Shown piece after piece: positions 1 to 43,095 of a stretch of DNA of 43,095 nt. This stretch comes from Bacillus sp. ISL-37 (GTDB lineage: Bacteria > Bacillota > Bacilli > Bacillales > Cytobacillaceae). The stretch is taken from the NCBI RefSeq assembly GCF_018613315.1, contig NZ_JAGGQL010000029.1, positions 98,426 through 141,520 of the forward strand. Reading direction: 5' to 3'. The notes beneath the pieces were generated by a model, which saw only the letters and a list, made by a program, of their open reading frames with translations, was not told the origin of the DNA and did not search any database. The stretch's first letter is position 1, and the number at the start of each line of letters is the position of its first letter. A program made the translations under genes and the position numbers.

Positions 1-80
1 TGCTAGACCCGCCAGCCACAGGGACGTGGCGTTATCGGCGGGCAGCGCTTGTCGGGGCTGAACGAGGCGTTTACGCTTTT
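1..80. repeat. dispersed intergenic repeat, truncated by window edge
   Basis: The first ~77 bases match the right half of the element at 42910-42988, with shared blocks such as GCTAGACCCGCCAGCCACAG and GCAGCGCTTGTCGGGGCTGA. Only part of the element is inside the window. It is GC-rich compared with its surroundings and has no ORF of its own. It ends about 40 bases before the GTPase start. See also 22397-22513. Confidence 0.8.
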
Positions 81-119
81 TGTTCTGGATTGATCATTAT
101 GAGAAGTCGGAGGAAAGTC

Positions 120-2864
120 ATGACATTTGAAGAGCAATTAATCAAAAAGTCGTATTTTGAAACTTATATGGAATCAGGAAACAGGACACATCCTGTTCGT
201 GTACTCGGGGAACTTTACCTTGAAGAGCAGAAGAATGATATGCCAGATTTGTCGTATATCCGTTTTGCTCAGGGAGAGGTATATTTTCACAATAAAGATT
301 TTGAAGCAGCGATTTTTAAGTGGGAGAACATTACAAATGAATTCGAGCCGTGGGCGAAAAAGAACATGGGTGATGCCTTCCTTGAGCTTGGTCTGCTTAC
401 TTCCGCGGAGGAGCTGTACCTATCGATTGAAACGGAGAGCAATGTTCTTAAAATCGAGAGCGGCCTTCAGCTTTTATCTCTCTACATAGAGCAGGGAAAG
501 CTTGAAAAAGCGGTTGCTGTCATCAAAAAAACAGTTTCACTTGATCCAGATTACCCTGGCGTCACGGAGATTGCCCGTGCTTTCTTTGAAGAGCACCATG
601 ACTGGGATAATGCAGTCGAGCTGGCAGTCAATGAAGGTGTTCGCACCGGTTCGCCTAAGTGGTTCGACGTTTTGAATCAATATGTAGAACAGGGGCATAC
701 TGCTCAGTTCGCACCAGATTATTTTAACGAAGCATTATCTGTTCTTTTCCAGGTAGACAGAAGCCGGTTTGAACAGTTGGCAGTATCCCTGTGGGAAAGC
801 TATAAGGGTCAAAGTTCATACATGACATGGCTAAGGGAATTCAACCAATTGTTCAGCGGGATGGACGGCAATAGAAAAGATGGTTGGACACATCTGTCAG
901 CGGTCTATCAGGAAACATATTTTGAGTTGATTAACGGCGATCGCTTGATCAAGGAAATTTCACCGTTGATCCCTGAATTGCTTACCAATTGGCTGAAAAT
1001 CACAAGTCCTGTTAACAGTCTTGTATCGGCATCATCTATTATTGCGTGGAATGAAGTATTTCCAGGAACCATCACCTCGTCCGCGATTCACGATGCCGAA
1101 AATCTTGTGCTGAATTCGCGAGAGTACCATGATGGCTATGAGGATAGCATGCAGCTATTCAAGACAATCATTGAATGGGCGGAAAATCATGAGATAGAGG
1201 TCGGCAACAGGATTAAGTGGATGGTCCAGGAGCTGCAGGAATCCAATGTTCATAATCTGTTGATCGCCGGTATAACTGGCAATGGGAAGTCCTCATTCGT
1301 CAATACCATTGTTGGGGAAGAACTGATCACGGCACCTACTGCTGCTGTCATCCGTTTCAAGAATGAGGAGAATCCGGAAATCCAGGAAATTACGGATACG
1401 GACGTCCGCCAGATTACGGATATCGAGGACTTCAAAGAAGCATCAGGAGTTCGCCGTCAGACGCACAAGAATGAAACAATCATTGATTTCAAGGCAGAGT
1501 TCCCATTCCTGCGGGAACACGAATTGGCATTGATTGATACTCCAGGGATCAACAGTAATAACTATGACAAGCATCCGTTGTACAATTACTTGAGATTTGC
1601 TGATAGTCTGCTTTTCGTGCTCAATGCGAATGATCCTTTTACGGAAAAAGAAAGGGAAATCCTCTCGAAAATTTCAGAGTACTTCCCGGACCTGCCTATA
1701 CACTTCTTGTTGAATAAAATAGATGTGATATACAGTCAGCAGGAGGCAATTGATGTTTTTGACCAGACATGGGTTGAAATCAGCCAATATTATCCTGATT
1801 CGAAGATGTTTGCTTTCTCATCTAACTATGATAAAGGCAAGCAGCTGAGGGATTTCTCTGATTTCATACGAACAAACAGAAGCACAGTAGACTTTGAGGA
1901 GGAGCGTACTGCAAAACTGCAATTCTTCGTCAGACGGGCGATCACGTATTTGCTTGATAAACGGATTGAAATCGAGAATAACCATATGGAATCAATCAGC
2001 TGGAACGAAGAAATGGTGAGCAAGCTTAACGGCGCCATCAACCAGCTGGGAGATATTGAAGAAGAGAAGTCAAGTTCTATCCAGAAGTCATACCGAAAAA
2101 TTAAAGATGAAACACGTGCGGAAATCATTGAGAAGATTCCTGAAATATTGCGTGGGTGCTCGGAAGTGGTGACGGAGGATAGTGATTTCGGAAAAATCCA
2201 TGCTGAAATGGACGAAGAAATGAACAAGAGAATTCAGGAGTATCTTGATGGAACCGTTCTGCCGAAATTCCATGAAGATTTACGAGGCTGGATTCAACAT
2301 TCGAAGGACGAATTCGACCAAAGCCAAAACTATTTGAATGAAATGGCCGAGGGTTTTAACTCCATGTATGGAGATGAAAGGATTAGCCTCGACTGTGATT
2401 TCAGAGTACTAGATGACTGGCGCCGCGATGCCGACCGGATGACGAACGGTGTCCACTATGAAAAGGTCAACATCATGAATCGCTCGACGCCGCAGCAGTT
2501 CTTCTTGAAAAGCGCTGGCAAGCTGCTCGGAGTGCTGCCGCAAAACAATTCGATGCTTTATAACAGATACAAAACCTATCTCGAGACTGAGGATTATTAT
2601 GAAATCGGCGTAACCATTGCGAAAAGATTCCTACAGCAATTCGAGATTTTCGAAAAATCGATTGAGCGTGATGTGAATCTGTTCTTCAAAAACCCATTCA
2701 ACGTTCTTGAAGTAGCAGTAGAAGAAGCAAAATTCGAAATCGAGTATGGAAAGAACGAACTTGAAAAAATGAGAATTAACCCTGAACTGTACCGTGACCC
2801 ATTGACACTTTATGAAGTAAAACTCCGCCAGTTTGAATGGATGACCGCTGCAGGGAGGGGTTAA
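120..2864 (+). CDS. TPR-containing dynamin-like GTPase
   Basis: A 914-residue protein. The ATG at 120 is chosen because CGGAGGAAAG ends 3 bases upstream; the in-frame ATG at 90 has no ribosome binding site. Residues ~10-180 look like TPR-type helical pairs. A GTPase domain follows, with G1 GITGNGKS at ~384-391, G3 DTPG at ~473 and G4 NKID at ~532. The remaining ~300 residues are mostly charged helix or coiled coil, including a stretch rich in E, K and S around 640-690. A large GTPase with a long helical tail is the pattern of bacterial dynamin-like proteins or 50S-ribosome-binding GTPases. No transmembrane segment is obvious, so it is probably cytoplasmic or peripheral to the membrane. The gene stands alone and ends in a strong terminator. 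Its exact role cannot be read from sequence. Confidence 0.85.
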   Translation: MTFEEQLIKKSYFETYMESGNRTHPVRVLGELYLEEQKNDMPDLSYIRFAQGEVYFHNKDFEAAIFKWENITNEFEPWAKKNMGDAFLELGLLTSAEELYLSIETESNVLKIESGLQLLSLYIEQGKLEKAVAVIKKTVSLDPDYPGVTEIARAFFEEHHDWDNAVELAVNEGVRTGSPKWFDVLNQYVEQGHTAQFAPDYFNEALSVLFQVDRSRFEQLAVSLWESYKGQSSYMTWLREFNQLFSGMDGNRKDGWTHLSAVYQETYFELINGDRLIKEISPLIPELLTNWLKITSPVNSLVSASSIIAWNEVFPGTITSSAIHDAENLVLNSREYHDGYEDSMQLFKTIIEWAENHEIEVGNRIKWMVQELQESNVHNLLIAGITGNGKSSFVNTIVGEELITAPTAAVIRFKNEENPEIQEITDTDVRQITDIEDFKEASGVRRQTHKNETIIDFKAEFPFLREHELALIDTPGINSNNYDKHPLYNYLRFADSLLFVLNANDPFTEKEREILSKISEYFPDLPIHFLLNKIDVIYSQQEAIDVFDQTWVEISQYYPDSKMFAFSSNYDKGKQLRDFSDFIRTNRSTVDFEEERTAKLQFFVRRAITYLLDKRIEIENNHMESISWNEEMVSKLNGAINQLGDIEEEKSSSIQKSYRKIKDETRAEIIEKIPEILRGCSEVVTEDSDFGKIHAEMDEEMNKRIQEYLDGTVLPKFHEDLRGWIQHSKDEFDQSQNYLNEMAEGFNSMYGDERISLDCDFRVLDDWRRDADRMTNGVHYEKVNIMNRSTPQQFFLKSAGKLLGVLPQNNSMLYNRYKTYLETEDYYEIGVTIAKRFLQQFEIFEKSIERDVNLFFKNPFNVLEVAVEEAKFEIEYGKNELEKMRINPELYRDPLTLYEVKLRQFEWMTAAGRG

Positions 2865-2867
2865 TCG

Positions 2868-2902
2868 AAAAAGGAAGATTCCAATTTGGAATCTTCCTTT
2901 TT
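2868..2902 (+). terminator. Rho-independent terminator of the GTPase gene
   Basis: A perfect 15-bp stem, AAAAAGGAAGATTCC paired with GGAATCTTCCTTTTT, with loop AATTT. It starts 4 bases after the stop codon and ends in a T run. Confidence 0.9.
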
Positions 2903-2948
2903 GCTTGATGCGGAAAAAAAAGAATAAAATTAAATTTTCATAATAATA

Positions 2949-2977
2949 TTGACAATATGAGTATAGGAGTTTAAAGT
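2949..2977 (+). promoter_or_regulatory. sigma-A promoter of the S-box leader
   Basis: A perfect -35 TTGACA (2949-2954) and a -10 TAAAGT (2972-2977) are separated by 17 bp. The predicted start is near 2984, about 35 bases before the riboswitch P1 helix. Confidence 0.65.
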
Positions 2978-3017
2978 GAGATTTATCGATTTGCAACATT
3001 AACTTAATAAAGAAATT

Positions 3018-3126
3018 CTCTTATCAAGAGTGGCAGAGGGACTGGCCCTATGACGCCCAGCAACCGTTCCAAATGGAATTGGTGCTAAATCCTGCAAAAC
3101 ATTTATTTGTTTTGAAAGATAAGAGA
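3018..3126 (+). ncRNA. SAM-I (S-box) riboswitch aptamer
   Basis: P1 pairs CTCTTATC (3018-3025) with GATAAGAG (3118-3125). In between are the S-box conserved blocks: AGAGTGGCAGAGGGACTGGC, CCTATGACGCCCAGCAACC, the GGTGCTAAATCCTGCA block, and a final GAAAGATAAGAG. This is the standard SAM-I consensus, which turns genes off when S-adenosylmethionine is abundant. The expression platform is the terminator at 3158-3187. The 3' P1 strand and following AGAGAGG can instead pair with the CCTCTCT arm to form an antiterminator. Confidence 0.96.
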
Positions 3127-3157
3127 GGAATCCGACCTTTGTATTCTACTGCGTTTG

Positions 3158-3187
3158 AAACCTCTCTTTTCTGGAGAGGTTTTTTTA
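3158..3187 (+). terminator. S-box regulatory terminator
   Basis: Stem AACCTCTC (3159-3166) pairs with GAGAGGTT (3174-3181), followed by seven T residues. It lies 40 bases upstream of the binding-protein start. The CCTCTCT arm is complementary to AGAGAGG at 3122-3128 in the aptamer's 3' edge, the usual antiterminator pairing. Confidence 0.9.
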
Positions 3188-3224
3188 TTTGGTTTAAGCA
3201 GATCAATCAAAGGGGGAATTTTAG

Positions 3225-4322
3225 ATGAAAAAAGGAATTAAAAAGGTATTTTTAAGTGCAGTTGCTTCTGCTTTGCTGCTTACAGGCTGCGGCGGGGGAG
3301 AGACGAAGACTGCTAGTGGTCCAGTTGAAGGAGTGCCTGAGCGATTTGCCAAAGGTGAGGAAGTTAAAATCAAAGTAATCCGCAAAATTGGCGGAGATGA
3401 TCATACGGCGCAATTTTTAGCCGGAGCGAAGGCTGAAGGGGAAGCGCTCGGCTTCAAAGTAGACGTCTTCACAGCAAATGGAGATACAGCCAAATTTCAT
3501 GACGCGATCAACCAGGGTCTGCAGCAGGACTATGATGGCTTCATCATTTCCCATGGAGATGACGCAGCTACAGTAGACGATGTAAAGAAATTAGTTGAAA
3601 AGGGCAAAAGCGTAGTTACCTTTGACTCCAATCCTGATCTTGCTCAGGTAGAAGGCGTCACACTCACATCCCAGGATGATGAGGCTCTCGCAACTCAGGC
3701 ACTCGACCAGCTTGTGAAGGACCAAAATGGAGAAGCGAATATTGTTTACCTCTGGGTCGATGGCTTCCCGCCAATGGTCAGAAGAAATAAAGTTTACCAG
3801 GAAACACTGAAGGCGAATCCGGGAATCAAAGAGGTTGAGAGGTTCGGAGTAGCCGCTGCTGATACAAGCGTCCAGACACAAAACGCAGTGTCGGCGATGC
3901 TGAACAAGCATCCAAAAGGTGAAATTGACGCGATTTTTGCAACATGGGACGCTTTTGCGATTGGTGCAGCTCGTGCCATCAAGGAAGCTGGCCGAGATGA
4001 AATCAAAATTTATGGAATTGATGTATCCAATGCCGATCTGCAGGAAATCCAGGGAGAAGATAGCCCATGGAAATACACTGCCGCTGTTGATCCAAAGCTG
4101 ATCGGAGAAGTAAATATGAGATTGCTGGCGAAAAAGTTGGCTGACGAAGAAGCACCAGCAACATATGACCTTGAAGCCTCACTGATTTCACAGGAACAGC
4201 TGCAGCAGTCAAAAAATCCGGTGAACATGGTCAATCTTGCTGAAATCATCGAAGGTTGGGGCGAATCTGATGCATTTTTGGAAGATTGGATGGAAAAATT
4301 GAAGGATCATTATAAAAAGTAA
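3225..4322 (+). CDS. sugar-type ABC transporter substrate-binding lipoprotein
   Basis: A 365-residue lipoprotein with signal MKKGIKKVF..., lipobox LLTGC and lipidated Cys22. The rest resembles the periplasmic-binding-protein type 1 fold of the RbsB family: a first lobe with repeated sugar-binding loops (for example the DGFIISHGDDA stretch) and a later lobe with the FATWDAFAIGAARA and IKIYGIDVSN motifs. The start follows AGGGGGAA at 3211. Downstream ATPase and permease genes complete an importer. Its only upstream control element is a SAM riboswitch, so the ligand is more likely a sugar from the SAM cycle (5-methylthioribose, or a DPD/AI-2-like compound) than plain ribose. The family assignment is secure; the ligand is inference. 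Confidence 0.9.
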   Translation: MKKGIKKVFLSAVASALLLTGCGGGETKTASGPVEGVPERFAKGEEVKIKVIRKIGGDDHTAQFLAGAKAEGEALGFKVDVFTANGDTAKFHDAINQGLQQDYDGFIISHGDDAATVDDVKKLVEKGKSVVTFDSNPDLAQVEGVTLTSQDDEALATQALDQLVKDQNGEANIVYLWVDGFPPMVRRNKVYQETLKANPGIKEVERFGVAAADTSVQTQNAVSAMLNKHPKGEIDAIFATWDAFAIGAARAIKEAGRDEIKIYGIDVSNADLQEIQGEDSPWKYTAAVDPKLIGEVNMRLLAKKLADEEAPATYDLEASLISQEQLQQSKNPVNMVNLAEIIEGWGESDAFLEDWMEKLKDHYKK

Positions 4323-4368
4323 CGTTATTCCTTCAGAATGTGCTCTTAGTTTTAGGAGTTAAGAATTA

Positions 4369-4478
4369 TATTGGCGGTTTTCACAAATTTATTGGCGAAA
4401 ATCGATTTTTATTGGCGGAGTTCACATATTTATTGGCGATTTCAGGAATTTATTGGCGAAAATCAAAATTTATTGGCG
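4369..4478 (+). repeat. array A: six TATTGGCG units at 20/21-bp period
   Basis: The core TATTGGCG begins at 4369, 4390, 4410, 4431, 4451 and 4471, a spacing of 21, 20, 21, 20, 20. Units with a GGnnTTCACA continuation (GGAGTTCACA or GGTTTTCACA) are 21 bp; units continuing GAAAATC or GATTTC are 20 bp. The mixed 20/21 spacing excludes a coding explanation. The array lies in the gap between the binding-protein and ATPase genes of one operon. The same unit types recur at 24806-24926 and 35514-35690. Confidence 0.9.
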
Positions 4479-4511
4479 AATTGGAAATTTCACGCGTTTT
4501 TTTCCAGTTCA
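4477..4511 (+). repeat. array A end hairpin, shared with array C
   Basis: Directly after the last core is an imperfect inverted repeat, GAATTGGAAA ... TTTTTCCAGTTC. It aligns at 28 of 34 positions with the perfect hairpin at 35481-35515. In both places the hairpin sits at the same end of the TATTGGCG array relative to the core's orientation. Confidence 0.7.
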
Positions 4512-4522
4512 ATTAGACCATA

Positions 4523-4563
4523 CAAAGCAGACACTCTCAAAACCAAGGAGAGTGTCTGCTTTG
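4523..4563 (+). promoter_or_regulatory. 16-bp perfect hairpin before the ATPase gene
   Basis: CAAAGCAGACACTCTC (4523-4538) pairs perfectly with GAGAGTGTCTGCTTTG (4548-4563) around a 9-base loop. No T run follows on either strand, so it is not a typical terminator. It ends about 10 bases before the AGGGAGGTGG ribosome binding site. A role in mRNA processing or stability between the binding-protein and ATPase cistrons is inference. Confidence 0.7.
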
Positions 4564-4589
4564 CAGATTGATAGGGAGGTGGAACCCGG

Positions 4590-6086
4590 ATGAAACTTCA
4601 AATGAAAAACATCAGCATTGATTTTCCGGGAGTGCGTGCACTGAATGGTGTGGATTTCAGCACGGAAACTGGCAGGATCCATGCGTTGATTGGCGCAAAT
4701 GGCGCTGGTAAATCGACATTGATGAAGGTGCTTTCTGGTGCCCATGACCACTACACAGGGGAAATCCAGCTGGATGGAGAAAAGGTGGGAATAAGGACGC
4801 CGGCCGATGCGCAGAAACTCGGAATCCAAACGGTCTACCAGGAGGTTGACACAGCAATCATACCGTCGCTGACTGTGGCTGAAAATATCATGCTCAACCA
4901 GACGGTGCAAGAGATGGAAAACAAGCACTGGTTCAAATGGAAGCAGCTTTTCAAAGAGGCTGAGGAGATTCTTTCTGGCATGAACCTCAAGATTCCTGTT
5001 AGAAAGTTGGCTGGAGAACTGTCGCTTGCCGAGAAACAGCTCGTCCTCATTGCCCGAGCGATTTCAAGTAAATGTTCATTCCTGATCCTTGATGAGCCAA
5101 CCGCTCCTCTCAGCCACACCGAAACATCTGAATTGTTCCGAATCACGAGAGAGCTCGCGAAAAGGAATGTGGGCATCATCTTCATCTCCCATCGAATGCC
5201 GGAAATCTTTGAATTGTGCGATGAGATTACCATCATGCGAAATGGCGAGCTGGTCGTGAAAAAAGCTATTTCTGAAGTCGACACTCACCAGGTGATTGAA
5301 TATATGCTTGGCCGGAAGCTGGAAGACCAATTCCCGGCAAGGGTCAGCACGTTCGGGGACCTCCTGCTGAAAGTCGAAGGTTTAACTGATGGAGACAAAG
5401 TGAAGAATACTTCCCTGCATGTAAAAGCAGGGGAGATTGTCGGTCTTGCCGGCTTGGTCGGAGCAGGAAAGACAGAGCTGTGCAAAGCACTGTTTGGCGC
5501 GTCACCAACAACGAGTGGAACTATAAAGCTAAAAGGAAAACCCATTAAGCTTACGAGTCCTCATGCTGCTGTAAAAAGCGGATTGGCCCTGGTGCCCGAA
5601 GAGCGGCGCAAGGAAGGTGTGCTTGTCGCTGAATCTGTTGCCTCCAATCTTACGGCGGTCAACCTCAAAAAGTTCACCAAATTACTAGGCTTTATCAACA
5701 GACGGGCAGAAAGGAAAACGGCCCAGGAGTACATAAAAGCCCTCGGCATCAAGACACCATCGGAAACGGCCAAAGTTGAAAATCTCTCAGGCGGAAACCA
5801 GCAGAAGGTAGCGATTGGCAGGTGGCTGATTGCCGATGCAGATGTGTATATCTTTGATGAGCCAACAAAGGGCGTGGATGTAGGCGCGAAGCGGGATATA
5901 TTTGAGCTTATTGCCAAGCTTGCTGCTGAGGGGAAGGGTATCATTTATGCATCCTCGGAGCTGTCAGAGATCGTCGGCATCACGAATCGGGTTTACGTGC
6001 TCTATGACGGTGAACCTGTCAAAGAGCTTGAAACAGGCGCAACAACAGAAGAAGAACTTTTATTTTACTCAACAGGAGGAAGATAG
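4590..6086 (+). CDS. sugar ABC transporter ATP-binding protein (two ATPase domains)
   Basis: 498 residues with two ABC ATPase domains in tandem, the RbsA/MglA layout. Domain 1 has Walker A GANGAGKST (~35-43), signature ELSLAEKQ and Walker B FLILDEPTAPLS. Domain 2 has the usual altered Walker A GLVGAGKTE, signature LSGGNQQKVAIGRWL and Walker B VYIFDEPTKGVDVG. The family normally runs ~490-510 residues, so the length is complete. The start follows GGGAGGTGG. It energises import of the ligand captured by the upstream lipoprotein through the permease that starts one base after its stop. It shares the S-box transcript. Confidence 0.95.
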   Translation: MKLQMKNISIDFPGVRALNGVDFSTETGRIHALIGANGAGKSTLMKVLSGAHDHYTGEIQLDGEKVGIRTPADAQKLGIQTVYQEVDTAIIPSLTVAENIMLNQTVQEMENKHWFKWKQLFKEAEEILSGMNLKIPVRKLAGELSLAEKQLVLIARAISSKCSFLILDEPTAPLSHTETSELFRITRELAKRNVGIIFISHRMPEIFELCDEITIMRNGELVVKKAISEVDTHQVIEYMLGRKLEDQFPARVSTFGDLLLKVEGLTDGDKVKNTSLHVKAGEIVGLAGLVGAGKTELCKALFGASPTTSGTIKLKGKPIKLTSPHAAVKSGLALVPEERRKEGVLVAESVASNLTAVNLKKFTKLLGFINRRAERKTAQEYIKALGIKTPSETAKVENLSGGNQQKVAIGRWLIADADVYIFDEPTKGVDVGAKRDIFELIAKLAAEGKGIIYASSELSEIVGITNRVYVLYDGEPVKELETGATTEEELLFYSTGGR

Positions 6087-6087
6087 G

Positions 6088-7092
6088 ATGGAAGCGAAAC
6101 TCCCATTGCAGCAAGAGCCAACGCCAAAAAAGCCATTCGAACTGTTCCAGTTCCTATATAAATATGGGACGATTTTGACAATTTTCGTCCTGGTCGCCAT
6201 CTTCGCGGCAGTGAATCCTTCTTTTATCAACGGTGATAATGTCATTAATATCTTGCGTTCGATTTCCATTGTAACAATCATCGCGATTGGCATCACCATC
6301 TCGCTGACAGTTGATGGCTTTGATTTATCTGTCGGCTCTGTCGCATCCCTGTCCAACGCCATCGTCATTTCTATGTTCGTCTGGTTCTCGCAGAACACTC
6401 TGATTGCCGTATTATCAGCGATCGCAGCCGCTTTGATTGTAGGAGCACTCAATTCATTGATGATCGTAAAGCTGAAGATTCCGGATATGCTGATGACACT
6501 GGCGATGATGTTCATCATCCAGGGAACGGCGCTGACTTATACGAAAGGCGCGACGGTTTCGGAAAATATGATTCTGCCTGATGGCAGTTTTTCAACAGGA
6601 ACGATCAGCCCGTTTTTTGCTAAAATAGGGCAGGTTCCATGGATTATCCTGATTATGGCGATCGCTGTCATAGTTGTCCACATTTTCCTGACGTACACCA
6701 AGCACGGCCGTTATATGTATGTGATTGGCGGCAATAAAGAAGCGGCCAGGCTTTCCGGTATCCCGGTCAACCGCTATAAAACAGCTGCCTATCTGCTATC
6801 TGCTTTATTCGCGGCAATCGGCGGGATTGTATTGGCCTCCCGCGTCATGACTGCCGAAATCAATGCAGGTTCCCCTTATCTAATGGATTCGGTAGCTGCT
6901 GCTTTCATTGGTTTTTCCGTCCTGGGAGCAGGCAAGCCGAATGCATTCGGTACCTTTGTCGGGGCCGTGCTGATTGGCATCCTGCAAAATGGTCTTGTGA
7001 TGATGTCTGTCCCTTATTATGCGATGGATATCGTGAAGGGAACCGTGCTGGCATTTGCCCTGGGGATTACTTATTACAAGCAAAAACACTAG
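6088..7092 (+). CDS. sugar ABC transporter permease (RbsC type)
   Basis: 334 residues from ATG 6088, chosen because AGGAGGA lies 7 bases upstream and the ATPase stop is one base before. An in-frame extension back to 5902 would overlap the ATPase and is rejected. The protein is mostly hydrophobic, with about 8-10 membrane helices, and contains the branched-chain/ribose permease family stretch GITISLTVDGFDLSVGSVA, a close match to RbsC-family permeases. A single short permease implies a homodimeric channel. It is the third gene of the S-box operon and is followed by a terminator. Confidence 0.94.
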   Translation: MEAKLPLQQEPTPKKPFELFQFLYKYGTILTIFVLVAIFAAVNPSFINGDNVINILRSISIVTIIAIGITISLTVDGFDLSVGSVASLSNAIVISMFVWFSQNTLIAVLSAIAAALIVGALNSLMIVKLKIPDMLMTLAMMFIIQGTALTYTKGATVSENMILPDGSFSTGTISPFFAKIGQVPWIILIMAIAVIVVHIFLTYTKHGRYMYVIGGNKEAARLSGIPVNRYKTAAYLLSALFAAIGGIVLASRVMTAEINAGSPYLMDSVAAAFIGFSVLGAGKPNAFGTFVGAVLIGILQNGLVMMSVPYYAMDIVKGTVLAFALGITYYKQKH

Positions 7093-7135
7093 AGAGCAGT
7101 TACATACGATGTCGGTTTGGAAATGAAACGGTCAC

Positions 7136-7168
7136 CAGGATATAGAATATTTCTATATCCTGTTTTAT
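7136..7168 (+). terminator. terminator of the sugar ABC operon
   Basis: CAGGATATAGAA (7136-7147) pairs with TTCTATATCCTG (7151-7162), followed by TTTTATT. It lies about 45 bases after the permease stop. Confidence 0.85.
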
Positions 7169-7226
7169 TGTGAAGGAAAATTAGAATCTGGGAAGAAGTA
7201 TAAAGGTAAATGGTTTTGGAGGAGGG

Positions 7227-7649
7227 ATGAGAATTTACGGCAAGACCTTTATTTATATAGGTGAATGGCTATTGTTTTTAATTGCCCTTTTTTATAATCT
7301 AACCCTTCAACTAATATTTCTGGGAAACATCGTTCTGGTTGACAAGAATGAAGAAGCTGCATCTTTTCCATTCAGCTATTCACTCATTGTAGTTATACTT
7401 GGGATTTTGTTCTATTTTTACATAAAGCATCTCCAAGGGAGCCGTAGATACCGGAAAGTCAAGGAGGTCATATGGGGGTTATTTTTCACGGCCACTGCAG
7501 TCAGCAGCCTGTTTTGGTTTTCGGTGAATGCGGTAGTTTATTCACAAGAATTGCTGAGTAATCAAGTACTACTTACCATCATATTTATAGTGTCCGCCAT
7601 GCTGGCAGTTCAAATAGCGATTAAATACAAAAGGGAAGGCTCAGACTAA
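7227..7649 (+). CDS. hypothetical four-helix membrane protein
   Basis: 140 residues with start ATG 7227 after GGAGGAGGG. Four hydrophobic segments lie at roughly 8-37, 50-68, 82-104 and 113-132, separated by short basic loops such as GSRRYRKVK near 72-79. No recognisable motif or family was identified. It is a single-gene unit on the plus strand, converging on the FNT channel gene and sharing the terminator hairpin at its stop. Function unknown. Confidence 0.75.
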   Translation: MRIYGKTFIYIGEWLLFLIALFYNLTLQLIFLGNIVLVDKNEEAASFPFSYSLIVVILGILFYFYIKHLQGSRRYRKVKEVIWGLFFTATAVSSLFWFSVNAVVYSQELLSNQVLLTIIFIVSAMLAVQIAIKYKREGSD

Positions 7650-7664
7650 AAATCTGAGCCCTTT
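7634..7664. terminator. shared terminator between convergent genes
   Basis: GGCTCAGA (7638-7645) pairs with TCTGAGCC (7653-7660), flanked by AAAGGG and CCCTTTA. The stop of the 7227-7649 gene lies in the loop, and the minus-strand FNT gene ends at 7666, so the hairpin can serve both. Confidence 0.75.
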
Positions 7665-7665
7665 A

Positions 7666-8445
7666 TCATTCCTCAAAAAATGGTTTGTTCGCATAGTAAT
7701 ACATCCAGCCCATCATGATTCCACCGCCAATCAGGTTGCCAATCGTCACGGGTATCAGGTTGTGAATCACGCCTGGAAAAGTAACAGATTGCGGGTCGTC
7801 AAGGACCATGCTGATCGCAAAGGTGCACATATTGGCGATGCTGTGTTCATAGCCCGAAATGAAGAAGCAATAGACGAAAAACACCATTGCGAACATTTTT
7901 GCTCCGTCGCCCTTCATCGACATCGGCAGGAAGAACGCAAGGCAGACGAGCCAGTTACAAAGAATTCCCCTGAAAAAAAGTTCTGAAGTTGGTGCAAGTG
8001 TCTTTTTCTCAGCAACACTTAGCAAGAATCCGTTCACGGAATGATCATCAAACAATCCTGTTGTGTAAATCAAAAATGCAAACGCAGCTGCGCCAATGAT
8101 ATTGCCGATATAGCTGTAAATCCACATCCTGGCCACCTGCAGCCAGGCCATTTTTTTTCGCAGAGCTGCAAACGTATAATAAAAGGTGTTTCCTGTAAAC
8201 AGGTCTCCTCCGCCATAGGCAATCAGGATAATCGCGGCACCGAATGTAATGGCAGCTATGGGGTAGGCAAAGGGTGAGTGTTCTACATAAAATGGATTTC
8301 CCGTCTTGAACGCAACAATCACACCAAAGCCGATGAACATAGAAGCCAGGGCAGCCCTGGCCAGATAGCGTGTTTTACTTTGTTTAAAAATTTTGTACTT
8401 TTTTAAGGCCAGTTTTTCGACCTCCTGCAAGGCTTGAACTTCCAA
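7666..8445 (-). CDS. formate/nitrite transporter (FNT) family channel
   Basis: 259 residues with about six membrane helices and the FNT hallmarks: the Omega-loop-type segment GGGDLFTGN near residue 78, the CNWLVCLA helix near 163, and the GYEHSIANM segment containing the family's central conserved His. The start is a TTG at 8443-8445 with GGTGAT upstream; no ATG fits the N-terminal amphipathic helix. The family conducts formate, nitrite or hydrosulfide. A siroheme nitrite reductase operon is encoded 11 kb away, so a nitrite role is possible, but sequence alone does not separate NirC from FocA types. It is monocistronic on the minus strand. Confidence 0.9.
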   Translation of the reverse strand: MEVQALQEVEKLALKKYKIFKQSKTRYLARAALASMFIGFGVIVAFKTGNPFYVEHSPFAYPIAAITFGAAIILIAYGGGDLFTGNTFYYTFAALRKKMAWLQVARMWIYSYIGNIIGAAAFAFLIYTTGLFDDHSVNGFLLSVAEKKTLAPTSELFFRGILCNWLVCLAFFLPMSMKGDGAKMFAMVFFVYCFFISGYEHSIANMCTFAISMVLDDPQSVTFPGVIHNLIPVTIGNLIGGGIMMGWMYYYANKPFFEE

Positions 8446-8673
8446 ATAAAATCACCCGAGTTTCCGTATGTAATATGAACCTATTCTTCCTCTAAATCTC
8501 ATTCATATGTAAATGGTTCCCTCAGGCAACGGTTAAAAAACAGTAATGTGAATAATTCTTCCATCTGAATAAAAACTGGCAGTGGCAGGAGTCGTTTAAT
8601 TGGAACATGTGACGATCGGAAATTTTTGATATAAACTTCTGACTTGCTTTTACTTGGATTTGACTCTTAATAA

Positions 8674-8706
8674 GTAAAGAAGACTGAATCACTAGGATCC
8701 AGTCTT
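8674..8706. terminator. terminator downstream of the MFS gene
   Basis: AAGACTG and CAGTCTT arms enclose a GATC-containing loop, with T runs on the plus-strand side and CTTT on the minus side. It lies 15-45 bases past the minus-strand MFS stop. Confidence 0.65.
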
Positions 8707-8720
8707 TTTCCGTTTTATTT

Positions 8721-9935
8721 TTAAAAAGTATCTCTAACGAACTGGGGATTGCGCTGCATCGAGGCAAACAGGACAAATCCGCTCACCAGCAGGAGTCCGC
8801 TTGTCAGTACGAATACCGAGGTGAAACCAAAGTATCCCGCAAGGAAACCGCCAAGCACTGGACCGACAATGTTTCCGAAGAAACGGAGACTCGTGTTGTA
8901 GCCGAGTACTTCTCCCTGCATGGCAACAGGTGCTTCCTGCCTGATATAAGCCACCCTGACAGGGATGATGCCGCCAATGGTGATTCCTAGGAGGAACCTG
9001 ATTAAGACGAGCTGCCAGATGTTACCGACAAAACCGCCAGGCAGATAGATGATCGCTGATAAAAACAGGAGTACGACAAGTATTTTAATATAGCCAACCC
9101 GGTCGGCAATTTGGCCCCATTTCCGGGCCATTAACAAATTGCCAAGCCCCGCTGCCGAAAAGGCGATTCCAGAAAAGAATGCCAGGTTTTCCGGACCATG
9201 CAGCTCTCCCACATATAGTGAAAGGATTGGCTGGATACTGAAATGAGCAATCTGCACAAGCATCGACATGAGCAGGACATTGACCATGATTGGATTTTTA
9301 AAAATATGCTGAAGAACCTCTTTGCGGCTGTAATTTGTTTTTGTTCCTTTCTTGATATCGACTCTGTACTCCATGACAAAGAATACGAGCAGACCAGAAA
9401 GGACGATGAATGCTGAGGTTGATTGGAAGGTTGTCGCATATCCTAAGGTGTCAGCAAGAACCCCGCCAAGCATTGGGCCGAGCAATGAGCCTGTAATACT
9501 GCCTGTCTGCAGTGTTCCTAATACTTTGCCTGCTTCTTCCTTCGAAGTTTGCGTTGAAATAAGCGCCTGTGATACAGGAATGAAGCCAGAGAATAATCCC
9601 ATGAACATTCTCAGTAAAAATAACTCCCACACCGAAGTTGCAAATCCTAATAGAAAGACGGCTAAGCCCATCCCGATTCCCATAAAAATCAGGATTCTCT
9701 TGCGTCCGAACCGGTCGCCCATTCTTCCAATTACAGGTGAAAATAGAAAGGCAGTTACGAACGTAATACTGAACGTCAGGCCTGACCAGTTTTGGACATA
9801 CCTTTCTGAAAAGTCGCCAAAAGTTTCGATGTACAATGAGAGAAAAGGCATTACCATTGTCATGCTGCCGGCAATGAAGAAATTTGCGAACCACATGATC
9901 ATCAAGTTGCGTTTCGCCTTTTGCTGCTGGGTCAT
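8721..9935 (-). CDS. MdtG-like MFS efflux transporter
   Basis: 404 residues from ATG 9935. An upstream in-frame TTG at 10022 lies in an inverted repeat and is rejected. Twelve membrane helices are predicted, with the MFS signature GRMGDRFGRKR after helix 2 and LGTLQTGSITGSLLGPMLGG in helix 5 as in drug:H+ antiporters. The overall pattern (SGLTFSITF, SQALISTQ, NTSLRFFGNIVGP) resembles E. coli MdtG. It probably exports drugs or metabolites, using proton influx. The ribosome binding site is modest (GAAGTG 8 bases upstream). It lies 100 bases downstream of the co-oriented VOC gene but has its own promoter and palindrome, so it may be transcribed separately. The substrate is not predictable. Confidence 0.9.
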   Translation of the reverse strand: MTQQQKAKRNLMIMWFANFFIAGSMTMVMPFLSLYIETFGDFSERYVQNWSGLTFSITFVTAFLFSPVIGRMGDRFGRKRILIFMGIGMGLAVFLLGFATSVWELFLLRMFMGLFSGFIPVSQALISTQTSKEEAGKVLGTLQTGSITGSLLGPMLGGVLADTLGYATTFQSTSAFIVLSGLLVFFVMEYRVDIKKGTKTNYSRKEVLQHIFKNPIMVNVLLMSMLVQIAHFSIQPILSLYVGELHGPENLAFFSGIAFSAAGLGNLLMARKWGQIADRVGYIKILVVLLFLSAIIYLPGGFVGNIWQLVLIRFLLGITIGGIIPVRVAYIRQEAPVAMQGEVLGYNTSLRFFGNIVGPVLGGFLAGYFGFTSVFVLTSGLLLVSGFVLFASMQRNPQFVRDTF

Positions 9936-9997
9936 TCCATCAACACTTCTTTCTCGGAACGAATATTTCGCTTTTCTAAATATTGTACCAAATTTTT

Positions 9998-10020
9998 GCT
10001 CGATTGAAAACCAATCGAGC
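9998..10020 (-). promoter_or_regulatory. palindromic operator candidate at the MFS promoter
   Basis: GCTCGATTG (9998-10006) and CAATCGAGC (10012-10020) form perfect 9-bp arms around 5 bases. No T run follows on either strand, so a terminator is unlikely. On the minus strand a TACAAT -10 begins 17 bases after TTTTCA, which lies inside the palindrome, so a repressor here would block the -35 region. The repressor is not identified. Confidence 0.55.
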
Positions 10021-10037
10021 AAGCAGAGACCACTACT

Positions 10038-10412
10038 TTAGCTTTTTACCCATTCGAGCAATTCAATTCTATTCCCAAATGGATCATGGACATAAATCCT
10101 ATTCGCACCTGGAAGCTTGTCATCTACAATAAAATCAATCCCTGAAACCGATAAATGCTGTTTCAATTCCTCAATATCCTCAATTTCAAACGCTGGATGC
10201 GCTTTGCGTGCAGGTACAAATGGTTCCTCAATCCCGATATGAATTTGACAATTTCCATACTGGAACCATGCTCCGCCTCGCATTTTCAACTCTGCCGGCT
10301 TTTCGATTTCTTCAAAACCCAATACGTCTCCGAAAAATCTCCTGGCCTGCTCTTCTGATCCCTTAGGTGCTGCCAGCTGAACATGATCAATTGCTTTAAA
10401 TTTAAATGCCAT
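10038..10412 (-). CDS. VOC (glyoxalase/dioxygenase fold) family protein
   Basis: 124 residues, the length of a single VOC module with two beta-alpha-beta-beta-beta halves. Likely metal ligands are His10 (AIDHVQ), His58 (CQIHIG) and the Glu of NRIELLE near 118. The C-terminal IYVHDPFGNRIELLE is the common ending of glyoxalase-like proteins. The ATG at 10412 follows a GGGAGGGG site. These small enzymes act on diverse electrophiles (methylglyoxal, antibiotics, ring-cleavage substrates); nothing here fixes the substrate. Co-orientation with the efflux gene could suggest a detoxification pairing, but the two are separated by a separate promoter. Confidence 0.88.
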   Translation of the reverse strand: MAFKFKAIDHVQLAAPKGSEEQARRFFGDVLGFEEIEKPAELKMRGGAWFQYGNCQIHIGIEEPFVPARKAHPAFEIEDIEELKQHLSVSGIDFIVDDKLPGANRIYVHDPFGNRIELLEWVKS

Positions 10413-10583
10413 ATGCAGTCCCCTCCCTAGTAAAATCTTAATCTAAAAGGAAACATAAGGAAATAACAAGGAATGAATCTCTAAATATAAGTTTTTCTTA
10501 TCAATGTAAAAAGTAATACAAGCCTGTCTGAATACATATAAATTATTAAAGTTTGCACGTTTTTAAAAGAGGGGGCAATCGGA

Positions 10584-11405
10584 ATGAAAAAAAGATTTCT
10601 TGGTATCGCGATGATGGCAATCATGGCGCTTATAGTGTCGGCATGCGGTACAAGCAATTCAGGAGGAACAGGATCCGAAGATGAAAAGAAGGAGCTAAGG
10701 GTGGTCACGGACGCAGCGTATGCGCCATTTGAGTACATGGAAGGGGACAAGATTGTTGGTTTCGATATTGACTTTCTAAAAGCTGCCGCGAAGGAAGCCG
10801 GGTATGAGCTGAAGATCGAGAATGTCGGCTGGGATCCGATTTTTGTTGAGATCAAGAGCAAGCGAGCTGATCTGGCTGTATCATCGATCTCAATCAATGA
10901 TGAGCGCAAACAGACCTATGATTTTTCTTTGCCATATTTCTTATCCACCAATAAAATCCTTGTCCGTGAAGACAGTGATATTAAAAGCGCTGCTGATCTA
11001 AAAGGCAAGGTAGTGGCGGTCCAAAATGGCACAACCGGGCAAGCAGCGATGGATAAGCTCCTCGGCAAGAATAACGAGGATATCAAAAAATTTGATAATA
11101 ACAACCTGGCAATCATGGAAATGCTCTCGGGCGGTGCAGATGCAGTTGTTGCGGATAACGGTGTTGTCGAAGTATATGCAAAAAATAACCCAAAAGAAAA
11201 ACTGAAGGTCATTGAAGACAGCGGCAGCTTCGAGGCGGAATACTATGGAATCCTGTTCCCGAAAGGCACAGATCTGAAGGCAGACTTCGATAAAGCAATC
11301 AAGAAAATCGTCGAGAATGGAACGTATGAAAAAATCTATCAAGAATGGTTCGGCCAGGAGCCAAACATGGAAATGCTGAAGGCGGAACAAGAAGCATCAG
11401 AGTAA
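10584..11405 (+). CDS. polar amino-acid ABC transporter substrate-binding lipoprotein
   Basis: 273 residues; lipoprotein signal MKKRFLGIAMM... with lipobox VSAC and Cys21. The SBP_bac_3 family pattern is clear: VVTDAAYAPFEYMEGDKIVGFDIDF near 41, then DLAVSSISINDERKQTYDFS, then DLKGKVVAVQNGTTGQ. The start follows GAGGGGGCAA. Together with the downstream permease and ATPase it forms an importer of the ArtPQ(R)/GlnHPQ class for polar amino acids; the specific amino acid cannot be assigned. A terminator right after the stop separates it from the permease, suggesting more binding protein than membrane components is made. Confidence 0.92.
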   Translation: MKKRFLGIAMMAIMALIVSACGTSNSGGTGSEDEKKELRVVTDAAYAPFEYMEGDKIVGFDIDFLKAAAKEAGYELKIENVGWDPIFVEIKSKRADLAVSSISINDERKQTYDFSLPYFLSTNKILVREDSDIKSAADLKGKVVAVQNGTTGQAAMDKLLGKNNEDIKKFDNNNLAIMEMLSGGADAVVADNGVVEVYAKNNPKEKLKVIEDSGSFEAEYYGILFPKGTDLKADFDKAIKKIVENGTYEKIYQEWFGQEPNMEMLKAEQEASE

Positions 11406-11432
11406 TTTCATGTAAACAATTAATCATCGAAG

Positions 11433-11470
11433 ATGCGTAACACTTAAAAACAGCGTTACGCATTTTTTTG
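11433..11470 (+). terminator. intra-operon terminator after the binding-protein gene
   Basis: ATGCGTAAC (11433-11441) pairs perfectly with GTTACGCAT (11455-11463), followed by seven T residues. Lying between the binding-protein and permease genes, it probably limits read-through into the latter. Confidence 0.88.
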
Positions 11471-11474
11471 TAGA

Positions 11475-11580
11475 GCTCTTTTCGTAAACTTTGTTCCTTT
11501 CACAGACAAAGTAAAAACCGGCACTTGGGTTTTTACGATTCATAATGCATTTTTGGTTCAGAAGTCACATCGAAAAGAGC
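11475..11580. repeat. folded intergenic element (closed stem plus two hairpins)
   Basis: GCTCTTTTCG (11475-11484) and CGAAAAGAGC (11571-11580) form perfect 10-bp ends. Inside are two hairpins: ACTTTGT (11488-11494) with ACAAAGT (11506-11512), and GTAAAAACC (11511-11519) with GGTTTTTAC (11528-11536). The fold is a closed multi-branch structure about 106 nt long. It lies just after the terminator and about 100 bases before the permease. It may be a small mobile palindromic repeat or an RNA element. No second copy was found in the window. Confidence 0.6.
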
Positions 11581-11683
11581 CGATTCCTTTTAGATGCAAG
11601 AAATGTTCGAAAAGCAACAATCAATGTGATTATAAACTTCATCAAAATCTAGTCCCAGGCCTGGGGGTTTTGGAGGGCAAGCT

Positions 11684-12340
11684 ATGGATTTTCGTTTTGA
11701 TATTATTATTGAATATACTCCTTATCTAATAAAAGGCACGCTGCTGACAATCGGGCTATCATTTGCCGGGATCTTAATTGGGACAATCCTCGGCCTGTTC
11801 ATCGGTCTCGGGAAGATCCAGCGACGAAAAATGCTGACCTGGCCATTTATCTGGTATATCACTTTCTTCCGGGGAACCCCGTTATTTGTACAAATTCTGC
11901 TGATTCATTTTGGTGTTGTTCCTATGCTCATTGGGGAGACAAACGGGATTGTCGCGACAATCGTCGCCCTGTCCCTAAATGCGGCAGCATATATCGCCGA
12001 GATTTTCAGGGCTGGAATCCAATCGATCGACCGTGGGCAGATGGAAGCAGCCCGCTCACTAGGGATGACTCATGTCCAGGCTATGAGGTATGTCATTTTA
12101 CCTCAGGCATTCAAGCGGATGATCCCGCCTTTGGGTAATGAGTTCATCGTGCTTATTAAGGAATCATCACTAGCGGCGATTGTCGCAACTCCAGAAATCA
12201 TGTACTGGGGCCGGGCGATGGCAGGTCAGTATTATCGGGTATGGGAGCCATATCTCACCGCAGCAGTCATTTATCTCATCCTGACACTTTCGCTTAGCTT
12301 TTTATTAAATCTCCTTGAAAGAAGGCTGAAAACAGAATGA
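11684..12340 (+). CDS. polar amino-acid ABC transporter permease
   Basis: 218 residues with five or so membrane helices and the HisM/GlnP-family cytoplasmic EAA loop, [22 protein letters not shown] near 124-145, which docks onto the ATPase. The N-terminal [14 protein letters not shown] stretch is typical of this family. The length matches single-permease systems such as ArtQ. The start follows TGGAGGG, and the stop overlaps the ATPase start (ATGA), indicating translational coupling. It probably works as a homodimer with the upstream lipoprotein. Confidence 0.94.
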
Positions 12341-13059
12341 TCAAAGTCGCTAATTTGCAAAAATCATTTGGCAGCAACAAGGTGTTGAATGGAATAAATG
12401 TTGAGGTCCAGCCACAGGAGGTTGTAGTGGTGATCGGTCCGTCTGGTTCCGGCAAATCCACCTTCCTCCGCTGCATAAACCTGCTCGAAACAATTACAGA
12501 CGGACATGTGCTAATCGAAGATATTGACATTACTGATAAGGGTTCGGATATCAACAAGGTGCGCGAAGAGGTCGGGATGGTATTCCAGCACTTCAACCTT
12601 TTCCCTCATAAGACAGTGATTGAAAATATCATGCTGGCACCGCTCAAAGTACGAGGTACTCCGGAACAGCAGGCAAGGGCAAAAGGAATGGAGCTACTGA
12701 AAAAGGTAGGACTCGAGGACAAAGCCGAAGCCTACCCGGACTCACTTTCCGGCGGGCAAAAGCAGCGGGTGGCGATCGCCCGTGCCCTTGCGATGGAGCC
12801 AAAAATCATGCTGTTCGATGAACCAACCTCAGCCCTCGATCCGGAAATGGTCGGGGAAGTATTAGAGGTAATCAAACAACTTGCGCGCGAAGGGATGACG
12901 ATGGTCGTCGTCACCCACGAAATGGGCTTTGCCCGCGAAGTCGGTGACCGTGTCATTTTCATGGATGGGGGATTGATCGTGGAAGAAAATAAGCCAGATG
13001 AAATATTCGAAAACCCACAGCATGAGCGGACGAAAGCTTTTTTGAGCAAGGTATTGTAA
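12337..13059 (+). CDS. polar amino-acid ABC transporter ATP-binding protein
   Basis: 240 residues, the exact size class of GlnQ/ArtR ATPases. Walker [10 protein letters not shown] at ~34-42, Q-loop [12 protein letters not shown], signature [17 protein letters not shown], Walker [15 protein letters not shown] and switch His in [13 protein letters not shown] are all intact. It overlaps the permease stop by 4 bases. It energises uptake by the preceding permease. A terminator follows 18 bases after the stop. It resembles B. subtilis ArtR (YqiZ) closely in motif order, but the binding protein is less clearly ArtP, so no gene symbol is assigned. Confidence 0.95.
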
Positions 13060-13076
13060 GGTTATATAGACTTATG

Positions 13077-13112
13077 GGGTAACTGCTTAATTGAGCGGTT
13101 TCCCTTTTTTTA
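13077..13112 (+). terminator. terminator of the amino-acid ABC operon
   Basis: GGGTAACTGCT pairs with AGCGGTTTCCC (one mismatch and one GU) around TTAATTG or similar, followed by TTTTTTTAT. Confidence 0.75.
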
Positions 13113-13135
13113 TGATAAGGCCTATTCGGTGAAAT

Positions 13136-13169
13136 CGGGAATATATTGAGGGAAACCGGCAATATATTG
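13136..13169. repeat. two-unit 21-bp repeat
   Basis: CGGGAATATATTG at 13136 and CGGCAATATATTG at 13157 are exactly 21 bp apart, the same period as the arrays elsewhere but with a different core. With only two units it could be chance. Confidence 0.5.
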
Positions 13170-13213
13170 TCCAAAAGCCCATTTTTATAAAAATTTTCAA
13201 CTGCACTATTGCT

Positions 13214-13263
13214 AAAACTAATGGTATTAGGTTAATATAAAACTAACGATATTAGTTTTATAT
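13214..13263 (+). promoter_or_regulatory. two operator-like palindromes before the MBL-TetR operon
   Basis: Site 2 has perfect 12-bp arms: ATATAAAACTAA (13235-13246) and TTAGTTTTATAT (13252-13263) around 5 bases. Site 1 at 13214-13234 (AAAACTAAT-GGT-ATTAGGTTA) is a weaker copy of the same half-site. Centres are about 25 bp apart. The pair covers the likely promoter, and site 2 ends just before the GGAGG ribosome binding site. The TetR protein encoded second in the operon is the obvious candidate binder. Confidence 0.75.
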
Positions 13264-13277
13264 GGAGGTTCACTAAA

Positions 13278-13985
13278 ATGAGAGTAATCAAAGAGGGGTT
13301 TTTATATCAGCTGACGTTCATGCCAAGGTTTTTTCCTGTGAATTGTTATTTTATCGAGGAGGAGGATGGGCTGACTTTAATTGATGCGGCACTTCCGAAC
13401 AGTGCGAAGCCCATTCTGCAGGCAGCTGAAAAAATCGGAAAACAAATCAAGAGGATTATTTTGACACATGCTCACAGCGACCATATTGGTGCGCTTGATG
13501 AACTGAAAGACAAACTGGGTGTTCCGGTTTATATTTCTGCCCGTGATTCCCGCCTTTTAGCTGGTGATACCTCTCTTGACTCAACTGAACCCAAGACACC
13601 TATTCGTGGCGGCGTACCAAAGAACATCAAAACAAGACCGGATATCCTTATAAAGGAAGGGGATCATATCGGTTCTTTGCTGGCAATTTCAACTTCGGGG
13701 CACACACCAGGATCAATGTCATTCCTTGACCAGAGAACCAATACGCTGATTGCGGGTGATGCCTTCCAGACCAGGGGCGGCACAGCCGTATCTGGGGTGA
13801 CAATCCCATGGTTTCCTTTTCCGGCGATGGCGACATGGAACAAAGAAACAGCCTTGCAAAGCGCCCGGAAAATTCATGAGTTAAAACCAAGCCTGCTGGC
13901 TGTTGGTCACGGTGAATTACTTCGAAACCCTGGCACACTTATTGAAAAAGCAATCCAAAAAGCTGATGCAAATTTTACAAAATAA
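13278..13985 (+). CDS. MBL-fold metallo-hydrolase
   Basis: 235 residues with the metallo-beta-lactamase fold motif THAHSDHIG (His64, His66, Asp68, His69), then TSGHTPGSMSF, LIAGDAF and a C-terminal AVGHGELL, giving a full two-metal ligand set. No signal peptide is visible, so it is cytoplasmic. It is most like the glyoxalase-II/YflN group of hydrolases; the substrate is unknown. The start follows GGAGGT. A TetR gene follows after 14 bases, and operator-like palindromes lie upstream, suggesting induction by a small molecule the enzyme acts upon. Confidence 0.9.
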   Translation: MRVIKEGFLYQLTFMPRFFPVNCYFIEEEDGLTLIDAALPNSAKPILQAAEKIGKQIKRIILTHAHSDHIGALDELKDKLGVPVYISARDSRLLAGDTSLDSTEPKTPIRGGVPKNIKTRPDILIKEGDHIGSLLAISTSGHTPGSMSFLDQRTNTLIAGDAFQTRGGTAVSGVTIPWFPFPAMATWNKETALQSARKIHELKPSLLAVGHGELLRNPGTLIEKAIQKADANFTK

Positions 13986-13999
13986 AGGAGTATGAAAAC

Positions 14000-14566
14000 A
14001 TGCCAAGACCGAAAATTGCGCTTGATAAGAATACGATCATGATTGCAGCTGCGGAGCTTGCAAATGAGCATGGAAATGACCATGTAACGCTTGCTATGCT
14101 GGCAAAAAAACTTAGCATTAAACCGCCATCATTATACAATCACTTTGACGGTCTGCCGGGAATCAAAAGAGAGCTGGCTATTTATTCACTTGAAAAACTG
14201 TACAGTAGTTTGGCGAAGGAAGTGGAAGGAAAGTCACAAGGGGATGAAGCCATCATGGCCTTAAGCCGGGCGTATTTAACCTTTGCAAGAAGAAATCCGG
14301 GACTGTACGAGTTCGCGTTAGCAGCCCCTGACCCTGCAGATGAGACAGTCAATGACGCTGGCAAAAAAATCGTGGGCCTCGTCATTTCAGCCATTCAACC
14401 TTTTGGATTAAAGGAAGAGGAAGCAATCCATGCTGTACGCGGGTTAAGAAGCCTGATGCATGGGTTTGCATCGCTGGAGCAAAAAGGTGGTTTCGGCATG
14501 CCGCTTGATCTGGATGAAAGTTATCAGCTCGCAGTCGCAGCCTTTATCACGGGCTTGAAAAAATAA
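14000..14566 (+). CDS. TetR family repressor with WHG-type C-terminal domain
   Basis: 188 residues. The N-terminal helix-turn-helix is VTLAMLAKKLSIKPPSLYNHF at ~28-48. The C-terminal region ends in RGLRSLMHGFASLE followed by GGFGMPLDLDESY, the TetR_C_33 (WHG) signature. The ribosome binding site is AAGGAG. It is second in the operon with the MBL hydrolase and probably autoregulates through the palindromes at 13214-13263. The inducing ligand is unknown. Confidence 0.92.
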   Translation: MPRPKIALDKNTIMIAAAELANEHGNDHVTLAMLAKKLSIKPPSLYNHFDGLPGIKRELAIYSLEKLYSSLAKEVEGKSQGDEAIMALSRAYLTFARRNPGLYEFALAAPDPADETVNDAGKKIVGLVISAIQPFGLKEEEAIHAVRGLRSLMHGFASLEQKGGFGMPLDLDESYQLAVAAFITGLKK

Positions 14567-14652
14567 AGCGAATTTTCATCTTCTGAAATAGATTCCAAAG
14601 GTACTCATATACATATGTATAGATGCAACTTTGAAAGAACAGGAGGCGCACT

Positions 14653-15843
14653 ATGGATATATATGTGAGAAGAGGAGATTCCTTTTGGTATTTCAGCAAT
14701 TTGTTCAACATCCCTCTCCAGTTGATCATAGATTCCAACCGTGATATCGACCCAAATGCTCTGGATGTGGGGCAGACAGTGAGGATTCCTGGTTTTGCAG
14801 CGGTGGATTACCGGATCCGTGCAGGGGATACGCTTTGGAAAATTGCCCAAAGCAGGAATCTGCAGGTGGATGCACTGCTGCTGGCAAACCGCAATATTAA
14901 CCCAAACGGTTTGTACATCGGACAGATGATCAAGGTCCCGCTGAGAATCACCTGGCGGATTGTCCAAGGTAAAAAGAATTATGATTATGCCTCACTGATG
15001 AGTGATTTGAGACGGTTGGAAAATGTCTATCCGTTCATAAGGGTGCCCTCGATTGGCAACTCTGTTTTAGGTAAAAGCATACCAGAAACATTGATTGGGA
15101 ATGGCAATAAGCGGGTTCATTACAATGGGTCTTTCCATGCGAATGAATGGATCACCACTCCGATCATCATGACTTTCCTGAATGACTATCTGCTGGCGTT
15201 GACGAATAAAGCCTCTATACGAGGCCTGTCCATGCAGAACTATTATGGTCAAACGACATTATCGATTGTTCCTATGGTCAATCCTGATGGTGTTGATCTT
15301 GTGCTTAATGGGCCGCCTGAAGCAGAGCCATGGAATGAAAGAGTAGCAGAATTGAATAGAGGAAGCCTCGATTTCAGCGGATGGAAGGCGAATATCAGAG
15401 GGGTGGACCTGAACGACCAATTCCCGGCAAAATGGGAACTTGAAAAAGAACGTAACCCAAGTCAGCCAGGGCCAAGGGATTATGTAGGGCCCAACCCATT
15501 ATCCGAGCCGGAAGCGGTTGCGATGGCAGAAATGACGAGAAGACGCGACTTTGCCCGGGTTCTGGCTTTCCATACCCAGGGTGAAGTCATATATTGGGGA
15601 TTCGACAACCTTGAGCCGTCCGAAGCAGAGGCAATGGTCAATGAATTTGCCCGGGTGAGCGGTTACCAGCCGGTAAAAACGATTGAGAGTTATGCCGGCT
15701 ATAAGGACTGGTTCATCCAGGATTGGCGACGGCCAGGTTTTACAGTCGAACTTGGTTTCGGGATAAATCCGCTGCCGCTATCGCAATTCGATGAGATTTA
15801 TGAAGAAGCATTGGGGATTTTCCTTGCGGGACTCTATCTATGA
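14653..15843 (+). CDS. LysM-M14 peptidase, gamma-D-glutamyl-L-diamino acid endopeptidase-like (YqgT type)
   Basis: 396 residues: two LysM repeats at ~2-46 and ~51-95 (RAGDTLWKIAQSRNL), then an M14 zinc carboxypeptidase domain. Zinc ligands His162 and Glu165 lie in FHANEW, His307 in AFHTQGE; the catalytic Glu366 lies in FTVELGFG. This is the layout of Bacillus endopeptidase I, which cuts the gamma-D-Glu-diaminopimelate bond of peptidoglycan peptides. There is no signal peptide, as in its sporulating Bacillus relatives, so it may act in the mother cell or on imported muropeptides. The start follows AGGAGGCGC. It is monocistronic with its own terminator. Confidence 0.9.
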   Translation: MDIYVRRGDSFWYFSNLFNIPLQLIIDSNRDIDPNALDVGQTVRIPGFAAVDYRIRAGDTLWKIAQSRNLQVDALLLANRNINPNGLYIGQMIKVPLRITWRIVQGKKNYDYASLMSDLRRLENVYPFIRVPSIGNSVLGKSIPETLIGNGNKRVHYNGSFHANEWITTPIIMTFLNDYLLALTNKASIRGLSMQNYYGQTTLSIVPMVNPDGVDLVLNGPPEAEPWNERVAELNRGSLDFSGWKANIRGVDLNDQFPAKWELEKERNPSQPGPRDYVGPNPLSEPEAVAMAEMTRRRDFARVLAFHTQGEVIYWGFDNLEPSEAEAMVNEFARVSGYQPVKTIESYAGYKDWFIQDWRRPGFTVELGFGINPLPLSQFDEIYEEALGIFLAGLYL

Positions 15844-15848
15844 AAAAG

Positions 15849-15876
15849 AAGATCACCTGAAAAGGTGGTCTTTTTA
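15849..15876 (+). terminator. terminator of the LysM-M14 gene
   Basis: AAGATCACCT and AGGTGGTCTT arms, with GAAA tetraloop and T run, starting 6 bases after the stop. Confidence 0.9.
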
Positions 15877-15925
15877 AATTGTATTTATATGGTAAAATTG
15901 AAAGAGTACGAGAGGGGGGAGTTAA

Positions 15926-16354
15926 TTGACTTATACAGGAAATATATCCAAAGATATTTTGTGGAGTATCATTATCATGAGCGTATTTATCCTGCCTAAT
16001 TTAAGCTGGATGGTCCGGGTTTCAATTACTCTTGCTGTGCTGGTAATTACTTTGTATCAAGTCCAATTAACGATTACCTCAGATTACCTTGAATATAAAA
16101 TTAAACTCTTTAAATTTACAATTTACCGTAAACTGCTGACTCCGGATAAAATCAAAAAAATAAAATTCGGCCGGATTGGCTGGTCGACGAAGAATGCAGT
16201 CGTGAAGGTAAGAAGAGGCTTCAATTTTAGTGTTGCGCAATTTTATAGCACACAGCTGATAGCTGAACTTGAAGAATTTGCTTTGGAGAATAATATTGAG
16301 GTTCAAAAAACGAAGGATTATCTGCTTCTAGAAAAATACTATTCTCATAACTAA
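15926..16354 (+). CDS. small membrane protein with PH-like domain
   Basis: 142 residues from a TTG start at 15926 with AGAGGGGGGAG upstream. Two hydrophobic helices occupy ~10-48; the rest is a beta-rich basic domain (TITSDYLEYKIKLFKF..., KIKKIKFGRIGWSTKN, AVVKVRRG) like the bacterial PH/YdbT-type domains that follow paired helices. The same pattern occurs in EbsA-like proteins. No catalytic motif. Monocistronic with a terminator. Function unknown. Confidence 0.75.
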   Translation: MTYTGNISKDILWSIIIMSVFILPNLSWMVRVSITLAVLVITLYQVQLTITSDYLEYKIKLFKFTIYRKLLTPDKIKKIKFGRIGWSTKNAVVKVRRGFNFSVAQFYSTQLIAELEEFALENNIEVQKTKDYLLLEKYYSHN

Positions 16355-16355
16355 C

Positions 16356-16385
16356 AAAAGCATCGGACAAGGGCCGATGCTTTTA
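16356..16385 (+). terminator. terminator after the small membrane protein
   Basis: AAAAGCATCGG (16356-16366) pairs perfectly with CCGATGCTTTT (16374-16384). It can also serve the convergent M14 gene, whose original stop is at 16392. Confidence 0.9.
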
Positions 16386-16391
16386 TCATGT

Positions 16392-16517
16392 TTATTTCTC
16401 AAAAATACTGTTGGAAAGAAGTCGGAACAGATAATCGGTATGATCGCGGAAACCAGCTTCGAGGCCGATCATTGTAACGTCCTTATCCTGTTCTTTCACG
16501 ATGACTGCCTTACCCTT
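16392..16517 (-). pseudogene. orphaned C-terminus of the M14 carboxypeptidase
   Basis: In the frame one base off from the upstream ORF, a 41-residue continuation begins KGKAVIVKEQDKDVTMIG and ends SNSIFEK before a TAA at 16392. It directly continues the sense of the upstream protein (NNGEA / KGKAVIV). One missing base between 16517 and 16520, such as one A in a CAAAGGG run, would explain the break. It may be real or a sequencing error. Confidence 0.75.
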
Positions 16518-18769
16518 GCTTCACCATTGTTTTTCCAGTGACCGGCTACGAAGAAGTCAGAGTTATCGTCAAATGTTGCGGATACCTCATCGTTATCGGT
16601 GCTTTCATACCAGACAGGGCGATAAACAAAACCGAAATCGTCCTCGCCATATCCTCCCGTCGCACCTTCGCCGCTGTAATCAACCTTTGCAATGCCGTTG
16701 CTGCTGTAGCCTGCAACGACAATATCGTCATCTGTTAGTCCCAATGTCTTTGTTGCGAGGGAAGCGCCAGCACCCACTGCGATATACTTGCCGCCATTAT
16801 TTAAAAATTCCTCTACATTGGCTTTGAAGCTGTCAAACTGACCAGGGTTTTGGAATCCGAACTCTTTATTGCCAGCGCGTGACTGAGTTTTGGCAATTAA
16901 GCCTTCCGTTCCGCTGTAAACGAATACGTCAAAGCTGGAAAGTCCTTGTTCTGCAACGTCTGCAGGAGCTACTTCAGTAACGGCGAAGCCAAGTCGTTTA
17001 AGTGCGAGTTTTGTACCCGAGTGTGACTGGGCCTTATTCATGCCGCCATCCTTCAAAATTGCGACCTTCAAGTCCCCAACCTCAACCGCATCTGCCGGTA
17101 CCTTTGCTGATTCAATGTGCAGTCCTGATTGTTTGACAGCTGCTGAAATTACGTTAGCGGCTGCTTCTGTATAAAAGTTGCCTTGAGAATCGCGTTTTAC
17201 CGGAACGCCTTGCTGAAGAAGTGTGTTCACAAGATTTACAGCTTTCACGGAGCTGTTTGGAATCAGGAATGGACCTTTTCCGCTGACGCTGCCCTGGCTT
17301 TGGACCTGGTTGACTTTTGTCGCGGATACATCGAAATCACTTTGGACAGCGATTGCTTCGAAGCCCCAAAGCTCAGGAAGACTCCAGGCTGAAATATCAT
17401 ACATCGCATCAACATCTTCAGTTATGTCCTCGCCATCCCATAGCATCGTATTGGCCAGGCCGGCTTTTGCCTGGTCCATTTTAACAAGGTATGTGCCTTT
17501 AGGATAAGACTTTCCATCCGCTGTAAAAGCCTTTGAAGCCTGGACGACTTCGATGTCATTTTTCTGCAGATGATTTACTGCTTTATGTGTTACGGTTGGA
17601 TCTTCGGAATCAACCGGCAGCACATAGGCAGTTGGGAAGAAGCCTTCTTCATGGAATGGGTGATCAAAGTTGATGCCGCGTTCGAACATCTCGATTTGAT
17701 CCTTGATCATTTCCTGTTTGTTCTCAGTTGCATTTTTCAGTGCGCCCATGATGGCATCATACATCCAGCGAACGCCGTCTAGATCATTCGTAGGCGCTTC
17801 AAGCGTGTGCCCATATGCTCCGTGGTACATTGCATACATTGGGGTGAAGATCGGCGGATAATCATCCCAGCCTTCCGCGTCATCACGTTGAGGAATATAA
17901 GTACCTTCCATACTCTTATACAGGTTTCCTGTGTAATTTCCCTGGTTGGACATGATTTCGGTTTCCATCGCTTCGGCCTGGTCCATAGCCCATTTTTCAT
18001 ATAAATCGTATTCATAATTTGGATTATGTGGAACTGTACAAGGTTCAATGAGACCCTGCTTGTTCGGAGCATAATTTTTTACATAGCCATGAGTATCAAG
18101 GAAGACCATCGGGTTCCACTCCTTGATCAGGGCGACGGTTTCCTGGGTTTCCGGCTGTGACTGGGTGATGAAGTCACGATTCAAATCGATTCCTTCACCG
18201 TTAAAACGTGTGGCATCAATGCGGCCGTCAGGATTCTGGACAACGTTGAATATAAGGATATTATTTTCAAGGATGTTCTTCGTTGTGTCATCATTTTCAA
18301 GAGCAAAGCGCTCAATCAGCTGCATGACCGCGTCACTCCCTATAAACTCAGTACCGTGGATGGAACCGTTGATCATGATAGGCACCTTGAAGTCCGGGTT
18401 GTTTTCAATCCAGTCCTGAGCTTTGCCAGGGTTTTTGAACATTTGTTTTCTTAAAGCTTGAATCTTCCCAAACTTGCCCTGAGAGTCAGGTGCAGCAATC
18501 GTCACGACATAAAGGGGCTGGCCTGTTGATGAATGGCCTTTTACTTCTACCTTCACACGATTGGATTGCTTCTCAATTTGAGCAAGCTTGTCGCCGATTT
18601 CCGAGAATTTCATAAAATCATAGTTTTCGCTGTTGAACAAGCTGCCGTCCTTTTCTTCATATGCATTTACATAATTCCACTTTAAAGACTCAGCGAGAGC
18701 CGGTGTCCATGGCGAGGATGCCAGCAAACTTGCAGCCACTACGCCTGAGATTAATTTTTTATGCTTCAT
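16496..18769 (-). CDS. secreted M14 zinc carboxypeptidase, frameshifted at 3' end
   Basis: 757 residues as read, ~792 if the frameshift is repaired. A signal peptide covers ~1-27 (cleavage near PALAES). The M14 domain has zinc ligands His138 and Glu141 (IHGTE) and His227 (LDTHG), an Arg in GIDLNRDF, and catalytic Glu324 in HTLEAPTND. The ~400-residue C-terminal part contains a glutamine-amidotransferase-like or ThuA-like segment (DVAEQGLSSFDVFVYSGTEGL, NNGGKYIAVGAGAS). Catalytic residues are upstream of the break, so activity may survive. The ATG follows CGGAGG. Probably an extracellular peptidase. The out-of-frame end is listed at 16392-16517. Confidence 0.88.
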   Translation of the reverse strand: MKHKKLISGVVAASLLASSPWTPALAESLKWNYVNAYEEKDGSLFNSENYDFMKFSEIGDKLAQIEKQSNRVKVEVKGHSSTGQPLYVVTIAAPDSQGKFGKIQALRKQMFKNPGKAQDWIENNPDFKVPIMINGSIHGTEFIGSDAVMQLIERFALENDDTTKNILENNILIFNVVQNPDGRIDATRFNGEGIDLNRDFITQSQPETQETVALIKEWNPMVFLDTHGYVKNYAPNKQGLIEPCTVPHNPNYEYDLYEKWAMDQAEAMETEIMSNQGNYTGNLYKSMEGTYIPQRDDAEGWDDYPPIFTPMYAMYHGAYGHTLEAPTNDLDGVRWMYDAIMGALKNATENKQEMIKDQIEMFERGINFDHPFHEEGFFPTAYVLPVDSEDPTVTHKAVNHLQKNDIEVVQASKAFTADGKSYPKGTYLVKMDQAKAGLANTMLWDGEDITEDVDAMYDISAWSLPELWGFEAIAVQSDFDVSATKVNQVQSQGSVSGKGPFLIPNSSVKAVNLVNTLLQQGVPVKRDSQGNFYTEAAANVISAAVKQSGLHIESAKVPADAVEVGDLKVAILKDGGMNKAQSHSGTKLALKRLGFAVTEVAPADVAEQGLSSFDVFVYSGTEGLIAKTQSRAGNKEFGFQNPGQFDSFKANVEEFLNNGGKYIAVGAGASLATKTLGLTDDDIVVAGYSSNGIAKVDYSGEGATGGYGEDDFGFVYRPVWYESTDNDEVSATFDDNSDFFVAGHWKNNGEARVRQSS

Positions 18770-18808
18770 TTATGTATTCCTCCGAAAAAAGTATTTGTAT
18801 ATTTATAC

Positions 18809-18837
18809 ATAATAATTACTAATTATTATTTCGGCAA
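18809..18837 (-). promoter_or_regulatory. promoter of the M14 carboxypeptidase gene
   Basis: On the minus strand TTGCCG (18837-18832) and TATTAT (18814-18809) are separated by 17 bp, about 40 bases upstream of the ATG. Confidence 0.5.
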
Positions 18838-18960
18838 TCGTACAAAACTCCTAAATATTTGTCTCGGTAACATAACCCTTGATTTTGCTTGGTTTTTACG
18901 TTGTTGGGAAATAAATCAGAATGAGGATATAGGAAGATAGTCACCAGGAAGAGGCAAAAT

Positions 18961-18986
18961 AAAAAACAGGGCAGTTGCCCTGTTTT
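18961..18986 (-). terminator. terminator of the DUF948-like gene
   Basis: AAAACAGGGCA and TGCCCTGTTTT arms with a 2-base loop; the TAA of the minus-strand gene overlaps the stem, and a T run follows on that strand. Confidence 0.85.
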
Positions 18987-19353
18987 ATTGTGGCTGCATT
19001 GTTCGGTTGCGACGCTTGCGGTTCCACTGTCTTGCTTTATATTTCTGTTCAAGGTCAGCGACAGGTTTTGCTACAAGCGCGTTCTTGAATTCAACAGGTG
19101 TCTGCTTTACTGAAAAAACAACGGTATTGACAGCTTTCTTTTTCTTTTCAAAATCAGTCATCAGTTTCTGCTGTTTAAACTTTAGTGAATCGGTCTCTTC
19201 TTTGATGGCATTCGTTTTGTTCTGTACACGTGTTGCAGTCTCTTGAAGACTATCAATCGTAGGCTTGGCATCTTTATATGTTTTATAAACAACATAACCA
19301 AGATAACCAAGGGCTGCTATGATAACAGCAATACTTATATAGACAATGAGCAT
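18985..19353 (-). CDS. DUF948 family membrane-anchored coiled-coil protein
   Basis: 122 residues: one N-terminal membrane helix (~4-24), a coiled-coil region (~32-80, SLQETATRVQNKTNAIKEETDSLKFKQQ), and a strongly basic tail ending KARQWNRKRRNR. This matches DUF948 proteins of Bacillaceae such as YtxG/YoxC, some of which belong to the general stress regulon; their molecular role is not established. The start follows AAAGGAGG. Transcribed away from nasD. Confidence 0.8.
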   Translation of the reverse strand: MLIVYISIAVIIAALGYLGYVVYKTYKDAKPTIDSLQETATRVQNKTNAIKEETDSLKFKQQKLMTDFEKKKKAVNTVVFSVKQTPVEFKNALVAKPVADLEQKYKARQWNRKRRNRTMQPQ

Positions 19354-19462
19354 GAATCCAGCCTCCTTTTACATTAATTCCATTACAAGTACAATACCCA
19401 ATTAAAGCTTTAACATAACTGCTATTCCAAAGAAAGGTGGAAATTGCTAATTTTGAAGTATT

Positions 19463-19535
19463 TGTGAAATAGTACACAAACTCTATATAAAATGTGACGA
19501 ACTTCACAAACAGGAGATTTAAATCACAATACAAT
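19463..19535 (+). promoter_or_regulatory. FNR-type promoter of the nas operon
   Basis: A perfect FNR/CRP-family box TGTGA-CGAACT-TCACA lies at 19493-19508, centre 19500.5. A TACAAT -10 at 19530-19535 predicts a start near 19542, putting the box at -41.5, the class II activator position. A second, weaker box TGTGA-AATAGT-ACACA is at 19463-19478, 30 bp upstream. In Bacilli Fnr uses this motif for anaerobic activation. Confidence 0.75.
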
Positions 19536-19605
19536 TTATACATAGAGGAAATATCATTAATGAAAACTCCGTATCTGAAGTTCTAACAATAGGAGGACAA
19601 ACGAG

Positions 19606-22032
19606 ATGAAAAAGAAATTGGTCATGATAGGAAACGGAATGGCAGGAGTAAGGACAATCGAAGAATTGCTTAAACTTCAGCCAGATCGATATGAAATCAC
19701 TATTTTTGGGAATGAGCCACATCCTAACTACAATAGAATTATGTTGTCCACTGTCCTGCAGGGAGATAAGTCAATCGAAGACATCATCATGAATGATTGG
19801 GAATGGTACAAGAGTAATGGATTTAAGCTTTACTCAGGTGAAGCAGTTGTAGAGATTGACAAGCAAAACAAACAAGTCATTTCAGATCATGGGCGTAAGG
19901 TAGATTATGATGAACTGATTATCGCGACAGGATCGAGCTCATTTATCCTCCCGGTGCCTGGCTCTGATAAAAAGGGAGTAGTCGGGTTTCGTGATATCCA
20001 TGATTGTGAAATGATGATCAAAGATTCCAGGCAGTATAAAAAGGCAGCTGTAATCGGAGGTGGCCTCTTAGGTCTGGAAGCAGCAAGAGGATTGCTGAAT
20101 TTGGGCATGGAAGTCGATGTTGTCCATTTAATGTCGCACCTGATGGAAAGGCAGCTTGATGAAACAGCTTCTGACATGCTGAGAAAAGAGCTGGAAGCCC
20201 AGGGCATGAATTTCTTGCTTGAAAAGCAGACTGCGGAGATTTTAGGAGATGAAAGAGTAACCGGACTTCGCTTCTCTGATGGTACCGAAATCCAGGCAGA
20301 CCTTGTTGTCATGGCTGTTGGCATCCGCCCGAATATACAGCTTGCCAAAGATAGCGGCATTTTTGTCAACAGAGGGATTGTCGTCAATGATTACATGGAG
20401 ACGGATGTCCAGAATATTTATGCCGTTGGCGAATGTGCTGAACATAGAGAAATCGTCTATGGCCTTGTCGCACCGTTGTATGAACAGGGAAAAGTTCTTG
20501 CAGCGAACCTGGCCGGTATCTCTACGAATCCTTATGAAGGAACGATTTGCGGCACCCAGCTGAAGGTATCTGGCTGTGACTTGTTCTCGGCAGGTGAAAT
20601 CGGCGATGACGAAGGAACGAAGTCAATCAAGGTCCACAACGAGTTTGACGGAATCTACAAAAAAATAGTCATTCGTGACAACCGGATTGCCGGGATTGTG
20701 CTTTATGGTGATACCAAGGATAGTAACCGTCTGTTCAGGATGCTGACGAAAAGAGAAGATATCAGCGGCATGACCAGCGTATCGATTTTAGAAGCAAGCG
20801 GATGCTGCGGCGGCGGTGGGGAAGCAGGCGATGCAGCGGCGATGGCCGATGACGAGCTTGTCTGCGGTTGCAATGGTGTCACCAAAGGTACGATCGTCGA
20901 AGCAATCCGTACAAATGAACTTACTACTGTTGATGAAGTGGGTGGCTGCACAAACGCAGGCCGTTCATGCGGAAGATGTAAATCACTCATATCCGACATC
21001 CTCGCATATACGCTTGGCGACCAGTATGATACTTCGGCGAAAAAAGCAGGGATCTGCGGCTGCACGACACTAAGCAAAGATGAAATTGTCGCCGAAATCA
21101 GAGGAAAAGGCTTGACCAATGTCAGGGAAGTCATGAACGTGCTTGGCTGGTCCCAGGATGAAGGATGTTCAAAATGCCGTCCGGCAATCAACTATTATCT
21201 TGGAATGGTCAATTATGACGGCTATAAGGATGAACGTGATTCAAGGCTGGTCAACGAGAAGATGCATGCCAACATCCAGAAAGATGGAACGTATTCTGTT
21301 GTACCAAGAATGTATGGTGGCGTGACGACTGCTGCGGATTTGAAGAAAATTGCAGAAGTTGCCGAAAAGTATGAAGTTCCACTCGTTAAACTGACGGGCG
21401 GTCAGAGAATTGGCTTATTCGGAGTCAACAAAGAGGACCTTCCGGCAATGTGGGAAGACCTGGGGATGCCTTCTGGATATGCGTACGGGAAGACACTGCG
21501 TACTGTAAAAACCTGCGTTGGTGAAAAGTTCTGCCGTTTTGGCACACAGGATTCAATGGGACTTGGAATCGAGCTCGAGAAAAAGTTTGAACGCCTCGAT
21601 ACACCGCATAAGGTCAAAATGGGAGTTTCCGCTTGCCCAAGGAACTGTGCGGAGTCCGGAATCAAGGATATCGGCTTTGTGGGAGTCGATGGCGGCTGGG
21701 AAATCTATATCGGCGGGAATGGCGGAACTGACCTGCGTGCTGCCGACCTGCTTGATACCGTTAAAACAAAAGAAGAGGCAATGGAAATAACAGGAGCATA
21801 CCTCCAATACTACCGTGAAACAGCTGCATATCTTGAAAGGACTGCACCTTGGCTTGAAAGGATGGGACTTGATTATGTCAAAGAAGTCCTCGCCGATGAG
21901 AATATGAGAAAGCAGTTGAACGAAAGACTGGATAAGACCTTGGAACGGTATAACGAGCCATGGCAGGAAGCAATCTCTGATAACGAAATTAAAGAAAAAT
22001 ACTATCAAGTCCGCAGCGTAACAGTCGAATAG
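19606..22032 (+). CDS. nasD: nitrite reductase [NAD(P)H] large subunit
   Basis: 808 residues, the usual NirB/NasD length. Order: FAD/NAD(P)H oxidoreductase (GNGMAGVRTIEEL at N-terminus, second dinucleotide motif VIGGGLLGLEAARGL near 152), two BFD-type [2Fe-2S] modules (first starts CGCNG at ~420, second CGCTT at ~485), a ferredoxin-like half domain, and the siroheme-[4Fe-4S] domain with ligands Cys637, Cys643, Cys677 and Cys681 (TCVGEKFC and SACPRNC). It reduces nitrite to ammonia with six electrons from NAD(P)H in the cytoplasm. The start follows AGGAGG. First gene of an operon with the small subunit and siroheme enzymes, behind an FNR-type promoter, pointing to nitrite ammonification under low oxygen. 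Confidence 0.96.
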   Translation: MKKKLVMIGNGMAGVRTIEELLKLQPDRYEITIFGNEPHPNYNRIMLSTVLQGDKSIEDIIMNDWEWYKSNGFKLYSGEAVVEIDKQNKQVISDHGRKVDYDELIIATGSSSFILPVPGSDKKGVVGFRDIHDCEMMIKDSRQYKKAAVIGGGLLGLEAARGLLNLGMEVDVVHLMSHLMERQLDETASDMLRKELEAQGMNFLLEKQTAEILGDERVTGLRFSDGTEIQADLVVMAVGIRPNIQLAKDSGIFVNRGIVVNDYMETDVQNIYAVGECAEHREIVYGLVAPLYEQGKVLAANLAGISTNPYEGTICGTQLKVSGCDLFSAGEIGDDEGTKSIKVHNEFDGIYKKIVIRDNRIAGIVLYGDTKDSNRLFRMLTKREDISGMTSVSILEASGCCGGGGEAGDAAAMADDELVCGCNGVTKGTIVEAIRTNELTTVDEVGGCTNAGRSCGRCKSLISDILAYTLGDQYDTSAKKAGICGCTTLSKDEIVAEIRGKGLTNVREVMNVLGWSQDEGCSKCRPAINYYLGMVNYDGYKDERDSRLVNEKMHANIQKDGTYSVVPRMYGGVTTAADLKKIAEVAEKYEVPLVKLTGGQRIGLFGVNKEDLPAMWEDLGMPSGYAYGKTLRTVKTCVGEKFCRFGTQDSMGLGIELEKKFERLDTPHKVKMGVSACPRNCAESGIKDIGFVGVDGGWEIYIGGNGGTDLRAADLLDTVKTKEEAMEITGAYLQYYRETAAYLERTAPWLERMGLDYVKEVLADENMRKQLNERLDKTLERYNEPWQEAISDNEIKEKYYQVRSVTVE

Positions 22033-22041
22033 GGAGGATGG

Positions 22042-22368
22042 ATGAAGATGCAAATGACAAAAGTGAGAATCAAAGTGGCTGATTATGATTCCCTGCCTGC
22101 TGGGGCAGGGCAGGCAGTTACAGTAGATGGCGAGAACATCGTCTTATTCCGGATATCCAATGGAGATGTCAAAGCGGTTGAAAATCGCAGTCCCCACAGA
22201 AAAGGCGGGACCCTTACCGATGCGCTTGTAAGCGGGAAGTTTATCTACTGTCCAGTCTACGACCTGAAGATATCACTGGAAGACGGGAAAGTACAGGCAC
22301 CAGATACAGGCGAAGTAAAAACGTATCATGTTGAAGTAATCGAAAATGAAGTGTATATAACAATATGA
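22042..22368 (+). CDS. nasE: nitrite reductase [NAD(P)H] small subunit
   Basis: 108 residues, NirD/NasE family (Rieske-like fold). The usual Rieske ligand boxes CxH and CxxH are degenerate: NRSPHRKGG has Ser in place of the first Cys, and YCPVYD has Tyr where His is expected. The domain therefore should not bind a [2Fe-2S] cluster, as is known for NirD lineages. AGGGAGG at 22031-22037 is closer to ideal spacing for the ATG at 22048; the start at 22042 is also possible. It partners NasD, whose stop is 9 bases upstream. After it the operon is interrupted by a dispersed repeat. Confidence 0.92.
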   Translation: MKMQMTKVRIKVADYDSLPAGAGQAVTVDGENIVLFRISNGDVKAVENRSPHRKGGTLTDALVSGKFIYCPVYDLKISLEDGKVQAPDTGEVKTYHVEVIENEVYITI

Positions 22369-22396
22369 CTTAAGAGGGGGAACCTCCCTCAATGAA

Positions 22397-22513
22397 AGGC
22401 GGAAGCGCCTTGGTCAGACCCGACAAGCGCTGGAGGGCCGACCGGTGAAGTCGTTCTTTGACTTCATTGGGCGGACTGAAGCGACTCGAGGGGCTAGGCG
22501 CTGGAGCTGGACA
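22397..22513 (-). repeat. dispersed intergenic repeat, short inverted form
   Basis: Reverse complement matches the element at 42815-42988: AGTCGTTCTTTGACTTCATT, GCGACTCGAGGGGCTAGGCG and the terminal CTGGAGCTGGAC are identical. The middle ~60 bases of the long form (the TAATAACGCCACG... to CACATCG part) are missing here. An internal hairpin GAAGTC...GACTTC is kept. Lies between nasE and the nasF-type gene, in an operon gap. Confidence 0.85.
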
Positions 22514-22569
22514 CTAATTCAATTGTGAAAAGATTATACTTTATACAGCATTGAAAGGGCGGGAACACA

Positions 22570-24030
22570 ATGGAAAAAGGAAGAGCATTTTTAGTCGGAG
22601 CCGGGCCTGGAGACGTACAGCTGATAACAGTTAAGGGGATGGAAGCTATTAAAAAGGCGCAGGTCATTCTATATGACAGGCTTGCCAATCCTAAACTGCT
22701 GGATTATGCTCCTTCAGACTGCGAGCTGATCTACTGCGGCAAGCTGCCGGACCGGCACGTCCTTCGCCAGGAAATGATCAATGACCTTCTGGTTGAAAAA
22801 GTGCTTGAGGGCAAAATCGTGGTCCGCCTCAAGGGCGGCGATCCTGGCGTGTTTGGACGGGTTGGCGAAGAAGCAGCGGCCCTGGTTGAAAATGGCCTTT
22901 CTTTTGAAATAGTTCCTGGGATTACCTCCGGGATTTCTGCCCCGCTATATGCAGGAATTCCTGTCACTCACCGCGAATTTGGCGAATCCTTCGCGGTGGT
23001 GACTGCCCATGATAAATCTGAAAATGGACAGCCAAAACTGGATTGGAAAGGGTTTGCCACCGGCATTGACACAATTGCCTTTTACATGGGGATTTCAAAT
23101 CTTCCTTATATCAGTGAAAATTTAATCAAACATGGAAAACCGGCGGACACACCGGTGATCCTCATCCAATGGGGAACCTTCTCCAGGCAGCAGACTTTGG
23201 AAGGAACTCTGTCCAATATTGCCGCAAAGGCGAAGGAAGTGAATTTTACCAATCCTGCCATCACCCTTGTAGGCGATATCGTTTCACTTCGGGAAAAGTT
23301 GAATTGGTTTGAAAAAAAGCCGTTGTTTGGCAAACAAATTTTACTGGCCCGAACGGGTACTGATGAAAGTGAACTAGCCAGAGAGTTGATGGAGCAGGGA
23401 GCGGACGTGATTGAATTCCCAAAATGGAAAAAGGTTTCCGTGCCTGTAGACCAGGCGCTGGTTAATAGAATTTCAGAATATGAACAGATTCTTTTTACCT
23501 CTCCTGAAGGTGTCAGGGAATTCTTTGAGATCATATTTACTGAAGGGACCGACATCAGAAAGGTGAAAGCAGATTTTTACGGCTGTTCTTCAAGGTCGGT
23601 AAAAGCATTAAATGAAAAGGGATTTGCTGCAGAATTGGAAGGGAAAATGCCGCTGACTGGGAAGCTGTTAATTGTAGGTGACAGTGATTTTTCACAGGAT
23701 TATCCACATGCTGAAATGTTCATTACTTCCAGAAAGGTCATCGATGAACAATTCACACCGATTTTTAAAAGGGTTCTTGAGGAAGCTTCTGTTAATACAA
23801 TTGTTTTGCCAAGCAGCAGCTCTGTAAAGACAATTATTGGAGAAGGAATCCTTAAGGAAATCATTCCGCAGCAGCTCCTGAAAACATTCAAGGTTGTTTG
23901 TATGGGAGTTAGGACAGCGGAAACTGCAGTGGAATACGGTATATGTCCGAATGAGATTTTAGAAGCACCCGATAAAACCGCTGTGATCGATTGTTTGGCC
24001 AGAAAAGAATCTGAATTGACATTCGTATAA
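22570..24030 (+). CDS. nasF: uroporphyrinogen-III C-methyltransferase fused to uroporphyrinogen-III synthase (nasF type)
   Basis: 486 residues. The N-terminal half is SAM-dependent uroporphyrinogen-III methyltransferase (SUMT): VGAGPGD at 9-15, VVRLKGGDPGVFGRVGEE near 79-96, and GITSGISAPLYAGIPVTHRE near 117. The C-terminal half from ~250 (KQILLARTGTDESELAREL) is a HemD-like uroporphyrinogen-III synthase domain. The fusion gives methylation to precorrin-2, the first step of siroheme synthesis, and matches B. subtilis NasF in size. The ATG at 22570 has GGGCGGG upstream. Together with sirB and sirC it supplies the cofactor for NasD. Confidence 0.92.
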   Translation: MEKGRAFLVGAGPGDVQLITVKGMEAIKKAQVILYDRLANPKLLDYAPSDCELIYCGKLPDRHVLRQEMINDLLVEKVLEGKIVVRLKGGDPGVFGRVGEEAAALVENGLSFEIVPGITSGISAPLYAGIPVTHREFGESFAVVTAHDKSENGQPKLDWKGFATGIDTIAFYMGISNLPYISENLIKHGKPADTPVILIQWGTFSRQQTLEGTLSNIAAKAKEVNFTNPAITLVGDIVSLREKLNWFEKKPLFGKQILLARTGTDESELARELMEQGADVIEFPKWKKVSVPVDQALVNRISEYEQILFTSPEGVREFFEIIFTEGTDIRKVKADFYGCSSRSVKALNEKGFAAELEGKMPLTGKLLIVGDSDFSQDYPHAEMFITSRKVIDEQFTPIFKRVLEEASVNTIVLPSSSSVKTIIGEGILKEIIPQQLLKTFKVVCMGVRTAETAVEYGICPNEILEAPDKTAVIDCLARKESELTFV

Positions 24031-24058
24031 AAAATTTGTTTTTAAAGGAGAGAAAGAG

Positions 24059-24787
24059 ATGGAAGCGACTGTCTTCATCAGCCATGGAAGCAGAAGTGAG
24101 CAAGGAAACAAGGTGTTTGTATCATTCATCGAGAAGGTGATTTCAACAGGGAAGAGTACAAATGCTTCCTATGGGTTTCTTGAAAATGCCCGGCCAACCA
24201 TCTTTGAAGCGGTTGAAGCATGCATTTTAAAGGGAGCGTCATCAGTAACCGTCGTTCCAGTATTGCTGCTTCCGGGTATCCATGCGAATGTAGATATACC
24301 AGAGGAGCTGGAAAGGGTCGGACAGAAGTACCCGGAAATAGAGATATTATATGGCCAGCCGATTGGTGTGAATGAAACGATACTGGAAATCGTCCTGGAC
24401 CGTCTGAAGGAAAAAGGCTTTTCAGGTATGAATTCAGAGACCATCCTGCTCGTCGGGCATGGCAGCAGAGATCCCCTGGCAGCGGAGGAATTTGAGAAGC
24501 TGGCAGTGCGGGTTCGGGAGAATGTTCAATCCAAAGTTGATACGGCCTATATCACAACACAGCCATTCTATGGAGAAAAGCTCTTGGAAAGCGACTCGTC
24601 CTCAAAGGTCTACATTTTGCCATTTCTCCTGTATACGGGCGGTTTTACTGCTAAAATGGAGGAAATTGTTAAAGATATAATGATTCAATACCCGGAGAAA
24701 GAGATTGTCCTGTGCGAACCAGTCAGCTTCGATGACCGTCTTGGCGAGCTGCTTCTGCAAAGAGTTGATGAAGCAAGAGCAAGGTGA
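24059..24787 (+). CDS. sirB: sirohydrochlorin ferrochelatase (SirB/CbiX)
   Basis: 242 residues: two CbiX half-domains. The metal-binding histidines His9 (SHGSR) and His75 (PGIHANVDIP) correspond to the SirB active-site pair, and a second HGSRDPLAAEEFEKL is at ~134 in the duplicated half. It inserts Fe2+ into sirohydrochlorin, the last step of siroheme synthesis. The start follows AAAGGAGA. Lies between the SUMT-HemD fusion and the dehydrogenase that makes its substrate, in one operon with nasDE. Confidence 0.93.
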   Translation: MEATVFISHGSRSEQGNKVFVSFIEKVISTGKSTNASYGFLENARPTIFEAVEACILKGASSVTVVPVLLLPGIHANVDIPEELERVGQKYPEIEILYGQPIGVNETILEIVLDRLKEKGFSGMNSETILLVGHGSRDPLAAEEFEKLAVRVRENVQSKVDTAYITTQPFYGEKLLESDSSSKVYILPFLLYTGGFTAKMEEIVKDIMIQYPEKEIVLCEPVSFDDRLGELLLQRVDEARAR

Positions 24788-24805
24788 ATTTGAAATCATG
24801 GTCTT

Positions 24806-24926
24806 CACTAATAAAATTGTGAATATCGCCAATAAAGTTGTGAACTCCGCCAATAAATTATTATTTTCGCCAATAAAACTGTGAACTCCGCCAATAAAAT
24901 ATAATTCGCAGTCAACATCGCCAATA
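24806..24926 (-). repeat. array B: TATTGGCG units (minus orientation), 20/21-bp period
   Basis: Reverse-complement cores (CGCCAATA) begin at 24827, 24848, 24868 and 24889, spaced 21, 20, 21. A degenerate unit CACTAATA is in phase at 24806, and another core at 24919 is 30 bp further. The TATTGGCGGAGTTCACA unit type is identical to arrays A and C. Located between sirB and sirC; the last core is 4 bases before the sirC ribosome binding site. Confidence 0.9.
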
Positions 24927-24942
24927 AATGGAGAGTGGAAGC

Positions 24943-25569
24943 ATGTTATACCCTATAAATGTACGGATACGGGATCGGAATGTCGTAGTGATTGGCGGGG
25001 GCAAAGTCGCTCAACGTAAAGTCTATGGCTTGCTGGATGCTGGAGCGAAAGTGAAGGTAGTGAGTCCGGAATTAACAAGCGAATTGCTGCGGCTATCCGA
25101 AACAGGCGAGATTTCCTGGCGGCCTGAGCCTTATGCAAAGGAATACCTTGAAGGAGCTTTGCTCATCGTTGCCGCCACTAATGACCGAGAGACGAATCTG
25201 GCAGTTAAAAGGGATGCAGCACCATATCAATTGGTTAATCTTGCAGATCATCCAGAGGAATCGGACTTCCAGGTCCCATCTGTCATGAAAAGAGGCAAAT
25301 TGACCATTGCGGTCTCTACATCGGGAGCAAGTCCAGTACTGGCAAAAAAGATTTGCACCCAGCTGGAACAGACATTTGACGAACAATATGAGAGCTACTT
25401 GGAGTTCCTGGCTTCCAGCCGAAAAGAAATTAAAGCGGCTGTCAAAGATGAAACAGTAAGAAGGAAGCTCCTGAGAACAATAGCAGACGAGAGTTTCGTA
25501 AAGGAGGCTAATCGAGAAGAAAGGTTTGCCAGGCTGCTTGAAGAAGCGATAAGTGAGGAGGGGAGGTAA
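24943..25569 (+). CDS. sirC: precorrin-2 dehydrogenase (SirC type)
   Basis: 208 residues from ATG 24943, where GGAGAGTGG gives a good ribosome binding site; an in-frame ATG at 24928 has none and lies at the edge of repeat array B. NAD-binding motif VVVIGGGKVAQRK (~13-25) and TSGASPVLAKKI (~130) are typical of the short SirC/CysG-N dehydrogenases. It oxidises precorrin-2 to sirohydrochlorin, the substrate of SirB. Last gene of the nas-siroheme operon, followed by a terminator. The C-terminal 60 residues are helical and charged. Confidence 0.92.
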   Translation: MLYPINVRIRDRNVVVIGGGKVAQRKVYGLLDAGAKVKVVSPELTSELLRLSETGEISWRPEPYAKEYLEGALLIVAATNDRETNLAVKRDAAPYQLVNLADHPEESDFQVPSVMKRGKLTIAVSTSGASPVLAKKICTQLEQTFDEQYESYLEFLASSRKEIKAAVKDETVRRKLLRTIADESFVKEANREERFARLLEEAISEEGR

Positions 25570-25603
25570 AGCGCAAATGCGCACAATTACTTCCCCCTTT
25601 TTT
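25559..25603 (+). terminator. terminator of the nas-siroheme operon
   Basis: GGGGAGGTAA and TTACTTCCCC arms (one GU) enclose a small GCGC-AAAT-GCGC hairpin, followed by TTTTTT. It overlaps the stop codon. Confidence 0.85.
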
Positions 25604-25744
25604 GTGTATATGTCCAGCATCAGAATAAGGTTGCTGGTTGACGATTACGTAAACCATGGGTATTTTTTTTGCTTTTTTTTACACATTTATGTTCAGTTTT
25701 AACAACGAACGAAATGCTGCTTAGATGAAGGGATATATTGGAAA

Positions 25745-25753
25745 TGTTATAAT
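25745..25753 (+). promoter_or_regulatory. extended -10 promoter of the YciI-like gene
   Basis: TGTTATAAT (extended -10: TG, one base, TATAAT at 25748-25753) lies about 35 bases before the ATG; no good -35 is seen at the usual distance. Confidence 0.6.
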
Positions 25754-25787
25754 AGACTGGATGATTTTCAGGATAGGAGTCTTTTTT

Positions 25788-26108
25788 ATGAATAAATTTG
25801 TTGTGTTCCTGAAAGGGAAACGAAATGGCAAACTGGATTCCAGCTTGCTGGCAAGGCATATTGAACATCTTAGGCAGTTGAATCGGGCGGGACAGATGGT
25901 AATTGCAGGTCCTCTTAAAAATAACGAGCAAGCCATGATCATCCTCAACTGCGATGGTATCGATGAAGCAATCAGATTAGTGGAAAAAGATCCATTCATC
26001 AAAGAAAAATATTACCATACATATGACATCAACGAATTGATCGTCGCCAATGAGGAAAATAACTGGCTTTTGGACAACACGCAAACGAAGGGGAATCTGG
26101 TTCACTAA
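25788..26108 (+). CDS. YciI-like family protein
   Basis: 106 residues from ATG 25788, chosen because TAGGAGT precedes it; an ATG at 25725 is upstream of the promoter and rejected. The ferredoxin-like YciI fold is suggested by FVVFLKG..., HIEHLRQLNRAGQMVIAGPL and MIILNCDGIDEAIRLVEKDPFI, which match the order of conserved stretches in this family. The His of HIEHL is at the family's usual catalytic position. The function of most members is unknown. Single-gene unit. Confidence 0.8.
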   Translation: MNKFVVFLKGKRNGKLDSSLLARHIEHLRQLNRAGQMVIAGPLKNNEQAMIILNCDGIDEAIRLVEKDPFIKEKYYHTYDINELIVANEENNWLLDNTQTKGNLVH

Positions 26109-26117
26109 TAGAAAAAA

Positions 26118-26142
26118 AGACTTCCAGCTAAGCTGGAAGTCT
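26118..26142. terminator. terminator for the minus-strand secreted proteins
   Basis: GACTTCCAGC and GCTGGAAGTC arms. On the minus strand the stem is followed by TTTTTTTC, so it terminates the acidic protein gene; it also ends the plus-strand YciI-like gene. Confidence 0.8.
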
Positions 26143-26158
26143 CTCTCTTGTAGTACGA

Positions 26159-28108
26159 TTATTTAGTTTCAACCTCAACGATGACTTCCTCAGTCACAGT
26201 TTCAGCCTTCTCATCAGTTGACTTTTCAAAAACAGCAAGTACAGCAGAAATAATAGCAGCAAACTTCTTAGCGACTTCACTTGCATATAAGCTAGCTTTA
26301 GACGCAGCTTTATTGTCAGCAGAAGGGTTTACTGTTTCTTCTTCAACAGCAGTATCATCAGCAGCAACTTCCTCAGTCACTTCTTCAGTAGCAGTTTCGT
26401 CAGCAACAACTTCCTCAGTCACCTCTTCAGAAGCAGTTTCGTCAGCAACAACATCTTCAGTCACTTCTTCAGTAGCAGTTTCATCAGCAACAACATCTTC
26501 AGTCACTTCTTCAGTAGCAGTTTCATCAGCAACAACTTCCTCAGTCACTTCTTCAGTAGCAGTTTCGTCAGTTACAACTTCCTCAGTTACTTCTTCAGCA
26601 GTAGTTTCGTTAGCAGAAACTTCTTCAGTTACTTCAACAGACAAAGCAACAGCTGAGTTTTCGTTAGCTTTCTCTTTTGCAACATCGCTAGCGTTGAAAG
26701 CCTTAGAGTTCATTTTGTTGGCAATAGAAGGAGATACTTTTGCTTCTTCTTCAGTGACTTCTTCTTCAGTAGCTTCTTCTTCAGTAGCTTCTTCTTCAGT
26801 GACTTCTTCTTCAGTAGCTTCTTCTTCAGTAGCTTCTTCTTCAGTAGCTTCTTCTTCAGTAGCTTCCTCTTCAGAAACTTCTTCTTCAGTAACCTCTTCT
26901 TCAGTCACTTCTTCTTCAGTTACAACTTCCTCAGTCACTTCTTCTTCAGTAGCTTCTTCTTCAGTTACATCATCTTCAGCAACTTCAACAGACAAAGCAA
27001 CAGCAGAATTTTCATTAGCATTCACTTTAGCCGTTTCACTTGCGTTGAAAGCTTTAGAATTCATTTTGTTGGCAACAGAAGGAGATACTTTTTCTTCTTC
27101 TTCAGTCACAACTTCCTCAGTAACGTCTTCTTCAGTCACATCTTCCTCAGTAACGTCTTCTTCAGTCACATCTTCCTCAGTAACGTCTTCTTCAGTCACT
27201 TCTTCTTCAGTCACATCTTCCTCAGTAACTTCCTCTTCAGTAGCTTCAACAGACAAAGCAACAGCAGAATTTTCATTAGCATTCACTTTAGCCGTTTCAC
27301 TTGCGTTGAAAGCTTTTGAATTAGCTTTGTTAACAGCAGAAGTGTTCACTGTTTCTTCAGTGTCGTCCTCTTCTGTATCTTCTTCTTCATCTTCTTCTTC
27401 AGTTTTGACTGTTGCATCTGTATCAAGATCGATGTCTTCAGAATCAGAGTCATTTTCTTCTTCTTCTTCAGTTTTGACTGTTGCATCTGCATCAAGGTCG
27501 ATGTTTTCAGAATCCTCATCAGATTCTTCTTCTTCTTCATCTTCCTTTTTCATTTCAGTGTCAGCGTCAAGCTCAGCTGCTTCTTCTTCTTCTTGTTTTG
27601 TTGCTGTATTTTCTTCAAGCTCAACAGTTTCTTCTGATTCAGTATCTTTCTCAGTGTCATCAGTTACAACTGGCTCTGCTTCAACAACCTCTTCAATACC
27701 CTCTTCAACAACTGGCTCCTGAGTAACAACTTCTTCAGTTGGAACTTCCTCAGCAGGTGCTTGCTGAACAGTTGAGTGAACGGCTGCGTTTGGTGCTGCG
27801 TGCTTTTTAGCCGTTTCACTTGCATGAGTGCTAGCCTGTGATTTTGCTGCTTTTTCCTTAGCTTCTGCTTTTGGTGCTTTTACTTGAGGCTTGGCAGCGG
27901 GCTTTGCTGGAACAGCCGGTTTTGCTTTTACGTCAGCTTTTTTAGCAGTTTGAGCCTTTGCTGGTTTCACTGCGTGAGATTGTTCAACCTTAACTTTTTC
28001 AGGTCCTGCAGCTTGAGTGAATTGTCCTCCAGTCAGTACCCCGATTGACAATACTCCAGCTAACATAAAAGACTTCACAACTTTTGTTCCATTAATATAG
28101 TTATTCAT
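26159..28108 (-). CDS. secreted acidic repeat protein
   Basis: 649 residues. Signal peptide ~1-33 (ending TQAAG). A basic Lys/Ala/Pro segment follows to ~90, then a very acidic Glu/Thr/Val-rich body made of pentapeptides VTEEE/ATEEE, a C-terminal 13-residue unit ending TATEEVTEEVVADE, and EDIDLDTDATVKTEEE blocks. A non-acidic module (SKAFNASETAKVNANENSAV) recurs three times nearly identically between acidic stretches, with weaker versions near ~95 and ~605. No Cys, LPXTG or SLH motif was seen. RBS AGGGAG. It is 18 bases after the basic secreted protein gene, so the two are co-transcribed. Function unknown; a matrix, adhesin or metal-binding role is inference. Confidence 0.85.
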   Translation of the reverse strand: MNNYINGTKVVKSFMLAGVLSIGVLTGGQFTQAAGPEKVKVEQSHAVKPAKAQTAKKADVKAKPAVPAKPAAKPQVKAPKAEAKEKAAKSQASTHASETAKKHAAPNAAVHSTVQQAPAEEVPTEEVVTQEPVVEEGIEEVVEAEPVVTDDTEKDTESEETVELEENTATKQEEEEAAELDADTEMKKEDEEEEESDEDSENIDLDADATVKTEEEEENDSDSEDIDLDTDATVKTEEEDEEEDTEEDDTEETVNTSAVNKANSKAFNASETAKVNANENSAVALSVEATEEEVTEEDVTEEEVTEEDVTEEDVTEEDVTEEDVTEEDVTEEVVTEEEEKVSPSVANKMNSKAFNASETAKVNANENSAVALSVEVAEDDVTEEEATEEEVTEEVVTEEEVTEEEVTEEEVSEEEATEEEATEEEATEEEATEEEVTEEEATEEEATEEEVTEEEAKVSPSIANKMNSKAFNASDVAKEKANENSAVALSVEVTEEVSANETTAEEVTEEVVTDETATEEVTEEVVADETATEEVTEDVVADETATEEVTEDVVADETASEEVTEEVVADETATEEVTEEVAADDTAVEEETVNPSADNKAASKASLYASEVAKKFAAIISAVLAVFEKSTDEKAETVTEEVIVEVETK

Positions 28109-28126
28109 TAATAATTCGCTCCCTTT

Positions 28127-29002
28127 TTAATTAACGTTATCCGTGGCTATTGCGTCGGTATACGGTAAAAAAGCAGGAGCTTTGAGCGGTGGCGGTGATG
28201 GCGGGGCATTGACCCACTGGCTTTGAAAAACAGCAACTCGCGATGTATAAGGCTGTAGGAGATTTAAATTAAATGATGCTTCCCAAACAAACCATTTATC
28301 GTTCATGAAGGTGCTCGTGTTTCCATAACTTGTCCTGTCACTTGACGGCCCCCCTGAAGCCTTCGTGCGTGAAGGAGGATTAGGCATGTTGTCACCTTTA
28401 GGATACCTCTCGTTTTTGGATGAATCCTTTTCATCATTTTTTACTGGAGGTGTTTTTTTGCTTGCCGTCTTTGCTGTAACAAATGACGGTGTCACTGCTG
28501 ACTCCATGGATGGCTCAACCTTTTCCTTTAACCCAGGTGATCTACGCTTTGTTTCTTTTACGTAATTACCCTTATTATGTATGGATTTTAAAGCATCTTT
28601 ATTGCTAGATTTATCGCTGTGCTTTGTTTTATGTTTTGCCTGTTTTGACTTCTCGTTGATCAATGCCTTAGCCTTTTGCGGCAGGCCCGTTTTCTCATTT
28701 TTCTTGAGTGATGGAGCCTTACCATTTGATTTCACTGCATCAGCAGGCTTCTCTTTGGGTTTTGCCTGAGCTGGTTTTTGAACGACAGGCTTCTGCACCG
28801 GATGGTTTTTGACAGCAGGTTCTGCTGGAGTTTTTTCAGAAGTCTTTGCATTCTCAGCCTTATCTGGCAGAGTAACTTGTTCAGCCGCGACAGGCTTTTG
28901 AGGATTTCCGGCATTTGACCCTTTTTCAGCAAAAGCGATGTCAGGTACCAACATAGCTGCACCAGCAATAAAGCCAGTAATGATCAGTTGTCGGAAGTGC
29001 AT
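28127..29002 (-). CDS. secreted basic Lys/Pro-rich protein
   Basis: 291 residues from ATG 29002, which follows a near-perfect AAAGGAGGTGA; a TTG at 29020 lies before this site and is rejected. Signal peptide ~1-25, cleavage near AFAEKG. The body is low-complexity and strongly basic (Lys, Pro, Ala, Ser; for example KQAKHKTKHSDKSSNKDALK), followed by a ~70-residue C-terminal part that looks folded (NDKWFVWEASFNLNLLQPYTSRVAVFQSQWV) and a Pro-rich end. No family recognised. It is first in an operon with the acidic protein. Function unknown. Confidence 0.8.
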   Translation of the reverse strand: MHFRQLIITGFIAGAAMLVPDIAFAEKGSNAGNPQKPVAAEQVTLPDKAENAKTSEKTPAEPAVKNHPVQKPVVQKPAQAKPKEKPADAVKSNGKAPSLKKNEKTGLPQKAKALINEKSKQAKHKTKHSDKSSNKDALKSIHNKGNYVKETKRRSPGLKEKVEPSMESAVTPSFVTAKTASKKTPPVKNDEKDSSKNERYPKGDNMPNPPSRTKASGGPSSDRTSYGNTSTFMNDKWFVWEASFNLNLLQPYTSRVAVFQSQWVNAPPSPPPLKAPAFLPYTDAIATDNVN

Positions 29003-29281
29003 TCTTTCACCTCCTTTCAAAGCGGTATTCTATCTTCCGAAATAGCATTCTGGTTTTTAAACCTCTTTTTGTCGGTTTTTGAAGAACTTTATAACAAACC
29101 GTTCTTTTAACCTACCAGGCTATTTAAAAAGATGTGTAAAGACCCGCTACGATTTACCTTTCTTTTTGGTACTTATTAATTGGTGTGGAAAATTAATGGA
29201 ATTATTCTTACTTGCCCTTTTATAAAAAAGGAGTAGAATGTTAGTTATGCTTTAACCGTTTAAATGAAAGAAGGAAACAAC

Positions 29282-30199
29282 ATGAAAAATCTTCGAATCT
29301 ATTTAATCCTTACAGGCGTCATGTTTTTGTGGGGAATGAATGTAACGGCTCTAAAAATTATAGTAGGGAATTTCCCGCCAATCACCATCACCTCGCTCCG
29401 CGTCTTCACGGCTGGAGTCTCGGTGTTTATCATTCTATTTTTCTTGAAAAAAGTACGGCTGCCATCCAGGCAGGAGTGGAAATATATATTAGGCGGGGCA
29501 ATCCTGAATGTCACTGGCCACCATTTATTCCTTGGCATTGGTTTAAAAGTGACATCCGCTGTTAACGGTGGACTGATCCTCGGTATGGGACCATTGCTGA
29601 CTGCTTTGATGGCGATTTTATTCCTGGGGAAACGGCTGACATTCATACGGACACTCGGTTTTATCTTCGGAGGGATTGGCGTCTCATTGACTGTGATGGC
29701 AGGTAGTGCTGGAGTTTCAGGCATGTCGATTGGCGACTTTTATGTATTTCTTTCCATTCTTTCACAGGCGATCAGCTTCATCATCATCTCCAAAGCAGCG
29801 AAAACTCTCGATCCACGTCTGTTAACGGGATATATGCTGATCTTCGGTTCAATCCTGATGTTTTTCATCGGACTGTGGAAGGAGCCAAGTGGATTAACAA
29901 GCTTAGGAAGTGCTTCGATTGGGGTATGGAGCGTGTTTTTCGCATCAGCGATTTTCGCCACGGCAGTAGGGCATATGCTCTACAATTACGCAATCGGCAA
30001 GGCCGGACCGGCGGAAGCATCCATATTCCTGAACCTGAATACATTCCTTTCAATCTTGTTCGCAGCCATCTTCCTCGGGGAGAATATTACATCCTCACAC
30101 CTTTTGGGACTGATTTTCATTGTTTCCGGTGTCATCTTCGGTTCAGGAGCGCTCGAGGAGCTGGTTCTAAGAAACAAGATGAAACGGAACGCAGCTTAA
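29282..30199 (+). CDS. EamA/DMT family transporter
   Basis: 305 residues from ATG 29282, where AAGAAGGAAAC precedes; the in-frame ATG at 29264 has no ribosome binding site. Ten membrane helices in two EamA halves are predicted, with the typical first-helix MFLWGMNVTALK and the second-half VGHMLYNYAIGKAGPAEASIFLNLNTFLSILFAAIFLGE. These proteins export metabolites or amino acids; the substrate is not predictable. Monocistronic, terminator follows. Confidence 0.9.
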   Translation: MKNLRIYLILTGVMFLWGMNVTALKIIVGNFPPITITSLRVFTAGVSVFIILFFLKKVRLPSRQEWKYILGGAILNVTGHHLFLGIGLKVTSAVNGGLILGMGPLLTALMAILFLGKRLTFIRTLGFIFGGIGVSLTVMAGSAGVSGMSIGDFYVFLSILSQAISFIIISKAAKTLDPRLLTGYMLIFGSILMFFIGLWKEPSGLTSLGSASIGVWSVFFASAIFATAVGHMLYNYAIGKAGPAEASIFLNLNTFLSILFAAIFLGENITSSHLLGLIFIVSGVIFGSGALEELVLRNKMKRNAA

Positions 30200-30211
30200 T
30201 ATTGAATTTTG

Positions 30212-30238
30212 ATGCAGGGCTTATGCTCTGCATTTTTT
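30212..30238 (+). terminator. terminator of the DMT transporter gene
   Basis: ATGCAG-GGC and GCT-CTGCAT arms around TTAT, followed by TTTTTTAT. Confidence 0.8.
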
Positions 30239-30280
30239 ATGGCTAAAAAAACCCAACTAGTATTAAAATGATTTTAAGGT

Positions 30281-30378
30281 CCAACGGGAATAAATGAGCT
30301 TCAACAGGGATTAAATTCGAACCAAAGGGGATTAAATTTGATTCAACTGGGATTAAAACCAATCCAACGGAGATAAAG
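30281..30378 (+). repeat. array D: GGGATTAAA units at 21-bp period
   Basis: Cores GGGAATAAA, GGGATTAAA (three times) and GGAGATAAA begin at 30286, 30307, 30328, 30349 and ~30369, each preceded by CAAC or CAAA. Spacing is 21, 21, 21 and 20. The core is different from arrays A-C. Lies between the DMT terminator and the sigma-54 promoter of the SDR gene. Confidence 0.85.
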
Positions 30379-30436
30379 CGTTCATTGTAGTGAAAAATTT
30401 CCACAAGAAACAGGCTGGCTGGACGGAACTCTCCAA

Positions 30437-30475
30437 GTGTCCATTTATCCATGAAAGTGTCCTGATACTGGACAA
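30437..30475 (+). promoter_or_regulatory. candidate upstream activator sites for the SDR promoter
   Basis: GTGTCC occurs at 30437 and 30457, and GGACAA at 30470 makes an inverted pair with the second (7-base gap). They are 45-80 bases upstream of the -24 element. The same GTGTCC motif is upstream of the other sigma-54 promoter (35765, 35778). The activator at 33429-35477 is the likely binder (inference). Confidence 0.45.
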
Positions 30476-30516
30476 CTTCTCTCTTATATACTCTTGATTT
30501 TCATGCTAAACAGACC

Positions 30517-30531
30517 TGGCACGATTCTTGC
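30517..30531 (+). promoter_or_regulatory. sigma-54 (-24/-12) promoter of the SDR gene
   Basis: TGGCAC (30517-30522), 5 bases, TTGC (30528-30531): a full match to the TGGCAC-N5-TTGC consensus. GG and GC are at the correct 12-bp interval; the start is predicted near 30543, about 33 bases before the ATG. Confidence 0.88.
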
Positions 30532-30575
30532 TTTATATAAAACTAATAATTTTATAAAAGTGGAGGTCAAACAAA

Positions 30576-31343
30576 ATGAAAATGAGTGAAGCAAGAGCGA
30601 TTGTTACAGGCGGAGCGTCTGGGTTGGGGGAGGCGACTGTCAGGAGGATTGTAGGGCAAGGGGGGAAGGCTGCAATCCTTGATTTGTCAGTAGAACGCGG
30701 GAAGGCACTCGTAAAAGAGCTTGGGGAACAGACCGTTTTCATCAATACAGATGTAACTAGCGAGGAAGAGGTATCGAATGCGATCAACAAAGCGATTGAA
30801 TCATTCGGATTAATTAACACGGTTGTTAACTGTGCTGGGATTGGCGTAGCGGGCAAGCTGTTATCACGAAAAGGTGTCCATTCCCTGGACATGTTTTCAA
30901 AAGTAATTTCCATCAACTTGATCGGAACCTTCAATGTCATCAGGCTTGCTTCAGAGCAGATGTCAAAAAACGAAGCGAATGAACTTGGTGAGCGGGGCGT
31001 CATCATTAATACAGCATCTGTTGCCGCCTTTGACGGCCAAATCGGGCAAGCTGCCTACAGTGCTTCAAAGGGCGGGGTTGTTGGAATGACGCTGCCAATT
31101 GCAAGGGAGCTTGCTGCTTATGGTATCCGTGTCATGACAGTTGCACCAGGACTTTTCCATACGCCGATGTTCGACTCGCTGCCTGAAGAAGCAAGGGACT
31201 CGCTTGGTAAAATGGTGCCGTTCCCGCAACGGCTCGGTTATCCCGAGGAATACGCCCAGCTAGCTGACAGCATCCTGACAAATCCAATGCTCAATGGCGA
31301 AACAATCCGACTGGATGGAGCCATCCGCATGCAGCCGAAATAA
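30576..31343 (+). CDS. short-chain dehydrogenase, type-2 3-hydroxyacyl-CoA dehydrogenase-like
   Basis: 255 residues of the classical SDR fold: cofactor motif TGGASGLG (11-18), NCAGIG (~85-90), and catalytic Ser148, Tyr161 and Lys165 (YSASK). The features [30 protein letters not shown] and [17 protein letters not shown] closely match HSD17B10-type 3-hydroxyacyl-CoA / 2-methyl-3-hydroxybutyryl-CoA dehydrogenases, which oxidise straight- and branched-chain 3-hydroxyacyl-CoA with NAD+. The RBS is GTGGAGG. Driven by a sigma-54 promoter, and placed next to an acyl-CoA catabolism locus that lacks another such dehydrogenase. Confidence 0.93.
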
Positions 31344-31352
31344 GTCTGAAGC

Positions 31353-31386
31353 AAGCCCTTTCGCCCAAGGATGAAAGGGCTTTTTT
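31353..31386 (+). terminator. terminator of the SDR gene
   Basis: AAGCCCTTTC (31353-31362) pairs with GAAAGGGCTT (31373-31382), followed by TTTTTT. Confidence 0.9.
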
Positions 31387-31476
31387 ATGGTAAAATTTTC
31401 GCGTTGTTGAAATTCCAAAAAACGAATATGATATTTTTGCAATATAACAATTTAAGAGAGAGCAGGGACAACTAGA

Positions 31477-33306
31477 GTGACAACGAAATTTATTAGAATT
31501 TTTATGCTTATATTCCTGGCAGCTGCAGCTTCCTTCCCGCAGTTCGCATCTGCGATGGCGGAAGTGACTTCCTTCAGCCAGTCGACAGGAACGGTTGCAT
31601 ATCAAGGGAACGCTGCCCCTGGATACGTTACTTTTGAACTGAAAACAAGTGAACCAACACGTGGGTACATTTTAGCAGTGGGCAATGGTATCCAGACAAA
31701 AATCAACCTTTCTACCATGGATTATAAAACCACCCATAAAGTGGACTGGGTGCCATGGGATGATACGAAGAAAACTCCATTGCCAGCTGGGGAATACCAG
31801 CTAAAGGCTTATTTGACAGACCAAGGGTACAACCAGATGCAGGGTTATCCGCTTGGCAAACTGACAGTTGTGGCGGAGGCTAATCCGAAGCCATTGATTG
31901 ACAAGGTTTCAATCAATCCTGATGTCTTCGCTCCAAAATACGGCGGAGCGTCAACAGTTCAGATTCCTTTCAATTTGAACCGTCCAGCAGAAGTCCAGTT
32001 AAGTATCTGGCAAAATGGTGCCGAAGTTTTTGCAGGCAGTAAAATGAAGCTATTGTCTGGCAGCCATACAGTTAGCTGGAATGGAACAGATAAAAGTGGA
32101 AGAATGGTTCAAGATGGAGCCTATGAGATTCACTTCAAGTATATTGAAACAGCATACAACTATCCTGCCACCACACAATCAGCCCAGAAAGCTGGAACGG
32201 TTACCATCAAGGATGGCGATTATAACATCCCGTTATGGAGACTAAAACAAGTAGTTACGAATGCTGTCTTCACTTCTGAAACAATCAGCCCAGATGGTGA
32301 CGGTGTTAACGACACTGTTACAGGTCAATTTACATTAGCAGAGCCTGCAAAAGTTTCAGTTTACATTGCGAACGCCGCAGGCGCACATATGAAAAATGTT
32401 GTTACCGAGCAGTCATTCCAGGCGGGAACTCATACTTTTGCATGGGATGGAACTGACTTTATGGGAGGCAAAGCGGTTAACGGAAACTATTATATTAAAG
32501 TAATGGTGATTGAAGGAACGAGTGCAGGCTATATCTCTTTTACAGACTCAGTGCGGTTTGAAGGCGGCTATGAGTTTAAAGCACTCCAGCCTGAAAAACG
32601 TGTCAGGGTGATTGAAGAAACAGCAAAGCTTTCTGTGTATCCAATGGACCAGGGCTATACTGCTGTAAAAGGTGATACCTTCCCGCTAATGTCTGAAATA
32701 ATCGAGAATGGAAAGTATCAGGTACTTGTAAAGGAAGGTGTGTTAGGAACAATAAATGTAAGCGATGTTGAGCTTGTTGTCGAAACAGTTTCACCGGCAT
32801 TTCCAAACACTGCAGAATACACTGTAGTGAGTGGTGACACTCTTTGGAAAATTGCAGCTAAATTCAACACGACAATTTCTGAAATTGTTACTCTGAACAA
32901 CCTTGATCCAAATAAATACTTGTATATCGGTCAAAAGCTAAAAGTACCGGCGACTGTTTCTCCTGAACCAGCAGCACAGCCTGTTATCCATACGGTTCAA
33001 TCAGGTGATACTCTCTGGAAGATTGCTCAAAAGTATGGCACAACAATTGACGCCATCGTAAAGGCGAACAATCTTGACCTAGCTAAATACCTGTATATCG
33101 GCCAAAAGCTTACGATTCCATCTTCAACCTCAACAACTCCGGAACCGCCGGCTGTCCAGCCTGTCATCCACACAGTTGTGAGCGGTGACACGCTTTGGAA
33201 AATTAGTGTCAAATATGGCACGACAATTGATGCAATCGTAAAAGAGAATAATCTCGACCCGGCCAGGTACTTGTATATTGGTCAAAAGCTTACGATTCCA
33301 CGCTAG
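31477..33306 (+). CDS. secreted FlgD-Ig / SH3-like / triple-LysM cell-wall protein
   Basis: 609 residues from a GTG start at 31477 (AGCAGGGA upstream). Signal peptide to ~residue 26. Three FlgD/Ig-like beta modules cover ~30-365 (SHTVSWNGTDKSGRMVQDGAYEI, TISPDGDGVNDTVTGQFTL, THTFAWDGTDFMGGKAVNG). An SH3-like segment lies at ~372-430, then three LysM domains (VVSGDTLWKIAAKFNTT..., VQSGDTLWKIAQKYGTT..., VVSGDTLWKISVKYGTT...) to the end. LysM domains bind peptidoglycan, so the protein should sit on the cell wall. No catalytic domain was seen. It lies between the SDR and the activator gene without obvious metabolic relation to them. Confidence 0.88.
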   Translation: MTTKFIRIFMLIFLAAAASFPQFASAMAEVTSFSQSTGTVAYQGNAAPGYVTFELKTSEPTRGYILAVGNGIQTKINLSTMDYKTTHKVDWVPWDDTKKTPLPAGEYQLKAYLTDQGYNQMQGYPLGKLTVVAEANPKPLIDKVSINPDVFAPKYGGASTVQIPFNLNRPAEVQLSIWQNGAEVFAGSKMKLLSGSHTVSWNGTDKSGRMVQDGAYEIHFKYIETAYNYPATTQSAQKAGTVTIKDGDYNIPLWRLKQVVTNAVFTSETISPDGDGVNDTVTGQFTLAEPAKVSVYIANAAGAHMKNVVTEQSFQAGTHTFAWDGTDFMGGKAVNGNYYIKVMVIEGTSAGYISFTDSVRFEGGYEFKALQPEKRVRVIEETAKLSVYPMDQGYTAVKGDTFPLMSEIIENGKYQVLVKEGVLGTINVSDVELVVETVSPAFPNTAEYTVVSGDTLWKIAAKFNTTISEIVTLNNLDPNKYLYIGQKLKVPATVSPEPAAQPVIHTVQSGDTLWKIAQKYGTTIDAIVKANNLDLAKYLYIGQKLTIPSSTSTTPEPPAVQPVIHTVVSGDTLWKISVKYGTTIDAIVKENNLDPARYLYIGQKLTIPR

Positions 33307-33313
33307 TTCAGAG

Positions 33314-33343
33314 CCTGCTCCTCATTTGGGAGCAGGTTTTTTT
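33314..33343 (+). terminator. terminator of the LysM protein gene
   Basis: CCTGCTCC (33314-33321) pairs with GGAGCAGG (33329-33336), followed by TTTTTTT. Confidence 0.9.
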
Positions 33344-33428
33344 ACGTCCAAAGTGTACCTTTGTCTAACAGTGCTTTATAATTGAAGTTATAATATTCAG
33401 AAATCTCTCGTTTAGAGGAGGGAAATGA

Positions 33429-35477
33429 TTGATTGAATTCAAGGATATTGTGACTCCTGTCGACTGCGAGGTCACGGATGAAACAACATTGCGAGACGCG
33501 CTTGAAATTTTTAAAAAGAAGAAGTGGAATCTGCTGCCGGTGACAGATGCCGAACAGAATTTACAGGGTGTTTTTACCCGGAGCGGACTTTATCAGATGG
33601 TTCTCGATGGCAGTCCGCTGGATGCACCAATCCAGACATACATAAAAAAGCAAGCAAGATCAATCCGGATTGATACCCCTTACCGGGAAATCGAGCAAAT
33701 TGTAAAAACGAGCAAGGTTGGTACAGGAGTGGTGCTGGATGAGCAAAACAAGGTCATCGGTTTACTGACCAAGACAGACATGGTGGGCGCTCTCTTGAAA
33801 TCTGCGAATACACTCAAGGACCAGCTGGAAACAATCCTGCAGCACTCCAATATCGGGGTCCTCATGACTGACGGCGGGATGCAGGTAGTTTATGCAAATG
33901 AAACTTTTGCCAAAATCAGTGGCCGGTCTATTGATTCAATAATGTCCAGGGCGCTTGACGAGATTTTTCCAGGCTTGCTGAACGAAGGTAATAAGCCTCA
34001 TCATTATGAAAAATTCAAATCGATTCTTCATATCTCTTCCTATGAAACTGTAAATCATGAAGAAGGAAAAATTCTGTTGTTCCAGGATATTTCCGAATTT
34101 GAAAAAATGGCAGAAGAACTGGAGACAGTCAAAAAACTGAAGCTGACAATCGAGACGACGCTCGAGAATGCGTATGATGGAATCCTGATGACCGACGACA
34201 AGAATATGATCACAATGGTCAGCCCTCCGCTGCTCGAACTGTTCAACCTGGAAAAAACAGAAGTTTTGTATAAACCAGTTGATCAAGTACTTCCCCAACT
34301 GAAGCTTGGCAATGTATTTAGTTCGGAAATGGCGGAAGTCAGCGATTTTCACGAAATGAACGGAATAAGGTATATTGTCCATCGAATTCCAATCAAGAAG
34401 GATGGCAAGGTCATCGGAGCGATTGGCAAAGTGATGTTCCGCCAGTTGAATGAGGTTAGCGAGTTGTTCAAGAGACTTCAAAAAGCGGAGAACAAGGCAA
34501 GCTTTTATCATCAGCAGCTGCAGAAATCAGAGTCCGCAAGATTTACGTGGGATCATATATTCAGCAAAGATTCTTATATGGAAAAATTAAAGAAAAGTGC
34601 CGCCAAAGCAGCGAAAGGAAGATCCACAGTTCTGGTCAGGGGAGAAAGCGGGACAGGGAAGGAATTGTTCGCGCATGCCATCCATAACAGCAGTGCCAGG
34701 AGCGATGGCAAGTTTGTTGTCGTCAATTGTGCCGCTATCCCTGAGGACCTGCTCGAATCAGAGTTTTTCGGATATGAAGAAGGTGCCTTTACAGGAGCAA
34801 AGCAGCGCGGCAAAATCGGCAAGTTTGACCTGGCGAATGGCGGGACGCTTTTCCTCGATGAAATCGGCGATATGTCACTCTCCCTCCAGGCAAAACTACT
34901 GAGAGTCCTGCAGGAGCGAGAGTTTTACAGGGTTGGCGGAAATGTCCGGGTGAAGGTCGATGTCCGTATTATCGCAGCGACGAACCGCAATCTGGAAGAG
35001 ATGGTAAAGCAGGGAGAGTTCAGGGAGGACCTATACTATCGCCTGAATGTTATATCGCTGAACATCCCGCCGCTAAGGGAACGCGTGCAGGATGTCGAGT
35101 ATTTGATCACTGGTTTAATGAAAGAATTGAACTCGATGCTGGGAACGAGCATCACGGGTATCTCATCACAGGCAATGACCGCACTCCTACGCTACGGGTG
35201 GCCAGGCAATGTACGAGAACTGAGGAATGTGCTTGAGCGGGCGATGACCTTTGCCGAGCATGGAAAAATTCAAGCTGAGGACCTGCCAGATTATCTAATC
35301 TCGCAACTATCCAGGCCGGTTACCGAACAAATCAGTCTTGCCGAGGGTGCCGAGCTAGGAGCCATCAAAAAAGCCCTTTCCCTGACGAACGGAAACAAGG
35401 CTAAGGCAGCAAGACTGCTGGGTATCAGCCGATCAGGCCTTTATGAAAAAATAAAGAAATATCAGCTGAGCGTTTAG
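33429..35477 (+). CDS. sigma-54-dependent transcriptional activator with CBS and PAS domains
   Basis: 682 residues from a TTG at 33429 with GAGGAGGG upstream; the nearby ATG at 33425 runs into a stop. Order: two CBS motifs (~1-118), PAS (~125-215), second PAS (~235-345), AAA+ sigma-54 interaction domain (Walker A GESGTGKE at 405, GAFTGA at ~452, Walker B GGTLFLDEIGDM, GWPGNVRELRN), and a Fis-type helix-turn-helix (~650-682, AKAARLLGISRSGLYEKIKK). The intact GAFTGA loop shows it can remodel sigma-54 RNA polymerase. CBS domains usually sense adenine nucleotides. It lies between two sigma-54 promoters for acyl-CoA catabolism genes and is the likely local activator of both. Confidence 0.94.
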   Translation: MIEFKDIVTPVDCEVTDETTLRDALEIFKKKKWNLLPVTDAEQNLQGVFTRSGLYQMVLDGSPLDAPIQTYIKKQARSIRIDTPYREIEQIVKTSKVGTGVVLDEQNKVIGLLTKTDMVGALLKSANTLKDQLETILQHSNIGVLMTDGGMQVVYANETFAKISGRSIDSIMSRALDEIFPGLLNEGNKPHHYEKFKSILHISSYETVNHEEGKILLFQDISEFEKMAEELETVKKLKLTIETTLENAYDGILMTDDKNMITMVSPPLLELFNLEKTEVLYKPVDQVLPQLKLGNVFSSEMAEVSDFHEMNGIRYIVHRIPIKKDGKVIGAIGKVMFRQLNEVSELFKRLQKAENKASFYHQQLQKSESARFTWDHIFSKDSYMEKLKKSAAKAAKGRSTVLVRGESGTGKELFAHAIHNSSARSDGKFVVVNCAAIPEDLLESEFFGYEEGAFTGAKQRGKIGKFDLANGGTLFLDEIGDMSLSLQAKLLRVLQEREFYRVGGNVRVKVDVRIIAATNRNLEEMVKQGEFREDLYYRLNVISLNIPPLRERVQDVEYLITGLMKELNSMLGTSITGISSQAMTALLRYGWPGNVRELRNVLERAMTFAEHGKIQAEDLPDYLISQLSRPVTEQISLAEGAELGAIKKALSLTNGNKAKAARLLGISRSGLYEKIKKYQLSV

Positions 35478-35480
35478 GTT

Positions 35481-35515
35481 CGAACTGGAAAAAACACGTG
35501 GTTTTTTCCAGTTCG
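35481..35515 (+). terminator. perfect 15-bp hairpin, terminator and array C end cap
   Basis: CGAACTGGAAAAAAC (35481-35495) pairs perfectly with GTTTTTTCCAGTTCG (35501-35515) around ACGTG. It follows the activator stop by 3 bases and likely ends its transcript, although the T-rich part is inside the stem rather than after it. A related hairpin caps array A at 4477-4511. Confidence 0.7.
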
Positions 35516-35690
35516 CCAATAAATCCTGAAAATCGCCAATAAAATCAAATTATCGCCAATAAACTTGTGAACTCCGCCAATAAAAAAATTAATGTTGCGG
35601 ATAGCACTCTACAAGATTAGAATATCGTCTATAAAATCAGAATATCGTCAATAAAATCAGAACATCGATCAATAAATTTACTGACTCCAC
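35514..35690 (-). repeat. array C: TATTGGCG units (minus orientation), degrading downstream
   Basis: Reverse-complement cores CGCCAATA start at 35514, 35534, 35554 and 35575 (spacing 20, 20, 21), then degenerate versions at ~35596, 35626 (CGTCTATA), 35646 (CGTCAATA) and 35666 (CGATCAATA), still on a ~20-bp grid. The unit at 35575 is the GGAGTTCACA type seen in A and B. Lies between the activator gene and the next sigma-54 promoter. Confidence 0.88.
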
Positions 35691-35733
35691 AAAATAAAAC
35701 TAAATATGAGCCAATTTCTTCTCAACAGGTTGT

Positions 35734-35783
35734 TTGTCCGGAACTGAAACGAATAGTCATCAAAGTGTCCAAACAAGGTGTCC
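35734..35783 (+). promoter_or_regulatory. candidate upstream activator sites for the ligase operon
   Basis: TTGTCC at 35734 and GTGTCC at 35765 and 35778 lie 75-125 bases upstream of the -24 element. GTGTCC is shared with the SDR upstream region. Likely but unproven binding sites of the CBS-PAS activator. Confidence 0.45.
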
Positions 35784-35857
35784 AATTTCCGTACACTTCG
35801 ATAAACACTATCAATGATTCGTACTTGGTTTTACTGCATTTATATTTTTTGGAAAAT

Positions 35858-35872
35858 TGGCATATTTATTGC
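35858..35872 (+). promoter_or_regulatory. sigma-54 (-24/-12) promoter of the acyl-CoA catabolism operon
   Basis: TGGCAT (35858-35863), 5 bases, TTGC (35869-35872) has the exact -24/-12 spacing; the predicted start is near 35884, about 40 bases before the ligase ATG. Confidence 0.85.
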
Positions 35873-35922
35873 ATATAAAAAGATGAATGCGTTTTCAAAT
35901 TTAACCGAGGGGGAAGTTGTGA

Positions 35923-37446
35923 ATGGATATCGGGTCATATTTAGCGCAAAATGCAAGGAAAACACCAGAGAAGCTTGCAATCGAATGTGAAGGCAGGAGC
36001 TATACGTACAAGCAGTTTAATGAGGAAGTGAACAAACTTGCTCATGGACTGCTCAGCCTGGGAATTAGCAAAGGCGAGAAAATTGCTTTGATGATGAAGA
36101 ACTCTGATCAGTTTGTGTTTGCTTTTTTTGCAGGAGCTAAAATCGGTGCGGTGATTGTGCCAGTGAATTTCCGCCTGACAGCATCCGAGGTCCATTACAT
36201 ACTGGAACAGTCCGGCACTGTGTTGGTGATTTGCGATGATGAGTTCGAGGATATCATTACTTCAGCACGTGAAGGAACAAATGCAGCGCATGTCATCACG
36301 ACTGGAACCCCTAAAGCAGTTGGACAACATTCATTGAATCATGTCCTTTCCGATAATGTCACTGATCCACAAATCGAAGTCAGCGATGTTGATGACTTAG
36401 AAATCTTGTATACCTCCGGGACGACTGGCAGGCCAAAGGGGGCCTTGTTTGACCATAAACGAGTGTTCAATGTCGGATTGACGATGATGATCAGTATGGG
36501 CATCAACCAGGAAGAAAGAATCCTCCATATCGCACCGCTGTTCCATTCGGCACAGCTAAATTTATTCCTGGTTTCGGGCGTCGTCCTTGGGGCAACCCAT
36601 ATCATCCATCGGGACTTTCATCCGGTTACAACGCTTCAAGCGATCCAACAACATAAAATCACCCACTTCTTTGGAGTTCCGGCGATGTACAACTTTATGC
36701 TGCAGGTGCCGAATGCTTCTGACTATGACCTTACTTCAATCAAAAGATGCGGCTATGGCGCTGCGCCAATGGCCCCAGAACTCGTCCGTAAGAGCATGGA
36801 GCTTTTCAAGACTGACCAATTTTACAATCTATGCGGCCTGACCGAAGCTGGTCCTGGCGGCATTCTGCTCGGTCCGGAAGGGCACAGGCACCAACTTGGA
36901 AAGGGAGGGAAAGCCGCGTTCCTGACAGAAGCGAGAGTGGTGGATGAAGAAGGTAAGGATGTTAAGCCTGGTGCAGTCGGAGAGTTCATCATCAAAGGCG
37001 AGTCCATTATGAAAGAATACTATAAGAAGCCAGAAGAAACGGCTAAAACAATCAAGGACGGCTGGCTGTATACCGGTGACCTGGCAACGGTCGATGAAAA
37101 CGGATATATCACCCTGGTCGACCGGAAAAAAGACATGATCATTTCCGGCGGGGAAAATGTGTATTCAATTGAAGTAGAAGAGGTTCTTTATGAACACCCT
37201 GCCGTGCTGGAAGCAGCAATCATCGGTCTGCCAGATGAAGTATGGGGTGAAGCCGTCTGCGCAGTCATCGTGCCAAAGCAGGATGCAATAGTTGATGAGC
37301 AGGAGCTTAAGAGCTTTTGCCGCCAAAAACTTGCAGGATACAAGGTTCCGAGAAGAATATTTATCGAAGAGGCATTGCCAAGGAATGCTTCAGGTAAAAT
37401 CCTGAAATATCAACTTCGCCAGAAACTGAATGAAGTGAAGCTTTAA
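35923..37446 (+). CDS. acyl-CoA synthetase (AMP-forming), ligase 1
   Basis: 507 residues, ANL superfamily. The P-loop-like motif YTSGTTGRPKG is at 163-173; GWLYTGDLATVDENGYITLVDRKKDMIISGGENV is near 383; and the catalytic Lys492 lies in NASGKILK. It activates a fatty or related carboxylic acid to acyl-AMP, then acyl-CoA. The size is typical of medium-chain/long-chain (FadD3-like, YngI/LcfB-like) ligases; chain length cannot be read directly. RBS GAGGGGGAAG. First gene of the sigma-54 operon, 29 bases before the acyl-CoA dehydrogenase. Confidence 0.93.
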   Translation: MDIGSYLAQNARKTPEKLAIECEGRSYTYKQFNEEVNKLAHGLLSLGISKGEKIALMMKNSDQFVFAFFAGAKIGAVIVPVNFRLTASEVHYILEQSGTVLVICDDEFEDIITSAREGTNAAHVITTGTPKAVGQHSLNHVLSDNVTDPQIEVSDVDDLEILYTSGTTGRPKGALFDHKRVFNVGLTMMISMGINQEERILHIAPLFHSAQLNLFLVSGVVLGATHIIHRDFHPVTTLQAIQQHKITHFFGVPAMYNFMLQVPNASDYDLTSIKRCGYGAAPMAPELVRKSMELFKTDQFYNLCGLTEAGPGGILLGPEGHRHQLGKGGKAAFLTEARVVDEEGKDVKPGAVGEFIIKGESIMKEYYKKPEETAKTIKDGWLYTGDLATVDENGYITLVDRKKDMIISGGENVYSIEVEEVLYEHPAVLEAAIIGLPDEVWGEAVCAVIVPKQDAIVDEQELKSFCRQKLAGYKVPRRIFIEEALPRNASGKILKYQLRQKLNEVKL

Positions 37447-37475
37447 TAGTTTGAGAGAAAAGGGGAGATACAAAA

Positions 37476-38621
37476 ATGAAACACCCTTATTTAACGGATG
37501 ACCACGAAATTTTCCGAAGGTCACTTAGGAAGTTTTTAGAGAAGGAAGCATATCCTTTCTACGACCAGTGGGAGGAAGAGCGGATAATCCCGCGATCCTT
37601 CTGGGAGAAGATGGGGGAGCAGGGGTATCTTTGTCCGGATATTGATGAGGAATATGGCGGCAGCGAGGTCGACTGGGGATTTGCCGTTGTCATCAACGAA
37701 GAGCTCGAGCGGGTTGGATCAGGCCTGGTTGGCGTAGGATTGCATAATGACATTGTGGTTCCTTATATCACGGCATACGGGACAGATGAGCAGAAAAAAC
37801 GCTGGCTGCCAAAATGTACGACAGGGGAAATCATTACTGCAATTGCGATGACAGAGCCTGGGACGGGTTCGGATCTGGCGAACATCCAGACAACCGCAAT
37901 ACTTGATGGCGACCACTATATTTTAAATGGGCAAAAAACATTCATCACAAATGGAATCCAATCTGATTTGATTGTCGTAGCCTGCAAAACCGATCCAAAA
38001 GCGAACCCGAAGCATAAAGGGGTCAGTCTGCTTGTCGTTGAGCGGGATACACCCGGATTTTCACGGGGAAGAAAGCTGAATAAGGTGGGGCTACACTGTC
38101 AGGATACGGCAGAGCTTATATTCGAGGATTGCCGTGTGCCAAAGGAGAACCTTCTGGGTGAGGAAGGGAAAGGCTTCCTATATCTTATGGAAAAGCTCCA
38201 ACAGGAACGCCTGCTTGTTGCGATTGCCGCACAGACAGCGTCTGAGGTCATGCTGAAGCAGACAATCGAGTATGTGAAAAGCCGTGAAGCTTTTGGCAAG
38301 CCGGTCAGCAAGTTCCAGAATACGCAATTCAAGATTGTCGAGATGGCCACAGAAATTGAAATGGGCAGAGCTTTCCTTGACCAGCTGATTGCTGAGCATA
38401 TCGAGGGCAAGGATGTTGTCACAAAAGTATCGATGGCAAAGTGGAAGCTGACAGACAGTGCGAAGAGAATCGCCGGGGAATGTATGCAGCTCCATGGAGG
38501 ATATGGATATATGGAAGAATATGAGATTGCGAGAAGATTCCGTGATATCCCAGTTGCCAGCATTTATGCCGGAACAAACGAAATCATGAAAACCATCATT
38601 GCTAAAAACTTGGGATTGTAG
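37476..38621 (+). CDS. acyl-CoA dehydrogenase
   Basis: 381 residues, full-length ACAD fold. TAIAMTEPGTGSDLANIQTTA (FAD/substrate segment) lies near 121-141 and GGYGYMEEYEIARRFRDI near 350. The C-terminal motif is IYAGTNEIMK, with Ala where MCAD-type enzymes carry the catalytic Glu. Glu244 in LQQERLL sits where LCAD and isovaleryl-CoA dehydrogenases have theirs, so it is of the LCAD/IVD type. It makes the 2-enoyl-CoA in the first beta-oxidation step; electrons go to an electron-transfer flavoprotein not encoded here. The start follows AGGGGAGA. Confidence 0.94.
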   Translation: MKHPYLTDDHEIFRRSLRKFLEKEAYPFYDQWEEERIIPRSFWEKMGEQGYLCPDIDEEYGGSEVDWGFAVVINEELERVGSGLVGVGLHNDIVVPYITAYGTDEQKKRWLPKCTTGEIITAIAMTEPGTGSDLANIQTTAILDGDHYILNGQKTFITNGIQSDLIVVACKTDPKANPKHKGVSLLVVERDTPGFSRGRKLNKVGLHCQDTAELIFEDCRVPKENLLGEEGKGFLYLMEKLQQERLLVAIAAQTASEVMLKQTIEYVKSREAFGKPVSKFQNTQFKIVEMATEIEMGRAFLDQLIAEHIEGKDVVTKVSMAKWKLTDSAKRIAGECMQLHGGYGYMEEYEIARRFRDIPVASIYAGTNEIMKTIIAKNLGL

Positions 38622-38656
38622 ACATAGATTTGAATTAACAGAAAGGATGATGAAGC

Positions 38657-39811
38657 ATGCGTGAAGTTGTAATCGTCGAAGCTGTCAGGACTCCTGTTGG
38701 CAGAAGAAAAGGTTTATTGAAGGATATCAGGCCGGATGAGTTGGCTGCGGGGGTTTTGAAAGAGGTTGTGCAGCGCGCTGGTATCGATGCAGGACTTGTT
38801 GAAGATGTCATCCTCGGATGTGTAACACAATCAGGTGAACAAGCCGGGGATATTGCCAGGGTAGCGGCTTTGACAGCCGGCTTCCCGATTGAAGTACCGG
38901 GAACGACGATTGACCGTCAATGCGGGTCAAGCCAGCAGGCTGTCCATTTTGCTGCTCAGGCAATTCTGGCGGGGGACATGGATGTTGTCATTGCCGGCGG
39001 CGTTGAAAATATGACCCGTGTTCCAATGGGTTCTAATTACCAGGAAGCCAACCCTTTTAGCTCTAAATTAAGAGAACAACACGAGATGATCCATCAAGGA
39101 CTATCTGCAGAACGGATCGCGGAGAAATACGGTTTTACCCGTCAGGAGCTTGATGAATTTTCTGCCGAAAGCCATCGCCGTGCTCTGAAGGCACAGGCCG
39201 AAGGTTATTTTAAAAAAGAAATCATGCCACTGGAGGTCACCCTTGAAAATGGCGAAACAACTTTGATGACCGAGGATTCAGGACCTCGTGAAGGGACGAC
39301 GCCTGAGGTTCTGGCAGGATTGAAAACGGTCTTCAAAGAGGATGGTGTCATCCATGCCGGCAACGCGAGCCAGATCAGTGACGGTGCCGGAGTACTGCTT
39401 CTGATGAGTCGTGAAAAAGCCGAGGAGTTGGGCTTGAAACCGCGATTCAAGGTTCACACCAGGGTTGTCGTAGGTTCGGATCCGACTCTAATGCTGACAG
39501 GACCGATTCGGGCAACGGAAAAAGTCCTCAAAAAAGCCGGTCTGAAACTGGAGGATATTGATGTCTTCGAGGTGAACGAAGCATTCGCACCTGTGCCAAT
39601 GGCATGGCTGAAGGAAACGGGGGCGGACCCTGCAAAACTAAATCCGAATGGCGGCGCAATCGCGCTTGGCCACCCTCTTGGAGCGAGCGGCGCCCGCCTG
39701 ATGATTTCGATGATGAGTGAACTGGAGCGAACCGGCGGCCGCTATGGTCTTCAGACGATGTGCGAAGGGCACGGCATGGCAAATGCCACTATTATTGAAC
39801 GTCTAGATTAA
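38657..39811 (+). CDS. acetyl-CoA C-acyltransferase (thiolase)
   Basis: 384 residues, complete thiolase II fold. The nucleophile Cys89 lies in TIDRQCGSSQQAVHFA, His339 in GHPLGASGAR and the second Cys369 in TMCEGHGMANA. It cleaves 3-ketoacyl-CoA to acetyl-CoA (or propionyl-CoA for 2-methyl substrates). The start follows AAAGGATGATG-type site (GAAAGGA). Third gene of the operon; no enoyl-CoA hydratase gene is in the window. Confidence 0.94.
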   Translation: MREVVIVEAVRTPVGRRKGLLKDIRPDELAAGVLKEVVQRAGIDAGLVEDVILGCVTQSGEQAGDIARVAALTAGFPIEVPGTTIDRQCGSSQQAVHFAAQAILAGDMDVVIAGGVENMTRVPMGSNYQEANPFSSKLREQHEMIHQGLSAERIAEKYGFTRQELDEFSAESHRRALKAQAEGYFKKEIMPLEVTLENGETTLMTEDSGPREGTTPEVLAGLKTVFKEDGVIHAGNASQISDGAGVLLLMSREKAEELGLKPRFKVHTRVVVGSDPTLMLTGPIRATEKVLKKAGLKLEDIDVFEVNEAFAPVPMAWLKETGADPAKLNPNGGAIALGHPLGASGARLMISMMSELERTGGRYGLQTMCEGHGMANATIIERLD

Positions 39812-39828
39812 AAGATTCCTACCACTCA

Positions 39829-39993
39829 TTGGCGCCCAAAAACAGCAGAAGTGAGAAAAAGAGGTCACCAATGAGGGCTATTGGCGCCCGAAAACAGCAG
39901 AAGTGAGAAAAAGAGGTCACCAATGAGGGCTATTGGCGCCCGAAAACAGCAGAAGTGAGAAAAAGAGGTCACCAATGAGGACCATTGGCGCCC
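39829..39993. repeat. array E: 52-bp near-identical tandem repeat
   Basis: TTGGCGCCC starts at 39829, 39881, 39933 and 39985, exactly 52 bp apart, giving three full units and part of a fourth. The unit reads TATTGGCGCCCGAAAACAGC, AGAAGTGAGAAAAAGAGG, TCACCAATGAGGGC; it carries the TATTGGCG core of arrays A-C and the CCAAT inverted partner. 52 bp is about five helical turns. Units are nearly identical, so duplication was recent. Between thiolase and ligase 2. Confidence 0.9.
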
Positions 39994-40081
39994 CAAAAAA
40001 GAAAGAAACAGATAACCCATGGGACTACTATATACACACCTCAGTAAAGCATAAACTCGACATTTAATAGGAGGAATGCAA

Positions 40082-41653
40082 ATGAGCACGACGATCGGCA
40101 AGATTTTTGACCTGACGGTAATGAAATTCCCGAACAAGGAAGCCCTCTATGATGTGCGCAAAAATGTCCGCTTTACCTATAGTGAATGGAATGATGAAGT
40201 GAACAGGCTTGCCAACGCGCTCCTTGCTGAAGGAGTGAAGAAAGGCGACCGGGTTTCTACGTTCACGTTCAATACCGAGGAATTGGGCACTGCGTTTTTC
40301 GCCTGTGCGAAGATCGGAGCGGTTTTCAATCCAATCAATTTCCGGCTGATGGCAGAGGAGGTTGCTTTTATTCTGAGCGATGCAGAGCCGAAGGTTGTTC
40401 TTTTTGAGAAGGCGGTGGAGCCAGTCATCTCGGCCATTGAAAAGCGTTTCCCGCATATCGCTTTCTGGTACATCGATGGAGATACGCCGGAATACGCGCA
40501 AAGCTACCATGAAAAAGCGGAAGCTGCAGAAACCCGGCCTGTTGAAATCGAGGTAGACGAAAACGACCTGTATGCAATCATGTACACAAGCGGGACAACC
40601 GGCAGACCAAAAGGTGTTATGCACAAGCACCGCAATATGGTTGAGCAGAGTCTGATCGTAGTTGGTTCAACCAAACTGGGGGCGAACGATGTTGGCCTCG
40701 TGACTGCGCCAATGTTCCACTGTGCCGAGCTCCATTGTGCGTTCCTTCCGAGAATCCATGTGGGCGGCAACAATGTCATCCTGCATCAATTTGCGCCAAA
40801 GAAAGTGCTTGAGCTGATTGACTCGGAAAAAATTACGAAGTTCTTTGCTGCTCCAACGATGTGGAATATGCTTTTGCAGGAGAATCTATCAGACTATAAT
40901 ATCGAAAGCCTGAAGCTGGGTCTGTACGGAGCTGCTCCTATGGCGCCTTCACTTGTCCGTGCCTGCCATGACAAGCTGGGTATCAAGCTAGTCCAGGCGT
41001 ATGGAATGACGGAAATGGGTCCTGCTATCACCTTCCTGTCTGAGGATGACCAGCTGACAAAAGCGGGAGCTGCAGGCCAGGCTTGCCTTAATCATGAAAT
41101 CAGGATTGTCACACCGAACGAGGATGGACCATCCAATCCGGACGATATCCTGCCTCCTGGCGAGAGCGGTGAGATCATCGTCCAGGGTCCCTGCATGATG
41201 TCAGGCTACTTCAATCGTGAAGAGGCATCTGAAAAAGCGATGTATAAAGGCTGGTACCATTCAGGGGATATTGGCTACCTGGATGAAGAGGGTTATTTAT
41301 GGGTGAAAGACAGAGTGGATGACATGATCATCAGCGGCGGCGAAAACATCTATCCTCGTGAGGTAGAAGATGTTCTTCATGCACATGAAGGTGTCCTTGA
41401 TGTCGCGATTGTCGGTCAGCCGGATGATCGTTGGGGCGAAAGTGTAACGGCTTTTGTCGTGAAAAAAGATCCACAGGTAACAGAAGAGGAATTGGATGAA
41501 TGGTGCAAAAACAGCGACAGCCTGGCAAACTACAAACGCCCGCGTAAATACCTCTTTGTGGATGCACTCCCTAGGAATGCGAGCGGCAAGATCCAGAAAT
41601 TCATGCTCAGAAAGCAAATGGAAGAATTGTTTTCAAAAGGGCAGACGACATAA
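40082..41653 (+). CDS. acyl-CoA synthetase (AMP-forming), ligase 2
   Basis: 523 residues from ATG 40082, because AGGAGGA (40069-40075) is 6 bases before it and touches the upstream in-frame ATG at 40076. Motifs: YTSGTTGRPKG near 168-178, GWYHSGDIGYLDEEGYLWVKDRVDDMIISGGENIYP, and NASGKIQK near the end with the catalytic Lys. Long-chain-fatty-acid/medium-chain CoA ligase family. The gene is 270 bases after thiolase, with array E in the gap, and 18 bases before CaiB. A second ligase in the same locus suggests different chain lengths or structures. Confidence 0.92.
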   Translation: MSTTIGKIFDLTVMKFPNKEALYDVRKNVRFTYSEWNDEVNRLANALLAEGVKKGDRVSTFTFNTEELGTAFFACAKIGAVFNPINFRLMAEEVAFILSDAEPKVVLFEKAVEPVISAIEKRFPHIAFWYIDGDTPEYAQSYHEKAEAAETRPVEIEVDENDLYAIMYTSGTTGRPKGVMHKHRNMVEQSLIVVGSTKLGANDVGLVTAPMFHCAELHCAFLPRIHVGGNNVILHQFAPKKVLELIDSEKITKFFAAPTMWNMLLQENLSDYNIESLKLGLYGAAPMAPSLVRACHDKLGIKLVQAYGMTEMGPAITFLSEDDQLTKAGAAGQACLNHEIRIVTPNEDGPSNPDDILPPGESGEIIVQGPCMMSGYFNREEASEKAMYKGWYHSGDIGYLDEEGYLWVKDRVDDMIISGGENIYPREVEDVLHAHEGVLDVAIVGQPDDRWGESVTAFVVKKDPQVTEEELDEWCKNSDSLANYKRPRKYLFVDALPRNASGKIQKFMLRKQMEELFSKGQTT

Positions 41654-41671
41654 TGGAAAGGTTTTTGTATC

Positions 41672-42757
41672 ATGTTAGACGGTATTAAAATAGTAGACTT
41701 CACCAATTACATTCCCGGTCCTTTTGCGACTCTGAGGCTGGCTGAACTCGGGGCCGAGGTTGTCAAAATCGAAGCGCCCGAGGGAGATCCGGCAAGGAAC
41801 ACAGGCGAAGGTTATGTATTCAATGCCCATAACCGAGGCAAGGAGAGTATTGTGATCAATCTGAAGCAGGCAGGAGGAAAGATGCTGGCTCTTGACTTAC
41901 TGGCCAGGGCGGATGTGGTCGTTGAGAGCTTCCGGCCAGGAGTCATGGGTAAACTCGGTCTCGGTTATGAAGCGGTAAAAAAGGTCAATCCTGGAATCGT
42001 CTATTGCTCGATGACGGGATACGGCATGAAAGGTGAGATGAGCAGCCTGGGCAGCCATGACCTGAATTACATGAGCTTGAGTGGTGCATTGGCTCAGATG
42101 AAGGACAGCTCAGGGAGACCGGTTCATCCAACCCATACGTTTTCAGATTATATCGGTGGCATGGCGGCTAGTGAGCGAATCCTGGCCGCACTTGTAGCCC
42201 GGGGGAAAACAGGGGAAGGCAGCTATCACTGCATTTCCCTTGCTGACAGTATGGCATCATTGATGGCCAACCATGTCCTGATTGAAAAAGAAACAGGCTA
42301 TCCTAATGGCGTTTCCGTTCTGAACGGTAACGTCATTGGATACGGGCTCTACGAAACGAAGGACGGCCGCTATGTCAGTCTTGGGGCACTGGAGCCAAAG
42401 TTTTGGCGCACCTTTTGCCAGGCTGTCGGCCGCGAGGATTGGCTGCCTGATCATTATTCACAACCTGAAAACTCAAACCCTGTTTACCTCGAGCTTGTTG
42501 ATCTGTTTAAAAGCAAGCCGCTCTCACAGTGGGCCGAATTCGGCATGAAGGTCGACTGCTGTCTCACACCAGTACTTGAGGCGGGAGAACTGGCCCACTA
42601 CCCATACTGGAGAGAGAAGAATTTTGTAATGCCAGAAGGCCAAATCAAAATGCACGGAGATTTGCCATCCTATGAGGGAGCAGCTCCGCCGAAAAAGGGG
42701 GAACAGACAGAAGAAATTTTAAAAGATTGGCTTAGTCTTAAAAGCAGCAAAAGCTAA
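41672..42757 (+). CDS. CaiB/BaiF family CoA transferase (alpha-methylacyl-CoA racemase-like)
   Basis: 361 residues. The N-terminal MLDGIKIVDFTNYIPGPFATLRLAELGAEVVKIE is the family III CoA transferase signature; SFRPGVMGKLGLGYEAV and GMKGEMSSLGSHDLNYMSLSGAL follow, with the catalytic Asp in GSHDLNY (~residue 129). Members include alpha-methylacyl-CoA racemase, carnitine and bile-acid CoA transferases. Racemisation of 2-methylacyl-CoA would fit the branched-chain SDR and dehydrogenase types of this locus. The ribosome binding site is weak (GGAAAGG 8-14 bases upstream). Immediately downstream of ligase 2. Confidence 0.9.
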   Translation: MLDGIKIVDFTNYIPGPFATLRLAELGAEVVKIEAPEGDPARNTGEGYVFNAHNRGKESIVINLKQAGGKMLALDLLARADVVVESFRPGVMGKLGLGYEAVKKVNPGIVYCSMTGYGMKGEMSSLGSHDLNYMSLSGALAQMKDSSGRPVHPTHTFSDYIGGMAASERILAALVARGKTGEGSYHCISLADSMASLMANHVLIEKETGYPNGVSVLNGNVIGYGLYETKDGRYVSLGALEPKFWRTFCQAVGREDWLPDHYSQPENSNPVYLELVDLFKSKPLSQWAEFGMKVDCCLTPVLEAGELAHYPYWREKNFVMPEGQIKMHGDLPSYEGAAPPKKGEQTEEILKDWLSLKSSKS

Positions 42758-42814
42758 ATTGGAAGAGCCAATATCTAGAGTCAAAGAAATATAATTGATA
42801 TTTACTTCGAGAAT

Positions 42815-42988
42815 TGTCCAGCTCCAGCGCCTAGCCCCTCGAGTCGCTTCAGTCCGCCCAATGAAGTCAAAGAACGACTTCACTGGTCGGCCCTCCGTGG
42901 CACACGATGTGCTAGACCCGCCAGCCACAGGACGTGGCGTTATTAGGCGGGCAGCGCTTGTCGGGGCTGACCAAGGCGCTTGCGCTAT
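42815..42988 (+). repeat. dispersed intergenic repeat, long form
   Basis: About 170 bp, GC-rich: starts TGTCCAGCTCCAGCGCCTAG, contains the hairpin GAAGTC...GACTTC, the CAGCCACAGGACGTGGC palindromic part and ends near CAAGGCGCTTGCGC. Matches 1-77 (right half) and, inverted and shortened, 22397-22513. Not coding. It sits between the CaiB gene and the third ligase. Confidence 0.88.
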
Positions 42989-43019
42989 TCTAATAAAAAG
43001 CGAAAGGGGAAATGTCGGT

Positions 43020-43095
43020 ATGATGAATGTTCCATTGACAGTAGGGTCGCTATTGGAAAGAGCAGAAAAGTTTTTCCCGAAAAAGCAGGTGGTGT
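43020..43095 (+). CDS. acyl-CoA synthetase, ligase 3 (partial, cut by window edge)
   Basis: Only the first 25 codons are present: MMNVPLTVGSLLERAEKFFP then KKQVV. This matches the N-terminus of fatty-acyl-CoA synthase family AMP ligases (MNVPLTIxSMLERAEKLFPKKEVV style). The ATG at 43020 or 43023 follows AAAGGGGA. The reading frame is open to the window end. Confidence 0.7.
   Translation, partial: MMNVPLTVGSLLERAEKFFPKKQVV

What the first reader, a model, noticed from the sequence alone, without database searches (positions are those of the whole stretch)
4369..35690. Family of TATTGGCG arrays with 20/21-bp helical period at three loci
Arrays at 4369-4478, 24806-24926 and 35514-35690 use the same core TATTGGCG and the same two unit types: a 21-bp unit continuing GGAGTTCACA and a 20-bp unit continuing GAAAATC/GATTTTCA. 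Spacing is 20 or 21 bp, i.e. two helical turns, so every core lies on one face of DNA. Orientation differs between loci, all in gaps between same-strand genes. The mix of 20 and 21 bp excludes coding. I know of no named element of this form.
Basis: seen in the sequence. Interest (0 to 1): 0.82.

Follow-up and report, generated by a model that had tools for sequence, protein, structure and literature searches.

The report
Helically phased six-site intergenic DNA arrays
Short DNA words repeated about six times at two-helix-turn spacing sit between genes, mostly just behind gene ends, at many places in this soil bacterium and its relatives, and look like landing pads for an unidentified DNA-binding protein.

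Summary
The window's genome has 110 TATTGGCG pairs spaced 18-26 bp; all are 20 or 21 bp apart, with none for the reversed control. Of 50 arrays analysed, 31 have six cores and 46 end in a 31-bp inverted repeat, AACTGGAAA...TTTCCAGTT. The same repeat follows other cores: TATAGCGA (20 bp), ATTCCGCGA (21 bp) and one TTATTCGCAAA-like array. At one orthologous site some species carry class I, others class II. In 19 orthologous pairs from two species, cores differ at 13 of 848 bases, spacers at 168 of 861. No array of 28 lies in a divergent gap, against 23 of 77 array-free gaps. Arrays show no RNA-folding signal but carry A/T patches about every 10 bp. Other cores with the same phasing occur in other genera of the family. 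Best reading: platforms for cooperative, perhaps DNA-wrapping, proteins at ends of transcription units. No protein was identified. A REP/MITE-like selfish repeat remains a serious rival. Nine literature searches showed no description.

The parts
4369..4478 (+). Array 1: six exact TATTGGCG cores, steps 21,20,21,20,20
4479..4509 (+). Terminal inverted repeat of array 1 (AATTGGAAA N13 TTTCCAGTT), flush with the last core
   Evidence: the same left arm and loop start (AATTGGAAATTTCACGCG) stands at the orthologous site in G003, behind a TATAGCGA array
4524..4562 (.). Long perfect stem (AAAGCAGACACTCTC / GAGAGTGTCTGCTTT) between array 1 and the ABC ATPase gene, terminator-like in both directions
   Evidence: my terminator test. 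The built-in scan did not list it
24806..24926 (-). Array 2: five exact cores plus one decayed core (24806-24813), one step of 30 bp; fills the gap between a CbiX-family gene and a SirC-like gene; no hairpin
35514..35582 (-). Array 3: four exact cores, steps 21,20,20 (read on the - strand)
35483..35513 (-). Terminal inverted repeat of array 3 (AACTGGAAAAAACCACGTGTTTTTTCCAGTT)
35583..35690 (-). Decayed further units of array 3 (ATCGTCAATAAA-like), judged by eye
   Evidence: the orthologue in G005 shows a run of exact cores with one unit repeated

Best explanation
The arrays are DNA-level binding platforms, placed mostly at the 3' ends of transcription units. Each 8-bp core is one site for a sequence-specific protein. 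Sites repeat every two helical turns, usually six times, and A/T-rich patches repeat about every turn, so the bound proteins probably stack on one face and wrap or bend about 120 bp. The inverted repeat marks one end of the element, usually the end nearest a gene's stop, and may be a second site or a nucleation point. Shown: conserved cores, constrained spacing, ~10-bp A/T phasing, avoidance of divergent gaps, no RNA-folding signal in the arrays, several core classes. Inferred: the protein, the wrapping, and a role such as local chromosome organiser, supercoil sink or transcription barrier between neighbouring units.
For: Spacing: 110 of 110 own-genome pairs with 18-26 bp spacing are 20 or 21. 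Orthologous arrays in G000 and G018: cores 1.5% changed, spacers 19.5%; 17 of 87 compared spacers changed length, each between 20- and 21-bp units. A/T dinucleotides have 8.1-fold power at 10.0 bp over shuffles; small sets of classes II and III and of other genera peak between 9.5 and 10.5 bp. Predicted curvature 1.194 against 1.099 in shuffles; 15 of 46 arrays exceed 95% of their shuffles. No RNA-folding signal on either strand of the arrays (mean z -0.03 and 0.58, 46 arrays). 0 of 28 arrays in divergent gaps against 23 of 77 array-free gaps of at least 120 bp, Fisher 3.6e-4. A terminator-like stem reading toward the hairpin end beside 31 of 66 elements; on the far side 6 and 2 of 66. De novo survey of 736 kb from other genera of the family: 5 non-coding arrays at 20/21 bp, and none at any other period pair from 12/13 to 40/41 except the overlapping 21/22.
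Against: No protein was identified and no binding shown. Core conservation is partly ascertained, since arrays were found by their cores. Curvature excess is modest (median 11% of shuffles at least as curved). Orientation to transcription is mixed: in the own genome 15 tandem-gap arrays face one way and 6 the other (counted; p = 0.078). On the hairpin side a terminator-like stem on the other strand was also found in 16 of 66. One relative, G007, has none of classes I-III, so these classes are dispensable. Any insertion tolerated only at gene ends would give the same placement.
Confidence: 0.5

Rival explanations
1. A non-coding interspersed repeat (REP-, MITE- or BOX-like), spread by a transposase or recombinase that reads the cores and hairpin, and tolerated at gene ends.
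For: Many copies, a shared end structure behind several core classes, avoidance of divergent gaps, patchy spread in genus g49, different classes in the same slot.
Against: No near-identical paralogues among the own-genome arrays compared: best spacer identity between different sites is 0.80. Position and orientation kept between G000 and G018 for 20 arrays. Spacing stays at 20/21 while spacers drift. No paired terminal repeats or target duplication noticed by eye; no systematic search for them was made.
Confidence: 0.27
2. RNA-level element: a Rho-loading or RNA-binding-protein site read by transcripts that run past the terminator.
For: Arrays near gene 3' ends; in 39 of 50 arrays (two genomes, not independent) a gene reads into the hairpin end, giving CGCCAATAAA-type RNA.
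Against: 11 of 50 arrays are read only in the other sense. No folding signal in arrays. The hairpin itself folds better than shuffles (mean z -2.47 and -2.15), but has no U-run after it, and its third pair shows no compensatory change (C-G 25, T-G 12, C-A 8, T-A 4, others 2 of 51). An RNA site does not explain DNA helical phasing.
Confidence: 0.09
3. Operator arrays of a conventional regulon, controlling the downstream gene.
For: Tandem phased sites are typical of cooperative regulators (recalled); arrays 1 and 2 lie between genes that may form operons.
Against: 0 of 28 in divergent gaps; 7 of 28 in convergent gaps, which have no promoter. The 20 neighbouring proteins scanned share no theme: sugar-binding protein, phosphoglucose isomerase, subtilase, SirC, sodium symporter and others.
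Confidence: 0.06
4. Segregation or replication sites (centromere- or iteron-like arrays on the chromosome).
For: In G010, whose contig begins with a protein I recognise as DnaA (no search made), 10 of 11 class I arrays listed lie within 1.2 Mb of it, p = 0.012. In G018 23 of 26 arrays lie outside 0.82-3.42 Mb, but its origin was not located. Plasmid centromeres and iterons use tandem repeats of this size (recalled).
Against: Only one genome with a placed origin, 20 of its 23 matches listed, and conserved intergenic sites may simply be commoner near the origin. Strand is mixed on both sides.
Confidence: 0.08

Closest known systems
REP / BIME-2 elements of enterobacteria
   Same: Short non-coding repeats, many per genome, intergenic, several types per genome. 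BIME-2 are described as transcription-independent gyrase sites that might contribute to genome organisation (PMC6379681, passages seen).
   Different: REPs are palindromes with a GT(A/G)G head and a cognate tyrosine transposase (PMC2817692, passages seen). Here the unit is a direct repeat phased at 20/21 bp, with one separate terminal inverted repeat.
Plasmid iterons and par centromere arrays (recalled)
   Same: Tandem direct repeats of about 20 bp, roughly two turns apart, bound cooperatively.
   Different: Dispersed at 28 or more chromosomal sites. No plasmid replication or partition protein among the 20 neighbours scanned; one neighbour matches Pfam 'ParA' PF10609, an Mrp/NUBPL-type iron-transfer NTPase.
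bcr repeats of the B. cereus group
   Same: Intergenic repeat families confined to one group of Bacillaceae (recalled; papers seen only in search listings).
   Different: Nothing I saw describes a six-core phased architecture; I did not compare sequences with bcr families.
Phased A-tracts / curved DNA
   Same: A/T patches at the helical period (starts of abstracts seen).
   Different: Here a conserved GC-containing core interrupts the A/T patches every second turn.

Membership tests
REP/BIME | palindromic unit with GT(A/G)G head | tested here: not met
   core and spacer letters; arrays have no folding signal
REP/BIME | cognate REP-associated tyrosine transposase | not tested
REP/BIME | intergenic placement | tested here: met
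   all 28 own-genome arrays read lie in gaps between called genes, 0 divergent (small ORFs overlapping arrays were set aside)
REP/BIME | binds gyrase | not testable with these tools
   needs an experiment
Iteron array | tandem direct repeats about two turns apart | tested here: met
Iteron array | next to a replication gene or origin | tested here: not met
   no replication initiator among the 20 flanking proteins scanned; the other flanks were not scanned
MITE / insertion element | paired terminal inverted repeats and target duplication | tested here: inconclusive
   only one end has the inverted repeat; target duplications were judged by eye only
CRISPR array | long identical repeats with cas genes | tested here: not met
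   8-bp core and A/T-patterned spacers; no cas family among the 20 flanking proteins scanned
Intrinsic terminator | GC-rich stem then U-run | tested here: not met
   the element hairpin has its T-run inside its arm and none after it; a separate terminator-like stem lies beside 31 of 66 elements

The most novel reading that the evidence does not exclude
A family-wide chromosomal architecture system: genus-specific (and often several per genome) phased arrays, each class read by its own paralogous DNA-wrapping protein, standing at ends of transcription units as bacterial insulators. Core classes can replace one another at a fixed site while the terminal inverted repeat stays, like exchangeable addresses on a common platform.
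Probability: 0.25. Interest if true: 0.9.

Novelty: new variant of a known kind. Interest (0 to 1): 0.72.

Why it matters
If the arrays bind protein as their conservation suggests, they offer dozens of natural, countable binding platforms in an ordinary soil bacterium, with natural variation in number, phase and core. That would make it directly testable whether bacteria separate neighbouring transcription units by local DNA wrapping, and could expose a DNA-binding protein family whose specificity changes between genera. Even if the arrays prove selfish, a repeat family that holds its helical phase while its host species diverge needs an explanation.

Tried and rejected
Coding origin: rejected for the Mesobacillus-type arrays with 20-bp steps, which break frame. 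Viral origin: one viral-contig stretch matched, and it is a coding repeat. Known RNA family: no match at the arrays at Rfam's own thresholds. Regulon: 20 neighbours scanned share no function. RNA structure of arrays: no signal. Hairpin as a conserved RNA stem: no compensatory change at the third pair. Single origin of class I at locus 1: the tree needs two changes, though well supported branches force only one. Literature: nine searches listed no paper that describes the arrays; only listings, abstract starts and passages of two papers were seen, one search listed 20 of 277 papers, and subscription journals and preprints are not covered. The single TTCCGCGA at 16444 and the repeat at 39821-40000 were read and set aside.

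Mistakes and dropped data. Loci with minus-strand matches were first read in the wrong direction and redone. In one search the labels of L137, L138 and L139 are shifted; they are G015, G007 and a second copy in G016. The reversed pattern used as control (AGCGAATT) matched 20 of 193 genomes, 18 of them in g49; it looks like another array class there and was no control. Other reversed controls outside the own genome were not all zero: one match (G044), two (G131, G161), eleven in G003, G005, G075 and G078. In the survey the two g49 stretches chosen at known arrays (L262, L266) were left out. The ORF mask is rough: it marked 19 of 56 arrays of the positive set and all three known g49 arrays as coding. 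Twelve G018 array stretches fetched were not analysed. L319 was dropped as lying at an edge.

Full report
Observation. TATTGGCG occurs 18 times in the 43,095-base window against 1.17 expected. It forms three arrays: 4369-4478 (+), 24806-24926 (-) and 35514-35582 (-), the last continuing as decayed units to about 35690.

Whole genome. In the own genome (4,739,322 bases, 62 contigs) the pattern of two cores 18-26 bp apart has 110 matches, none for the reversed control. The narrower 20/21-bp pattern gives the same 110, so every pair in that range is 20 or 21 apart. In the stretches read, 110 of 115 successive gaps of up to 60 bp are 20 or 21 in G000, and 98 of 100 in G018.

Anatomy. I analysed 50 class I arrays with at least three cores: 28 from G000 and 22 from G018 (of 26 seen; the other four were fetched but not analysed). 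Core counts, allowing two mismatches per core: 31 arrays with six, 11 with five, 4 with seven, 2 with four, 2 with three; 264 of 283 cores are exact. At 46 of 50 an inverted repeat, AACTGGAAA-like, 12-13 bases, TTTCCAGTT-like, follows the last core (up to two substitutions allowed). Spacers are not random: in 20-bp units G is at most 2% in the five positions from 9 to 13 of the unit, and an A/T patch lies half a unit away from the TTTAT of the core.

More classes. A search for the inverted repeat alone gave 45 matches in the own genome, 3 in the control. Seven lie on both strands, so there are 38 places. I read the 17 not next to a known class I array: 8 follow TATAGCGA arrays (20 bp), 7 ATTCCGCGA arrays (21 bp), 1 a TTATTCGCAAA-like array, and 1 (L184) no array. 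As these were found through the hairpin, its presence there is by selection. But at the orthologue of array 1, found by its flanking gene, all 13 class II arrays also carry it, some with changes and some arrays decayed (read by eye). Class II gaps: 64 of 20, 3 of 21, 1 of 19, and 9 of 40 or 60; class III: 14 of 21 and 5 of 42.

Spread. Family genomes with three phased cores: class I 24 of 193 (20 of 21 in genus g1, 4 of 61 in g49), class II 18 of 193, all g1, class III 14 of 193 (12 in g1, 2 in g49). Reversed controls were not all zero outside the own genome (listed under Tried and rejected). Class I pairs were absent from one genome each of 40 other genera, g49 not among them. An exact 31-base class I sequence was found in 19 stretches, in records named Mesobacillus subterraneus, M. 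boroniphilus and M. selenatarsenatis, and also Bacillus sp., Cytobacillus oceanisediminis and Chryseobacterium sp.. The window is therefore probably Mesobacillus; its name was not given. In g49 the units of G136, G157 and G167 are longer (CTATTGGCGRATT at 21 bp); the loci read lack the AACTGG repeat; the single G154 array has yet another unit.

Beyond the core. I then looked for arrays without a preset core: seven bases with at least three G or C, one mismatch allowed, at least four units. In 39 stretches (736 kb) from other genera of the family, 7 arrays had a 20/21 period, 5 of them non-coding: G026, G028, G123 (two) and G032. Of the 29 period pairs from 12/13 to 40/41, only 20/21 and the overlapping 21/22 gave non-coding arrays there. 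In 20 stretches (313 kb) of other families there was none at 20/21 and one non-coding at 12/13; in 18 stretches (282 kb) of g49 not chosen at known arrays there was none. The G032 array has six cores, TATCGGCGA or TATCAGCGA, at 20,21,20,21,20. The core of G028, TTAAGCGA, occurs in 3 of 193 family genomes: both g9 genomes and the one g12 genome. Its reversed control, AGCGAATT, matched 20 of 193, 18 in g49, and seems to be one more class. These samples are small, some contigs were short, and the ORF mask is rough.

Evolution. 20 array pairs of G000 and G018 are orthologous by flanks that match at 82-94%. Leaving out array 2, whose structure differs, 19 pairs differ at 13 of 848 core bases and 168 of 861 spacer bases; 17 of 87 spacers changed length. 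At array 1's site class I stands in G000, G005, G006 and G018, and class II in 13 others; G009 has neither, G011 had no match, and the matches in G007 and G015 (66 and 69% identity) look like a paralogue without an array. The hairpin's left arm and loop start are the same in class I G000 and class II G003, so the cores changed while the hairpin stayed. The tree of 18 rows needs two changes of class; well supported branches force one. At array 3's site, by eye, class I arrays stand in G000, G003, G004, G005, G006, G010, G011, G012, G013, G018, G019 and G020, decayed ones in G015 and G017, the last core with its hairpin in G008 and G016, none in G001, G002, G007 and G014; G009 was not resolved. 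Units also duplicate locally, as in G005 there.

Placement. Arrays in G000: 21 in same-strand gaps, 7 convergent, 0 divergent; gaps of at least 120 bp without arrays in the same stretches: 48, 6 and 23 (Fisher 3.6e-4 for divergent). Over both genomes (not independent) the figures are 38, 12 and 0 of 50. Of 30 further rows of other classes and genera, several of them the same array, crude gene calling gave 23 same-strand, 6 convergent, 1 divergent. A terminator-like stem reading toward the hairpin end was found beside 31 of 66 elements; on the same side in the other sense 16, and on the far side 6 and 2. Twenty neighbouring proteins scanned show no common function.

DNA or RNA. Arrays fold no better than shuffles on either strand (mean z -0.03 and 0.58, 46 arrays); the hairpin does (-2.47 and -2.15), but its third pair shows no compensation. 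A/T dinucleotides have 8.1-fold power at 10.0 bp and about 4-fold at 20. The peak recurs in other sets: class II (5 arrays) at 9.5-10, class III (7) at 10.25, g9/g12 (5) at 10.25, g49 (7) at 10.5, and single arrays of g7, g13 and g48 at 10.25, 10 and 10.5. Predicted curvature is moderately raised (1.194 against 1.099; 15 of 46 arrays exceed 95% of their shuffles, none falls below 95% of them); the model's parameters were recalled.

Reading. Fixed phase, protected cores, freer spacers, helix-period A/T patches and mixed orientation to transcription point to a protein that binds duplex DNA cooperatively. Placement at gene ends points to a function, or tolerance, there. The nearest functional analogue is the BIME-2 gyrase site (PMC6379681, passages), but membership in REP/BIME fails on unit structure. 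The selfish-repeat rival is weakened by vertical inheritance and the lack of near-identical copies, not excluded. Nine literature searches listed no description; most subscription papers are not covered.

Noticed in passing
window 39821-40000: 52-bp tandem repeat, about three copies, each with CCAATGAGG ... ATTGGCGCCC, between two same-strand genes; not phased at 20/21 bp.
   Followed up: partly
window 42899-42962 (-): Rfam Bacillaceae-1 RNA match (37.8 bits, cut-off 35).
   Followed up: no
window 3018-3125 (+): SAM riboswitch match (96.8 bits) upstream of the periplasmic-binding-protein gene at 3225.
   Followed up: no
G010:C1:773720-773966: Expanded TATAGCGA array of about a dozen units alternating two spacer types.
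   Followed up: no
L237:8120-8460: Very long, mostly 21-bp array with core GAATGAGGACAT in another genus (g7), with several unit types.
   Followed up: partly
L192 (G136): Two phased array types side by side in g49: CTATTGGCGRATT units and CAATCAGCGAAT units; AGCGAATT arrays matched in 18 g49 genomes through the unplanned control.
   Followed up: partly
L085 and L103: Two array slots 7-8 kb apart with similar unit order in G000 and G018, suggesting an old duplication.
   Followed up: no
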